A stretch of 64,000 bases of DNA from Polytrichum commune (Eukaryota; Streptophyta; Polytrichopsida; Polytrichales; Polytrichaceae). Location: NCBI GenBank assembly GCA_950295325.1, contig OX485805.1:15425501-15489500 (forward strand). Reading direction: 5' to 3'. How positions within the stretch are numbered: the stretch's first letter is position 1; every line of letters begins with the position of its first letter. Shown one piece after another: positions 1 to 64,000 of the stretch. The position numbers were made by a program, and so were the translations under genes. Under the pieces are notes generated by a model. The model ran no database searches and was not told the DNA's origin. It saw only the letters and a program-made list of their open reading frames with translations.

Positions 1-1324
1 ACAGTCCTGCTGAGACAGATGACCACAAGCTAAATTTTTGGGATCCACCCAGCTTCCCTTACCTTCACAACGCATCAACAAGAGCGCCAACCCATGTTCC
101 CCTTCATTGGTGAAGAAATTTCCAACAACCACAACCACAATGTGGCCAATGAACATCATGATATTTTTGGAACTCTCGTCAGGAAGTTCTTTCTAGAAGA
201 GAGAAGCCAGTGTACTGTACACTCAAATATGTGAGGAATTAGATGAGACATTTCCAATGCCATGAGCCTTGGCATCAACCTCCGCATTTCTGGTAATATG
301 CTGAAACTATTATTCTTGCACACCTTGATCTTCGAGAGTTGATGAGCTTTACGAGGTTGGAGTTCTCCTGGGACATGTTCTCCTTGCCATAGCGGCTTGA
401 ATACTCCATAGGAATTTAGTGAATCCCAGGGGAGTCCAAATGTGAGATGGGTTTATTCGAATGTGCCCACTAGAAGCAGAATAGCAATGCCCTATTGGTC
501 CTTGTTTAATTTAATCATGAAACCTCAGGGAGGAAGCTTCATTTACACCATCAGTGAACCAAGGTCGGAAGATTGATACACCCGGGGAATATTGGTACAT
601 GAAATTTGGGTTATGAAACTGTTGCACTTATTGATGTTATTTTAATGTAAATATGTGACTAATCCATTCACTCATTTCGTTCTCTTTTTTTTTAAATGAT
701 TTATGAAAAAACCCAAAATGTCGTTTGGTACATGTATGCATGCATGGCATGGATGTCCATGTTTAAACATAGTGTTTCCAATGTGCAACCTTGTCTATAA
801 CATGTCCTTGTCTCAAAACATGACCATGTTCATGTTCCAAAGATTTGATATGTCGTAGTTCCAATACTTGGATCATGGGACACATGACACAAGGCATGGG
901 ACACGGATACATGATACAGACATGGGATGTGGGACATAGCACACATGGTGCGGGATACATGACATGAGACGCATGACACATGCAAGATTCGAAGCGGGTG
1001 ACAAGATGACTTCCCATGGCATGGGTTGGAGGGGTTAGAACACACCGTTGTCAATCCCATATGTTCTAGTTGGGTCCTGTCACATGCCACAATGGAAATG
1101 AATGGTTTACTCTTGCTGATTTACAAACCTTGACTCATTTAATGTGAGGGGGTTCAACATGATGTGTAAGATGAGTGGTAAATTGACGTGACAAACCAGG
1201 TGCTGATGCTGACTGGGACGTCGAAAGTGGTGAGGACCTGGGTTGAGGCTCCACTGTTGCCCCCTTATCCACAAGGTGCCACGGAGACGGGCGGCGTTAT
1301 CCGCGGCCACGGGGTCATCTTCTT
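1..1324. other. Upstream intergenic sequence, no gene recognised
   Basis: I see no conserved coding sequence here. Roughly 770-1015 is a low-complexity stretch built of degenerate CATGGGACA / CATGACAC words that gives chance open frames on the minus strand. The rest is AT-rich single-copy-looking DNA that presumably includes the distal promoter of the downstream plastid L15 gene. Confidence 0.5.
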
Positions 1325-1397
1325 CCCAACCTTCTCTCTCTCTCTCTTTCATCGCTCACTCTCTACTCCGAGATCACTCCGAAGTTGCAAGCATCGG
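1325..1397 (+). promoter_or_regulatory. Pyrimidine-rich 5' leader of the L15 gene
   Basis: A CT-dinucleotide tract (tctctctctctctttc, from about 1335) lies about 60 bp before the chosen ATG. CT-rich leaders are common just upstream of plant housekeeping start codons. The assignment rests on position and composition only. No TATA box was identified with confidence. Confidence 0.4.
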
Positions 1398-2213
1398 ATG
1401 GCGATGGCCACCCTCACGTCCGCCATGGCGGCAGCGTCCACCACCTCATGCACCGCAGCCACCTCCGCCACCAAATCGCTCAAGAACAATGCACCATCCC
1501 TGCAGACTTCGTTTTTGAGCGGGCCATCAACACTCCGACGAGTAACGTCAACCTCAACCCTGGTGAGGGTTTCTAACCGGAAGCAAACCCTAGTGGTGGC
1601 GATGGCGAGGAAGCCACCCGTGGTGGTGGAGGAGGATAAGTCAGACGAGAGGTTCAGGCTGAGCAATTTGTCGCCACAGCCAGGCTCCAGGCACAGGCAG
1701 AAAAGGAAGGGGCGCGGTATTGCGGCCGGTCAGGGAGCGAGCTGCGGGTTTGGTATGAGAGGGCAAAAATCAAGGTCAGGGTCTGGTGTGAGGCCAGGGT
1801 TTGAAGGAGGGCAAATGCCATTGTACCGGAGGTTGCCAAAGTTGCGTGGAATTGCTGGAGGCATGGGTGCAGGTCTGCCTAAGTACGTTTCCATCAATTT
1901 GACCGAGATTGCGGCAGCTTTTGAAGCAGGGGAGGAGGTTTCTCTGGAAGCACTCAAGGAGAGAAGGATATTGAACCCTTCGGGACGGGACAGGAAGTTG
2001 CCATTGAAGATTCTCGGTGACGGAGAGCTTGATTTTAAGGTGACAATTAAGGCGGGCGCCATCTCCGCAGCTGCTAAAGAGAAGCTTGATAGTTTGGGAT
2101 GTGAGTGCACCATTTTGCCTAAACGTAAGAAATGGGTGTCTGCTGCTGTGTCGAAGAATCAAGCACGTGCGGATGCCTACTTCGCCAAGAAGAGGGGTGA
2201 GAGCAGCGCTTGA
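1398..2213 (+). CDS. RPL15: Plastid 50S ribosomal protein L15 (bL15c), nuclear-encoded precursor
   Basis: The product is a structural protein of the chloroplast large ribosomal subunit, 271 aa from the ATG at 1398. An open frame extends upstream to 1188 but reads through leader sequence, so I chose the ATG that begins MAMATLTSAMAAAS, a Ser/Thr/Ala-rich, acid-poor transit peptide of about 75-80 residues. The mature part begins near RFRLSNLSPQPGSR and shows the bL15 hallmarks: the Gly/Arg-rich rRNA-binding stretch KRKGRGIAAGQGASCGFGMR, GQKSRSGSGVRPGFEGGQMP, and YRRLPKLRG. The C-terminal globular domain ends with LPKRKKW and a basic tail. No intron is needed: the frame is continuous to TGA. Nothing is missing, so it should be functional. 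Neighbouring elements do not interrupt it. Confidence 0.95.
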   Translation: MAMATLTSAMAAASTTSCTAATSATKSLKNNAPSLQTSFLSGPSTLRRVTSTSTLVRVSNRKQTLVVAMARKPPVVVEEDKSDERFRLSNLSPQPGSRHRQKRKGRGIAAGQGASCGFGMRGQKSRSGSGVRPGFEGGQMPLYRRLPKLRGIAGGMGAGLPKYVSINLTEIAAAFEAGEEVSLEALKERRILNPSGRDRKLPLKILGDGELDFKVTIKAGAISAAAKEKLDSLGCECTILPKRKKWVSAAVSKNQARADAYFAKKRGESSA

Positions 2214-4827
2214 TTGATTGAATTTTCCAGGTTTAGGTTGACAGTCATCATCATCATCTTTCCTCCATACTCTCTCCTGCCGACTCCACATTCTCATAGT
2301 TTGAAAGATTATTTAGAAGTCAGTGTAGGTAATGATGTGTACACATGTTGCAATTCAAGGTTCTCATCAACAACCACTTTATTGTGGATTCTGCCCTTCC
2401 AATTTTGTGAGGCACTGGGTTTGAGTTATAGAAGCACTACATTCTCAATCTTTGGCACCCCATTGTCTTCTTTTTAACTGTTGGATTAAGTCGCTTCGCA
2501 TGGATGGAGGTATTAAGATGTCAATGAGATAAGGTTGCCATTTTGGCCCTTGCCCATTGGTTGCTTCACATAACTTGCACTTTTATCAATGCATCAGCAC
2601 GATCTACTTATAAAGCTAGTATCCTCCGGCGGTATCTGTAATTAGGCGTTCTCTAATTGATTTCTCAGCTCCACACTAGTACTACCCTTCTTAATTCTCT
2701 TAAATTATGCTTAGAAGGTTACGTTGGTATCACATAATTGATAGAGAGATGGTTGAGGCCTGTGTTTCTACAATCATAATATACACCAATGCTGGCTTTG
2801 TGATTGCCGATCTTTTGAAGAGGAGCAACCCGTGGTGACTATTAGTAGATGAAATTGTTTATGTGACTTTCTGGGACTGACATTTACATTGGAATGAACG
2901 ATGATTGGTTTTATGGGTTCTATTACCCAAGCATGGCAAGCTTCTTGTTAGTCATCTCCCATTTCCATGTCAAGTCAGAGTTTCTCTTACATTTTGTCTT
3001 GAATTTTGCATGAGAACCCTTTATTTGATTATTTACGTGAATAAGTAGTGTAGGTTTTGGGTTCTGGATCTATATTATTTAATGCTCAACAATTCTGTAT
3101 ATCATCTATGAGTACTGTCATTTGAACTACTCATTATCCATGACATGGTTGATACTTAACTTGTTTGTAGTATACAAATGAGATATCTTCACAGGGGAGT
3201 ATGTGCATAGCTTGTACGCAGCTGTGAATTGCTTTGGGCTTTGGTCCCAACAACTGATGTAAGAATCTAGAGACCTAATAGGCCATTCAAATTTGGAGAT
3301 TCCATGTTGGATTTAAGGTGCAAACAAACATCTTAAGAATGAGAAGGGGAAAAATTGATTTACGGCCTTCTCGAGAGGTCTATATCTTGATTGTGGCCAT
3401 TGCATGTGAATGGTGGTATGTTTCTCCACTATATTGCTAAGTTAGCTGCAAAAAATACCCCTTTGGATGCAAAAAAAGACGAATAACTTACACAGGATAA
3501 GGTTCACAAGTAGAACAACCTCAAGGTGGTAAGATCCATAAGATACCTACATTGAACTCCTGAAAATGGCATTGGCAGGTTTTCTTGAGAGGAAGATACT
3601 CTAATATGATGAAGGGTTTTCATGGCTGGATGCCATTGTGAACTCCCTGAAGATGGGACTTGTAAACTCTCGTGTCTGTATTTGTGTATCAGACTTAGTG
3701 GCGCGAATCAAAATCATGTACTTCATTTCACGGGCATACACAAACAGAAGCCTCACATGGTTTTGCACTAGAGTACACGTCTATTGTGGCACTTCCAACT
3801 CCACAAACAATTTTGTCCATTGGATTGGATTGAGAATTGCATCGTCCAGTTAGCAATTGTGAATCTCGAAGTTTCAAAATCGATATGGAGATGCAAAAGT
3901 TATAAGAAGTCAACTTGAAGTGTTTCTTTCTTGTTAAGTGATCACGGAAGGCCTCCCAATCACTACAGAGGTTGCAGGGTCTTAACATTGGCTCTTCTGA
4001 ACTAGCGATAAGACCATTTGATCACAATAGTGACAATTGAACATAGAATGGTTGACATATTTGGAGCACATAGTCCACTCTCATCGTAACACGTGTCTTT
4101 TTGGTGTCCGTTCATAACTCCAAGTCTTGCCATATACCACTCAAATGTAGGTGTTCAATCGAGAAGAGTGACCGCGTAAGACCCAAATACCTTAGGGCCA
4201 ACTACAACCTAGCCATGCCTTTGATCATGAAGTTGCTTCACTATGATATGATTTACCACTAACTGAAGTTGCTTAGGTGTTGATTTTGTATTGTTCTCTT
4301 GGTTTGCCACAACTAAACTATGAGTCTACCTAGTAACATCCATCTACATAACTAAAGGCATTAGCCATGGGATCTTTTAGGAGCTCATGTTCGAGTAAAA
4401 GTTGAAGATAAACAAAACACTCTTCACAAAACATCAAAAGCATTTGCATTCCTCATCATCTTACTTGTGTATGCTAAGCTTGGGACCAATGATGGAACAC
4501 TTGAGATGACACATAAACCATTTCATTAAATGAAGATCTATAAACTCAATATTGTTGTGTTCCAAATGTTTTATTTCCAAATAGATGATATTCACTCAAG
4601 ATCTAGATTGGGCATGACTACAATGTAATTGTCTTACATCAAGAACGCTTTTGACATGACCTTAAACTAATTTGCCACTTACCATAAATACTAGATGATA
4701 CACCTTGGTTTTGACAAATTCTAAAATATTTTTTTATAGCATTCATACTTTCTTTATTAGCTCTTTAGTGGGGACAATAGACTTCAATGCAAACATTCCT
4801 CAAGAATCAAGAACAAATCTTCAAACC
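2214..4827. other. Intergenic sequence with an old dispersed repeat
   Basis: No gene is recognised. The 3' UTR of the L15 gene should lie in the first few hundred bases. About 4040-4200 is a diverged copy of sequence also seen near 54100-54240 and 54530-54680, same strand; shared words include actcaaatgtaggtgt, gcacatag and catgtctttt-like segments. This marks an old dispersed repeat family into which the giant element at 4838 later inserted nearby. Confidence 0.5.
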
Positions 4828-5059
4828 ACCACAACAACAGGAATGCTACGATGTGAGCGGTGAGCGGTGAGCAGATCTCGTGAGCAGAAAATCAAAATTT
4901 AAAACTCCATTTAACTAAAGTTAGGACCCCTATGACCGTGGATTTAGGGCATATTTGAAGTTTAATTTTGGAATTATGAGGCCGATATTTATGGAGTACC
5001 TAATTTTTAGGACCAAAAGTTTCTTAAAATTACCAACAAGTCCCTATGGCCGTGGGAAA

Positions 5060-5345
5060 ATTCAGTGTGGTTGAGAAGATGGTGGACCTATGGGAAGAGG
5101 CCTCGGATCCGAGGCCTCTTAGTTGTGGGTAGCTTATGCTTGAAAATCAAAATGTTATGTATATTTGAGTTGACTACTTGTTTTTGCATTTGGCCATTTC
5201 TTGTATGTTCTAGCATGAGGAGGAGGTTTGGAAAGAGGCCTCGGATCCGAGGCCTCTTTCTTGTGGGTAGGATATGCTTGAGAAATCAAAATGTTAGGTG
5301 TATTTGGTTTGGCTACTTGTCTTTAGATTGTCTACTAGTTGACGA
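5060..5345. repeat. Two 138-bp tandem units, each centred on a long perfect palindrome
   Basis: Two diverged copies of a unit of about 138 bp share GTGGGTAG, ATGCTTGA, AATCAAAATGTTA and a long perfect palindrome. The palindromes lie at 5095-5120 (26 bp) and 5231-5260 (30 bp), both centred on CCTCGGATCCGAGG, and have stayed perfect although the flanking unit has diverged. They are subterminal to the left inverted repeat of the giant element, where transposase- or replication-protein sites would be expected. Confidence 0.8.
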
Positions 5346-5669
5346 CCACAAAAGTGTAGTGTTATTTGAGAACAACGACAAGATGCATTCAACAAGACAA
5401 TTGGAATATTAAAAACCACACCACACTTTATAAATCCAAACACTCAAACATTAACAAGTAACCAAGTGGTGTTAGAAAATATTTTGAACAATATAAAAAA
5501 AAACGAAGTCAAAAGTTAACTTAAATATGCAATTTCATATATGCAATCCCAAAAACTCCGAAAGTGATACACATACAATGAATTCCATGCGGAATGAGTG
5601 CACAAACTGAAAAACCAACGGAAGAAAAAACGGTATATTAGATAGTACACAGACATTCACATGAAGCTA

Positions 5670-7180
5670 TTACATCAGATCCGAATCACTGTGATCACCT
5701 GATGATGAAGACATTCTAGAATCAGTAATATCTGCATCAGAGGAGGCCTGACCATCAGATTCTAAAGCTTCTATATCCAAAAACTCTAAAACTCTTCCCG
5801 GACGATATTTAGATGTAAAAGTCTGATAAGAACCTCCAGCTAGTTGATTAGCAATATCATTTGCATATGTAGGAAGTTGCCAAGACTTTGGAGGGCTGGG
5901 ATAGAATTTAGGGTCACAAAAAAAAGGCCGGTGAATAGGATAGCCCAATTTATCGCATCTGCAAATGCCAATGGTACCATGTTCATAACTCAACTTTATA
6001 AGAAATGACAGCAAAAAACATAACACAGGTAAGAGAATTTGTGGACCTTACTCACTTAGTAAACCGAGATCTTTTCACAATCCTCTCTACGGGGATATCT
6101 TCACCCTCAGGATCCTCTAAACTGGTGACACGGTCTTCAAGAGTGACTTCAGAGGCTGCTCTAGAGATAATCAATGGAGCAAGTAAGGCCTCAAAAATAT
6201 CAACATCAGCCTCTAATGCCACAATGTGACGGTGCAAATTGCGGCATGCATGAATGGAAGATCCTGCAAATAAAGAAGTTGGAAAAAACTTAGTACAAAA
6301 ATAACTATGAATTTTGTAGACCAAAACAATATTAACGATTAACCAACTGAAATGGAAGATTACAAAGACATACCGGTCACTGCCGTGCAGTCTAGAATAA
6401 TATCCCATGGGGAGCTACATGCTTCAATTAGCATTTGCATTAGAAGCACGGATTTTTCACGAGGCCCTCGCCATGGTGTGGATCCATTAGTTAGCTGGTC
6501 CTCACGAGAGACCAAGTTCTGGAGAATATCATCCCGTGCAACATCCACCCCATAAGGATCCAATGCAGGGACAAGGCGAAATGAAAACTTCGATGCAGGT
6601 GACCCCGGCACGCTCCTGACTGCCAATGAAATACCGAACCTCATGGTCTACAATGTACCAGACATAAAGAACAACATTAGTTTACAAAGTAAACAACACA
6701 ACTGCATGAGTATAATACTTAGGTGGGTCTATACTCAGAACTACCTCAAGGATTAAATTGAAACTGAATGCGGTGATCAGCAAGAAGACATAAGGTTTAT
6801 CTTACAGTTGATGCTGGATTTAATGGGGATGTGAGATGAAGGCGGTTCATTCCCCACCACTCTTTCCGAATTGCAAAACCATACGATTTGCAATATCCAA
6901 GAATATTGGACTTCGTACTCATGCGAAAAGGGTGAAACAAAATAATTGCCCCGTCGTCGTGCAGATGTTCGTCGGCAAAGTCAAAGAGTGGTTGTAACCA
7001 CTCTTTCGATTCTTGATTCCAAGCGGGAATGGACGACGGTGGGTCTGATATGCCAGGAACAGGAAGACCTTCCGGTATATCTGCAAGAATCAAGTCCAAA
7101 CATGGATGGTCCTCCGGAGAACCCTTGTAGTGCCGGATTTTGTCTTTTGAGTGCTGCACCCAGCTCAACCCCCAGCCACC
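5670..7180 (-). CDS. ParB-linked beta-class DNA amino-methyltransferase, C-terminal exons
   Basis: Four exons join in phase on the minus strand: 7180-6806, 6647-6374, 6263-6056 and 5958-5670 (TAA), with GTAAGA, GTATGT and GTGAGT donors and TGTAG, TTGCAG and TTGCAG acceptors. The product resembles the N4/N6 amino-methyltransferase family (PF01555 type) with permuted motif order: the motif IV position comes first (LILADIPEG, 7085-7060), and motif I / AdoMet binding later (IILDCTAVTG joined to SSIHACRNL, then HIVALEAD), after the family-typical REKSVLLMQMLI. In active enzymes motif IV is D/N/S-P-P-Y/F/W; here it is A-D-I-P, so catalysis may be altered or lost. The tail is acidic and Ser-rich (SSSSGDHSDSD). 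Upstream exons lie at about 10001-10110 and 11050-15947. The first exon start at 7180 rests on a TAAG acceptor. Confidence 0.7.
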
Positions 7181-7503
7181 CTTAGACTCAAATCAAATTC
7201 AGTCACATATCAACTCCTAACCCCTAACCAGATTCCCTCAACCCACAGTCAAGCTCAAATTCATATCAAAATCACTAGCATATTAGACCCTAAACAGAGT
7301 GTGTCGGGGCCGAGAGACCTCTTACGAGTCCTACATTTCAATTTCAGAGTCTTAGAAAAATCAAAACTTTATACATCTACCCCCTACCAGAATCCCCTCT
7401 TCCCTCACCCACCCTTAGACTCAAATCATAATCAGTCAAATATCAACTCCTAACCCCCAAACCAGATTCCCTCAACCCACAGTCAAGCTCAAATTCATAT
7501 CAA
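7173..7503. repeat. Diverged direct duplication of about 100 bp
   Basis: Sequence at about 7180-7270 (cttagactcaaatca, atatcaactcctaaccc, agattccctcaacccacag, tcaagctcaaattcatatca) recurs at about 7410-7503 with few changes. It borders satellite array 1 and lies in the intron just upstream of the methyltransferase exon at 7180. Confidence 0.7.
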
Positions 7504-7504
7504 C

Positions 7505-9918
7505 ACTTTGAAGCCTCGGCTCTAAGTTCAGATTTCAAGTGCTCACTTTATATATGTCTACGTGGCCTCATTTCAGGTCAGAATCTAACAATATGAAGCC
7601 TCGGCTCTTAATTCATATTTGAAGTGCTCACTTTATATATGTCTACGTGGCCTCATTTCAGGTTAGAATCTAGCAATATGAAGCCTCGGCTCTAAATTCA
7701 TATTTCAAGTGCTCACTTTATATATGTCTACATGGCCTCATTTCAGGTTAGAATCTAACAATATGAAGCCTCGACTCTAAATTCATATTTCGGGTGCTCA
7801 CTTTATGTTATTTTAGCTGGCCTCATTTCAGGTTAGAATCTAACTCTTTGAAAGTGGCTTTCGGTTTAGATTTCAAGTTCTCACATTATGTGGCTGTCCA
7901 ATATATGGGTTTCGGGACCGAATCCTTCATTTTCAGGTCAAGAGGGTCACACCCTGAAGCCTCGGCTTCAAGGTTCAAATTAAAGGTGCTCACTTTATAT
8001 ATATCTAGTTGACCTCATTTCAGGTTAGAATCTAACAATTAGAGGCCTCGGCTCTAGGTTCAGATTAAAGGTGCTCACTTTATGTTGTTTTAGTTGGCCT
8101 CATTTCAGGTTAGAATCTAAGTCTTTGAAAGTGGCCTATAGGCTTAGATATCAGGTTCTCACTTTATGTGGGTGTCCAATATATGGGTTTCGGGACCGAA
8201 ACCTTCCTTTTGAGGTCTAGAGGGTCACACCTTGAAGCCTTGGCTTCAAGGTTCAAATTACAGGTGCTTACTTTATATATATCTAGTTGGCCTCATTTCA
8301 GGTTATAATCTAAAGCTTTGAAGCCGAGGCTCTAGGTTCAGATTTCAAGTGCTCTCACTTTATGTTGTTCTAGTTGGCCTCATTTCAGGTTAGAATATAA
8401 CACTTTGAAGCCTCGGCTCTACTTTGAGATTTCAGGTTCTCGCTTTATACATGTAGAGTTGGCCTCATTTCAGGTTAGAATCTAACAATTAGAGGCCTCG
8501 GCTCTAGGTTCAGATTTAGGGTGCTCACTTTACGTTGTTTTAGTTGGCCTTATTTCAGGTTAGAATCTAGAATTTGAAGGTTGGCTATAGGCTAAGATTT
8601 CAGGTTCTCACTCTATGTTGTTTTAGTTGGCCTCATTTGAGGTTAGAATCTAAGTCTTTGAAAGTGGCCTATAGGCTTAGATATGAGGTTCTCACATTAT
8701 GTGGCTGTCCAATATATGGGTTTCGGGACCGAAACCTTCATTTTGAGGTCAAGAGGGTCACATTTTGAAGCCTCGGCTTCAAGCTTCAAATTACAGAAGC
8801 TCACTTTATATATATGTAGTTAGCCTCATTTCAGGTTATAATCTAACAATTGGAAGCCTCAGCTCTAAGCTCATATATCGGGTGCTCACTTTATATAAGT
8901 CTAGTTGGCCACATTTCAGATCATAATCAACCAATTTGAAGCCTCGGCTCTAGGTTCAGATTTCAAGTGCTCATTTTATATATGTCTAGTTGGCCACATT
9001 TCAGGTTAGAATCAAACAATTAGAGGCCTCGGCTCTAGGTTCAGATTTAATGTGCTCACTTTATATAAGTCTAGTTGGCCACATTTCAGGTCAGAATCAA
9101 CCAATTTGAAGCCTCGGCTCTAGGTTCAGATTTCAAGTGCTCATTTTATATATGTCTAGTTGGCCACATTTCAGGTGAGAATCAAACAATTAGAGGCCTC
9201 GGCTCTAGGTTCAGATTTAATGTGCTCACTTTATATAAGTCTAGTTGGCCACATCTCAGGTCAGAATCAACCAATTTGAAGCCTCGGCTCTAGGTTCAGA
9301 TTTCAAGTGCTCATTTTATATATGTCTAGTTGGTCACATTTCAGGTTAGAATCTAACAATTAGAGGCCTCGGCTCTAGGTTCAGATTAAAGGTGCTCACT
9401 TTATGTTGATTTAGTTGGCCTCATTTCAGGTTAGAATCTAAGTCTTTGAAAGTGGCCTATAGGCTTAGATACGAGGTTCTCACATTATGTGGCTGTCCAA
9501 TATATGGGTTTCGGGACCGAAACCTTCATTTTGAGGTCAAGAGGGTCACATTTTGAAGCCTCGGCTTCAAGCTTCAAATTACAGGAGCTCACTTTATATA
9601 TATGTAGTTGGCCTCATTTCAGGTTATAATCTAACAATTTGAAGCCTCGGTTCTATGTTGAGGTTTCGGGTGCTCACTTTATATAAATCTAGTTGGCCTC
9701 ATTTCAGGTTAGAATCTAACACTTTGAAGCCGAGGCTTCAAGGTTCAAATTACATGTGCTCGCTTTATATATCTAGTTTGCCTCATTTCTGGTTATAATC
9801 TAACAATTTGAAGCCTCTGCTCTAAGTTCATATATCGGGTGCTCACTTTATATAAGTCTAGTCGGCCTCATTTCAGGTTAGAATCAAACATTTTGAAGTC
9901 TCGGTTCTAGGTTGAGCA
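7505..9918 (+). repeat. Satellite array 1 (plus orientation)
   Basis: This is a head-to-tail array of diverged monomers. The common monomer is about 85 bp (for example 8941-9025) with the words GCCTCGGCTCTAGGTTCAGA, AGTGCTCACTTTATATAT and CTCATTTCAGGTTAGAATCT. A second type carries GGCCTATAGGCTTAGAT, CCAATATATGG and the near-palindrome GGTTTCGGGACCGAAACC. It fills the intron between the methyltransferase exons at 7180 and 10001. Short frames inside it are satellite translations, not genes. The same monomers form arrays 2 and 3 on the opposite strand. Confidence 0.95.
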
Positions 9919-10000
9919 AATACTCAAATTTTCTAACTCTACTGGTCACACCATTGGATTGACAAGATTGAAATGCATAAATTTAAAGGAAGAGCAGTAC

Positions 10001-10110
10001 CTTGAGCATGAATGTTTTCAAGTCGTTGTAGGAAGGGGTGAATTCATCCGTGTCACCGCCAAGAACGTCGTCCAATGAGGAGTTGAGAATGATGTCGCGC
10101 ACCTCTCCAT
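10001..10110 (-). CDS. Probable internal exon of the ParB/methyltransferase gene
   Basis: The minus-strand frame VRDIILNSSLDDVLGGDTD..LKTFMLK ends with AAG followed by GTACTG at 10001/10000, a plausible donor in phase 0, which matches the phase-0 start of the next exon at 7180 (GGWGLSWVQH). The acidic, non-repetitive composition fits coding sequence. The upstream boundary is uncertain: an AG at the end of CATGGAG near 10110 would serve as acceptor. The frame further upstream runs into the hairpin-rich segment and is not supported as coding. Confidence 0.45.
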
Positions 10111-10259
10111 GAGGAGTGCCCGAAACACCATGGGCACAAGGGGGACCCCGGAGTGACACCCGGGACTTGTGGCGCCGTTGGTGAGAGGGCCCAAGTGATC
10201 CTAGTGTGGGTGAGGGCCCCGGGCGTTGGGAACGCCTCCCACCCACGAAGACTAGGAGG

Positions 10260-10940
10260 CACAAGGGTAAGGCCATGAGTTATGCGTAGCTCATGGCGTG
10301 GTGATTCTAGAAAGCTCAAGAACACCTCAATCGGAGGTGTGAGCTAGGAGTTATGGCCATTTGAGTGGGGCGCTGTCCCGGGACAGCGCCCTGGTACAGC
10401 AGTGCCTGGGAGTGATTCCCGGGACTGCCAAGGTTCAAACAGGCATAACTTCCTCAAGACTTGCTCAAATGGAGCAAGTGAGGAGTCCATTGGTATCTAC
10501 GTGAAGCGTAGATGAACATGGAGTGGTTGGTTGTTATGATCAGACATCATACAAGGAAGTTATGATGGTCTGAAGCTGCTGGGGGGGGTTCTAGGCCCAG
10601 CAGCTAAGGGAAAATGTCCACTTGGCCCCAACTCTTGGTAGAGAGACAAGAGGTTGGTTGACGGTGGGGTAGGGGCCCCGCGTGAAGTCCTAGAGGCTTA
10701 TATGGGTGAGGTGGTGTGGCCTCACCCACCCGAGGCCGAACGGCAAGGCCTCCATGGGCTTTGGCCCATTGTGAGGCCATAGTTGCCTAGTATGGTTCGG
10801 GTTGTTGTAGTGTTGCTCCGGCAATGCGATGATCAACATGGGATTGGACTTCCATGGATGGAAGTCCACATCTAGGAATGGGTTACCGATTAAGGGGTGA
10901 GTCCCGAAAGCAAAGTAGGAGGGTTGGTTCCCTCCTATGA
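10260..10940. repeat. Dense cluster of perfect and near-perfect hairpins
   Basis: At least ten inverted repeats occur in 680 bp, more GC-rich than the surroundings. Arms: 10272-10279/10290-10297; 10322-10328/10334-10340; a 22-bp perfect palindrome at 10369-10390 centred on CCCGGG; 10459-10466/10472-10479; 10495-10501/10507-10513; 10574-10583/10596-10605 (10 bp); 10704-10711/10720-10727; 10754-10759/10764-10769; 10845-10853/10860-10868; 10916-10923/10930-10937. In addition 10444-10453 pairs with 10555-10564. The segment lies between methyltransferase exons. No terminal repeats or coding capacity were found, so its class is unknown. Confidence 0.8.
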
Positions 10941-11049
10941 ACTATAAGGTCCGGGGTAGGAGGAGCTAATCATTAGCATGGCGGAATGCGAATGGTTAGC
11001 GCTCGTAACCTTTGCTAGAATTGAAAATTGGCAAGATTGTCAAGGGGGG

Positions 11050-12659
11050 CTAGCAAGGGTTGCGACAAATGAGCTCTTCAATATGGATGTCGAGCTCCTC
11101 CCCAGATGTCATAATAGGTATTTGACTCAACTGCTCGTAGGACGAGTCGCGTTTTGTGCCTCTAGAAAATGTTGGAGCATGAGAACCAGATTCATATGTG
11201 GGACTTGGAGCAATCGGACTCTTACCTTGTGGCTCCGGAGGGGGGTTCATCTTATTTTTCCCCTTTCTAGTGGACTTATCCAACGAATTCTGCACCTTCT
11301 CCCGCTCTTTTTGGTCAGCTCTCTCCTCAGCTTCCTTGACCCTCAGCGCTTTCTTTCGGTCCTCTTCAATGCGTCGTTTCATTGCCTTTGCCCTCTCATT
11401 TTCATCTTCTATGGCCTGTAAGTCAACCATTTCAATTCCAGACTCACCTACAGCCTCCCTTGATTTCCTGAGCTCAGTCTCAAAAGAAGGAGTGAAACTT
11501 AAAGCGCAATCAAGATACCAGGCACCGCCGGTAAGGTGAGAACTTGTCCACGTGCGTTCTTGAAGAGCCGAGAACATGCACGCTGAGTTTGATCTATCAA
11601 GCCATGTGTTCAAGAATACAGGAAGGTCATCTTTGGAAATAGCTCCTTTCGCCAAAAGCTCGTCCTTAAAGTACCTGTGTTACGAAATAGCACATAACAT
11701 TAACATCAACAACTTCCGAACTAGCAAAACAAAGAATATGGACTGAACCAATTACTGAAATTAATGAAAAGTCCTTAAAGATTAGAGACGCACCGAAAAA
11801 GAACTCGGCGGACAACTAGGTCAGCTCCGTTAAATCCAACAAACTCGTCACCTTTTTTGAAGGAATCTTGTCCTCTGAAGTAGGTGCTGAAAGCATGGTC
11901 CCATAACTTCATGCGACAGTCTTCGATATACGCTGGCAATAACATGGGCTCACTGGCAATACTCATGTTGATAGGAACTCGGTCTTGACGCATGGTCTCG
12001 TAAAAAATGAGACTGGCCTGTTCTGAGATCTGTTAAGCAAGAAAATAAGCATCAGCTAGACCAATTTCTAAATCAAGTCGATGAAATAAAGAATGATAGT
12101 TGTGTAAATTACATGCCAAAGATGAATTCAATGAACTGAAAATTGAATAGAAGCAGTGGACTTACTCCTGCCCAGAAACAAGCCTTTGCCAAGAAATTTG
12201 CCAATTTATCTTCGTTGATAGGCTTGGGAGGTAGCTTTCGGGCCTCACGAGTGGAAGCAGATGAATTAAAGTACTCTAGCCATTTTATTTTCATTGCCGG
12301 AGACGCCCTTGAAGTTGCAATGAGCTGCAACTTCTCTAAGTTGAGGTCCGGGGAAAGTGAGTTTAACGTGTAATGTCGCTCAATCTGAAAGACAGAGCTC
12401 TTGTGAGTTCCTCAGTCAAACGGATAAGCTTAAAAGATTGATATGGACAAAGGATCAGGGTGCGTACCTCACGTAGCCAACCGTCGGTAAGCTCCGGGTT
12501 CGCCACAACAACCAATTTTCCCATTTTCATGCGAAGTGCCATAGATCTCTTCTCAACTGCGGCTTTCATCGCAGCCGCCTTGTCAGCAGGGGAGACTTCT
12601 CCTTCTGATTGCTCCACAAGCTGACGTGCACCCTCGTCGGCAGCGAGACCCAGCTCATG
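11050..12659 (-). CDS. ParB/methyltransferase gene, middle exons (coiled-coil linker)
   Basis: Four minus-strand exons keep one frame: 12659-12468, 12384-12166, 12029-11794 and 11674-11050, with donors GTACGC, GTAAGT and GTGCGT and acceptors GTGCAG, TTTCAG, AACAG and ACACAG. The first exon follows in phase from 15032. I recognise no catalytic domain. The product includes WLEYFNSSAST, LANFLAKACFWAG and AYIEDCRMKLWDHAFS, then a charged helical region rich in E/K/R (ENERAKAMKRRIEEDRKKAL), probably a coiled coil, and a basic Pro-rich stretch (STRKGKNKMNPPP) that could be a nuclear localisation signal. A stop occurs at 11050 after ICRNPC. Either the protein ends here, or an unannotated donor just before it leads to the exon at about 10110. 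I could not resolve this, so the join to the methyltransferase exons is an inference. Confidence 0.6.
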
Positions 12660-12774
12660 CTGCACAAAGAGAAAACAAGAACGAGGAAACCAAATTTTGA
12701 AATGAAAATGAAATTAATAAGTTGGACAAGATGTTTTGGACAAAAGAACTGAACTAGAGCTAGACAAATGAGAG

Positions 12775-14962
12775 CACCCGAAATCTGAACCTAGAGCCGA
12801 GGCTTCACATTGTTAGAATCTAACCTGAAATGAGGCCATCAAATCCAAAACATTAAGTGAGACCTGAAATCTGAATTTATATCCAGGGCTTCAATGTCTT
12901 TGATTTTAACCTGAAATGTGGCCAACTAGACTTATATAAAGTCAGCACCCGAAATCTCAAACTAGAGCCGAGGCTTCAAAGTGTTAGATTCTAACCTGAA
13001 ATGAGGCCAACTACATATATATAAAGTGAGCACTTGTAATTCGAACCTTGAAGCCGAGGCTTCAAAATGTGACCCTCTTGACCTCAAAATGAAGGTTTCG
13101 GTCCCGAAACCCATATATTGGACAGCCACATAATGTGAGAACCTCATATCTAAGCTTATAGGCCACTTTCAAAGACTTAGATTCTAACCTGAAATGAAGC
13201 TAACTAAACCAACATAAAGTGAGCATGTGAAAAATCAAACTAGAGCCGAGGCTTCAAAGTGTTAGATTCTAACCTGAAATGAGGCCATCCAAACCAAAAT
13301 AAAGTGAGCACCCGAATTCTCATACTAGAGCCTAGGCTTCAAAATGTTAGATTCTAACTTGAAATGTGGCAACTAGACTTATATAAAGTGAGCACCTGAA
13401 ATCTCAAACTAGAGCGGAGGCTTCAAAGTGTCAGTTTCTAAGTTCAAATGAGGCCACTTAGAGCTAGAGTCTAACCTGAAATGAGGCCAACTAAAACAAC
13501 ATAAAGTGTTTACCTTAAATCTGAACCTAGAGCCGAGGCCTCTTATTGTTAGATTCTAACCTGAAATGAGGCCAACTAGATAAATATAAAGTGAGCACCT
13601 GTAATGTGAAACTTGAAGCCGAGGCTTCAAAATGTGACCTTCTAGACCTCCAAAGGAAGGTTTCGGTCCCGAAACCCATATATTGGACACCCACATAAAA
13701 TGAGACCCTGAAATCTAAGCCTATAGGCCACTTTCAAAGATTTACATTCTAACCTGAAATGAAGCTAATTAAACCAACATAAAGTGAGCATGTGAAAAAT
13801 CAAACTAGAGCCGAAGGTTCAAAGTGTTAGATTCTAACCTGAAAAGAGGCCAAACACACATATATAAAGTGAGCACCCGAAATATCAAACTAGAGCCGAG
13901 GCTTCAAAGTGTTAGATTATAACTTGAAATGAGGCCAACTAGATATATATAAAGTGAGCACCTTTAATTGAACCTTGAAGCCGGGGCTTCAGGGTGTGAC
14001 CCTCTAGACCTCAAAAGGAAGGTTTCGGTCTCGAAACCCATATATTGGACAACCACATAATGTGAGAACCTGATATCTAAGCTTATAGGCCACTTTCAAA
14101 GACTTAGATTCTAACTTGAAATGAGGCCAACTAAAACAACTTAAAGTGAGCACCCGAATTCTCATATTACAGTCTAGGCTTCAAAGTGTTAGATTCTAAC
14201 CTGAAATGAGGCCAAGTAGACTTATATAAAGTGAGCACCTGAAATCTCAAACAAGAGGCGAGGCTTCAAAGTGTTAGATTCTAACCTGAAATGAGGCCAT
14301 CCAAACCAACATAAAGTGAGCACCCGAATTCTCATACTAGAGCCTAGGCTTCAAAATGTTAGATTCTAACTTGAAATGTGGCAACTAGACTTACATAAAG
14401 TGAGCACCTGAAATCTCAAACTAGACCGGAGGCTTCAAAGTGCCAGTTTCTAAGTTCAAATGAGGCCACTTAGAGCTAGAGTCTAACCTGAAATGAGGCC
14501 AACTAAAACAACATAAAGTGTTTACCTTAAATCTGAACTTAGAGCCGAGGCCTCTTATTGTTAGATTCTAATCTGAAATGAGGCCAACTAGATAAATATA
14601 AAGTGAGCACCTGTAATGTGAAACTTGAAGCCGAGGCTTCAAAATGTGACCTTCTAGACCTCAAAAGGAAGGTTTCGGTCCCAAAACCCATATATTGGAC
14701 ACCCACATAAAATGAGACCCTGAAATCTAAGCCTATAGGCCACTTTCAAAGATTTACATTCTAACATGAAATGAAGGTAACTAAACCAACATAAAGTGAG
14801 CATGTGAAAAATCAAACTAGAGCCGAGGCTTCAAAGTGTTAGATTCTAACCTGAAATGAGGCTACTTAGGAACCTTCTAATTGGGGTTCGGTCCCGAATC
14901 CCATATATTGGATATCCACAAAATGTGAGAACCTGAAATCTTAACCTATAGCCCACCATCAA
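12775..14962 (-). repeat. Satellite array 2 (minus orientation)
   Basis: This has the same monomers as array 1 in reverse complement, for example CTAGAGCCGAGGCTTCAAA, CTAACCTGAAATGAGGCC, ATAAAGTGAGCACC and GGTTTCGGTCCCGAAACC followed by CATATATTGGAC. Some monomers carry the inverted repeat TTGAAGCC-GA-GGCTTCAA. A longer-range duplication of about 1 kb is visible: the segment from about 13254 resembles that from about 14266. The array fills the intron between the exons ending at 15032 and starting at 12659. Confidence 0.95.
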
Positions 14963-15031
14963 AGTTCACATATTTTACAAAATCATTAGGACTATTCCGT
15001 AACGCACTTGAAATATGAAATTTGTAAATAC

Positions 15032-15947
15032 ATGTAATGGTAACGAATACCAAGTCTTCTGAGACTTCTTGCCCTTTTTGAGGTCGGTTGGACTCAAAAT
15101 GTCATTGAATTGTTCAATTGACATAAGACCATACTTCTGAACCTTGAAGAGGATATGGACAATGTTGGTCTTCACATGAGAGTCCTCTGTATGTCTAAAT
15201 ACAAAAATCAAATGGAAGATATTAGATTATCGTAATAAGAAAGAAAGTGAAATCATATTGAATTTTCAATGAAAGATTATATATCAAAAGAGAATGAACA
15301 TACTTGTTTATGTTGTGCATGACTTGCATAATAAGTCTATTTTTCCCCTTTGTATCAAGGAGAATTGAATCCACCAAATAATGCCAATCCTCATCAGTTC
15401 GGTGAAGTCTGTCAATGTGATTTAACCAAGCTTGACGCCTATGGTTGCCGTCACACACAAAAAACATCAAATTTGTGAATGGAGCCAACGCTGGATCCGA
15501 GAGGAGAAATGAGTTGAAAATGGCGTTTTTGGCGTCCCAAATAGGACCCCAAGAAGCTTTATCAGCTTCCGTCACTTCATGGGTATTTCCGTCTTCATTG
15601 GTGATTGTAACATAAAAGACCGAAGCGCCTTCCCTGTATCCGTGCACAAATTCTTGCTCGAGCTTAGCAAGATCGGATGCCAGAGTTGGCCGTACCATTG
15701 GCATTGCCATCAATCTGCACAACGAAATATTAAATCGCGAAGAGCTGTTTGGTTGAAATCTCAAGCTTGTAATCGTGGCCACAGAGTTAACTTTTTGCCT
15801 GGTCCGAATCTCATCCTCACTACCTAGAAAGTGAGCATCATCTCAAAGAGACTCTTCTTCTATCTCATGCTCGTCCTCTAGTATATCCATATCTGGAAGC
15901 TTTTCCTCCGATACTTGTGTCGAAGGTGGCGAAGATATAGCATGCAC
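15032..15947 (-). CDS. ParB-like domain exons of the ParB/methyltransferase gene (one nonsense codon)
   Basis: A minus-strand frame runs 15947-15304 (acceptor TTGGTAG at 15948; donor GTATGT at 15303) and continues in phase in 15194-15032. The central motif FFVCDGNHRRQAW (about 15465-15427), followed by a hydrophobic/charged stretch and HNINK, resembles the ParB/sulfiredoxin-fold signature, D/G-G-x-H-R-xx-A. ParB domains next to amino-methyltransferases are familiar from phages and mobile elements. An acidic stretch (DMDILEDEHEIEEES) precedes an in-frame TGA at 15845-15843, consistent with a CGA to TGA change, so translation may instead start at a downstream Met (MAMPMVRP, near 15707) or the gene may be decaying. 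The 5' end beyond 15948 is not visible because satellite array 3 begins there. The last exon could alternatively end at 15051. Confidence 0.6.
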
Positions 15948-16042
15948 CTACCAAAGAGTCAACACATTGTAGATCAAAGTAAGTATCATTTGACCCAAAT
16001 TGATAATGTTGCTTTGTAATTAACCTCTAACCATTAGAGCCA

Positions 16043-19000
16043 TATAATATGAGAACCTGAAATCTTAGCCTATAGTCCATCTTCAAGTACTACATTCTAA
16101 CCTGAAATGAGGCCAACTACACACATATAAAGTGAGCATTTGAAATCTCAAAGTATAGCCGAGGCTTGAAAGTGTTAGTTTCTAAGTTGAAATGAGCCCA
16201 CCTAGGGACCTCCCAAGGAAGGTTTCGGTCCTGAACCCCATATATATTGGACAGCCACGTAATCTGAGAACGTGAAATCTAAGGCTAGAGCCCAGCTTCA
16301 AATACTACATTCTAACTTGAAATGAGGCCAACTACACATATATAAAGTGAGCACCCGAATTCTCAAAGTAGAGCCAAAGCTTCAAAGTGTGAGATTCTAA
16401 CCTGAAATGAGGCTATCTAGACTTATATAAAGTGAGCACCCGAAATCTGAACCTAGAACCGAGGCTTCATTCGTTAGCTTCTAACCTGAAATGAGGCCAC
16501 TTAGGCACCTCCAAATGAAGGGTTCGGTTCCGAACCCCATATATTGGACAGCCACATAATTATGAGAACTTGAAATCTGAGCCTATAGCCCTCCTTCAAG
16601 GTGTGAGATTCTAACCTAAAATGAGGCCAACAGGACATATATAAAGTGAGCACCCGAATTCTCAAAGAAGAGCCGAGGCTTCAAGGTGTGAGATTGTAAC
16701 CTGAAATAAGGCCATGTAGACTTATATAAAGTGAGCACCCGAAATCTGAACCTAGAACCGAGGCTTCATTCGTTAGCTTCTAACCTGAAATGAGGCCACT
16801 TAGGCACCTCCAAATGAAGGGTTCGGTCCCGAACCCCATATATTGGACAACCACATAATTATGAGAACTTGAAATCTGAGCCTATAGCCCTCCTTCAAGG
16901 TGTGAGATTGTAACCTGAAATGAGGCCATGTAGACTTATATAAAGTGAGCACCCGAAATCTGAACCTAGAACCGAGGCTTCATTCGTTAGCTTCTAACCT
17001 GAAATGAGGCCACTTAGGCACCTCCAAATGAAGGGTTCGGTCCCGAACCCCATATATTGGATAACCACATAATATGAGAACCTGAAATCTAAGCCTAGAG
17101 CCCTCCTTCAAGGTGTGAGATTGTAACCTGAAATGAGGCCATGTAGACTTATATAAAGTGAGCACCCGAAATCTGAACCTAGAACCGAGGCTTCATTCGT
17201 TAGCTTCTAACCTGAAATGAGGCCACTTAGGCACCTCCAAATGAAGGGTTCGGTCCCGAACCCCATATATTGGATAACCACATAATATGAGAACCTGAAA
17301 TCTAAGCCTAGAGCCCTCCTTCAAGGTGTGAGATTGTAACCTGAAATGAGGCCATGTAGACTTATATAAAGTGAGCACCCGAAATCTGAACCTAGAACCG
17401 AGGCTTCATTCGTTAGCTTCTAACCTGAAATGAGGCCACTTAGGCACCTCCAAATGAAGGGTTCGGTCCCGAACCCCATATATTGGACAGCCACATAATT
17501 ATGAAAACTTGAAATCTGAGCCTATAGCCCTCCTTCAAGGTGTGAGATTGTAACATGAAATGAGGCCATGTAGACTTATATAAAGTGAGCACCCGAAATC
17601 TGAACCTAGAACCGAGGCTTCATTCGTTAGCTTCTAACCTGAAATGAGGCCACTTAGGCACCTCCAAATGAAGGGTTCGGTCCCGAACCCCATATATTGG
17701 ACAGCCACATAATTATGAGAACTTGAAATCTGAGCCTATAGCCCTCCTTCAAGGTGTGAGATTCTAACCTGAAATGAGGCCATGTAGACTTATATAAAGT
17801 GAGCACCCGAAATCTGAACCTAGAACCGAGGCTTCATTCGTTAGCTTCTAACCTGAAATGAGGCCACTTAGGCACCTCCAAATGAAGGGTTCGGTCCCGA
17901 ACCCCATATATTGGACAACCACATAATTATGAGAACTTGAAATCTGAGCCTATAGCCCTCCTTCAAGGTGTGAGATTGTAACCTGAAATGAGGCCATGTA
18001 GACTTATATAAAGTGAGCACCCGAAATCTGAACCTAGAACCGAGGCTTCATTCGTTAGCTTCTAACCTGAAATGAGGCCACTTAGGCACCTCCAAATGAA
18101 GGGTTCGGTCCCGAACCCCATATATTGGATAACCACATAATATGAGAACCTGAAATCTAAGCCTAGAGCCCTCCTTCAAGGTGTGAGATTGTAACCTGAA
18201 ATGAGGCCATGTAGACTTATATAAAGTGAGCACCCGAAATCTGAACCTAGAACCGAGGCTTCATTCGTTAGCTTCTAACCTGAAATGAGGCCACTTAGGC
18301 ACCTCCAAATGAAGGGTTCGGTCCCGAACCCCATATATTGGATAACCACATAATATGAGAACCTGAAATCTAAGCCTAGAGCCCTCCTTCAAGGTGTGAG
18401 ATTGTAACCTGAAATGAGGCCATGTAGACTTATATAAAGTGAGCACCCGAAATCTGAACCTAGAACCGAGGCTTCATTCGTTAGCTTCTAACCTGAAATG
18501 AGGCCACTTAGGCACCTCCAAATGAAGGGTTCGGTCCCGAACCCCATATATTGGACAGCCACATAATTATGAAAACTTGAAATCTGAGCCTATAGCCCTC
18601 CTTCAAGGTGTGAGATTGTAACATGAAATGAGGCCATGTAGACTTATATAAAGTGAGCACCCGAAATCTGAACCTAGAACCGAGGCTTCATTCGTTAGCT
18701 TCTAACCTGAAATGAGGCCACTTAGGCACCTCCAAATGAAGGGTTCGGTCCCGAACCCCATATATTGGACAGCCACATAATTATGAGAACTTGAAATCTG
18801 AGCCTATAGCCCTCCTTCAAGGTGTGAGATTCTAACCTGAAATGAGGCCATGTAGACTTATATAAAGTGAGCACCCGAAATCTGAACCTAGAACCGAGGC
18901 TTCATTCGTTAGCTTCTAACCTGAAATGAGGCCACTTAGGCACCTCCAAATGAAGGGTTCGGTCCCGAACCCCATATATTGGACAACCACATAATTATGA

Positions 19001-21020
19001 GAACCTGAAATCTAAGCCTAGAGCCCTCCTTCAAGGTGTGAGATTGTAACCTGAAATGAGGCCATGTAGACTTATATAAAGTGAGCACCCGAAATCTGAA
19101 CCTAGAACCGAGGCTTCATTCGTTAGCTTCTAACCTGAAATGAGGCCACTTAGGCACCTCCAAATGAAGGGTTCGGTCCCGAACCCCATATATTGGATAA
19201 CCACATAATATGAGAACCTGAAATCTAAGCCTAGAGCCCTCCTTCAAGGTGTGAGATTGTAACCTGAAATGAGGCCATGTAGACTTATATAAAGTGAGCA
19301 CCCGAAATCTGAACCTAGAACCGAGGCTTCATTCGTTAGCTTCTAACCTGAAATGAGGCCACTTAGGCACCTCCAAATGAAGGGTTCGGTCCCGAACCCC
19401 ATATATTGGATAACCACATAATATGAGAACCTGAAATCTAAGCCTAGAGCCCATCCTCAAATTCTACATTCTAACTTGAAATATGGCCAACTACACACAT
19501 ATAAAGTGAGCACTTGAAATCTCAAAGTAGAGCCGAGGCTTGAAAGTGTTAGTCTCTAAATTCAAATGAGCCCACCTAAGGACCTCCAAAAGAAGGTTTC
19601 GGTCCCGAACCCCATATATTGGATAGCCTAGGGACCGCCAAAGGAAGGTTTCGGTCCCGAACCCCATATATTGGACAGCCTAGGGACCGCCAAAGGAAGG
19701 TTTCGGTCCCGAATCCCATATATTGGACAGCCTAGGGACCTCCAAATGAAGGTTTCGGTCCCGAACCCCATATATTGGACAGCCACATAATCTGAGAACA
19801 TGAAATCTAAGCTTAGAGCCCATCCTCAAAGCTTCAAAGCTTAAGACTCTAACCTGAAATGAGGCCAACTAGACTTATATAAAGTGAGTACCTGTAATTT
19901 GAACCTTGACGCCGAGATCTCAGGGTCTGACCCTCTAGACCTCAAAAGGAAGGTTTCGGTCCCGAAACCCTTATATTGGACATCCACATAAAGTGATAAC
20001 ATGAAATCTAAGCCTATAGGCCACTTTCAAAGAGTTAGATTCTAACCAGAAATGAGGCCAACTAAAACAACATAGAGTGAGAACCTGAAATCTTAGCCTA
20101 TAGCCCACCTTCAAATTCAAGATTCTAACCTGAAATGAGGCCAACAAGACATATATAAAGTGAGCACCCGAAATCTCAAAGTAGAGCCGAGGCCTCTAAT
20201 TGTTAGATTCTAAGTTGAAATGAGGCCACCCAGGGACATCCAAAGGAAGGTTTCGGTCCCGAAACCCATATATTGGACTTCCACATAAAGTGATAACCTG
20301 ATGTCTAAGCCTATATGCCACTTTCAAAGTGTTAGATTCTAACCCGAAATGAGGCCAACTAAGACAACATAGATTGATCACCTAAAATCTGAACCTAGAG
20401 AGGAGGCCTCTAATTGTAAGATTCCAACCTGAAATGAGGCCAACTAGACATATATAAAGTGAGCACCCGAAATCTCAATGTAGAGCCGAGGCTTCAAAGT
20501 GTTAGATTCTAACCTGAAATGAGGCCATTTAGGGACCTCAAAAGGAAGGTTTCGGTCCCGAAACCCATATATTAGACACCCACATAAAGTGACTACCAGA
20601 GATCTAAGCCTATAGGCCACTTTCAAAGAGTTAGATTCTAACCTCAAATGAGGCGAACTAAATCAACATAGAGTGAGAACCTGAAATCTTAGCCTATAGC
20701 CCACCTTCAAATTCAAGATTCTAACCTGAAACGAGGCCAACAAGACATACATAAAGTGAGCACCCGAAATCTCAAAGTGGAGCCGAGGCTTCAAAGTGTT
20801 CGTTTCTAAGTTGAAATGAGGCCACCCAGGGACCTCCAAAGGAAGGTTTCGGTCCCGAAACCCATATATTGGACTTCCACATAAAGTGATAACCTGATGT
20901 CTAAGCCTATATGCCACTTTCAAAGTGTTAGATTCTAACCCGAAATGAGGCCAACTAAGACAACATAGATTGATCACCTAAAATCTGAACCTAGAGAGGA
21001 GGCCTCTAATTGTAAGATTC
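16043..21020 (-). repeat. Satellite array 3 (minus orientation) with higher-order structure
   Basis: This is five kilobases of the same satellite in minus orientation. Between about 16465 and 19440 the repeat is homogenised into units of 213-215 bp, each with CGAGGCTTCATTCGTTAGCT, GGTTCGGTCCCGAACC and CATATATTGGA. Five consecutive units form a 1068-bp higher-order repeat: starts near 16978, 18046 and 19114 carry the same internal pattern of unit lengths (213, 213, 215, 213, 214). The flanks (16043-16460 and 19440-21020) are more diverged monomers, and about 20090-20360 is nearly repeated at about 20680-21018. The array stops abruptly at about 21020, next to the transposase reading frame. Confidence 0.95.
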
Positions 21021-21030
21021 CATCCCCCTT

Positions 21031-21794
21031 ATGATCCCTCTTGGAGATGATGGTCTAGCCAAAGTCGCGGAGTCGTTCCTTAGTCTGAGGTTTAGATTCC
21101 ACCCAAACTCAATTCATGTCGAGGAAGAGGTCTTTGATGACAACGGTGACTTGAGTCACACTGTCCTTCAGATGTCCTTTCGCATTGACGATGGTAGGGT
21201 TTGGTTCTTGCTCCCTGTAAAGTACAAGGCCATAGGCGTCACCGAGTCGGAGATGGCCACCACAACTGTGTTGCTAACACCAGGCGTGTCCCTCACCTCC
21301 ACCACGCAGGCTCCTCTTTTGGCGACGGTCAAGAAGGAGCCCGGCATCCAAGAGGTTACCTTGCTCAGCGATGACTCTGATGATGATGTGCCACCTGCCT
21401 CAGACATTACCCCATGCCACCTCCATCGCAGGATCAACCCTTCATCAATCCTCTCAGGATTCCACACTCGCCTACTGTGAGTCAACCACCTACTTCCAGA
21501 CCCCCAGTTCACCCAGGTGTCTCCATAGATCGTCCCAGTGTTGTCCAGCAATTGAAGTTGCTTGCAACCCGACCAGGGTCCAAGAACATCCTCAAGAGTA
21601 TTGATTATGAATCCGTTAGGCATGAGAAGGTTGACTTCCTCCCCTCTGTTTTTGACGGCGACGTCATCTTTGAGTTTCCTCCTCTCGGAGCTGATGCTCC
21701 CCATTCCCATGCTAGACTCATGTTCGGTATGGACAAACGTTTCGACGGTCATGCTTGGTGTAGGACAAAGACCTCTAACATTACTAATGATCTC
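21031..21794 (+). pseudogene. MULE-type transposase gene, 5' part (frameshifted)
   Basis: The reading frame begins at an ATG at 21031, 11 bp after the satellite array; the true 5' end could lie upstream or the array could occupy an intron. The first frame (MIPLGDDGLAKVAESF..) has an acidic patch (LLSDDSDDD) and shifts near 21405-21413, where one base appears missing in a C-run (ACCCCATG); the second frame continues to 21790 and includes RHEKVDFLPSVFDGDVIFEF. Coding is then cut by the retrotransposon at 21795; the sequence TCTC at 21791-21794 is the left target duplication. The frame resumes in phase at 31686 when the insert and one duplication copy are ignored. Confidence 0.7.
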
Positions 21795-22341
21795 TGTCGT
21801 GTAAATAGCGATCGTGTGTCACTGCAGCTCGAGTACCAACCACCACTAACAAACAAAACTAAAACATAGCAAAGTCACACATAAACAACACACCTCGACA
21901 GGGAAGGAAGAGAGTAGAACACTCATAATAGCTCTAAATCTCTTCAAATGCACACAAATTAGTCAAGCTATCTCTCACTCCACCAAGGGAGAATCCAAGA
22001 GTGTAAGTAGGGGAAGAAGAACTCAAGATTTATTGCAAAATCATGCAATCTACACCTCACACAAGCTCTCTCCACACACTAACTCACAAGACTTGACTTG
22101 GCAAGAATGCCAAGCCAAGGAGGAGGCTCCTCACTTAGGAGCCTTCCTCTCCACATCTAGATTCATCCATCCAAATCTAGATGGATGAAACCCAACGGAT
22201 ATGGTGCGGCTTTCGACGCCGCATACCGTGACAGCTGTCGTGTAAATAGCGATCGTGTGTCACTGCAGCTCGAGTACCAACCACCACTAACAAACAAAAC
22301 TAAAACATAGCAAAGTCACACATAAACAACACACCTCGACA
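21795..22341 (-). repeat. Left compound terminus: beta - alpha - gc - beta
   Basis: Beta (106 bp) occurs at 21795-21900 and 22236-22341; alpha (333 bp) lies between at 21901-22233, followed by the dinucleotide gc at 22234-22235. Beta begins TGTCG and ends CGACA. The alpha/gc/beta joint reads GACAGCTGTC, a palindrome made of the two outer ends of the whole element. Alpha includes a small hairpin, GCGGC..GCCGC near 22207-22222. With the single alpha at the far end, this gives the order alpha - coding - beta - alpha - beta in element orientation. Confidence 0.9.
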
Positions 22342-22355
22342 TGCCCCCCCTCAGC
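22342..22355 (-). promoter_or_regulatory. Candidate polypurine tract
   Basis: Read on the minus strand, the sequence GAGGGGGGG lies two bases (ca) before the beta block that begins TGTCGAGG. A purine run directly upstream of the 3' terminal repeat primes plus-strand DNA synthesis in LTR retroelements. Its place next to beta suggests that the functional 3' repeat starts with beta. Confidence 0.65.
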
Positions 22356-22625
22356 TGACTATGGAGTCCCGCCAAGCAGCTAGGACCAATGCCAATCTAA
22401 AGGGCATGGATCATGAAAGATTGCTCCGCAACTAACTAGTGTGGTAAACGTTATTCCAAGGAACTGTAGGCTGGGTGCAAGGTGAGCCCCATCCTTAATC
22501 GCCTCTGATGTTTGGCCATCAGATCCCAAAGAATTAAATCCACCGCCTCATGTCGATTGCGTCTCTAAGCCATAACTCTTCATTTTCCATTTGGACAAGC
22601 ACAAGATGATGAAAACCACACAGGA

Positions 22626-25600
22626 TCATTGAGTACGATTGGTGGAAGCACCAAGTACCGAAGATCCTCGACAGCGAGGACAACTCCACTGTCCAGATGG
22701 TAGAGAAGTCAAGGGTGGCCGCAAGCATGCCATGTGCCAACCGCGTTGACACTGATCACACAAGAGCATAGTAGCTGCTCCCTTCTTGTCTCCACACACA
22801 AAACATGGAAGACCCTCTGGTACGACGGCCAGTTCAGGATGAACTGTACCCTCAATAGGTAGATGACATGGGGCACAGTTTTTGGAATGCTCGCGACATT
22901 CCCTGCCATCCTTGCCTTCCAACAACAACAAACCACTTGGCAACACCTCCTTCACCCGAAGGATAGTGCGCCCCGCTCTGACATCCAATGTCGTAGGCGC
23001 CTCACGTTGAAGATAAACATAATCCCGTTGCCGAAATCTCCGCAACTGAGGCCGGTAAGCACCACTACGAATGCGTGCATAACGCAATGTGTCACGGTGC
23101 TGAGCAATGGACAAATTCTCCATGGCCATAGGCATGGCCCTCTGGAAGAATTGAGCCCACTCCTGCAAACACTCTGCCCAAAGGTCTGGGTCATCCAAGT
23201 TCACAACAGGAGCTAGTTTTTCCCGAATAGAACTCGGGAGTATAGGCTCACGTCCATACAATAATTGATACGGGCTGTAGGATGCCAAAGAGGCCTGCCT
23301 ACTAAATCGATAGCCCATAGCAATCCATGGCAACATAAGGTCCCAATCCCGGTGGCTTCCCCGAAGTAATCCATACTTCCTCAAGCCACGCTTGGTTGTC
23401 TGAACAACCCGTTCAGCCAAGCCATCTGCCTCCGGATGATCCCGAGAGGTGGTGCGGTGATCTATGAGAGCTTTAGTGCACAACTCCTCAAAAGCACCAA
23501 GGAACTCCCTCCCTTGGTCCGTCAACACCTCAGCTGGTGCTCCAAAACGTGCTAACACACGATCCAAAAAGGCGGCCGCGGCCAACTCTGCAGAGTTCTG
23601 GGGTAGAGCAACAAGCTCAATCCACTTGCTAAAATGCTCGACCATCACCAAAACGTACTTTGCTCCACGTGGTGTAACCACCAACGGCCCTGCAAAGTCC
23701 AGCGACCAACGGTAGCCTAATCCCATGATAGGTAAGGGCTGTAACTGAGGTGATAAGGTGTTAAAGCTAGACCTGACCCGGTCACAAACTTCACACCTCC
23801 CGACATATGCAGCCACCTGCTGATACATGCCAGTCCACCAATATTGGCCACGCAACATCGAATGTGTCCTGCGTATCCCAAAATGGCCAAGTTCCTCGTG
23901 CACTTGTTGCACCAAGGAGGCCCTCTGATCCGGCCTAGGAACAATACGCCTTGTCCCATCCGGCCACAATCGAAATAACAAACCGTTCTCCCAACGGAAC
24001 CTTGTTATTCGATGTCCAATCCTATCTTTTTCCATTGCCGAAATAGACAAAGGAAAGGTACCATGTTGAAGCTTATGCAATACGGGAAGATCCTCCCATA
24101 TATCCGCAATAGCTTGAGGCCGATCAGTCTCATCATCCGAGCCCTGTATCGGAATCTCAACAGATGAACCAGAAAATAAAGTGAGGTAGGCAGCCGCGTG
24201 CCAACCTGGAACCGCCTCTCGATCACAATCTCCATGCCACCTGGCCCCGGTCAAGTCCTCATCCGAAGGACTTGGATTGCGTGAGAGTCCATCTGCATCC
24301 ATGTTGGTAATCCCAGCACGGTGTACCACCTCAAAGTCATACTCCTGGAGCAACAAAGCCCACCTGGCAAGCTTGCCAGTAAGCTTATCCGACTCCATGA
24401 GCCACCGTAACGGCTGATGGTCAGTCACCAAAGTAAAGTGTTGACCATAAAGATATGGCCGGAAATGGGCAATAGCCCAAACCGCCGCCAATGCTTCTCC
24501 CTCATAGGACGAATAATTTGCCTCCGCCGTGTTGTTGCTTCGCGACGCGTAAGCAACAACATACTCCCGGCCAACGTCATCTTTCTGAGTAAGAACTGCT
24601 CCCAAACCCAATGAACTCCAATCTGTATGCAACTGGAAAGATTTGGAGACATCTGGACGTCGAAGCACTGGAGCCGTACCCAGTTTCTGCTTCAATGTCT
24701 CAAATGCCTGTTGCTGCTCACGACCCCAAGACCAAGGTTGGTCCTTGCTCGTGAGAATGGTGAGCGGCTTGGCAATCAAACTAAAGTTTTTGACGAATCG
24801 CCGATAGTAATTCGCCAAGCCCAAGAAAGCACGAAGTCTCGGCACATCTACCGGTGCCGGAATCTTCTGCAATGCGTCCACCTTAGCTTGTTGTACCCCA
24901 AGACCTCCTGGAACAATCATATGTCCCAAATATGCCAACCGGTCATGGAAAAACTTGCACTTGCCGTGGTGCAAGCGCAATCCCCACCGCTGCAACCGTT
25001 CAAAAACGGCTTGCAGATGCCTCACATGCTCCTGTGGTGTTGTACTGAAGATGATCACATCGTCTATGTAACACCGAGCAAAGGGCAAGCCAGAGAGAAC
25101 CTGATCCATCACCCGCTGAAACTCAGCGGGTGCATTCTTCAGGCCAAATGGAAGAAACTTCCAATGATAAAGTTGATCTTTCCCATCTTGATCAACTCCC
25201 CAAAATGCGGTCTTCACCCGATCTCCCGTAAGTAATGGAAGTTGGTGATATCCGGATCTCAAGTCCAAAGTGCTGAAGACCCGAGAAAATCCGATTGCAT
25301 CGAACAACTCCTCCGGGATTGGCATGGGATACCGATCCGACTTGGTCTTCCGATTAACTGGACGGTAATCCCCACACATCCGCTTCTCCGTCCAATTGCC
25401 AAAGATATCCTTCTTCGATGGCATAACCGTAGCACAAGCATACTCCCCGTTGGAAAGTTCGATTAGCCCTGCTGCCAAGAGCTCTCGGCAACGAGCCTGA
25501 ACGCCAATCCGCTCGGAAACACTGAGCCTGTAAGGTCTCCGAAAAATGGGATGGTCGTCCTCCAACTGAATGTGGATGGGTTTTCCTTTATAACCTTCAA

Positions 25601-25760
25601 GATCCTGAAGGCTAAAAGCAAAACATCTACGGTACGAGCGAATAAATGCTCGTACCTTACGTGCCTCAGCACCAGTAAGACGAGGGCCTAATTCAAGTGG
25701 CCAATCATCAAACTCTGTAGTCTCCCTCTCCACCAAAGGAGAACTACCTGATGCTGGCAC
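22626..25760 (-). CDS. pol: Pol: reverse transcriptase, RNase H, DDE integrase and PHD finger
   Basis: This is an open frame of 1044 codons, in the same frame as the upstream Gag-methyltransferase frame and separated from it only by a UAG, so it is probably made by readthrough; the GTG at 25760 is not a convincing independent start. Domains: Ty3-type reverse transcriptase with the catalytic YIDD at residues 231-234; RNase H with LHTDWSSLG (Asp380); integrase zinc finger (His621, His626, Cys656, Cys659); catalytic core D688, D748, E783 with the classic 35-residue spacing; and a C-terminal PHD finger (Cys986, Cys989, Cys1001, Cys1004, His1009, Cys1012, Cys1027, Cys1030). Many plant Ty3 elements have a chromodomain after the integrase; here a PHD finger takes that place and could direct insertion by reading histone H3 tails. 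No internal stop was seen. Confidence 0.93.
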   Translation of the reverse strand: MPASGSSPLVERETTEFDDWPLELGPRLTGAEARKVRAFIRSYRRCFAFSLQDLEGYKGKPIHIQLEDDHPIFRRPYRLSVSERIGVQARCRELLAAGLIELSNGEYACATVMPSKKDIFGNWTEKRMCGDYRPVNRKTKSDRYPMPIPEELFDAIGFSRVFSTLDLRSGYHQLPLLTGDRVKTAFWGVDQDGKDQLYHWKFLPFGLKNAPAEFQRVMDQVLSGLPFARCYIDDVIIFSTTPQEHVRHLQAVFERLQRWGLRLHHGKCKFFHDRLAYLGHMIVPGGLGVQQAKVDALQKIPAPVDVPRLRAFLGLANYYRRFVKNFSLIAKPLTILTSKDQPWSWGREQQQAFETLKQKLGTAPVLRRPDVSKSFQLHTDWSSLGLGAVLTQKDDVGREYVVAYASRSNNTAEANYSSYEGEALAAVWAIAHFRPYLYGQHFTLVTDHQPLRWLMESDKLTGKLARWALLLQEYDFEVVHRAGITNMDADGLSRNPSPSDEDLTGARWHGDCDREAVPGWHAAAYLTLFSGSSVEIPIQGSDDETDRPQAIADIWEDLPVLHKLQHGTFPLSISAMEKDRIGHRITRFRWENGLLFRLWPDGTRRIVPRPDQRASLVQQVHEELGHFGIRRTHSMLRGQYWWTGMYQQVAAYVGRCEVCDRVRSSFNTLSPQLQPLPIMGLGYRWSLDFAGPLVVTPRGAKYVLVMVEHFSKWIELVALPQNSAELAAAAFLDRVLARFGAPAEVLTDQGREFLGAFEELCTKALIDHRTTSRDHPEADGLAERVVQTTKRGLRKYGLLRGSHRDWDLMLPWIAMGYRFSRQASLASYSPYQLLYGREPILPSSIREKLAPVVNLDDPDLWAECLQEWAQFFQRAMPMAMENLSIAQHRDTLRYARIRSGAYRPQLRRFRQRDYVYLQREAPTTLDVRAGRTILRVKEVLPSGLLLLEGKDGRECREHSKNCAPCHLPIEGTVHPELAVVPEGLPCFVCGDKKGAATMLLCDQCQRGWHMACLRPPLTSLPSGQWSCPRCRGSSVLGASTNRTQ

Positions 25761-25778
25761 AGACTCTAATTGCTAATG
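25761..25778 (-). promoter_or_regulatory. Leaky UAG stop in CAA-UUA context
   Basis: Minus-strand codons read CAT TAG CAA TTA GAG TCT. The stop (25775-25773) is followed by CAA TTA, which fits the CARYYA rule of the tobamovirus-type readthrough signal exactly. Frames before and after are the same and both are long and intact. A small proportion of readthrough would set the Gag to Pol ratio, as in gammaretroviruses, instead of a frameshift. Confidence 0.85.
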
Positions 25779-28700
25779 AGAGGAGGGAGCATTAACCATG
25801 CCCCCAGTCTCAGTGCTAGCACTAGAGTCTGGCATTTCTTCATCACCACCAATATGTGATGATGAAGCCACCACCAGAGGCGAAGAAGCCGAAGCAGTGT
25901 AAAAATGTTGAGCTCGAAGCTCCTCCATTACATGCTGCTCGAATTGAGAAGTTTGTTCGGCTTCTCCAACCATGGCATGAATTCCCTCCTCAATGGATGT
26001 GGACCGTTGTGCCCCCTGACCAGAGTTCTCTGCCCCCAGAGGCAACCACTGGTCACCACAATGTCTTTGCCATGAAAGACATAAACCAACAGTCCACACC
26101 ATAGTATGAAGATCCATGGCTTGGCCCAATACGAAGCGTCGTTGGCCTTCAGAAAGGCCAGGAGCTGCGGTGGTGCCAGTGCGAAATCCCATTGCACGCT
26201 CCCGTTCATCTGCCAATGGTTCGGTGTGGGTTTTGGTGTGAGCATCCCACACCATACCTGGCCCCTGATCGCGGAAAGCAAATGACTGTGGAAACGTCAT
26301 GAATGTGGGAAAAGCCCGCCGTGGTGCCCCCACTTTGTTGACCAATGCCAATGGGGGTAAATCATCTCGGACAACCGGCAAAGAAGTCCGGTTTGGATCC
26401 AAGATGTTGTCCACCTTTTGATCAAAAGGTGGAGGCACTACAGAAAATGCTGCAGCTAATGTAGATGATGGTGTGAGGTTGGTCCAAATCCACCGAGGCC
26501 GGTGGGCATAAGAACCAATGCTCGCAGCATCTACCAAAATTGGATCTCCAAGGTGTTGACGAACATAATGATCGCCTTCCACCACCTTGGCCCGGGAGTC
26601 TCCGAACATAGGTACATTCTCGAAAATATATGCTGGAGGGGAAAATTGGTGGGAATACCACCACTGCATGAGACGAATGAGGTCCCAAAATAGACTAGAC
26701 CTGGTATCCTCTAGTCCTCCGCCTGCTCCAGCACGTGAATGGCCCTGGCATGGCCATCCCGCAATCACCATATCCACTGGACCCAAATGTCGTAAATCGG
26801 CCTCACTGATGAGTGTGACATCACGAGGGAGACGTGAAAAACACCCACGAATGGCAGTTGGAGGTAACTGCTGGGGGTACAATACCATCAATTGGTGAAG
26901 ATGATGACGAGCCACACGGGTGGACACTTGAGAGTTGTCCACATAGACATATCGTCTAACCGTGAGGCCAGCCTCCAATACGGCCGCTAAGCCTGTGCCG
27001 ATGCCCCCAAACAGTTCCACCAAAGTAATTCCCGCGTCTGGCGGCTGCCATAAAATGGGATGTGCCAATGCCGAGAGGACACCCGGTATGACCGGTGTCC
27101 TAGGAGTGAGAGAGTGAACAATATTCTCGCACCTCCGAAATAGCTCGGCGGAATCACGCCAAGGAGGAAGGGGATCCTTGGGATGGCGCACCAATGCACC
27201 CTTAGGTGCCATATCCCGTGGATCGTCTGTACTCCCCATGAACGCCAATGACTCATCCAACAATGCGGAACCATAAGGCAATGTGTCCACCATAGCACCA
27301 CATCCAAAAACCATAGATAATGGTGCTATGGTCGCGGCTGCCGCGAAAGCCACGGGAATAAGTTCCCTGCGGCCATCCCCAACCGACCAACCTGGTCGGA
27401 TCCACGCCTCTTCAGTCCAGTTGTCCAAACCAAAACCAAGAGGATAAAGTGCTTGCTGACCAACTAAAATGTCATAGTTGGTCGCATCCGTCACCGCACA
27501 CCTAAGAAGAAGAGGTGCGGGTGAATCTCCAGGCTTCACTCGGAAGCTAAGCTGTAATGGCTCCCGAGTATATTCCGTGGCCCGCTCCACGTGACCAATG
27601 GATGTGACAATGGTGAATGGACAGGGAGCCAAATCCTCGGCCGTCAACCCCAACTCTTGGGCAAGCCTCTTGCCGATCATAACTGGCTGTGCCCCTGAAT
27701 CCATCATCACACAACGGGGAGAAACCTGAGTAACATTGCTCCCAGTGCGACTGACCACCAAAATGCCGGTATCATTCACCATCCGTACAACGCCAGGTCG
27801 AATGCCTTGACGCTCGCGAGCAGGTCGAGCAGCTACATCGGATAGATAAGCTGCGCCTGCAGAGGCTGGTGAATGATAAGATGTGGTTGGCTCCTGGCCA
27901 TCCAAGGTGTGTGCGTCAAAAGACGCAATGGCCTCCTTCGCAAGCCTCGCTCGCCGTTTGGCGGCTTCCTCAGGATCCTCCGTGGTAGGAAGCTCTGCGG
28001 TTGCTTGAGCCACAGTAAGAGAAGACGGGGTTGCCTTCCCCTCCAATATCCTACCTGCTAGGTAAAAAACCTTAGCTGGTTGGATATCGGATGACGACCA
28101 ATCCATTGCTGTGAACAAAGGCGTGTGCAACACTTTGGATGCCAAAGTGTGCACCACGTCGGTCGACGGACTCGAAGCCTCCAAGCTCGAATTGCGAACA
28201 CTGACAGATTGGGCAGCATCAGCCAATCCAAAAGACAATGGAAGGCGTGCCTGACCAATCTGATCCGCGGGACTATTGTGCCGAGCTCGTAAGCTGTCCA
28301 CAGACTCTCCTGTGGTCGAAGGCGTGGCTCGTGACACGGTTTGAGCACGTGTCATAGCGGCAGAACTCACCACCTCGCCCGAGGCTCCGAACATATAGTA
28401 ATCCGGAGTGGAAGAACTAGCCTGAGCTGCGGAAGAAGACGGTGAGGCCAAAATTTGGCCGGATGACGCCAAGCTTTTGAACCTCTCCTCCATGGCTCCA
28501 ATCTTCGCCTCCAACGTCTTCTCCCGATCGGAAGAAGGACGTTTCTCGGGATGGAGAGCGAAGCAATTCTCCACCGCGTGATTGTTCCGCCCACAATGAG
28601 AACACTTCAACTGTTTGGGTAACTGATTACCCGTCCCCTTCGTCGAGCCCTTAGCGGGAACAAATGGTTTCCGCTTCGGAGTAGTGACGTTCTGGGCTTG

Positions 28701-29855
28701 CCTATGCTTCGAAGGACAATCCTTCTTAGCATGGCCCGCCTGTCCACAAGACCAACAATGCAAGATCTTGTCCACCTCTGCTTCTGCCAACCCCGCAGCC
28801 GCAACTGGAACCTTCCGGGATTTGCTAGAATCCACTAGCATGGACACCAAGTCAGTGGCGTCGTGCTGACACAAGGCACGATCACACTGCTCAACAATGG
28901 TGAAAGCTTCCGCAAGTGTCGCTCGGCCACCATGATCCATGATGATCCTGGGTAAAGCTAAGTCAATGAGGCGTTTGTCAAGCTTTGACAAAAACACCTT
29001 TACCAACTGGCTCTCGGCGAAAACACCTCCAGATTCCCTAGCAAACCTCGCCAACCTCGTGTACATGGTACGAGGCGTGTCATCTTTCTCCCGTCGAAAG
29101 TCTTGGATACGCTGCATTTGATCGCGGCGGAAGCCTCCATATTCCGCCTCCAAATGGAGTTGGAATTCTTGTAGAGGATCAAAACCCGGCGGAGCTCCTA
29201 AAGAAGCTAATGCCGTCTGGGTAGCCTGGGCATAACGTGACAGTGGAAGAATGGGGCTCGAGGTACTCGCCGTTGCGGGAGCTTGGCCCTGAGCCGTGGG
29301 ATTGATAGGAAAAGCTCCCTCCACCTCCACTTCGTATACTCCCTCCTGTACCTCCGTCTTAACCTCAGGGACGGCCATGAAACTGGAAGCTGCGCCTTCC
29401 TTCAATGCAGATACCAACTCAACCCGAGTCTCCCAGTACCGCTCGACCTGGCGCAGTTCCATCCAATGAGTGTCCGTCCACTGCTCATAAGTTTGGAGAG
29501 CTTCATGCTCCAAATGTTGAGGCAAAAGCTCGAACGCATACCAATCGTTAAAATTGGTATTGCGTTGGCGTTTCTCTCGCATCCACGTACGAAACCGGAT
29601 TTTCCAGTCTTGCAGAGAAATGGTCCCTGCTCGACCGGAAAACCGGTCCCGTATCCCTCCCCTAGTCTCCTCCTCCATATCGTCAAAGGTTCCCACCCAC
29701 AGGACGTGAGACCGAGTGATAGTCCCCCACGCCGAAGTAGGCTGAAAAGCCTCGTTGGGTGCTACCACTGGTTCCACGTCCGAGAGGTCCGAGGGATGAC
29801 CTTCCGATGCTCCTGGGGACGGAGAACGATAATGTTGAGTACGAGTTGTAACCAT
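25773..29855 (-). CDS. gag-pro: Gag - retropepsin - C5-cytosine DNA methyltransferase polyprotein
   Basis: An intact frame of 1360 codons starts at ATG 29855. The N-terminal Gag capsid-like region runs to about residue 340, followed by two CCHC zinc knuckles (CWSCGQAGHAKKDC at 367-380, CSHCGRNNHAVENC at 418-431). A retropepsin motif MMDSGAQPVMIG has its catalytic Asp at 719. Residues about 943-1258 form a C5-cytosine methyltransferase: motif I VELFGGIG (949-953 core), motif IV AGWPCQGHS with catalytic Cys1036, motif VI FENV (Glu1079), motif VIII HRPRW (Arg1119/Arg1121) and motif X LGQAMDL (about 1243-1248). Motifs VIII-X and the short target-recognition region recall DNMT3-type enzymes, while PCQGHS recalls DNMT1/Dcm types. 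The order Gag-protease-methyltransferase before RT is unusual. All catalytic residues are present, so activity is possible. Confidence 0.92.
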   Translation of the reverse strand: MVTTRTQHYRSPSPGASEGHPSDLSDVEPVVAPNEAFQPTSAWGTITRSHVLWVGTFDDMEEETRGGIRDRFSGRAGTISLQDWKIRFRTWMREKRQRNTNFNDWYAFELLPQHLEHEALQTYEQWTDTHWMELRQVERYWETRVELVSALKEGAASSFMAVPEVKTEVQEGVYEVEVEGAFPINPTAQGQAPATASTSSPILPLSRYAQATQTALASLGAPPGFDPLQEFQLHLEAEYGGFRRDQMQRIQDFRREKDDTPRTMYTRLARFARESGGVFAESQLVKVFLSKLDKRLIDLALPRIIMDHGGRATLAEAFTIVEQCDRALCQHDATDLVSMLVDSSKSRKVPVAAAGLAEAEVDKILHCWSCGQAGHAKKDCPSKHRQAQNVTTPKRKPFVPAKGSTKGTGNQLPKQLKCSHCGRNNHAVENCFALHPEKRPSSDREKTLEAKIGAMEERFKSLASSGQILASPSSSAAQASSSTPDYYMFGASGEVVSSAAMTRAQTVSRATPSTTGESVDSLRARHNSPADQIGQARLPLSFGLADAAQSVSVRNSSLEASSPSTDVVHTLASKVLHTPLFTAMDWSSSDIQPAKVFYLAGRILEGKATPSSLTVAQATAELPTTEDPEEAAKRRARLAKEAIASFDAHTLDGQEPTTSYHSPASAGAAYLSDVAARPARERQGIRPGVVRMVNDTGILVVSRTGSNVTQVSPRCVMMDSGAQPVMIGKRLAQELGLTAEDLAPCPFTIVTSIGHVERATEYTREPLQLSFRVKPGDSPAPLLLRCAVTDATNYDILVGQQALYPLGFGLDNWTEEAWIRPGWSVGDGRRELIPVAFAAAATIAPLSMVFGCGAMVDTLPYGSALLDESLAFMGSTDDPRDMAPKGALVRHPKDPLPPWRDSAELFRRCENIVHSLTPRTPVIPGVLSALAHPILWQPPDAGITLVELFGGIGTGLAAVLEAGLTVRRYVYVDNSQVSTRVARHHLHQLMVLYPQQLPPTAIRGCFSRLPRDVTLISEADLRHLGPVDMVIAGWPCQGHSRAGAGGGLEDTRSSLFWDLIRLMQWWYSHQFSPPAYIFENVPMFGDSRAKVVEGDHYVRQHLGDPILVDAASIGSYAHRPRWIWTNLTPSSTLAAAFSVVPPPFDQKVDNILDPNRTSLPVVRDDLPPLALVNKVGAPRRAFPTFMTFPQSFAFRDQGPGMVWDAHTKTHTEPLADERERAMGFRTGTTAAPGLSEGQRRFVLGQAMDLHTMVWTVGLCLSWQRHCGDQWLPLGAENSGQGAQRSTSIEEGIHAMVGEAEQTSQFEQHVMEELRAQHFYTASASSPLVVASSSHIGGDEEMPDSSASTETGGMVNAPSSH

Positions 29856-31348
29856 AAACCCACAATGGGATGGTCACCGAATCAACAACCCAAATGAATT
29901 AGTATTCAGTTACAAAGAGAAAAAGGGTCAAAGGCAACCTGCACCTGCAACCACCACCAAAACTTATGGTCTGCTGGTCATTAACCCAGCCTCACCACAA
30001 GTGAAAACAAGCACCGCCCACTTGGTGCACAAACAAAGGTCCCGTCGGTCATTAATCCGACCTCACCTCCACAGTACCCTATCACAATCTAGGACTACAC
30101 AAAATGGGGCAATGTTGGAATACTCCAACACAACAGCCCGCCACGGGGGAAGGTACCACAACAAAATACAAGGAACAATGCAAGAACAGCACTGGATCCT
30201 CTTCCCCAAAACAACACTTAAGCATAAATCGAAAACGACCGCAACCAACTGGCACCCGCCTGCAGTCGGTGGTCAAAACGAAAAGCCCCTGTTGCTTTGG
30301 AAAAGGAAATGCACATATCCTATTCTTCCATTACAACCCAAAATTCAATGCATAAGGAAACTTGTGGAACCTATGTTCATGAACACAATTCGACCTCAAC
30401 ATAGGTCGAACGGTGATTCCACATGCCACAACATTCTTGTGGCAATCCCTTGGCAATCCTTAAACAATCCCCCAAATGAAATTACCTTAATATTTCATAA
30501 GAAGTTTGGGGTTCATCTTGTGTTCTTGATTAATGAAAATAAGAAATTAACCTCTTAGAGAGAAAAGAAAAATAAGAAGTTGAAAGAAAACATTAATTAA
30601 TTAATTAAAATAAAAAAAATCCGGTTTAAATTATTAAATTAAATTAAATTAAATTAAGTCCGGTTTTAATTCATTAACGCATTGATTAATTAAAACAAAA
30701 ACAAAAACAAAAACAAAAAAAACAAAATACACAACCGGTTGGACTTGCAAGCACTTGGAAATCAACTGATTACGCCCACAAACCTCTCCAATCTCTGCTG
30801 GAATGGCAGCCTGCAGACTGACGCAGCCAGCCGCCGCAAAATGTCGTAGCCAGACGCCGCAGACTGTCGCAGCCAGACGCCACAGACTGCCGCCGCGGTC
30901 TGACGCAGACTGCCGCCGCCAGACGCCACGATCTGACGCACACTGCCGCCGCTAGCCGCCGCGGTTCTGCACACCAGGGGCCAGCAACAGAGGGAGGCTG
31001 GCCGCCTCCCTCTCTCCTTTTTTTTTTTTTTGTTATTTGTTTTTTTTTTAATCACACTTTCTCCACTTAGTGTGAAGAATCCGTTCCAAAGCACAATGGC
31101 GTGAATGCTTGCTTGCAAGCGACCAAATGGTACAAAATTTCGTGAAAAATTCAATGAATTCTCATCACAATTCAAGTGATGTGTAAACTTCACAAGCACA
31201 CCTCTTTCTTCTTGTTGCTCCGCAAATCCGCGATGTTGTCATTCCAGAACTTCACAACTTCATCAATTCTTGTCTTCACACCCTCCCTTGCGCGTTACAT
31301 CTCAAGAATGAAGAAGAAAACATCAAAGATGAAGCATTCTTGCCAAGT
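29856..31348 (-). other. Retrotransposon 5' leader, non-coding
   Basis: These 1.5 kb between alpha and the Gag start contain no convincing gene. Landmarks: a GC-rich imperfect minisatellite at about 30815-30965 built of CAGACGCCRCAGACTG-like words; a T-run at about 31018-31050; a TTAAA-rich stretch at 30600-30660; and a short duplication near 29975-30065 (CTGGTCATTAACCCAGCCTC / TCGGTCATTAATCCGACCTC). The first 15 nt of the leader in element sense (31348-31334) are complementary to 31558-31544 inside alpha. Confidence 0.7.
31334..31348 (-). promoter_or_regulatory. Candidate self-complementary primer-binding site
   Basis: In element sense the leader starts ACTTGGCAAGAATGC, flush with the end of alpha. 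The exact 15-nt complement occurs inside the same alpha block at 31544-31558. Elements of the Tf1/sushi group prime reverse transcription with the folded 5' end of their own mRNA, annealed to a site just behind the 5' LTR. The position here fits that scheme, and no tRNA-complementary site was seen. Confidence 0.5.
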
Positions 31349-31681
31349 GGGAAGGAAGAGAGTAGAACACTCATAATAGCTCTAAATCTCTTCAAATGCA
31401 CACAAATTAGTCAAGCTATCTCTCACTCCACCAAGGGAGAATCCAAGAGTGTAAGTAGGGGAAGAAGAACTCAAGATTTATTGCAAAATCATGCAATCTA
31501 CACCTCACACAAGCTCTCTCCACACACTAACTCACAAGACTTGACTTGGCAAGAATGCCAAGCCAAGGAGGAGGCTCCTCACTTAGGAGCCTTCCTCTCC
31601 ACATCTAGATTCATCCATCCAAATCTAGATGGATGAAACCCAACGGATATGGTGCGGCTTTCGACGCCGCATACCGTGACA
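31349..31681 (-). repeat. Right terminus: alpha block
   Basis: This 333-bp block appears identical to 21901-22233. It is the 5' end of the element on the minus strand and abuts the transposase coding sequence through the TCTC duplication. Unlike a normal LTR it is not followed by the beta block. Confidence 0.93.
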
Positions 31682-34555
31682 TCTCGGCTTGACCTTCCGG
31701 TTTTCATCTTGTGTTGGCCATCTCTGCTGTCATAACGAGGGATGTGATTATCTCAACCGCCCCAATCGAGCCACTGACGTCAACGAGACCGAATGGGAAG
31801 GCTGTACCCCCTCACCCTTCACCGCAGATGCTGATCCCCCAGCTGGGTCATCTCTCGTTTGTAAGGTCTATAAGACACCACCCTATTGTCTTGATACTTG
31901 CCAGGCTAAGATGTACTATGTTCTTGGCAGAGGTGACATGACTCGTGCATGCATCCATATGGGTCATCACCATCACCCCGTTTCGCAAGGTGTCTGTAGA
32001 GAGTCTAAGGTCGAAATTCATGATCTCATTGGTAGAGAGGTTGAGCGGACTCCCACCGCCACCAACTCTGCCATTGCATTGGCTGCAAGTAAAGAGTTCC
32101 TGGCCAAGTATCTTCTACGCACGGGATCTGATCCCAATAAAGTTATGGACCTCGAGTCCATGAAGTTTGTCATGGACAGGTACCAACACCTCAGCACCCC
32201 GAGTATTCGAAACACTGTCACTTCCTTCAAGCGCATTGGCCGAGGGGGGATCATTGACAGCATCACCGGACTTAGAGGTCATAGCAGTTGGCCCTATGTG
32301 CAAGAAAATAAATTCCCAGGCCAAGGAAAGCTGTTGGAGAAAGTCTACGTCTTCAATATGTCCGAGGTGGGCCTTGGGTCTGGAGTGGACCTTGTCAAGA
32401 GAATGCAACCACACGGTGATTTGCAGGATGCTTGGGTCATGTTTGACCATGTCAAGCGTGTCAAGGGGTGGACGACCATGGCTTGCCATGTCTATGACTC
32501 GGCCTACTGCCGGGTTATGACTATTGCAGTTTGTGATATACAGTCTGAGGATGTCGCGGCGCAGAGCCTTCTATGGCATGGGCTCAATGAAGTTATGCTC
32601 AAACATGGCATTGCTAAAGTTAACTTCAAAGGGTTCATGGCGGACAGTGCACAAGCCAATTGGAATGCAGTTAGGATTATCTATGGCAACGGTGATCCCA
32701 AGGTTCCTATGGAGTCTCGCGAGAGGACATGTCTATTGCATTGGACAGTGTCTATGGAGCGCCACACCGCCACCCATATCAAGCCCGACCTCCAACAGCA
32801 ACACAAGTTGTTATGCAAGCAGTACAAGGATGCCAAGACTCCCGAGCAGTCCGAGTCCCGTTATCTTGCCATCCGGGCTTGGTGGCTATCCTCTGGAGCT
32901 GCATCCGAGGAAGGAATCAAAGACCTTGATACATGGCTTGCATTCTGGCACTTTCGTTACCGTCAATGGGGTGGTTTCATGCAACTAGTGAGTACCCACC
33001 CACAGTGTGTGTTTCGCTTTTTGGTCCGAATTTTTTTTTGGATTTTGTTTTGTTTTTGTGGGTTTTTTTGTTTGTGGGTGTCAGTTTAGGATTTTAACCT
33101 GTTTTTGTACAAAGCGTTCTCACTACATTTTCTTGATTTCTCTCAGAATTTCACAGATTCTGAGTTGGCAGAGATGCCACTTGCAACCTCTCCGAGACAG
33201 TCCATAACAAATGGCTTCAACAGTCTGGAAACCGTAGCTCTGATCTGTATGTTGCGACCGTCGATGATTTTGTGAGGGCGTTCATGCAATGTACGAACTA
33301 CTACGCCTACTTGAAGGGTGATCACTCTGGTATTGGCCCAGGAAAGGAAGAACTCCGCCTTCGTGCTGCACAACGATCCGGTGACGCCAAGAGAATTGTT
33401 GCAACACTCGAGCACATGCCTGGAGCAGAGCATTGGTGCACCCGCAAACCCCAACTCGAAGGAGAGGAGGTCTTTGGCACCACCAAGCGCAAACTTGATA
33501 TGCCCCCTGGTTCTGATCATGATTCACATAGACCCGACAAGGTTAGCTTCTCTCATCCACGAGTGAGCACTAGGTCAACCAAGGCACGTACGGATTCCTC
33601 CACACCATCAGACCTGCCCCTAGCACAATCACCCGAGAAATCGATTCCACAACGGGTCACCCACGTCAATAACATTCAGGAGACCCACTGCGATGTCTCC
33701 AAGTGGCACATTTCTAGACTGCCCAAGACTTCCGCCAAGGCCTGCTTCGCCATGCAAGCTCGCACAAAGACCAAATGCACCCAGAAGATCGTTCGGCATG
33801 GTAAAAGTACTCCAGCTCCTACGTACACCGGCTACATGCGCGACTACAAGAAGAACAAGGAATTCTTGACACAATTCTTCTTCTGCAACGACGACATTGA
33901 AAGATGTGTCAAAGGCACCAGGAGGAAGTGGGTGCAGCACCGTCCGGATGTCCCGGACGTCTGGCCTGTCCTCACTGGGACAAACCTCACTCTCCAGGAG
34001 GTTCTGGCCCTTGAAGAAGGGGGATTCCAACTTCAGCAGCGTCAAGATGTGTCACCCAGAAGACTCTTCGGCGACTCCTCCAATGTTGCCTCATCCATGG
34101 CCGAACTCCCTACCCCGGCCCAAGCCGATCAATACCCTACGCTGAGGTTTGGAAAGAAGATCCGACGCAGTAACAACGGACCATGCGTCCAACAACGCAA
34201 CAAGTGGGAGTCAGCCCTCAACGTCGACGGACAAATCACCTCCGTCACAATGATACCTCACCCAGGGATCGGCTGCATCATTCTCTTCCAGTCCCGAAAG
34301 AAGGCTAAGGTTGAAGAGTACCGTATCACTATCAGCACCTTCCCGTCGTGCACCTGCCCGGATTTCGTGGAGATGTCAGCAAGAGCACTTGGAAAGCGGC
34401 GCACTTGGGTGAACTGCAAGCACTTGTACTTCATCTTCCGTGTGACTTGCAACTTGGATCAATACAAAGACACTTTCATCCATGCTCCGAGTCTTAGTTT
34501 CAATGAAGTGAAGCACCTCCTCGAAAGTGGCATCATGAAGCATGTGGGACCTTAG
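31682..34555 (+). pseudogene. MULE-type transposase gene, 3' part (DDE core and SWIM zinc finger)
   Basis: The frame resumes in phase after the retroelement with TFRFSSCVGHLCC, then NEGCDYLNR, a Cys-rich zinc-binding element found near the N-terminus of MULE-like transposases. The core shows a first acidic residue in WVMFDHVKR (Asp codon at 32445), a second in FMADSAQANWNAV (32643), and a C..H motif in CLLHWTVSMERH. A T-rich intron probably separates QWGGFMQL (about 32985) from the frame containing YVATVDDFVRAF (from about 33168); exact sites are uncertain (possible GTGAGT or GTACCC donor, CAGAG acceptor). The C-terminus has a SWIM zinc finger, CTC..CKH (34349-34423), typical of Mutator-family transposases, and ends in MKHVGP with TAG at 34555. 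The gene points to the right end of the giant element and is its likely transposase, now split by the retroelement. Confidence 0.75.
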
Positions 34556-35148
34556 CGTGGATACCTATAGGAGCTAGGCTGCCCCCCTTATTTATAATTT
34601 GTCGCTAAGTATTATTGCGTTGAGTATACTATAGTATGAGTGCACGTTTTCCGAAAATATCGCTGATATTTCAGACCTATCATTATCTACATGATGTGAA
34701 TTGTAATCGTTTTTAAATATCTATAAAGGTTTCTAAATATTTATGGGTCTCTCCTTCCAACAGTAGTTTTAGATGTTATTGAATGGTACGAGTTTTGCTA
34801 CTTTGCTTGAATGCTTGAATGCTTTAATTTTATGACTTAGAATTTTCTCTTACGTTGTGACCATAGCCTATGATTAAGCGGCTCTCACCATAATATGGAC
34901 AGTCAAAAGTTCCCTGGTTTAAGTAAATCATGTGAATTAGTCTCTCTGAAAGGCACCCTAAAACCAAGTCTCTGTCCTTAAATCCCTCAAAATTTCCACG
35001 GAAATAGGTCCATCGTTTTTACTAAAAAAAGAGGTCCCACGATTTTTCTATTTATGGATTCTAAATTTGGAAATTTTATTACTATAATTGGAAAGCGTTG
35101 ACTTTTTTCTGCTCACCGCTCACACGGTAGCGTCGTTGACCACAACAA

Positions 35149-37207
35149 TGACAAGCGGTCACCAAATTTCCTTCACTAGTACTCTAGTTGTCAATATCGC
35201 ATCCTCTATAAATATTTTTATGAATAATCCTCAATTTGCTTCCGAGGTTGAAGAAACACCCCAACACTTGATGAAATAACAATGTCATTCTTGATCATCT
35301 TCCTTAACATTACTAAGCTTCGTTCTCTCTCTCACCCATTCTAATATAAAGAAATGCCATGCTTTCATGGGGACCACGCCGTGGCACTAAGAGCAGTTTT
35401 TTTCTTCATAATCACAACATATTTATTTCTAGCCTTTGGTTGAATTATTCTCTTCCCTAGGGTAAGTGGCAAGTGGGGCTTAGCAATATTATAGCAATAA
35501 GAAATACAAAAACTCTCATAAATATTGCTCAACGTGAGGAACACGAAACAAAACAAACATAACGCAATGTGTCATCATCACAACGAGGGTGCATTGATGA
35601 GGTTGAAATAGGTAATGTGCAAAGGGTTGTTCACACACACACGCACACACGCACACACACACAACCACAACCACAATGGTTGGTGGTTGTCTCTCTGGTA
35701 TTATTTTTGGTAGATCAAGAGGGATAAAGAACATTGATGACAATCACAATCACATGTACTTATGGTTCAAGGTTGAGGGTGGTTGTGATGATTTGTGGTA
35801 TACTTTCATTGGTTCAATTTTGTGTGTAGTTAGCACGTATTACCATGAGAGAACCTTGAGGCCAAAAGCATGTACAAGGCAATTACTTTTGACAAGCTTT
35901 ACACACAAATTCTTAAATTGCATGTCTCCACTCCTCAAACTAATCCCAAACCAATAAATACCATGCATCGTCATATATTAAGTGAATAATAGGGGTGAAA
36001 ACTGAGATCAAATGCAATCTTATTTGGTCATCCTTCTTGACTAGAGACCTATATTGAGTGGTATGGCAAAGCTTGTAGTCAAGGCCCATATACATAAAAA
36101 GACATCTATATTATGATGAGATCGGAACATGTCCCAAAAGCTACATACCATTGTAGGTTCAATAATGAGCACATTTGGGAAGGCCTATGTGATCATTTCA
36201 AAAGTAAGAAAATTTCCACTTTAGTCTAGAGTTATAACTTCCGCATTTTAACTCCACTTCTGGTGCTTGGAATGACAATCTTCATAGTTTGTAGCACTAA
36301 CTAGGGTGACCCAATTCTTGAGCCAATCCAACAACCAAAATATGTGTGAAGTTGGAAACACCCGCAATAAAACACTCATGTGACAACTTCTGCTATAGAG
36401 ATCACTTGGTTTGTCATTGATTCTTTTCGAATAAATGATTTTCAAACTAAGATAATTTATGGTTTACTACGATACTACCCGTAACACAATAGCTGGTTCG
36501 TCCCCTGGCGAACGAATATTTATTTATTTTGAAAAAATAAGGTTCGCCTCTCAAAAAACTGAATTTCTCAATTTTCATTTTTAGCAAAAAAATCAGTAAA
36601 AATGACCTTAAATGGCTTAGAAACACCAAAAGATTGCAAAAATTAATTTATTCTATTTTCGTTTTTCTGTCTTCATAATTTCATAATTTTTACGTTTTTT
36701 ATTTTTAGAATTATTTTTGAACGAACCAGCTATGGTACTACGGTAAACATCCCGATCCATATTCATAAATTTCCAGACCATCTAGTGAAAGAGAATTGAT
36801 GATAAGACCCCGCGATTCCCGTAGTGTACATCTTATGTGTGTGGAAGGTGGGCCCAAACCACAACCACACCAATCGAGAGTAGTCATGTGCAAACGTCCC
36901 TTCCATTCACATAGTTTTTGAAACTCACAAATGCATGCGAATAGCCCCCTCACCAAACCCTCACCTAAACCCCCTTTATGTTCCCATCTCGTTCCCATCT
37001 CGTTCCCATCCAAGCGAACACGCTCCCCGTGGGAACAAACCCCTCGGTCTCAACGTTGAGCCCGTCGTTCAGACCAAAGCCCTTTTCTCTTCTCGCTCGC
37101 TTCTCGTCTCTTCTCTTCTCCTCTCTTGTCTGGTTTTAGCTTGGCTTGGCTTCGCTTCTTCTCTCGCATTCCTTGTCGCAGCTTCAACAATCCTTGAATC
37201 TTCAGCT
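35149..37207. other. Intergenic DNA and reductase promoter
   Basis: No gene is recognised. A CA-type microsatellite lies at about 35633-35661. The last 150 bp (about 37080-37200) are CT-rich (tctcttctcgctcgcttctc), a likely core promoter/leader of the reductase gene. A frame open from 36935 runs through this leader but lacks plastid-precursor character before 37208. Confidence 0.5.
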
Positions 37208-40200
37208 ATGGCGACCACCATGGCCCGCCTGATGATCTCAACCGCCGCGTCCACCGTATGCTCTCCCTCCGCTGCCGTCCCCAGCCGCTCTGTCTCCCTG
37301 GCCGCGGCCCCCGCGCAGGAGCAGCGTCTCGGCAGCGCTTTCCTCCCGGGAGCACAAGTCCTCCGGACCCTGGGGTTTCAGAACAGAACAAATGCGAGTT
37401 CGAGGAGAGGCCTTAGCAAGCAGGCCGGCCGTGTGGTGGCATCGGTGAATGGCAGTGCACCTCTCGCCGGCCTCCCTATCGATCTCCGAGGTGGCGCTTT
37501 TGAACGAGTTTCGCGTATTCGTGCATTGGCGCATTGGTTTTTTCATCGATTGATTGAGTGTAGTAGATTTCTGATTCTGGGGAGTGGAGTGCAGGCAAGA
37601 GAGCATTTATTGCTGGAGTTGCCGATGATCAAGGCTTCGGCTGGGCCATTGCCAAGGCTCTCTCTGCAGCTGGAGCTGAAATCCTCGTCGGAACCTGGGT
37701 GCCCGTATGTGCCCTAACTCATCAATCGCGAGTTTTTCCACCATCCTAATTAAGTGTTACAGTTCATCCAGTCATTTATGTGGAGAGAGGAATTCAGCAG
37801 TTGTTCCGATGTTCCTTTATTATGGCATTGCATTTGCTTCGGACATTCCAGTGTGAAGTGAACTCTTTCTCGGAGGTTTGTAAGTGTGCAGGGGCTTTGG
37901 TTCAATCCTATTCAGTATCATATATTCCTTTTTCTCCCAAGTTTTGTAACAAAAAAATTGATTGTACCTTTCTAGAAGACTAGAATGAATCATAGTGTGA
38001 TTAAAACGTTATGGATGCTGAACTTGTGGTTGCTGTCAAATTGATTGAGCAATCCTGAAGCTGACGTCTTTTGACATATCCATCATGTCAGGAGTTCCTT
38101 GTTATAGCAGGGATGTGAGGAGACTTGGTGTCTCAGTGTTAATTATATGGCATTGCATTTGCTTCGGACATTCCAGTGTCGGATGAACTGTCTCTCGGAT
38201 TTGTGTTAGTAGGCGGGGGGGCTTTTGTTACTTCTCGTCCTTGTTGATGGTTTACCTCTTTTTCCTCCTGTTTCTTGTACCCGGGGTGTTGTATAATACA
38301 GGCCTGGAAATATTTGTTTGTATGAACAATCTATTGTACCTTAATGAATACTAGAATGGAGCATAATGTAATTAAAATGTTTTGGATAGTGCATCGCCAC
38401 TGTCAGTTTGATTCAACAACCCTCAAGGATGATGGTTTTCAATACAACTCATTCCAAGTTAAGTTGGGGATGCCAAGAGACTTGGTGTTACTTTTCTAGT
38501 GATAGACTTGGTGTTTTTGGGAGTTCACAGTTGCTCATACTTTTTGTAAAGTGAGGCTTGCATGATACTTTTACAAGCTACTGCGAGAGACACGTTTCTC
38601 AGTTTCTAGGAACAATGGTGCGCAGGCCCTCAACATTTTTGAAAGCAGTTTGAGGAGAGGCAAGTTCGATGAGTCACGAAAGTAAGTACCTACTTAATCA
38701 TTCCATCTACGGTCACCAGTTGAAATTGCGAAGAGGTTTGCATCTGACCAGCAAATAGACTATGCAACTAGAGATTCTTGGCTCAGTAGATCATGCAGTC
38801 TTGGTTGAAGTATGAATTTGCATGAAATTCAAGAATGTTGAGTTGTAGGGTGAGTTTTATTGTCTTGATAAATACACCTCAATCATGTAGGATCAGCCTG
38901 CTGTGCATTGATCAATATCCTAGTCATAGCTGTTTTCAAGTTCCTGTATCTAATTTTTGTCAGCTCTTTGATGGTTGTCAAAGCTTACATCAATTGTACA
39001 CCAACTTTCATTTGTTGTCTCCGCAGGCTGCCTAATGGAGGACTACTTGAAATTGCCAAAGTATACCCTTTGGATGCAGTGTTTGACACTCCTGAAGATG
39101 TTCCTGAGGAGGTAAGTGGTTTCATGCATGCATTTCAGGTCCTGTTTCTTTCTTTAAGTGGGCTTCTGTCTACAATGTTTTCTGGAAGTTGTGGAGATAT
39201 CGTCTTTGTGATATTCTTGAACTCATCTAGTCTGTTATCTATGGGTTTCGTCTGTTGTCTGGTTGCCAATGCATATAAGACATATCTCTGCAATTAGTAC
39301 TCACATCTTTTGGTGTCTGATTTTCCAGATTAAGAACAACAAGAGATATGCTGGGTCATCAAAGTGGACTGTGCAGGTACTACACATAATGAAGCTTTTC
39401 TTAGTATACCAGTTGGTGTTTGGTTCAAAATGGGTTTTATGTGAAAGATTAACCTGAATTGAGTTTATTTGGAACATGTCGCTTGATTACATAGGAAGTT
39501 GCGGAATCTGTGAAATCCGACTATGGCACTATTGATATTTTGGTGCACTCACTCGCCAACGGGCCAGAAGTAAGCATATTATCCAATCAAGTACCCTGTG
39601 TTGCATTATTTAAAGTGACCTTGCAGACTGACTTTAGTTAATATGGTCTAGTGTTTTTGTGTTTGGTGCTACTGTTCAGAGCAATGTGATCTGTATCCAT
39701 GTTAGCGTTGAATGTGACAATTTCATCTACTAAAACAAAAATGGAACAAATCTTAAAATAAATTGGATCAATAAACTTGTTGTAATAAACTCTTTGACCT
39801 CTCTCCAGGTTACCAAGCCCCTCTTGGAGACTTCACGAAAGGGTTATCTTGCAGCAATCTCAGCATCATCCTACTCGTATGTATCACTCTTGAAGTACTT
39901 CGCTCCTATCATGAATCAAGGTATAATAAATAAACCATTGTATCCTACACTTGAATAGGGTCGATGGAGTCCAGATAACTTTGATACCCCTGTATTGTTG
40001 TAAGAGCCATGTTGTAGTGGTTAATAGATCCATTGATTGACATATTCTATGTACCTAGCCTACTCAAGGGATACTTCCTAAGCCTGCAAATTTGAGTCCT
40101 CTACAAAAGTGAAATTGGAAATTTCCATTCTATTAGCTGTAGGAGGACTGGAGGAGTCACATGGTTGAGGTTTGGAAGGCTCATAAAATGAAGTTGCAGC

Positions 40201-42107
40201 ACTCGTGCAACATATTTTTTGGGTTGCACTTTGTGTGTTGGTAATCCTGTGCTTTAACCAGCCTTACTGTTCTGTGATGTCCAATCAGGTGGATCCTCAA
40301 TCTCTCTAACATACCTGGCATCTGAAAAGATCATTCCAGGGTGAGTGCTCTAGCAGTAAATACAGGCATTTGTTTGTAAGTTGTTCTTAGTGTACCCTTC
40401 AAAGTAATGAATGGCCTACTCAGGGGAGATACAAGATTGCATTCAACATGCACAGAGGTGAACTAAGTTGAGCCTTTTAATGATCAGGTATGGTGGAGGA
40501 ATGAGCTCTGCTAAAGCTGCATTGGAAAGCGACACACGAGTAAGTTGTCTACATATGAAATTCGTCAATTCTAGTCATGGCATGGTGAAATGCACTGCAA
40601 TCATCCTTAAAACAACATATAATTCTTGTATGATTAAATCAAGCTAAAAATGATACTTGCAATTTTGTATACGCCACTATTCTAGTAAGACGCTTCAAGT
40701 TGTTTGATCACATGATATTACAATATCTTGGAAGTTCTGAAACTTTGAACCTTTGTGAATGAAGCTTGACATCTTGAAATTGTATGTGATATATGTTACA
40801 AACCTTTTATGCAAAATTCTCCAGACTCTTGGTCTGAAGTTTCAGAATCATCAGTTGAGGCTGGTTTTGAGGAGTTTCCCATCACAAACAGAAAGACCAT
40901 TAAAGGCCACTGAGAAAAACTGTGGTCAAACAGAATGAAGAGGTCTAGCATTAGGCTAACCAGGAAATATTTGAAGTTAAGTGATGGAAGTCCTTCAAAT
41001 GTCTTCATCTTTACATATGATTGACTTCATTTTCTCTGGCCAGGTCTTGAGCTTGTAGCCTGCCATTGCCATAGTCACTCCATGGTCTGTTGAATAGGTC
41101 GAGACTGTGCACAGTTCTTGTTTTTTCAAATTTTCTGATCTTCTGGTTTTCTGCAGGTTATGGCATTCGAAGCAGGAAGGAAGTATGGTATCCGGGTCAA
41201 CACCATCTCTGCAGGTAGCAAACGGCCCTTTTACTTTAGTTTGTATAGATTCACAGCAGATTTTTGTAGAGCGGTCCAGGATTTGAAGTCACTAATTTAG
41301 TCATAAATAGAACAAAATCTAAGAATCCTTTGCTTTCAAAGAATTTCAAGAATCTCATCAAAGTATATTTCTCTCCAGGCCCTCTCAGAAGTAGGGCAGC
41401 AAAGGCTATCGGTTTCATCGATGATATGATCAACTACTCTACTGCGAACGCACCTTTGCAAAAGGAGCTTGATGCTGGTGAGCACAGGATTTCAATCTAT
41501 GCCCTCATAATATTACCCTGGCTTCTGCATAGTTGATTCATTCCAACACTTGTCCTTTTATACTCCTGTGGATGTCAAATGCCTTCATGTCCACCTTTCT
41601 GTTGGAAATTCTGTGGATTTCTTGTCATTCCAGGTCCAAACAGAGCAGACAGTATTATTTCCTCAGATTACTTGATCGTTTGTTGGGGAATAGAGGAGGC
41701 GTTTGTAGCGTTTACACACATTTTTTACTCTTTTTGGGTCTCTGTCCAAATTGGCAATTCAAAGTGTAGTATTTTGCAAGTTTGAAGTTGAACACATGTC
41801 TGGGAAGCTTGCCTTCATGTTTTCATAAAGGATTTCTGCTGTTTTGATGACCGGCATATTGCTCCTCCCCTCATTAACTATATTGACCTGAATACGCCAT
41901 TTATCCTCTCTAATGCTTTCATGCTGGGTATCTGCAGATGATGTTGGTAACACAGCTGCGTTTTTGGCCTCTCCTTTGGCTTGCTCAATATCAGGGACAA
42001 TAATATATGTTGACAATGGACTCCATGCCATGGGTTTGGCAGTGGACAGCCCATGTGTTGCTAAAGCAGCAGCAGCACCATCTGAAACAAGCAATGTCCC
42101 TGCTTGA
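37208..42107 (+). CDS. MOD1: Plastid enoyl-[acyl-carrier-protein] reductase (NADH), FabI/MOD1 type
   Basis: The enzyme reduces trans-2-enoyl-ACP with NADH, the last step of each cycle of plastid fatty-acid synthase. Twelve exons join in phase to 399 codons: 37208-37490, 37595-37704, 38626-38681, 39027-39111, 39329-39376, 39495-39569, 39809-39920, 40289-40340, 40489-40540, 41157-41214, 41379-41477, 41938-42107, all GT-AG. The N-terminus from [15 protein letters not shown] to about residue 85 is a Ser/Ala-rich transit peptide. The Rossmann nucleotide-binding start is [20 protein letters not shown]; other family hallmarks are [23 protein letters not shown], the active-site [13 protein letters not shown], and [20 protein letters not shown], ending [10 protein letters not shown]. 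Length and motifs match plant orthologues, so it should be functional. The acceptor before exon 12 is about 460 bp beyond exon 11. It lies beyond the giant element and is not part of it. Confidence 0.97.
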
Positions 42108-43413
42108 TTATTAGAGGATTGTTATACAACCAACTCTAGATATTTGATTTCTAATTCTTACTGGGTGGATTATAGAGCAGTTTTTTTGGTAGTGATTTGA
42201 GTGAAGGTAGTCTAAAATTTCAACAGTTTTGTATTCTGTTTCGTACACTTTAAAGCTCAAGGTTCTAGACTTTACTGGCTGATGACAATATCTCAGGCAG
42301 ATTTGGGACTTGGTACTGTTGGTCAGGATTAGTACTGAAGAAGGCAAGGAGTTCAGAGTTTTCTGTCTCAATCTTAGATGAGTATCATAAATGCAGAAGT
42401 TTTTGGAATTTCTAGAATCTTAAATGTGTTTTAGTTTGTACAAATACGATCGTCATCATCTTCACGGGGGGTTTAGACAATGTCTTCCTCCCCAAAAATT
42501 CTGCTCATCTGTTCTGAAAACGAGATATGGTCCAAACTTTTTCAGGGTAATGGGTGGGTTGCACGTGAAAAAAGGGATTATCTTAACCTTGTGGTCAGAA
42601 GGCCTTTTAGAATCACTAACAAAATGTACAAAGCCAGCTTTGAGGGCTGCTGTACCAAGGGATTTGGTTTTTCTATCTATGTCTTTTGTTATAAAGCCAG
42701 GTGACCTGGAGACAAACTCTGGTAGTGTAAGGCCTTATGTGGTCACTCTTTCTTGATCAAACACCTACATTTGAGCGGTATTATGACTCGACTTGCAGCT
42801 AAGCATGGAGACCAAGAAGACATATGTCACAATGACATTGGACTAAGTACTCGAAACCTAGATGTCATTCTAGGTTCTATAGGTTAACACAATTGGGAGG
42901 GAAGGTTTGCAATCACTTTGCTGTCTCATTACTTTTGCATCTCAACTCCAATTCTGAAACTTGAAATGGCTGATTTACAGTTGTTAACCGAAGGAGACGA
43001 TTCGGGATCCATCCATCAAATTTGTGTGTGGAGTTGGAAGTGCCTGCAATAGGGGCTACCCTTAGTTGTAGAGAACGGATCTGAAGCTGGCCCCATTGCC
43101 AACAAGCACAAGGTGGCGAGCATCATCATGATCACGGTGCAACTGACGAAGTAAGTAGAGGACCACAGCAGCCTTGTTTTACTGCGAGTCAGCATTGAGT
43201 CAAGGCACATGTGACATGTAGACACCCAACATCACATGTGCCGTCAAAACCTCGTGTCAGTCATAAGTAGTAGTAATCTCTGTCCCCGATTGGACACTGG
43301 ATGTTTCATGTCATTATGAATGGTGTAACTTAACTGACGCCAAGGTTTTGAAAAGCACATTCCAAAGCTCTCCGTCAAGTGTGCCTAAAGTGGACATTTC
43401 CATTATTCCAACG
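42108..43413. other. Intergenic DNA with a possible decayed coding relic
   Basis: About 42500-42720 encodes fragments such as GNGWVAREKRDYLNLVVRRP and KGFGFSIYVFCYK in a shifted frame, which read like decayed coding sequence, but I do not recognise the family. Sequence near 42780-42900 shares words (aattgggaggg, ttggac) with 49190-49280 and 52490-52550, suggesting an old dispersed repeat. Nothing else is supported. Confidence 0.35.
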
Positions 43414-43415
43414 TA

Positions 43416-44008
43416 CAGTCGACCCTCTATAAATGTTAACCCTTGGGAGTGGATCAAAGTTAACATTTATAGAGGTGTTAACAATTAACAATTATAAAAT
43501 TACTTTTTTGAGAAATACATAAATCTTAACATTTATAAATATAAGCAATTGTGAAGAGTCCTTGTGAGAGAATACCATTCATAAAATTGCAAACCCAATC
43601 AAAACTTTACTCAATATCAAGTTTGCAAATCACGGGTGAAGTATGAATCAATGGTTCTTTGGTGAGATTCATTTGCATGCACAACTTGCAAATATTTCTC
43701 AATCTGCACCAACAAACCCACATAATTGGACACATCACATGAACGTGATTCCATGTACCTTCTAATGATACCAAAACTAGATTGCAAGTCACTATAAGAT
43801 GAATTGGATGTGTAGTTTTTATCATCCATATTATGGTTGTATTTCATTTGTTAACATTTATAGAGTCAAATTTACAAAGAAGGGAGTATCATTTTGTTAA
43901 CAGTTAACACGTTTAACATTTATAGTGTGCAATATGTGGGGAGTAGAAGAAAGTTAACATTTAGAGGGGTTAACACTTATAGGTGTAACATTTATAGAGG
44001 GTGGACTG
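43416..44008. mobile_element. Tc1/mariner (pogo)-type MITE, 593 bp
   Basis: The left end begins CAGTCGACCCTCTATAAATG and the reverse complement of the right end begins CAGTCCACCCTCTATAAATG, with one mismatch in 20. The element is flanked by TA on both sides (43414-43415, 44009-44010). Plant pogo-type MITEs carry such CAGT..CCTCTATAAAT ends. Several internal copies of GTTAACATTTATAGAG form subterminal repeats. No transposase is present, so it is non-autonomous. Confidence 0.85.
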
Positions 44009-44010
44009 TA

Positions 44011-46144
44011 TGTAAGGGTTTGAAAATCCAAGAGAACTTACATGAACATGTCACCAGATCCAAATGCGGAACATGAGAGCTTGGTCCTAGTATTTCTGGA
44101 GTGAGAGTGAATATCTTATGAATTCTTCAAGTGGGGTGCCTCATAGATTTTCTTAAATGGTTGTCTTTCAAAGATGTACATTTCATAATTGTATATGTAC
44201 TTACATGCTAGAAACTATTTAAGATCATAAACCACTTTAGGACTATATATCTTAAGTACATGTACATGGGGGTGGGGGATACTCAAAAGCTCTCCAAGTT
44301 TCACTATGGGGGGTAGCAAGAGAGGGAATTCTTGCATACAAGCGTACATCTCATTCATCCAACGATTTTCATTTTTAAAAAACCCTGAAATAATATGCAA
44401 TCCGAAGGTTACTATTTGTAGTTGATTGAACATTGAGATCAGTTTTAGAGACCCCGAATTAGTCTAGTTCATGGCATTTAGATGCATTGGCCATAGATCT
44501 ATAGAGGGTCAAGTTTTTGTTGTGGGTGGATGAGAGGTTTGTTTGTATGTGATAATTGCCTCTGTCTAGGGTGGCATGATTGCGGAAATAATTGCCAAAT
44601 TTTTATGCATCTTTGCATTTTGTGTATCATGCTAGGGCTTATTTAAACACAAGACCAAGGGCTAACATAAAAATGAGTCAAGATTTCTTATGCTTATGGT
44701 CAACTATCCAAAACCATGACCACGTGAAATCATAGCTCATTTTTTAAGGCCTATTAACGGGACATAGTGTAATGTGGAGTTAGACGAAGATGTAGTTTTT
44801 CTACATCTTAAATAGTAGAAATAGGAAGTTACTTAAAATAATTTGGTTTAAAATACATGATGATATATTATATGGATTACAATATATATTTTGGTCACCT
44901 TAATGTTTTTGCTAAGACAACCCATTTGAGTTCTCTCGTCCAATCTCTAGAGAGATTTTGGACAAAATTGGTCAAGATCCAAGTGTTTCCAAGTCCAACT
45001 GGTTACATGTTGATACCTTGTAGTTTTTTCTTTATTAGGATAAGGTGTTCTTCTACAAATTCCTCTAGAATGATTTGCCTACAATCTTGAAATTGAGAGG
45101 GGTATGGCCAAGGATGTCCTACGAACAGACACTCTATTCACTCCGGCCCCCCTTTTTGGGGTTGGAGTTCTTCTTCTTCTTCTTCTTCTTCTTCTTCTTC
45201 TTGTTGAAATTGAGCTAGTTTTTTCTCATACTCAGCTAGCCCATTTTGTAGCTTTCACCGCAAAATCCGGGTGACCACCAAACATTATCCATTTCTTGAC
45301 ATACAAGATTTCATTTCACTTTCTCATTACTTTATGACATGGTTACTCTTATTTTTGGTGATCATGTTGTAATGATGTCATTGTTTGGTGTGTCAATCCC
45401 CTTGTCATTATTGTATTGCACCCTCTATTGACAAACTTAGTAACATAAGGCAACCCATGTCTTATGTTGATGGGTTGCCTTATACTACTAAGGTCGTTGA
45501 TAAAGAGTGCCTTAAAACACCACACATGTAATGATTTTAAACAACACAAAAGAGGATATTTTTAGAATTAACATAGGGACAAGTTTAAATGAAAGAAAAA
45601 AAGTTCAAACTGCCAAAAGGTGCAAGATAATGGGCCATAGCAGGAGTAGAAGAAAAGTAGGGTATCAAAGAAAGAAAAGTATTAGATAAATTGCCCCCCT
45701 AAAAAAGCTTGATAGAATGTATGTATAGAAACGATGACATCGTGGAGTACATGGGGTCTAACAATAGGATCTCTCTCTCTCTCTCTAACTCTCTCTCTCT
45801 CTCTCTCCTTGGCCTTGTATGTGTTATGTTCATTAAAGCTCTAGTAGTTACAAGATTACAACTATTTGTTGCAAGGACAATGCACATGCATGCAAGAAGT
45901 AGAACATTAACTAAGGTTACATAAAAGGCATGCAAGTACTACATTGTACACATGATTTAGTGAGGCCCACATCATTCATTATTGATGCATGTGAATAGTT
46001 TTGAAATCACTGGGTGGGAACCACAGTAAGTGGTATGAAACACTTGTTGTTACAAAACCAAGTAATGGAGACCATTCTAATTAACATGGCACATCAATAT
46101 CAAAGCCACACAAATCATGCATTTCATTGTAATCTAACAATTAC
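44011..46144. other. Intergenic DNA with two microsatellites
   Basis: No gene is recognised. A (TTC)n microsatellite runs 45168-45202 and a (CT)n tract 45771-45807; the latter gives low-complexity frames on both strands. A short inverted repeat near 45443-45482 (ggcaacccat / atgggttgcc) is visible. Confidence 0.5.
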
Positions 46145-47950
46145 TTTGAAAGCCTTGATTGTCCAAGAAATGTGCATATGACCTACTGGGTCCCTACCTA
46201 AATTCTCCTAGCCCTCTCCCTAGTTGCATACGCTTCATTACCGCTTGCTCTCATAGATTGTTGCTATTTCATTTCTCAAATATTGATGGGGCTCCCCCAA
46301 ATCAATGACCCCATAATAAACCAATACCCTATGACATAATCATGAACAATGAACTCATTGAATCCACAATCATCAAAATTGAACCGTACTCTCGGCAATG
46401 TGTCCATCTCCATCAACTTGGTTGTTCAAACTCGAGATCTCGAGTGTCCAATACATCCTTCAATTTCACTCCAATGGTCATGATTGTCCAAGGAATGTGC
46501 AAATGACCTTAATTAGTAGGTCCATTTTCTCAATACTCATGGTATTGTCGCTAAGTTAATACACCCCATTAACCACTTGCTTGGGACTTGCTCTTACAAG
46601 TTGTTGATAATTAATGCCAAAATGTTTATGGGGCTCTCCAAACTAATGACCCCTAACGGAACAAGGCCCACTACAACATAATCATGTACAATGAATACAT
46701 TGAGTCCACAATCATGATAACAAAACCACAATCTCTTTGAAATGTTCATATCCTTCAACTTCGTTGTTCAAACTTGAGATCTCAAGTGTTCAATGCATCC
46801 TCAAAATAAAATTTCATTAGTGATGATTGTCCTAGGAATATGCACATGAATTAATAGGTCCTAGCCTTGTCCCTAGTTGCATATGCCTAAGGGCCACTTC
46901 ACACACGAGACTGAGAGCCCATGACCATTGCACTTCAAGGACTCTCGTTGGTGGAAAAGGCGGAGCTGGTCCAAGTTCACTTCACACTATGCTTGAGGGA
47001 CCAACGGAGTATGTGGAATGCAAGATGGATGTAAAGTCTACATGGGTTGTTACATGGCATCAAATGGATTATGTTTCATGGTCACTTGGACTCTTTTCAA
47101 AAACCACCTCTCAGAGGTAGGCCTAACACAAAACCGGGAGACCGTAGCACTTCGAATGCTCACAACCGTTGGTTTATTCTATTTTATCATGTGTGAAGAC
47201 CTGCATGAATAAAAATTCATTGAAATGGTAGTTGGTTGAGGGCCCCGATCACATATGACTTCACGCTACACTTGAGGGACCGTGACCACACTACATGATT
47301 TTGGAGCTGTCTTGGGACAGCCTTTGGACAATTTCTTCGCGGCTCTCCCAATTTCATGGTCACGGCTCTTGGCTCACGTGTAAAGTGGCCCTAACTACCA
47401 CAAGTTGCTCTCACGGGTTGTAGATAGTTTAGTTCTAAATGTTTATGGGTCTACCCGAACTACTAATCTCAAATGGAACAAGGTCCACCACAACCCACTC
47501 ACAAACAACAAACACATCGAATCCACAATCATGACAATAAAACCAAGGTCCCTTTAAAAAGAAAAGCCCGTGTCCTTCAACTTCATTGTTCAAACTTGAG
47601 ATCCCAAGTGTCGAATGCGTGTTAGAATTTAAACCAAGTGGTCACGTTTGCTCAAAGAAATATATGCACATGACCTACTACATCCATGTACCAATTCCCC
47701 TAGTCATATTCTTCGCTTGCATGCCCTTGATTGCCACTTGCTCTTGGGAGTTGTTGATATTTGAGTTTCCAAATGTGTGTGGGCTCCCCGGACTACTACT
47801 ATCGACCCTAAAAAAAGGAGCCAAGGCGCACAAAACTAGTCATTGTTTTCACAACGACTACAGTAAAAACACGATCTCTTCGAAATATCCAAGACCCAAC
47901 GTCCTTTAAATCGAGGTTTTAACTACACCTATGACCGACCCCATACCCAA
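46145..47950. repeat. Four degenerate tandem units of about 340 bp
   Basis: Recurring landmarks appear in order: GATTGTCC(A/T)AGGAATRTGCA, CACTTGCT, TTGTTGATA, GGGGCTC(C/T)CC, a string naming AATCATGA and AATCCACAATCAT, TCTTTGAAAT and TTGTTCAAACTTGAGATC. Units start near 46148, 46485, 46835 and 47640. The third is split by a 501-bp MITE. The units are strongly diverged from one another, so the expansion is old. No coding capacity was seen. Confidence 0.75.
46891..47391. mobile_element. PIF/Harbinger-type MITE, 501 bp
   Basis: The left end GGGCCACTTCACACACGAG pairs with the right end, whose reverse complement reads GGGCCACTTTACACGTGAG; similarity continues for about 35 bp. TAA flanks both sides (46888-46890, 47392-47394), the usual Harbinger target duplication. 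Removing the insert and one TAA restores the tandem unit, which confirms the boundaries. No transposase is present. Confidence 0.88.
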
Positions 47951-49235
47951 TACCACACCCCTTGGTCGATTACAATTACCGACCCCTTTAGTTGTTGTTC
48001 AAACTTGAGATTTCGGAGGTGTGAACACATACATACTACACTAACTAGTCTATTAAGTGTCACCAACTCTATTCGCCTTGCTCAATACTACTCATAAACT
48101 GCCCGTGCGGTGTCACCAACACTAAATGTAAACCTAACATTATTTATGATGTCTTGAGTATTATAGATTTACAATGTTGCAATCACTTGTCGCTTAATAA
48201 GTGATTATTTTGCCATCCAAAATTCATTCATCCATGACAATGTTTCATTACAGATCTATTAGGATGCATAATAATATGTCAAACTTTGTTTTGAATAATT
48301 AGCATGAATAACATTCAAACTTATTAAAAAAGAAGTGTGTCATTAATAAAAGGGAACCCATGGTGACATAAAATACCATAAGACAGTGAATACAATATTA
48401 TAGTGTCCTGAGATACTTATGCCGCAGATCCCATGGAAGAGTGGCCGCAAGATTCAGGTCCTGAAATGAGATCCTACCGACGGCTGGTGTGTCTGAGAAT
48501 CTTCCAAGACTTCGAAACTCCGCGTCCTGAACCGCCTGAGACCTCGCTGCCAGGGCGCCACGTGTAGTCCGACCTTCGAATCCGACGGTCGCCAGCCACC
48601 AGGTCGGGGATCGGACGGCGCAGGGCCGGTCCTGCTCGACAGGCCACTTGGCAAGCCGGGAAGGAGGGCTTGAGGGGTCAATAATTGCTGAGCCTTTTCC
48701 CTCAAACGTTTGTGCCTGCTACTAAGCTTAAGTTACTCCCTTTTGGACCATGTGCGTTTTTCGCCTCTCTTTTGGCCATCAATTAAGGTTTGTGGGCCTT
48801 GTGAAATGAAATGAAAGGAAAGGAAATTGATCTTACTAGTTCAAGAAGTCGAAAGGCTTATGGGACTATAAGTACATCAACACTGTGTTAGAAACGCTCA
48901 TTCGCTGGAGTAACGGAATGTGGTGGCCTTGGTCGGAGTGAGGCTGATCTCAACTTGATGGTCCAATTGGGAGAAAGAGTCGAGACTGCCTAATACTACA
49001 TTCTGCAACATGGAAGGAAATCTATCTATCCCTAGTGGAGTTGTAGAGGGGAATTTGTTTAACACAAAGTGTGCCTCGTTGTCAACTGCATTTCAAAATA
49101 GAGTTGGCACAGTCTTTTATCCCTTGAGATTGATCACTCTTTGTAATGGAACAACTACCTTTAAGTGGTATATAACATGGTTTGGAGTTAAGCATGGACT
49201 CGCGATGACACTGGATCGTGTGCTCAAAATGTAGA

Positions 49236-49299
49236 CAACATACTAAGTTTTATAGTTAATGCAATTGGGAGGGCATTAACTATAAAACTTAGTATGTTG
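49236..49299. repeat. Perfect 27-bp foldback
   Basis: Arms 49236-49262 and 49273-49299 are exactly complementary over 27 bp with a 10-nt loop (aattgggagg). The arm begins CAACATACTAAGTTTTATAG. No mismatches have accumulated, unlike the decayed surroundings. It could be a recent foldback/MITE remnant or a small-RNA precursor; the sequence alone cannot decide. Confidence 0.9.
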
Positions 49300-52200
49300 G
49301 GAGTATATGATCATTTTGAAAATTAAAATAATAATCCTTCAGTGAGTCTTCTTATGACTCTTGCCCTTCAACTTTGTTTTTTGGGACTTGAAGTAGCGAT
49401 CTCCATGATTCTCAAATGCTAGTTCTTGAATGAGACGATTCTTGAGCTGATCTGACAATCTATTGATTTGTGGGGTTGGAAATGTCCATGATTTCAACTG
49501 GAATGGCACTCATGACTCAATCACCATACATGCTTGAAAGAAGCTAGAGAAACTACATCCATGATCATATGAATATCTGAAGAGTTTGAAGATGTGGATT
49601 ATAATTATGTCCACAATAGACCCTACCAGACTCTCTATGTTCAAACCATGATCATTAAGACAAGAATCTATAGGGGTTTCTTTTGAGTGAAGGTCACGAT
49701 AAGGTGTAGTTATTAGTAGAATTGCTTCATTAAGGGAGTGAGAGAGACTTATGTAATAAAACGATTTCCAAACTTTGGTTGTTAGCACAAATTCGTTTTG
49801 AATAGTGCAATTTGAATAACGCAAAACAAAAAATGCAAAGTGATTAGAGCTTAACATTCAAAAGTTTGATCATTTTTTGTATGCTAACTCTCAACAAATA
49901 ATTCATTCAACTCATAATCCAACCTTTTATATCGTACAACTAGGGATGAAATCTAAAACCAAAGAAGTACAATTTCAAACCTACGTTTAGTGGGCATTGA
50001 TTCCATGTTGTAGCTTGACATGATTGCATTCATGTGGAATCAATATCGGGTTCGAAATTAGAGGTTTGTGATGCTTGTGACATTAAGTGGCAAACCTAGT
50101 ACACATTTGGAGAAGTTTTGACACCTTTGGTAGATTGTAGCATGCTTATATCTTCCCACTTTTAATTTGCACAACTAATATACTAATCCCCATTCTCGAT
50201 TATCATTGGAATCAAACATGTGATCTCATTAGTAGTTTGAATTTTGAAGTCTCATGACAAATCCCTTGGCATGAATGCAGGTCTAGTTTGACTATCTTAT
50301 CATACCTTTAATGTGAAAGGAGAGGGTAAGTAATTAAGTAGATCATGTTGGAAACTTGGAATCGAAGGATGGATGGATGGATATATACCCGGGGGGTGGA
50401 ATTTTCATTGGGAACTTAAATGACGTGCATGGATTGCTATGAAATTAAACCCCCTACATACGAGAAGTTTATAGAGAGAAACAAATGTATATGTACTAAA
50501 GGCAAGCTAGAAATTGGATTCATGTGTTTATATTAAGCTTTTTAATGGAATGTAATAAATGCCTCCACTACAAATACAAGATATAAATCTTGAATCAAAC
50601 AAGCATTTATTACATATAAAACCCACTTTCACTTTCCAATGAATGAGACACTGAACATTTTTTCATGCATAGCATGTAAGTCAACGATTGCATCAAGCAA
50701 ACAAAGAGAAGTGGTCAATAACTTAGCCACAATCCAAAGAGCAAGACTCAAGATAGCTCATGAGCACTCGCAAAGCCTCCAGTTTGTAAAACCCAAGAAT
50801 CCAAATGCAAACCCCAACAAGAACAGACAAGGTGGTCATTGAGGACTATTACCATGTGACAAATATGGATGGAAACGTGAATCAGATGGAAACTAACACA
50901 TCTATTGTCAAATATTTCTCTAGACATTAAGGGCCCCATTTGTACACCTACCTTTACTTCAACAGCCTTTTTAAATGTACACACCATAGAAAAACAATAC
51001 CTCTACGCTATGTATATTGTGTATGCTAATGCCTCAAAATAGTACCCCTTCTTACACTCACGTTGGTTCATACGTGGTATGAACAGTCCAACCCCATGGG
51101 ATGGATGAAACCCAATTCCATATTTCATCTTCTTCATACAAACTCAATCAAACGTAAGTTACACATGACCAATTTTTTAATAAGCTACTACATCGCTTCA
51201 TTGCATAGAAGTTTCCCTCTAGGATCTTTCATTAAGATTCACCTACATGACTGCTAGGCAAAGAACTCATGCATCACTTGGAACTTGTCCTATGTCATTA
51301 GAATAACTACATCTCGACCCCAGTGGTAGATTTGCACTGTTCTTCTTCACCGACGCGAGATAATTGTCTGGGACTCATATGTTTAGTACACTGCATATGA
51401 TATTTAGTGTCACCTCCTATTTGAAGTTACAGAAAGTTATATCTTTTTACTATTACTGTGAAGTTTTTACCAAGTAAAAGTTGTTATTGTTCTATAATGT
51501 CCAACAACCAATGTAACATTTGTTGGTAAATATGAGATATATGGTAAATGGATATAGCATTGCGTAATTCCAAATAGTGAGTGACACTAAATACAATATT
51601 TAGTAGTGTATTGATGCCTAGTTCTCAAAGTGCCACTAGACTACTATTGGACAAGTGACAATGAAGGTCCGGGACATCCTTTTTATATTTAAAATTATTT
51701 ATTTTCGGTCATGCGTTCCATGTACAGTATTGAGGGAATGTACTCTATACGGTTGGGCTCCACACAAGTGGAGAGATTAAAGTGCCCGGTCGAGATTCAA
51801 GCTTCATATTCCCTTATATACCTTAAAGTGCAAAGATAGAAGGACCGTATTTTGACCAAAGTAGGGAATCCCTTTCGTATCTAGAGTGTGGACAAAAGAC
51901 TTGAGACATGACAAACTTGGTGACTTTAAGCTATTGATTACTAGGGTGTTATAATAACATCTTGCTATATGATTGGCGGATAGATGTACTAAGGAGGCCA
52001 ACGTATAGGTTACTTCTTATACATAAAAAGGTGCATCGGAAGAGCCAAAGTGCTCTTGTGGGCTTCTTTGGCATCAAGGTCAACGACTTACTCCAAGACC
52101 GGAGTGTGGAAACACACGGAGTTTTAAAGAACGACATGTTGTTAAAATCGTGCAACAATGGGAATGGGGAATAGATTCTAGCATTTTCGTATAATTTGAT

Positions 52201-52964
52201 GCTTACACTACTATGATATGAAAGCGAATGTCATGCATCAGTGAAAGAAATATATAAACATGTCATGTGATAGATTTTCATATTTCCCAGTAGCGCATGA
52301 CGAATTGTCCAGTGACACATGATAATTGTTCAGGTCTCATATGTTTGTGGTGTTGATAGAGTTTTTCTCACGTTGGAGCTATTCTTATGGTTTAAGCCGC
52401 AACTTTTTGGTAAGCAAACTGTAATTGGAACGCTACTTTCGTGCAAATGCCTAGATTTGAGTTGTATGTGGTTAAGTGTGGCTCCAAGAACATATATCAA
52501 AAAGACATGTGTTGAAAAAATATTGGACTGCATGCTCAAAATATGATCATCATTCCAAGCTCAACAATGAACTTAATTGCAGGGAGGGGGGAGGAATCTA
52601 GAGTAGAGGCACCCATAACCGATCACTTAAGAGACATTGAGCCACGTCTAAAGAAGTATAAGGCGGTGCAAAAAATTTCCCACGTAGGAAGATAGAAATT
52701 AGGAGGACCGCAATTTTTTTTTGTTAATTTTACTCCTTAAATTGAAATCAATGTGGATTTTTGAAGCCAAAAGTTGGCCATAACATATTACCAATGTCCC
52801 GAGTCTATCATAACCGCTCATTCCTCCTCTCTTTAGCACTCAAAACCAAGACACGTGTCATGACACTATTGGTTCCAGCACGATCGAAATTGAGTCTCAG
52901 CTTGATTGAAATCATAATACCCTATAGATTGCCAATGGGGTCTCGATCGGGGATAGGCACCTCT

Positions 52965-53705
52965 ACTATACATGACCACTTGATGAGCACGAGAATCTTC
53001 ACTTTGATCATGAATCAAGATATTCTAACGAGCTCTCAAAAAACAACCATGGCCGCAAATCGAACCATATTGTACGAATCATGTGTTTTGTATCCTAGGA
53101 GGAGTAGGCTAGTTGGAAAAGTAACCATTATAAGATCCACCTACCTTACACACCTTAGATGTAGGACAAGTGGTAGTAAGGTTGAGGGTAATGATCCGTA
53201 GATAGAGTTGGGTTAGGGCTAACCCTACGACTAATACGACTATAATTAAGCCTACAAGCTATATAACCTAGAAGCTCGGGATGTGGAGCTCATGATTAGC
53301 TCATATTTGGTGATCTTTTTTGTTGCCATGCTTGGAGTAAGTAGGTCGTACCTCAGGCGCCATGAATGAAGCGGTGATGGGATTAAAAATTGGGTTTATT
53401 GATGGCCGATTAATTAAAGAGGTGCAAATTGGATTTGATAGACCTGCTCAGCCAGCTAAGTACCATCCCATCCCTTCCTAAGACAAAGCAAAGCAAACAA
53501 AGAAGAAGGTAGAGGGGTCTTAAATGATTCCATTTTTCGAATAGCCCACTTCTCTTTGGATATGAAACACGCGTTTCGTTTTGGTGATAGGAGATGGCTT
53601 GGCGAATCCAAATCGAGGTTGTAGCCACTTTCCTCATAAATTTCGGAGCTCTTATGAGTTTCTTATTCATTGTTAAACTGGAGATCTTCATGTTCATCAC
53701 ATGGT
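52965..53705. repeat. Inverted duplication, arms of about 200-235 bp
   Basis: Sequence at 52965-53160 on the plus strand resembles the reverse complement of about 53470-53705. In both, the order is ATGACCA..TGATGA, AATCTTCA/AGATCTCC, ATGAATMA, GAGCTC, a Gln/Arg-rich section, then AAGATCCACCTACCTT / AAGACCCCTCTACCTT. Identity is only moderate, so this is either an old long-inverted-repeat element or two oppositely oriented copies of one repeat. Confidence 0.55.
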
Positions 53706-54099
53706 CATATAGCAAGCCTCGGAAATTTCAGCGTTTGCATAAATTGAATATATTTTAGGCACCTAAAATAGGCATTTTCAAGAAATGGCTGGAAAGCGCT
53801 CAGAATTGGGCAGCCAGACTATGTTTCATATGGCGTTGTGTGGCGTGTTTTATTGTGTTGACAGTGAGAAGGCTTTGATCAGCGAAGACGGCCATCGGGA
53901 GCACGAACTTCGCAGACTTGTCGTCGAGACACATCCTGGATGTTTTTGGAATGTTTTTTTTCCTTAATTTATGTGCACCGCTATGATTATTTCAAGCATT
54001 TTATGCGTCTATTTGTAGAATGCCTAATTTGATGAAGCATGTCATATAGGTTTCCCCCGATTATGTTGATTTTTGAGTCAAGAATGGATACCATATTTT

Positions 54100-54680
54100 G
54101 GGCATGTAGTCCGATTTTTTTGAACACACATTTTTCTTTATTTGGGTGGCCATTCTTGAAATGACACCTAAGTGCATACCGCTCAAATGTAGGTGTTTGA
54201 TAACGATAAGTAACCGAGTTAGGCATGTCTACCTTAATTGGTGCCTAAAAACCAAAACGTAGCTTTGATAACTACGGTATATGGTTGCTTTACCGAAAAC
54301 TATGGGCACTTCCAACTTCACATAGACGATTTCAAACATTAGATCAAACTTGCAATCGTCTTGTCTAGGTAACGCTTGCAAAACAAGCAAATTGTCAATT
54401 CATGCTATGTGACCCAAGTTTAAAAGCAACAGGTATAAGAGATCAAAGTGAATGTCTCAAGGATCTCTTTCTCTTTAAGTGATTGCACAAGCCCTTCGGA
54501 TTGCATCAACAACTGAACCCAATACAATTGAGTCATAAATTCCAAGCACATAGTTCAATCTCATCGCAACACATGTCTTTTTTATGTCCATTCCGAACTA
54601 CAAAGCTTGCCATACACCCACTCAAATATAAGTGTCCGTTTATGACGAGTGACAAACTCAAGATCCACGTAATACCTTTA
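54100..54680 (+). repeat. Two copies of the dispersed repeat also found at 4.0-4.2 kb
   Basis: Copies near 54105-54240 and 54530-54680 share with 4060-4200 the series GCACATAGT, CTCATCGYAACAC, TGTCTTTT, TTGCCATA and CACTCAAATGTAGGTGT-like words in the same order and strand. Coding capacity is absent. This is an old repeat of unknown class. Confidence 0.55.
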
Positions 54681-57600
54681 CCTTCACTTATGAGCCTTGT
54701 TCACGGGTAGATCACTCCATTGTCAAGTTGAACACCACGTGCGACCAAAAAAAATCTTCTTTTGGTAAGTTGCACCACCAAAATGGGTCAAAATTTTATC
54801 AATTTTTTTTCATGAGTAGATATACACAGTACCTATGACATAGTCAAAAGTGGTAACTAAATTTGATGATTTGTTTTTTTTCATACAACATACCATTTCT
54901 AACTAGAATGACACAGAATTGAACTAAAACAATTACTAAAAACAATAAAGATGACTAAAAATTTCAAAAAAGTATACAAAAGATATTATCAATGGTTATG
55001 TATATGTAGAAAGAATATCATAAAATTTAAAATTATATATGACATGTAATATAAGGGTAGCAAACTTTGTCCGCACGTGGTGTCAACTTGACAATGAAGT
55101 GACCTCCCCGTGGCCTTGTTGGGTTAGATAACTTAGTTTACTTTGTTTAACTTAGTTAAGATGAAGGAGGACTTAATTAATGTAGAAGGTAACTTAAGGG
55201 TGGATGAGGCTTGCAATCCTTGGCCGTCGTGCTCGTAACGGTGCCCACATGTCAGGAGATTCAATGTACAAATTACAGATCTCGTTTTGACCCAAAGCGC
55301 TAGGAACCCGAGGCTTCATTATAGTCGTACATGGCCTTCAAACATAAAACACTAATGTCTAGTATTAGACCCCCGATTACTTACTCATGTTAAACAAGTA
55401 CTTTGCCTATAAGTTACCGCACAAAAGTTCGGTACTTAGTGGGGCCACACTATTTCCGACGCTCGACTCTATAGGTAATAGGGTTTTGTTTCAAATGGTG
55501 TTGGTGCCTAGTTTGGACGTCCTTCTATTCTCGTAAAAGCTCTCCGTTAAGTGTACAATGCTCCAATGGTCATTTTTAGGATCATTGTGACCAACTATCA
55601 TATGATGTCTTCCACCATCGTTGGGATGTGAAAACGTTCCAATCTTGATTTTGCAAATGTGAAGTTATTAGTCTCGTGCTTTAGGCCTTGCAAAAAATTC
55701 AATTGGATTGAACACATTCTTGATGGTCAAATGCCCAAGGAAGGAGGGGGGGGGGTCACTTCATTATGTGAGGACAAATATAGGGTCCACTTTAAAGTTG
55801 TGACCTACAATTTATAAAATATGAACTTGTGACAAAGATCACGTTATATATTGAAATCCATGGTATAAGTAAATCAGGGTTGTTACAAATTGATCATGTT
55901 AGAGAAGTTTTAAAACTAACATATCATAGGGTTCGGTAGAGTGGGGGATTAAAATAATATATATTAGGGCCCCACATTATGGATGAGCACCATTGGATGA
56001 CATCTAATGGATGTCTCTTGGTAGTTAAATGTATCATGTCGGGTTACATTCCGGGAAGGGCTCCTAACCGGTTTGCTCATTTTGTTTGGCTTTGTGAGTT
56101 CCTACTCAGGGTTTGCAAATGCCCTTCAAAGTTTTCATGTTTGTGCAAACTGCCACGATCTTGCAAACTAAGCAAAAGTTGATGGTCGATTGTTGAAGGT
56201 TGGACAATAGGCGTATGCATCATGTATGTTGATCCTAAGCTTCATCTTGCCTACTTTCGATTTTTTGCTTGCTTGGCGAATGGGTAGGGTTTAGGGTTTT
56301 GAATTCTTGTTGTGAAATCTCACATTTTTTGGGAGCAATGTCAATGCAAAGTAGGGGGCGACATCATCATGATGCATACATATGAGCGATACCAACTGCA
56401 TCTCGAGGTTCTCAATTATAGTAAGGTTGTTAGTCACAAACCATGTTTGCAATGTATTTGGAGCTGTAAGAATTCTCACTCACTGATACCTATCCCAATC
56501 CAATTTTTTTTGGATATTGCAAGTATGCTGAGGGCGACACATATGCAAAACTCATACCATTACTTGAAGATATTCATATTGTAGGTTGGCCCTTTCAATT
56601 CTTTGGTATTGAGAGTAGAGGCAAGATTAACAAGCTCCAGGTGCTCAATAAAGTTTTTTTTAGTTGTATATGTTTTGCCACTAGCTAATCCCAACCTTGG
56701 ATCCAGAAAATGCATGGATGTGGTTGACCTAGATTTTGTTTCTGACTCCCAATAAATCTCTAGAGTGCGTAACAAAGGAGGCTAAAATTCAAGATCCTAC
56801 CCTTCTTGACGAGTCTAAACCGGCCATTGCCTCCACTTGTTGGTTCTAGAGTTAATGGTGAGAGCACTAACCATGTGGCATTTGACTTAAAATCCACATT
56901 GGTGAGTGCCGGGGTGTTGGCTAGAGACTTGCTAGCCAAAAAGAACTAAGGAAAGATCCAAAACTTAAAACCATGGAGGATCACCAATGGCACTTGAGGT
57001 CTTTGAACTATAATTTTGTGAGTGTAGTAAAGGTGTATTGTTCGGAGTGTTTGTAAAGAGTTTGGATTCACCGCTAGAGATGAATCCAAGAACACAATCC
57101 ACAACCTCTTTGCCAATTTTTTTAAAAATCACCTCATGTCTAACATACATATTGGAAAATGTTGCCAAAGAAAGGGAGTCTACTTAAGTGATCATCCCCA
57201 ATCACAAGCATGTAAAAAGAAGTCTATTGTCTTGACCGCATTTGACCATCAAGCACTACAGTAGTGGCTAAAGGCATTCAAATACCAAGGATGAGTTTTC
57301 CATGTAGGTTGCTTGCCCACCAACTTTTAGTGTGAATAAGGAGAAACTTGCCCAAACGTATAGGGAATCTAGTAGGGTAGGGTTTGCATGTGCCAACTAG
57401 CTACTCCCATCGTCTCATATATGGGACCACCTACTAACCTCCTTCTCCAAGTTAAAACCTCCTCCTCCTTCTAAAATTGGTCTTTGATCCTTTGGTGACC
57501 TACACATGTAGGTTAAAGATACTTTAGTGGACGCATGGAACTCTAGTGGCCCAATGTTTTCTCAAAAACTCACAACTTTGAATATTCAAAGTTGTGCATG

Positions 57601-60600
57601 TGTCCACGGTCCTCTACATTCTAGTGGACCGCCATAATTTGGTTGGATGGTGGCATGTGCTTAATTACATGCGAACACCTCTGACCCAATATTTTCTAGA
57701 ATCTAATGAACAATTAGCCCACATGGAAACTCAACCTAAGTGCAATGAATGAAACTACTGCCGATGAGGGGGAAAAACCATTTTGTCTAGTTGGGGATTG
57801 TGAATTAAAGGAAGTCATCTCATGTTGTAGATTTGGCAGACAATTGATGGGCATTGTGGGTGACGACAAGTGAGTTCGTGAGCAACTAGTGTGTGCAGAA
57901 TGTCGGTTAGTTTGCCATTTATCAAAGTGGCTCAGATTTACGGATGTTATGTAAGCCATTAGCTCAGTTGGGTGTCATTGAGTTGAAGGTTCTCCGGGGA
58001 TGCCCTATGTTATTCTTACTCTTATGTGGAGGTGAATAGCATAATTGATATGTTTGAGGAAATCTAGGAGTAACCAACCTCCAGTTGCTCGTTGAATTAT
58101 TTTGAGTAGGATTTAAGGCAAATGTTGTGGCTATGTTTTGACAAATTGTATAGTTTGGAGCGGTGGGGTTAGAATTAGGGTTTGGACTTTCTATCTTGAG
58201 CACAAAAGTTGGATATTGTGTATCGAGTGGTCTTAACCACTTGAACTTGAACAATGACAAAGATTGTTTCATGTCTACACGTTTGAGCCCTGAACAAACT
58301 TTGTAATCGGTGTTGGCCGGTTGCAATCTAATGCTACGTGTATGTATGCAATTGTGTTTTTAAACACCAAATTTTGGACGCGTTTGCATGTGTTTCTAAA
58401 CACAAGCATTTTATCAACATTTCCATGTGTGTATGTTTTGAATGAGTAGAGTGCATACTAGGAAGCTAAATTGAGTGCATGTTGTGTTGATGTGTGAATA
58501 ATGAAAACCGCATCCTTGAGATACTCATTTTCACAAAATAGTCCCATTGGTAGCCAACACCACCTAGAGATTGCACTTGCAATCATTAATATAGAAAAGT
58601 CCACACCAAGTGCAAAACAAAGAAAACCGGATGAGAAGAAAGAATGGCCCCAATCAACACCCACCAAAGGGGGAGGGAAAAAAAAAACCTTGAACATGGA
58701 GCAAGGGAACCACCCTTGGAATCAATATTGTCTCTCAAATGTAGCTTGGCTTCCCATTCAGGAGGCCATTGCTATAGAACGATGAAAAGTGCCATGGAAA
58801 GAAAAATTGACTAACTATGAGTTTGAATGTTTAGGAACACCACCAAGTGAAGCCACCAAATTCTACACATTCCGACAAGCTTTCCCATAAGTTGCGCAAA
58901 ATCTCTACCCCGATGAGAAACCATATCTAGTGTCGGGCCAATACCTATTAAATAAACCATAAATAAGGTTGATGTCAAAAGTGCATGCCTTAGAAGACTT
59001 CACAAAATGGGAATTCTACTCGAAACGGATTATACCAACCCCTTGGACATAGAATTGAGCTCAATCACCAAGAATTGGGTGGGCTTTGTTGTTGAAGGTG
59101 GAACATTAGATTGCTCATAGTAAATAAAAATGTAATGGAAGAGGCATGAGAAACAATAAGGTTAGATTTAGGCCACAATGATGGTCTGAGAGGGATAAGA
59201 ATTATACCATATTCTTTGTATGAACCAAGGAAAAGAGGGAAAGAAGAAAAGCAATAAAAGGCAAAGCAAGGAGAGCATGAGACCATCTCACTCCAAGCAT
59301 TGTTCATATGCCTTTGTGTATGTGTAATATGCTCGTGCAATCTCATCTCTAGTCATGTTGACTTCCAACATCCGTCAAAATGCACCTCAAACCCCCACAT
59401 TTTGACGGTATGGCTCTTTTACAATGTATGCATGCCTTTGCATATGGAATTGGGAGGGGGGAAAATGATGATAGGATAGGTAGAGAAAGGTTATGAACTT
59501 GTCACTCAAGCTCGTAACTTAGGTCTATACCTCAAAGGAAACTCATTAAAAGACACTCAAGCCCATATTTTCTTATGCACATTTGTAAGAGAGTCGTGAA
59601 GAGAGTTATTATGAGGTAAAATAACACAAGTTTATGAGCCTCACTAAACCCGATGTCGCCAAAGATTTTGCATTTCTTACTTTCTTCTCCAAAGAAGCTA
59701 GAGATGTCACACTCAAATACTGATTAGTCTTCCAACATGAGAAAATTCAAGTTAGCATCGTAACATGCCCTCGAAACTATGCATTGGCACTACCTTGGTT
59801 TCTTGCTAATAACCTCCCCCAAAAGGAGACACAAACATCCATAGTCATAGTCCTCTAGAACGAGTTTGAAGACGGCAAAATAGTCGGCTTCAACTTCAAC
59901 CATGCGGAGGATAAGCAAGTGAGTTGGTGTCATCTTCAATGTCTCAATGTTGTTGTCTATACCAAAAAGATTCACACATCCGTATACATTTTCATGAAAT
60001 GTAGTTGTTTTTATATCCCATAACGGAAGTATGAACGGATCGGACTCCAACAAGACCGCCCTCCATCTTGCTCATGCACATGATTGGGAGGTGATTGCAC
60101 AACAGTTTGTAGCCATGGGTAGTGACAACACCAATATCATCCTCATTGAAACCCTTTTCACCAAAACTGTGAGGGAATGGGAAAAAAAAGCTTGATGACA
60201 TGCTTGTACAACTCACCACCAACACCAAAGTTGATGCAACCACCTACAACATCATCCACTATGCCATAAACATACTATAAATCATAGATAACATGGCTAC
60301 GGAGTTTCAATAATCCTAGGGCCATAGCATGGTAAAGTGAACAAGAAAAGTGGTATGCCCTTGCATTGTGACATAATTTTAATATATTGTAAGGGAAGTA
60401 GGCTCAATTCTATACAAAATGTTATTTCAAGACCATGGAATCCCCCCATGAGTTTTACTCAAACATAGTATGAAATTCGTGCCTCATTAGAATTATGGAG
60501 ATATAGATGAAGTAAATCCTAAAGTGGGTGGTGGATTTGAAATCTAAGACTTACTTCATTTCAAAATGTTATTATGAATTGTGTGTATAGTTTAAGTATT

Positions 60601-60929
60601 TGGCAAGATCATATTGTATGTCAGTGTGCCACAAATATTGAAGAAGAGTGCATAATCCTAAGGTCTACTTCACCCTCATTTTCCGAAAACCAACAATTAT
60701 GGAAGTAGATTCTACAAACTTTAAATCTACTTCTATGGATGTAAATCATGTAGTCACAAGCATTCACAAGACCTCCATCAAAGCTACAACCCTCCTAATG
60801 AATAGCTCCATATTAAACCCTCACAATGGGCCACTTTGATTAGTATGTGTGAACTTTTGATTGTATGTTTCCACTACCTTCATTATGATAAAATGTACAA
60901 TTCAAACAAAACATGATAAACAAGACTCA

Positions 60930-62800
60930 GTTTGATACTATCTATCCTAACCCTCCTACCAATAATTTCACATTTGTACAAAAAGACACATCTCAAGGAC
61001 TTACAAACTTGCATCACTCAACACATAACCAAACACAATTTCCTCAAAGAGCCCAACATGCTTATATTTCTTCTCACTCTTGTTAGCCTCTTGATCCTCA
61101 AAACACTCTATAACAACACCACAAAAGTACGCATAGTCACAAAAATATCCAAAACCACACATAATACACATCACACAACCAACCACATACCCATACAACC
61201 AAAATTCTCATATATATCCCCACCCTCCTAAGTCTTTTGCACATAAAAAAATACCCATAGCATGCCCCTCATAAACAACATAGCCCCCATCAATCACAAC
61301 CCACATTGGCACATCACACCCCACACAAGACAAATCACACAGACCATCACTTTCATACCTCCACACACACGTCTACCTCGCACACCCACCCCCCCCCCCC
61401 TCCCCACAAATCATAACCTTACTTATAAAGCAAAAAACTTACCAAACCAATAACCACGTAGTACAAAATAACATAACCTACACCAAATACCACGTGATTG
61501 CAAAAACATACCTCCAAAAACCAAAAACAACCACAAGCATAAATCGAAGAATAGGACTAAGCGTGCTTATACTAATTGGAGGCGACATTCAACCAAACCC
61601 TAGACCACTCAAACACAAATTAAAAAACCTTCCAAAAGAATATAGACACAAAGACAAAAGCAATACTTCGTGCCCAACACCGTAAGGTTAAAACCACACT
61701 GCTTGCACCTCGAAGACAATTCTACCCAATACCTCTCCCTCAACCAACGTATTGACAATCGTGATCACCTCCCAAACCTTGGAAGACACGGTTTCCACAG
61801 AGCGAAATACCCAACTCATTTCCAACTCTGTGCCTTCATAATAGCTATTAGTCCCATCCCTCACCAATGTAACAAACAACTTGTTGGGCAAGTGGACCCA
61901 AGGTGCCTTACCATTCTTAGACAACTTGAAGCCCTCCCACACACATGTCTATTCCAACACAAAGGACCACAAAACAACTACATATATACTGACAACCTCA
62001 ACAATATATATTTCATTAACAATCACATCCACCACCTCTCATCCCAATAGAACCATTGCAACAAACTACTTATCTCAACCATAGTCCACCAATTTCTACG
62101 GACCAATCATAACAAAATGATACAAAAAGTTAGAGATCATATTGGAATCTCGGGCAACAAAATCGCATACCAACTAACAAACAAAGGAACCACTTGCAAC
62201 AAAGCAACCCCCACACCCCACATACACATTACACACATCATACCTTATTGGCTCAACAAAATCCCAACATGCGAACATCAAGGCGAAATCCGCAACCTCC
62301 AAACATACATAAACAAACACCACTCCAAACAAGAACTACAAATCGCAAAATCCAAATTCACGTACGTTGACAAATGGGTGTCTAACGAGCAAGTCAATGA
62401 AAACCTCTCTAACCACTTCTGGAAAGCCTTGGGCATATTTGATGCACAAATTACACAAACCTTAAAATTCTAATACGCCCAATACATGGGAAACCATTGA
62501 AAGAATATCTTTTTGCAACTAACTTATCCCAACCCCAATTGCACACTTTGCCCAAACCATGAAATCAACACATGGCCACACCTACTCTCCACTTGCACCC
62601 ACTGATGCATAAAAAACCTTCAAATAGCCCGCACACCCTTGTAAATGCCGGCAACCAACGCGACCGGCCAAAACATCACAATCCTGGAATGGTTGATATA
62701 ATGCACATGTGTGGCCCAATTAAGGCCCGACACATTATGTCTACAAGGGGTTCCCATAGATAGTCATACACACATCCCCCCAAACCCATCAAACAAGATA
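60930..62800 (+). mobile_element. Decayed non-LTR retrotransposon fragment (RNase H, CCHC end, 2A-like motif)
   Basis: A plus-strand relic starts with a hydrophobic frame and the motif IGGDIQPNPRP at about 61578-61607, resembling the 2A-like LLL..GDIExNPGP peptide of several non-LTR elements but with the essential Gly changed to Arg. The reverse transcriptase is missing; the next part is an RNase H with YIYTDNLNNIYFI (about 61980) and, after a stop, IQKVRDHIGISGNKIAYQLT (62120-62180), corresponding to the family's H-x-G-I-x-GN pattern. A CCHC-like finger CTLCPNHEINTWPHLLSTC (62540-62596) ends the coding relic, as in LINE ORF2. Internal stops and shifts make it dead. The whole stretch is strikingly poor in G on the plus strand. 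Confidence 0.65.
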
Positions 62801-64000
62801 CAATTCATAGAAGTCACCTATTGCCATGATAAATTTGTGAATATTGCCATAAGAGGAAAATCAACAAATATTCGTTAAAAACTACATGATGGAGTGTTAA
62901 CCCCCTTCATTACCGTCACAACAGTGGTACGAGGAGCCATACACAAACAATCACTCAAAGCCCTAGAAAACTCCGAATACCCCCTTGAGAAATTAGAAAA
63001 CTCATGAAACACATACATCAAATAGTCATAAAATACCTCACATACATGATCCTAAATAAATAAATAAACCCAACAACAACCAAGCCCTAGTCGACTTGCC
63101 CCATGTACCCAAACATCCACACCTAATTCACCAAAAACTCATAAACGGCCCCCCCCCCCTTTAAAATTATTATTTGAAGCAACCTACCTCCCAGAAGGCA
63201 TGAGCATGTTTATCATGCCAGTTGGTAAAATGGGATGAGGATAAAGAAGAATGGGCTCCCATTCACGTCGGTGCAAATAAAAAATACCAATGTTATTTTT
63301 ATTTTATTATGGGTTGGGGACAACGGTTCTCTAGGATGTGTTCGTTGATGTGTTGCTAGGGATACATACATACTACATACATAAATGTGGATGGGTGATT
63401 TGTTACATCCAAGCACAAAGGGGTTTGTCTTTGGAAAGATTTTTGTTGGGTGGTGTACCTGGTTTTTGAGATTTCATCCAGATGGGTAGCAATGTGACCA
63501 TATTTTTTTTTTAATCATGGAGGTAATCTCTTTGATAGAGTTGCCACACCATTGGTCTAGCTGGGGCCCATCCAGCTCGGCCGGTGTGGGTTGGGCCCCG
63601 GTGTGGCTGGTCTATGAGGCTTGCTTTTCTTCTTTGGGGACAAGATTGAGCACTTTACCAAAGGGGACGAGCGCACAAGGTTCGTGGTATCTTGTTGGTG
63701 AAAATTTCTTTTACGAATCTTCTTTGGTTTAGTGTCAAGGAGGTATTTGTATTTTTAAATGATTTTTTTGCAATTGTTTATGGCTTGCATGGTTGTTAGT
63801 TTACAAGCGCTATTGTGGGGGCATTTTGTCCAATTTGTGTAATGTATGTTATCCATGATGTGATATCCAATGCACGTGTGAGGTTTGGGAATGGGGGGAG
63901 GGCAGAAATTTGTTGAAGGTTTTGGATGGCCAATAGGTAATTTGAGCAAATCAACCCATACACTCGTTCCTTTTTGGGTGCCTGAACCCTTGCCTCCGAT
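62801..64000. other. Terminal stretch, no gene recognised
   Basis: The A+C-rich composition of the LINE relic continues to about 63160 and may be its 3' untranslated region. Beyond that I see a poly-C run at about 63149 and ordinary AT-rich DNA. Short frames have no recognisable similarity. Confidence 0.45.

What the first reader, a model, noticed from the sequence alone, without database searches (positions are those of the whole stretch)
4838..35138. A 30-kb MULE-type transposon that carries a ParB/amino-methyltransferase gene
Seen: exact 10-bp direct repeats ACCACAACAA flank 28-bp inverted repeats (22/28) that begin flush with them; inside are a SWIM/DDE transposase reading outward to the right and a ParB-like plus methyltransferase gene reading outward to the left. 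Known: Mutator-family elements make 9-11 bp duplications and their transposases carry SWIM fingers. Inferred: the methyltransferase is resident cargo, not a captured fragment, because it spans many coherent exons and ends about 830 bp from the left terminus. I know of no described plant transposon with this content.
Basis: partly seen in the sequence, partly recalled or inferred. Interest (0 to 1): 0.92.

Follow-up and report, generated by a model that had tools for sequence, protein, structure and literature searches.

The report
Plant transposon carrying its own methyltransferase-like gene
A family of cut-and-paste jumping genes in this plant genome carries, besides its transposase, a second long-conserved gene descended from a DNA methyltransferase, which suggests the element makes its own DNA-marking or anti-silencing protein.

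Summary
The finding holds. The 10-bp duplication and 22/28 inverted ends are real and, outside satellites, unmatched in the window. Nine of ten copies with both ends read have different, perfect 10-bp duplications at the same termini. The methyltransferase exon sits 1.8-2.3 kb inside 22 of 40 scored left ends. The same divergent two-gene layout occurs at 10 of 27 transposases only 54-67% identical to this one (random mean 0.34). Splice sites are largely kept and dN/dS between subfamilies A and C is 0.06-0.15: a resident, selected gene, not a captured fragment. The transposase core folds most like IS256-family ISCth4.

Corrections: the element proper is about 19.4 kb; a nested 9.9-kb Gypsy (with a Dnmt3-like gene) and a 975-bp insert inflate it. 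This copy's genes are broken. "ParB" rests on a motif. The methyltransferase lacks the catalytic aromatic residue. Function is inferred: most likely a VANC-like anti-silencing factor acting on the element's repeats. No paper listed in six searches describes it.

The parts
4828..4837 (.). left target-site duplication ACCACAACAA
   Evidence: 8 other copies have other 10-mers at the same place
35139..35148 (.). right target-site duplication ACCACAACAA
4838..4865 (+). left terminal inverted repeat; 40 places with the left 200 bp scored in the genome (of 152 candidates)
35111..35138 (-). right terminal inverted repeat; 40 places with the right 200 bp scored (of 76 candidates)
15304..15947 (-). cargo gene, exon with the GNHRRQAW (ParB-like?) motif; in-frame TGA at 15845-15843 in this copy. 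Upstream exons not resolved
15032..15194 (-). cargo gene exon 2
12468..12659 (-). cargo gene exon 3
12166..12384 (-). cargo gene exon 4
11794..12029 (-). cargo gene exon 5
10001..11674 (-). cargo gene exon 6 (11674-11068 and 10092-10001), interrupted here by a 975-bp insert
10093..11067 (.). nested 975-bp insertion, absent from sister copies, 5-bp overlap at the junction
6806..7153 (-). cargo gene exon 7: start of the methyltransferase domain (motif IV equivalent DPPS)
6374..6647 (-). cargo gene exon 8: SAM-binding motif I region (ILDCTAVT)
6056..6263 (-). cargo gene exon 9
5670..5958 (-). cargo gene last exon, stop codon at 5672-5670
7502..9913 (.). satellite arrays (85-bp and related units) in an intron of the cargo gene
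12772..14468 (.). satellite arrays in an intron of the cargo gene, inverted relative to the first
16094..20993 (.). satellite arrays (214-bp unit x 13.8, 97% matches, 297-299-bp and 52-bp units) between the two genes
21017..21794 (+). transposase, 5' part of the first coding exon (frame broken in this copy)
21795..31680 (-). nested Gypsy-type LTR retrotransposon with a Dnmt3-like domain, 5-bp duplication ATCTC
31681..32987 (+). transposase, rest of the first coding exon (cysteine-rich region, RNase H core)
33147..34555 (+). transposase second exon, ending in a SWIM-like CxC...CxH motif

Best explanation
This is one copy of a multi-copy, evidently mobile family of MULE-type DNA transposons with two genes read outward from the middle: a transposase (cysteine-rich front region, IS256-like RNase H core, SWIM-like end) and a ten-exon gene whose C-terminal part descends from a beta-class (N6/N4) DNA amino-methyltransferase. 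Shown: insertion with 10-bp duplications, the recurrent two-gene plan, purifying selection on the second gene, linkage kept across divergent subfamilies. Inferred: the transposase cuts and pastes the element from its GTGAGCGG-repeat ends. The second protein acts in trans on element DNA by reading its repeated ends and intronic satellite arrays, and keeps the element expressed or mobile, as VANC does for Arabidopsis VANDALs (about 0.45), more likely by binding than by methylating, since the catalytic aromatic residue is gone. Self-methylation (about 0.25) and a direct role in transposition (about 0.25) remain open. The confidence below is for the resident-cargo reading, not for any one of these roles.
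Against: No Pfam match for the transposase even at E 10. 18 of 40 left ends and 36 of 65 close transposases have no scored methyltransferase nearby (only 150 of 1,134 candidates were scored, so absence is weak, but some copies truly lack parts). Of eight copies with this type of right end that I read through to the methyltransferase exon, four lack the first exons. In the stretches fetched for six subfamily-B and -C copies no transposase was found. Three of the ten divergent transposases pair with an A- or B-type methyltransferase exon, so the two genes have also been reshuffled. No expression, binding or methylation data exist here; the anti-silencing role is an analogy.
Confidence: 0.85

Rival explanations
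1. The cargo protein is an active amino-methyltransferase: it puts N6-adenine or N4-cytosine methylation on element DNA as a self-mark that favours transcription, blocks silencing or licenses transposition.
For: PF01555 above cut-off; alignment over 77% of the methyltransferase region with a phage enzyme; motif I keeps D, G, S positions and motif IV keeps D/N-P-P; strong constraint.
Against: Motif IV ends in S or T in 17 of 18 copies and L in one, never Y/F/W (placed by the alignment), and the GSG loop reads ATG; the loss is shared by subfamilies A, B and C, so it is not recent decay.
Confidence: 0.25
2. The cargo protein is a transposition helper (integration or end-binding cofactor), like the second ORFs of MuDR or Mutyl.
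For: Second ORFs of this sort exist in MULEs (PMC6446971, passages); ends carry repeated GTGAGCGG motifs.
Against: Three copies with perfect duplications (L017/L018, L023/L024, L030) lack the first exons or the whole front part, so it seems not to be needed in cis unless the loss came after insertion; a role in trans is not excluded.
Confidence: 0.25
3. Pack-MULE: a host gene or gene fragment captured by chance and carried along.
For: MULEs often capture gene pieces in plants (PMC13317346, passages).
Against: Multi-exon gene with dN/dS 0.06-0.15 between element subfamilies, same place and orientation in divergent elements, at least 150 genomic matches.
Confidence: 0.03
4. The repeats are chance and the genes are ordinary neighbours.
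For: None after the genome search.
Confidence: 0.005

Closest known systems
VANDAL / Hiun MULEs of Arabidopsis with VANC anti-silencing proteins
   Same: MULE with a transposase plus further genes; variable tandem repeats in introns and non-coding parts of the element (PMC5735166, passages)
   Different: VANC was not compared by sequence here; no methyltransferase ancestry is mentioned for it in the passages seen. VANDALs are called non-TIR in PMC13317346, while the table of PMC6446971 gives 9-bp duplications or none indicated and TIRs of 46-174 bp; here short TIRs and 10-bp duplications
MULEs with other extra ORFs (second ORF of MuDR, Mutyl mutB, SET in Phytophthora, Ulp1/Kaonashi)
   Same: extra gene resident in a MULE
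   Different: none of these is given as a DNA methyltransferase in the passages seen; the word 'methyltransferase' occurs 0 times in the main texts of PMC6446971 and PMC13317346
DIRS retrotransposons with Dam-like adenine methyltransferases
   Same: eukaryotic mobile element encoding an adenine-methyltransferase relative (passage of PMC5890265)
   Different: retrotransposon, Dam-like enzyme; here a DNA transposon and a beta-class permuted methyltransferase with an altered motif IV
Gypsy/LINE/DIRS elements with C5 cytosine methyltransferases (Symbiodinium, Klebsormidium)
   Same: element-borne DNA methyltransferase; the Gypsy nested in this very window is of that kind
   Different: C5 enzymes in retroelements; the MULE cargo is of the unrelated amino-methyltransferase class
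IS256-family transposase ISCth4
   Different: bacterial, 9% identity; cargo not looked for

Membership tests
Mutator-like elements (MULE) | 8-11 bp target-site duplication | tested here: met
   10 bp in 9 of 10 copies with both ends read
Mutator-like elements (MULE) | terminal inverted repeats shared by copies | tested here: met
   22/28 in the window; 40 scored places for each end
Mutator-like elements (MULE) | RNase H-fold transposase of the IS256/MULE type | tested here: met
   [not shown]
Mutator-like elements (MULE) | match to a MULE/Transposase_mut profile | tested here: inconclusive
   none for the 1,169-aa protein up to E 10; PF00872 in 2 of 58 aligned first exons at best 0.034
Mutator-like elements (MULE) | SWIM and N-terminal WRKY/GCM-like zinc fingers | tested here: inconclusive
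   [not shown]
Beta-class N6/N4 DNA methyltransferase | sequence homology to PF01555 | tested here: met
   28.0 bits, cut-off 26.7, over 55 residues round motif I; DpnA 1.3e-6 over the same part; phage genes over up to 85% of the query
Beta-class N6/N4 DNA methyltransferase | catalytic motif IV [DNS]PP[YFW] | tested here: not met
   DPPS, NPPS or NPPT in 17 of 18 copies, DPPL in one, placed by the alignment. So it is filed as methyltransferase-derived, not as an active enzyme
Beta-class N6/N4 DNA methyltransferase | SAM-binding motif I DPFxGSG | tested here: inconclusive
   LDCTAATGSS aligns with LDFTMGSGST
ParB / ParB-like domain | profile or fold match to ParB | tested here: inconclusive
   no ParB match in Pfam, NCBIfam or PDB, hhalign probability 0.1% against four ParB proteins, model too poor to judge (pLDDT 51.5). 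DUF1015 in 5 of 37 relatives at best 0.061
ParB / ParB-like domain | G-x-R/H-R-x-x-A box | tested here: inconclusive
   DGNHRRQAW; D, G, N, H, Q and W invariant, first R and A at 90% or more in 37 aligned sequences; reading it as a ParB box is recalled
Pack-MULE | fragment of a host gene without long-term selection | tested here: not met
VANC-type anti-silencing factor (works like) | binds repeated motifs in the element and lowers its methylation | not testable with these tools
   only the repeats are seen

The most novel reading that the evidence does not exclude
A whole, widespread lineage of plant MULE-type transposons has long carried a phage- or bacterium-type DNA amino-methyltransferase, remodelled into an element-specific DNA reader (or writer of a non-cytosine mark) that targets the element's own coevolving repeat arrays to evade host cytosine-methylation silencing.
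Probability: 0.4. Interest if true: 0.9.

Novelty: new variant of a known kind. Interest (0 to 1): 0.78.

Why it matters
It would add amino-methyltransferase descendants in DNA transposons to the DNA-modification genes known in eukaryotic mobile elements, and give a second, independent case of a MULE-encoded protein likely to fight host silencing. It is abundant (39 of 92 scored transposases with a partner gene in place; 668 relatives of one exon in public proteins), under selection, with a copy whose transposase reads open (L022) and a copy whose cargo exons are free of stops (L027), so binding, methylation marks and mobility can be tested directly. The front two thirds of the cargo protein match no Pfam family above its cut-off, so many 'hypothetical proteins' would gain a meaning.
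Full report
WHAT IS THERE. The window lies in a 408-Mb plant-like genome (G000, 64 contigs; window = C3:15425501-15489500). The 10-mers and the flush inverted ends are exactly as described. Outside the satellite arrays, of 2,886 pairs of identical 10-mers at least 1 kb apart this pair has the best inverted ends (22/28, next 16/28; 20 shuffles reach at most 18). With the satellites in, other pairs reach 25/28, so the copies below decide.

OTHER COPIES. The right-hand 200 bp has 40 scored places (of 76 candidates), the left-hand 200 bp 40 (of 152 candidates). I read both ends of ten copies. Nine have a perfect 10-bp duplication, each different: the window (ACCACAACAA), L017/L018 CGCTCACGTG, L023/L024 AGCTTGATTG, L030 TTTAACACAA, L021/L022 ACAGTGTCGG, L035/L036 CACCCAGGAT, L037/L038 GTCCCACCGC, L039/L040 CATGATAGAC, L019/L020 CCTAAACAAC; one (L013/L014) has none. 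An eleventh copy (L015/L016) was not tested, as its left end lies outside what I fetched.

TRUE SIZE. Sister copies pass directly from window position 21794 to 31681 and from 10092 to 11068, each with a 5-bp overlap. So 21795-31680 (9,886 bp) and 10093-11067 (975 bp) are later insertions, and the element proper is about 19.4 kb. In the 15 copies with a left end, a methyltransferase exon and a scored right end, the distance between the ends ranges from 9.7 to 56.8 kb, five of them between 19 and 22 kb.

THE SECOND GENE. Anchoring exons on the minus strand gives ten coding exons from 15947 to 5670; the interrupted exon is continuous in a sister copy. In the window and eight other copies of three subfamilies, GT and AG signals are kept at nearly every junction that the alignments reach; one acceptor in L019/L020 is altered, and some exon ends were not reached. 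Subfamily A is that of the window; C is about 76% identical in the methyltransferase exon; B is a mosaic, A-like in that exon (97%) and C-like in the front part, with C-like ends. A against C gives dN/dS 0.14-0.15 in the methyltransferase part (344-346 codons, dS 1.3-1.4), 0.08-0.09 in the first two exons and 0.06-0.08 in the middle (dS above 2, saturated). Between two C copies it is 0.11-0.23, between B and C fronts 0.27-0.29, and between near-identical copies within A or B 0.29-1.33 on few changes, as expected of copies decaying after insertion. Constraint therefore acts on the replicating lineage. The methyltransferase exon has 150 scored matches of 1,134 candidates.

LINKAGE. Of 40 right ends, 22 have a correctly oriented methyltransferase exon within 60 kb (random mean 0.4, maximum 3 in 200). 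Of 40 left ends, 22 have it 1,823-2,339 bp inside, 20 of these at 1,932-1,983 bp; 21 have a right end within 60 kb; 15 have both. Of 92 scored transposase matches (of 2,694 candidates), 65 are at least 90% identical and 27 are 54-67% identical; 29 of 65 and 10 of 27 have a divergently read methyltransferase within 60 kb (random means 0.9 and 0.34 in 500 draws; mirror arrangement 3 and 1). Seven of those ten divergent pairs have a C-type methyltransferase exon, two a B-type and one an A-type, so there has been reshuffling too. Thirty-three of 40 right ends have a scored transposase within 6 kb. One divergent locus carries both genes in the same plan between TIR-like motifs, without the first two exons and without a duplication that I could find (L050/L051). 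Against: 18 of 40 left ends and 36 of 65 close transposases have no scored methyltransferase nearby; of eight copies with this right end read through to the methyltransferase exon (window, L013/L014, L015/L016, L017/L018, L019/L020, L021/L022, L023/L024, L030) four lack the first exons; and no transposase was seen in what I hold of six B and C copies.

HOW IT PROBABLY WORKS. Shown by sequence: insertion with 10-bp duplications, two-gene design, selection on the second gene. Inferred: the second protein binds element DNA. The ends carry tandem GTGAGCGG units, and the introns of this gene and the space between the genes are filled with satellite arrays of 85-, 214- and about 297-bp units that differ in length and sequence among copies. 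In Arabidopsis VANDALs, VANC proteins bind motifs that spread as tandem repeats in introns and upstream regions of the element and remove its DNA methylation (PMC5735166, passages). The likeness is in design only. I put 0.45 on such an anti-silencing role, 0.25 on active methylation, 0.25 on a direct role in transposition.

NOVELTY. MULEs with extra genes are known (PMC6446971 and PMC13317346, passages; 'methyltransferase' occurs in neither main text). Adenine methyltransferases are known in DIRS retrotransposons and C5 enzymes in other retroelements (PMC5890265, passages). Six searches for MULE, transposon or transposase with ParB or methyltransferase listed no such element; I saw listings only, 10 of 24 papers, and the library holds open-licence papers only. 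I call it a new variant of a known kind.

LIMITS. Genome counts are lower bounds, because only top candidates are scored. No related genome, expression or methylation data were available. Exons upstream of 15947 are not resolved. This copy itself is broken: its transposase is interrupted and out of frame, and its cargo gene carries a nonsense codon and an insert.

Noticed in passing
window 21795-31680 (-): Nested Ty3/Gypsy-type element with 5-bp duplication ATCTC: gag-zinc knuckle-protease-C5 DNA methylase (PF00145 8.3e-12; nearest solved DNMT3A 1.3e-10), then an in-frame stop, then RT-RNase H-integrase-PHD finger. Resembles KnitGypsy-Dnmt3 of the alga Klebsormidium (PMC5890265, passages); two unrelated element-borne methyltransferase genes lie in one locus.
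   Followed up: partly
window 21794-22341 and 31349-31680: Odd repeat layout at the ends of the nested Gypsy: a 107-bp unit at 21794-21900 recurs at 22235-22341, and a 300-bp stretch at 21901-22200 recurs at 31349-31648 (100% identical), as if the terminal repeat were rotated.
   Followed up: no
L025, L026, L027, L028: Subfamily-B elements are mosaics: methyltransferase exon 97% like the window's subfamily, front exons about 75% and closer to subfamily C; recombination or gene conversion between element lineages.
   Followed up: partly
L030 (C1:23603501-23613400): A short element of about 7.7 kb with perfect 10-bp duplication TTTAACACAA, carrying a C-type methyltransferase part next to an A-type transposase: an inter-subfamily recombinant that apparently moved.
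   Followed up: partly
[not shown]
   Followed up: no
window 1182-2213 (+): Open frame that reads like nuclear-encoded plastid ribosomal protein L15 (recognised by eye, no search).
   Followed up: no
window 10093-11067: 975-bp insertion in the cargo gene with a 5-bp overlap, possibly a solo LTR.
   Followed up: no
G000 C5:48758673-48774130 and C6:39008352-39022570: Places of 14-15 kb with both ends and a scored transposase but no scored methyltransferase near the left end: perhaps copies without the cargo gene.
   Followed up: no
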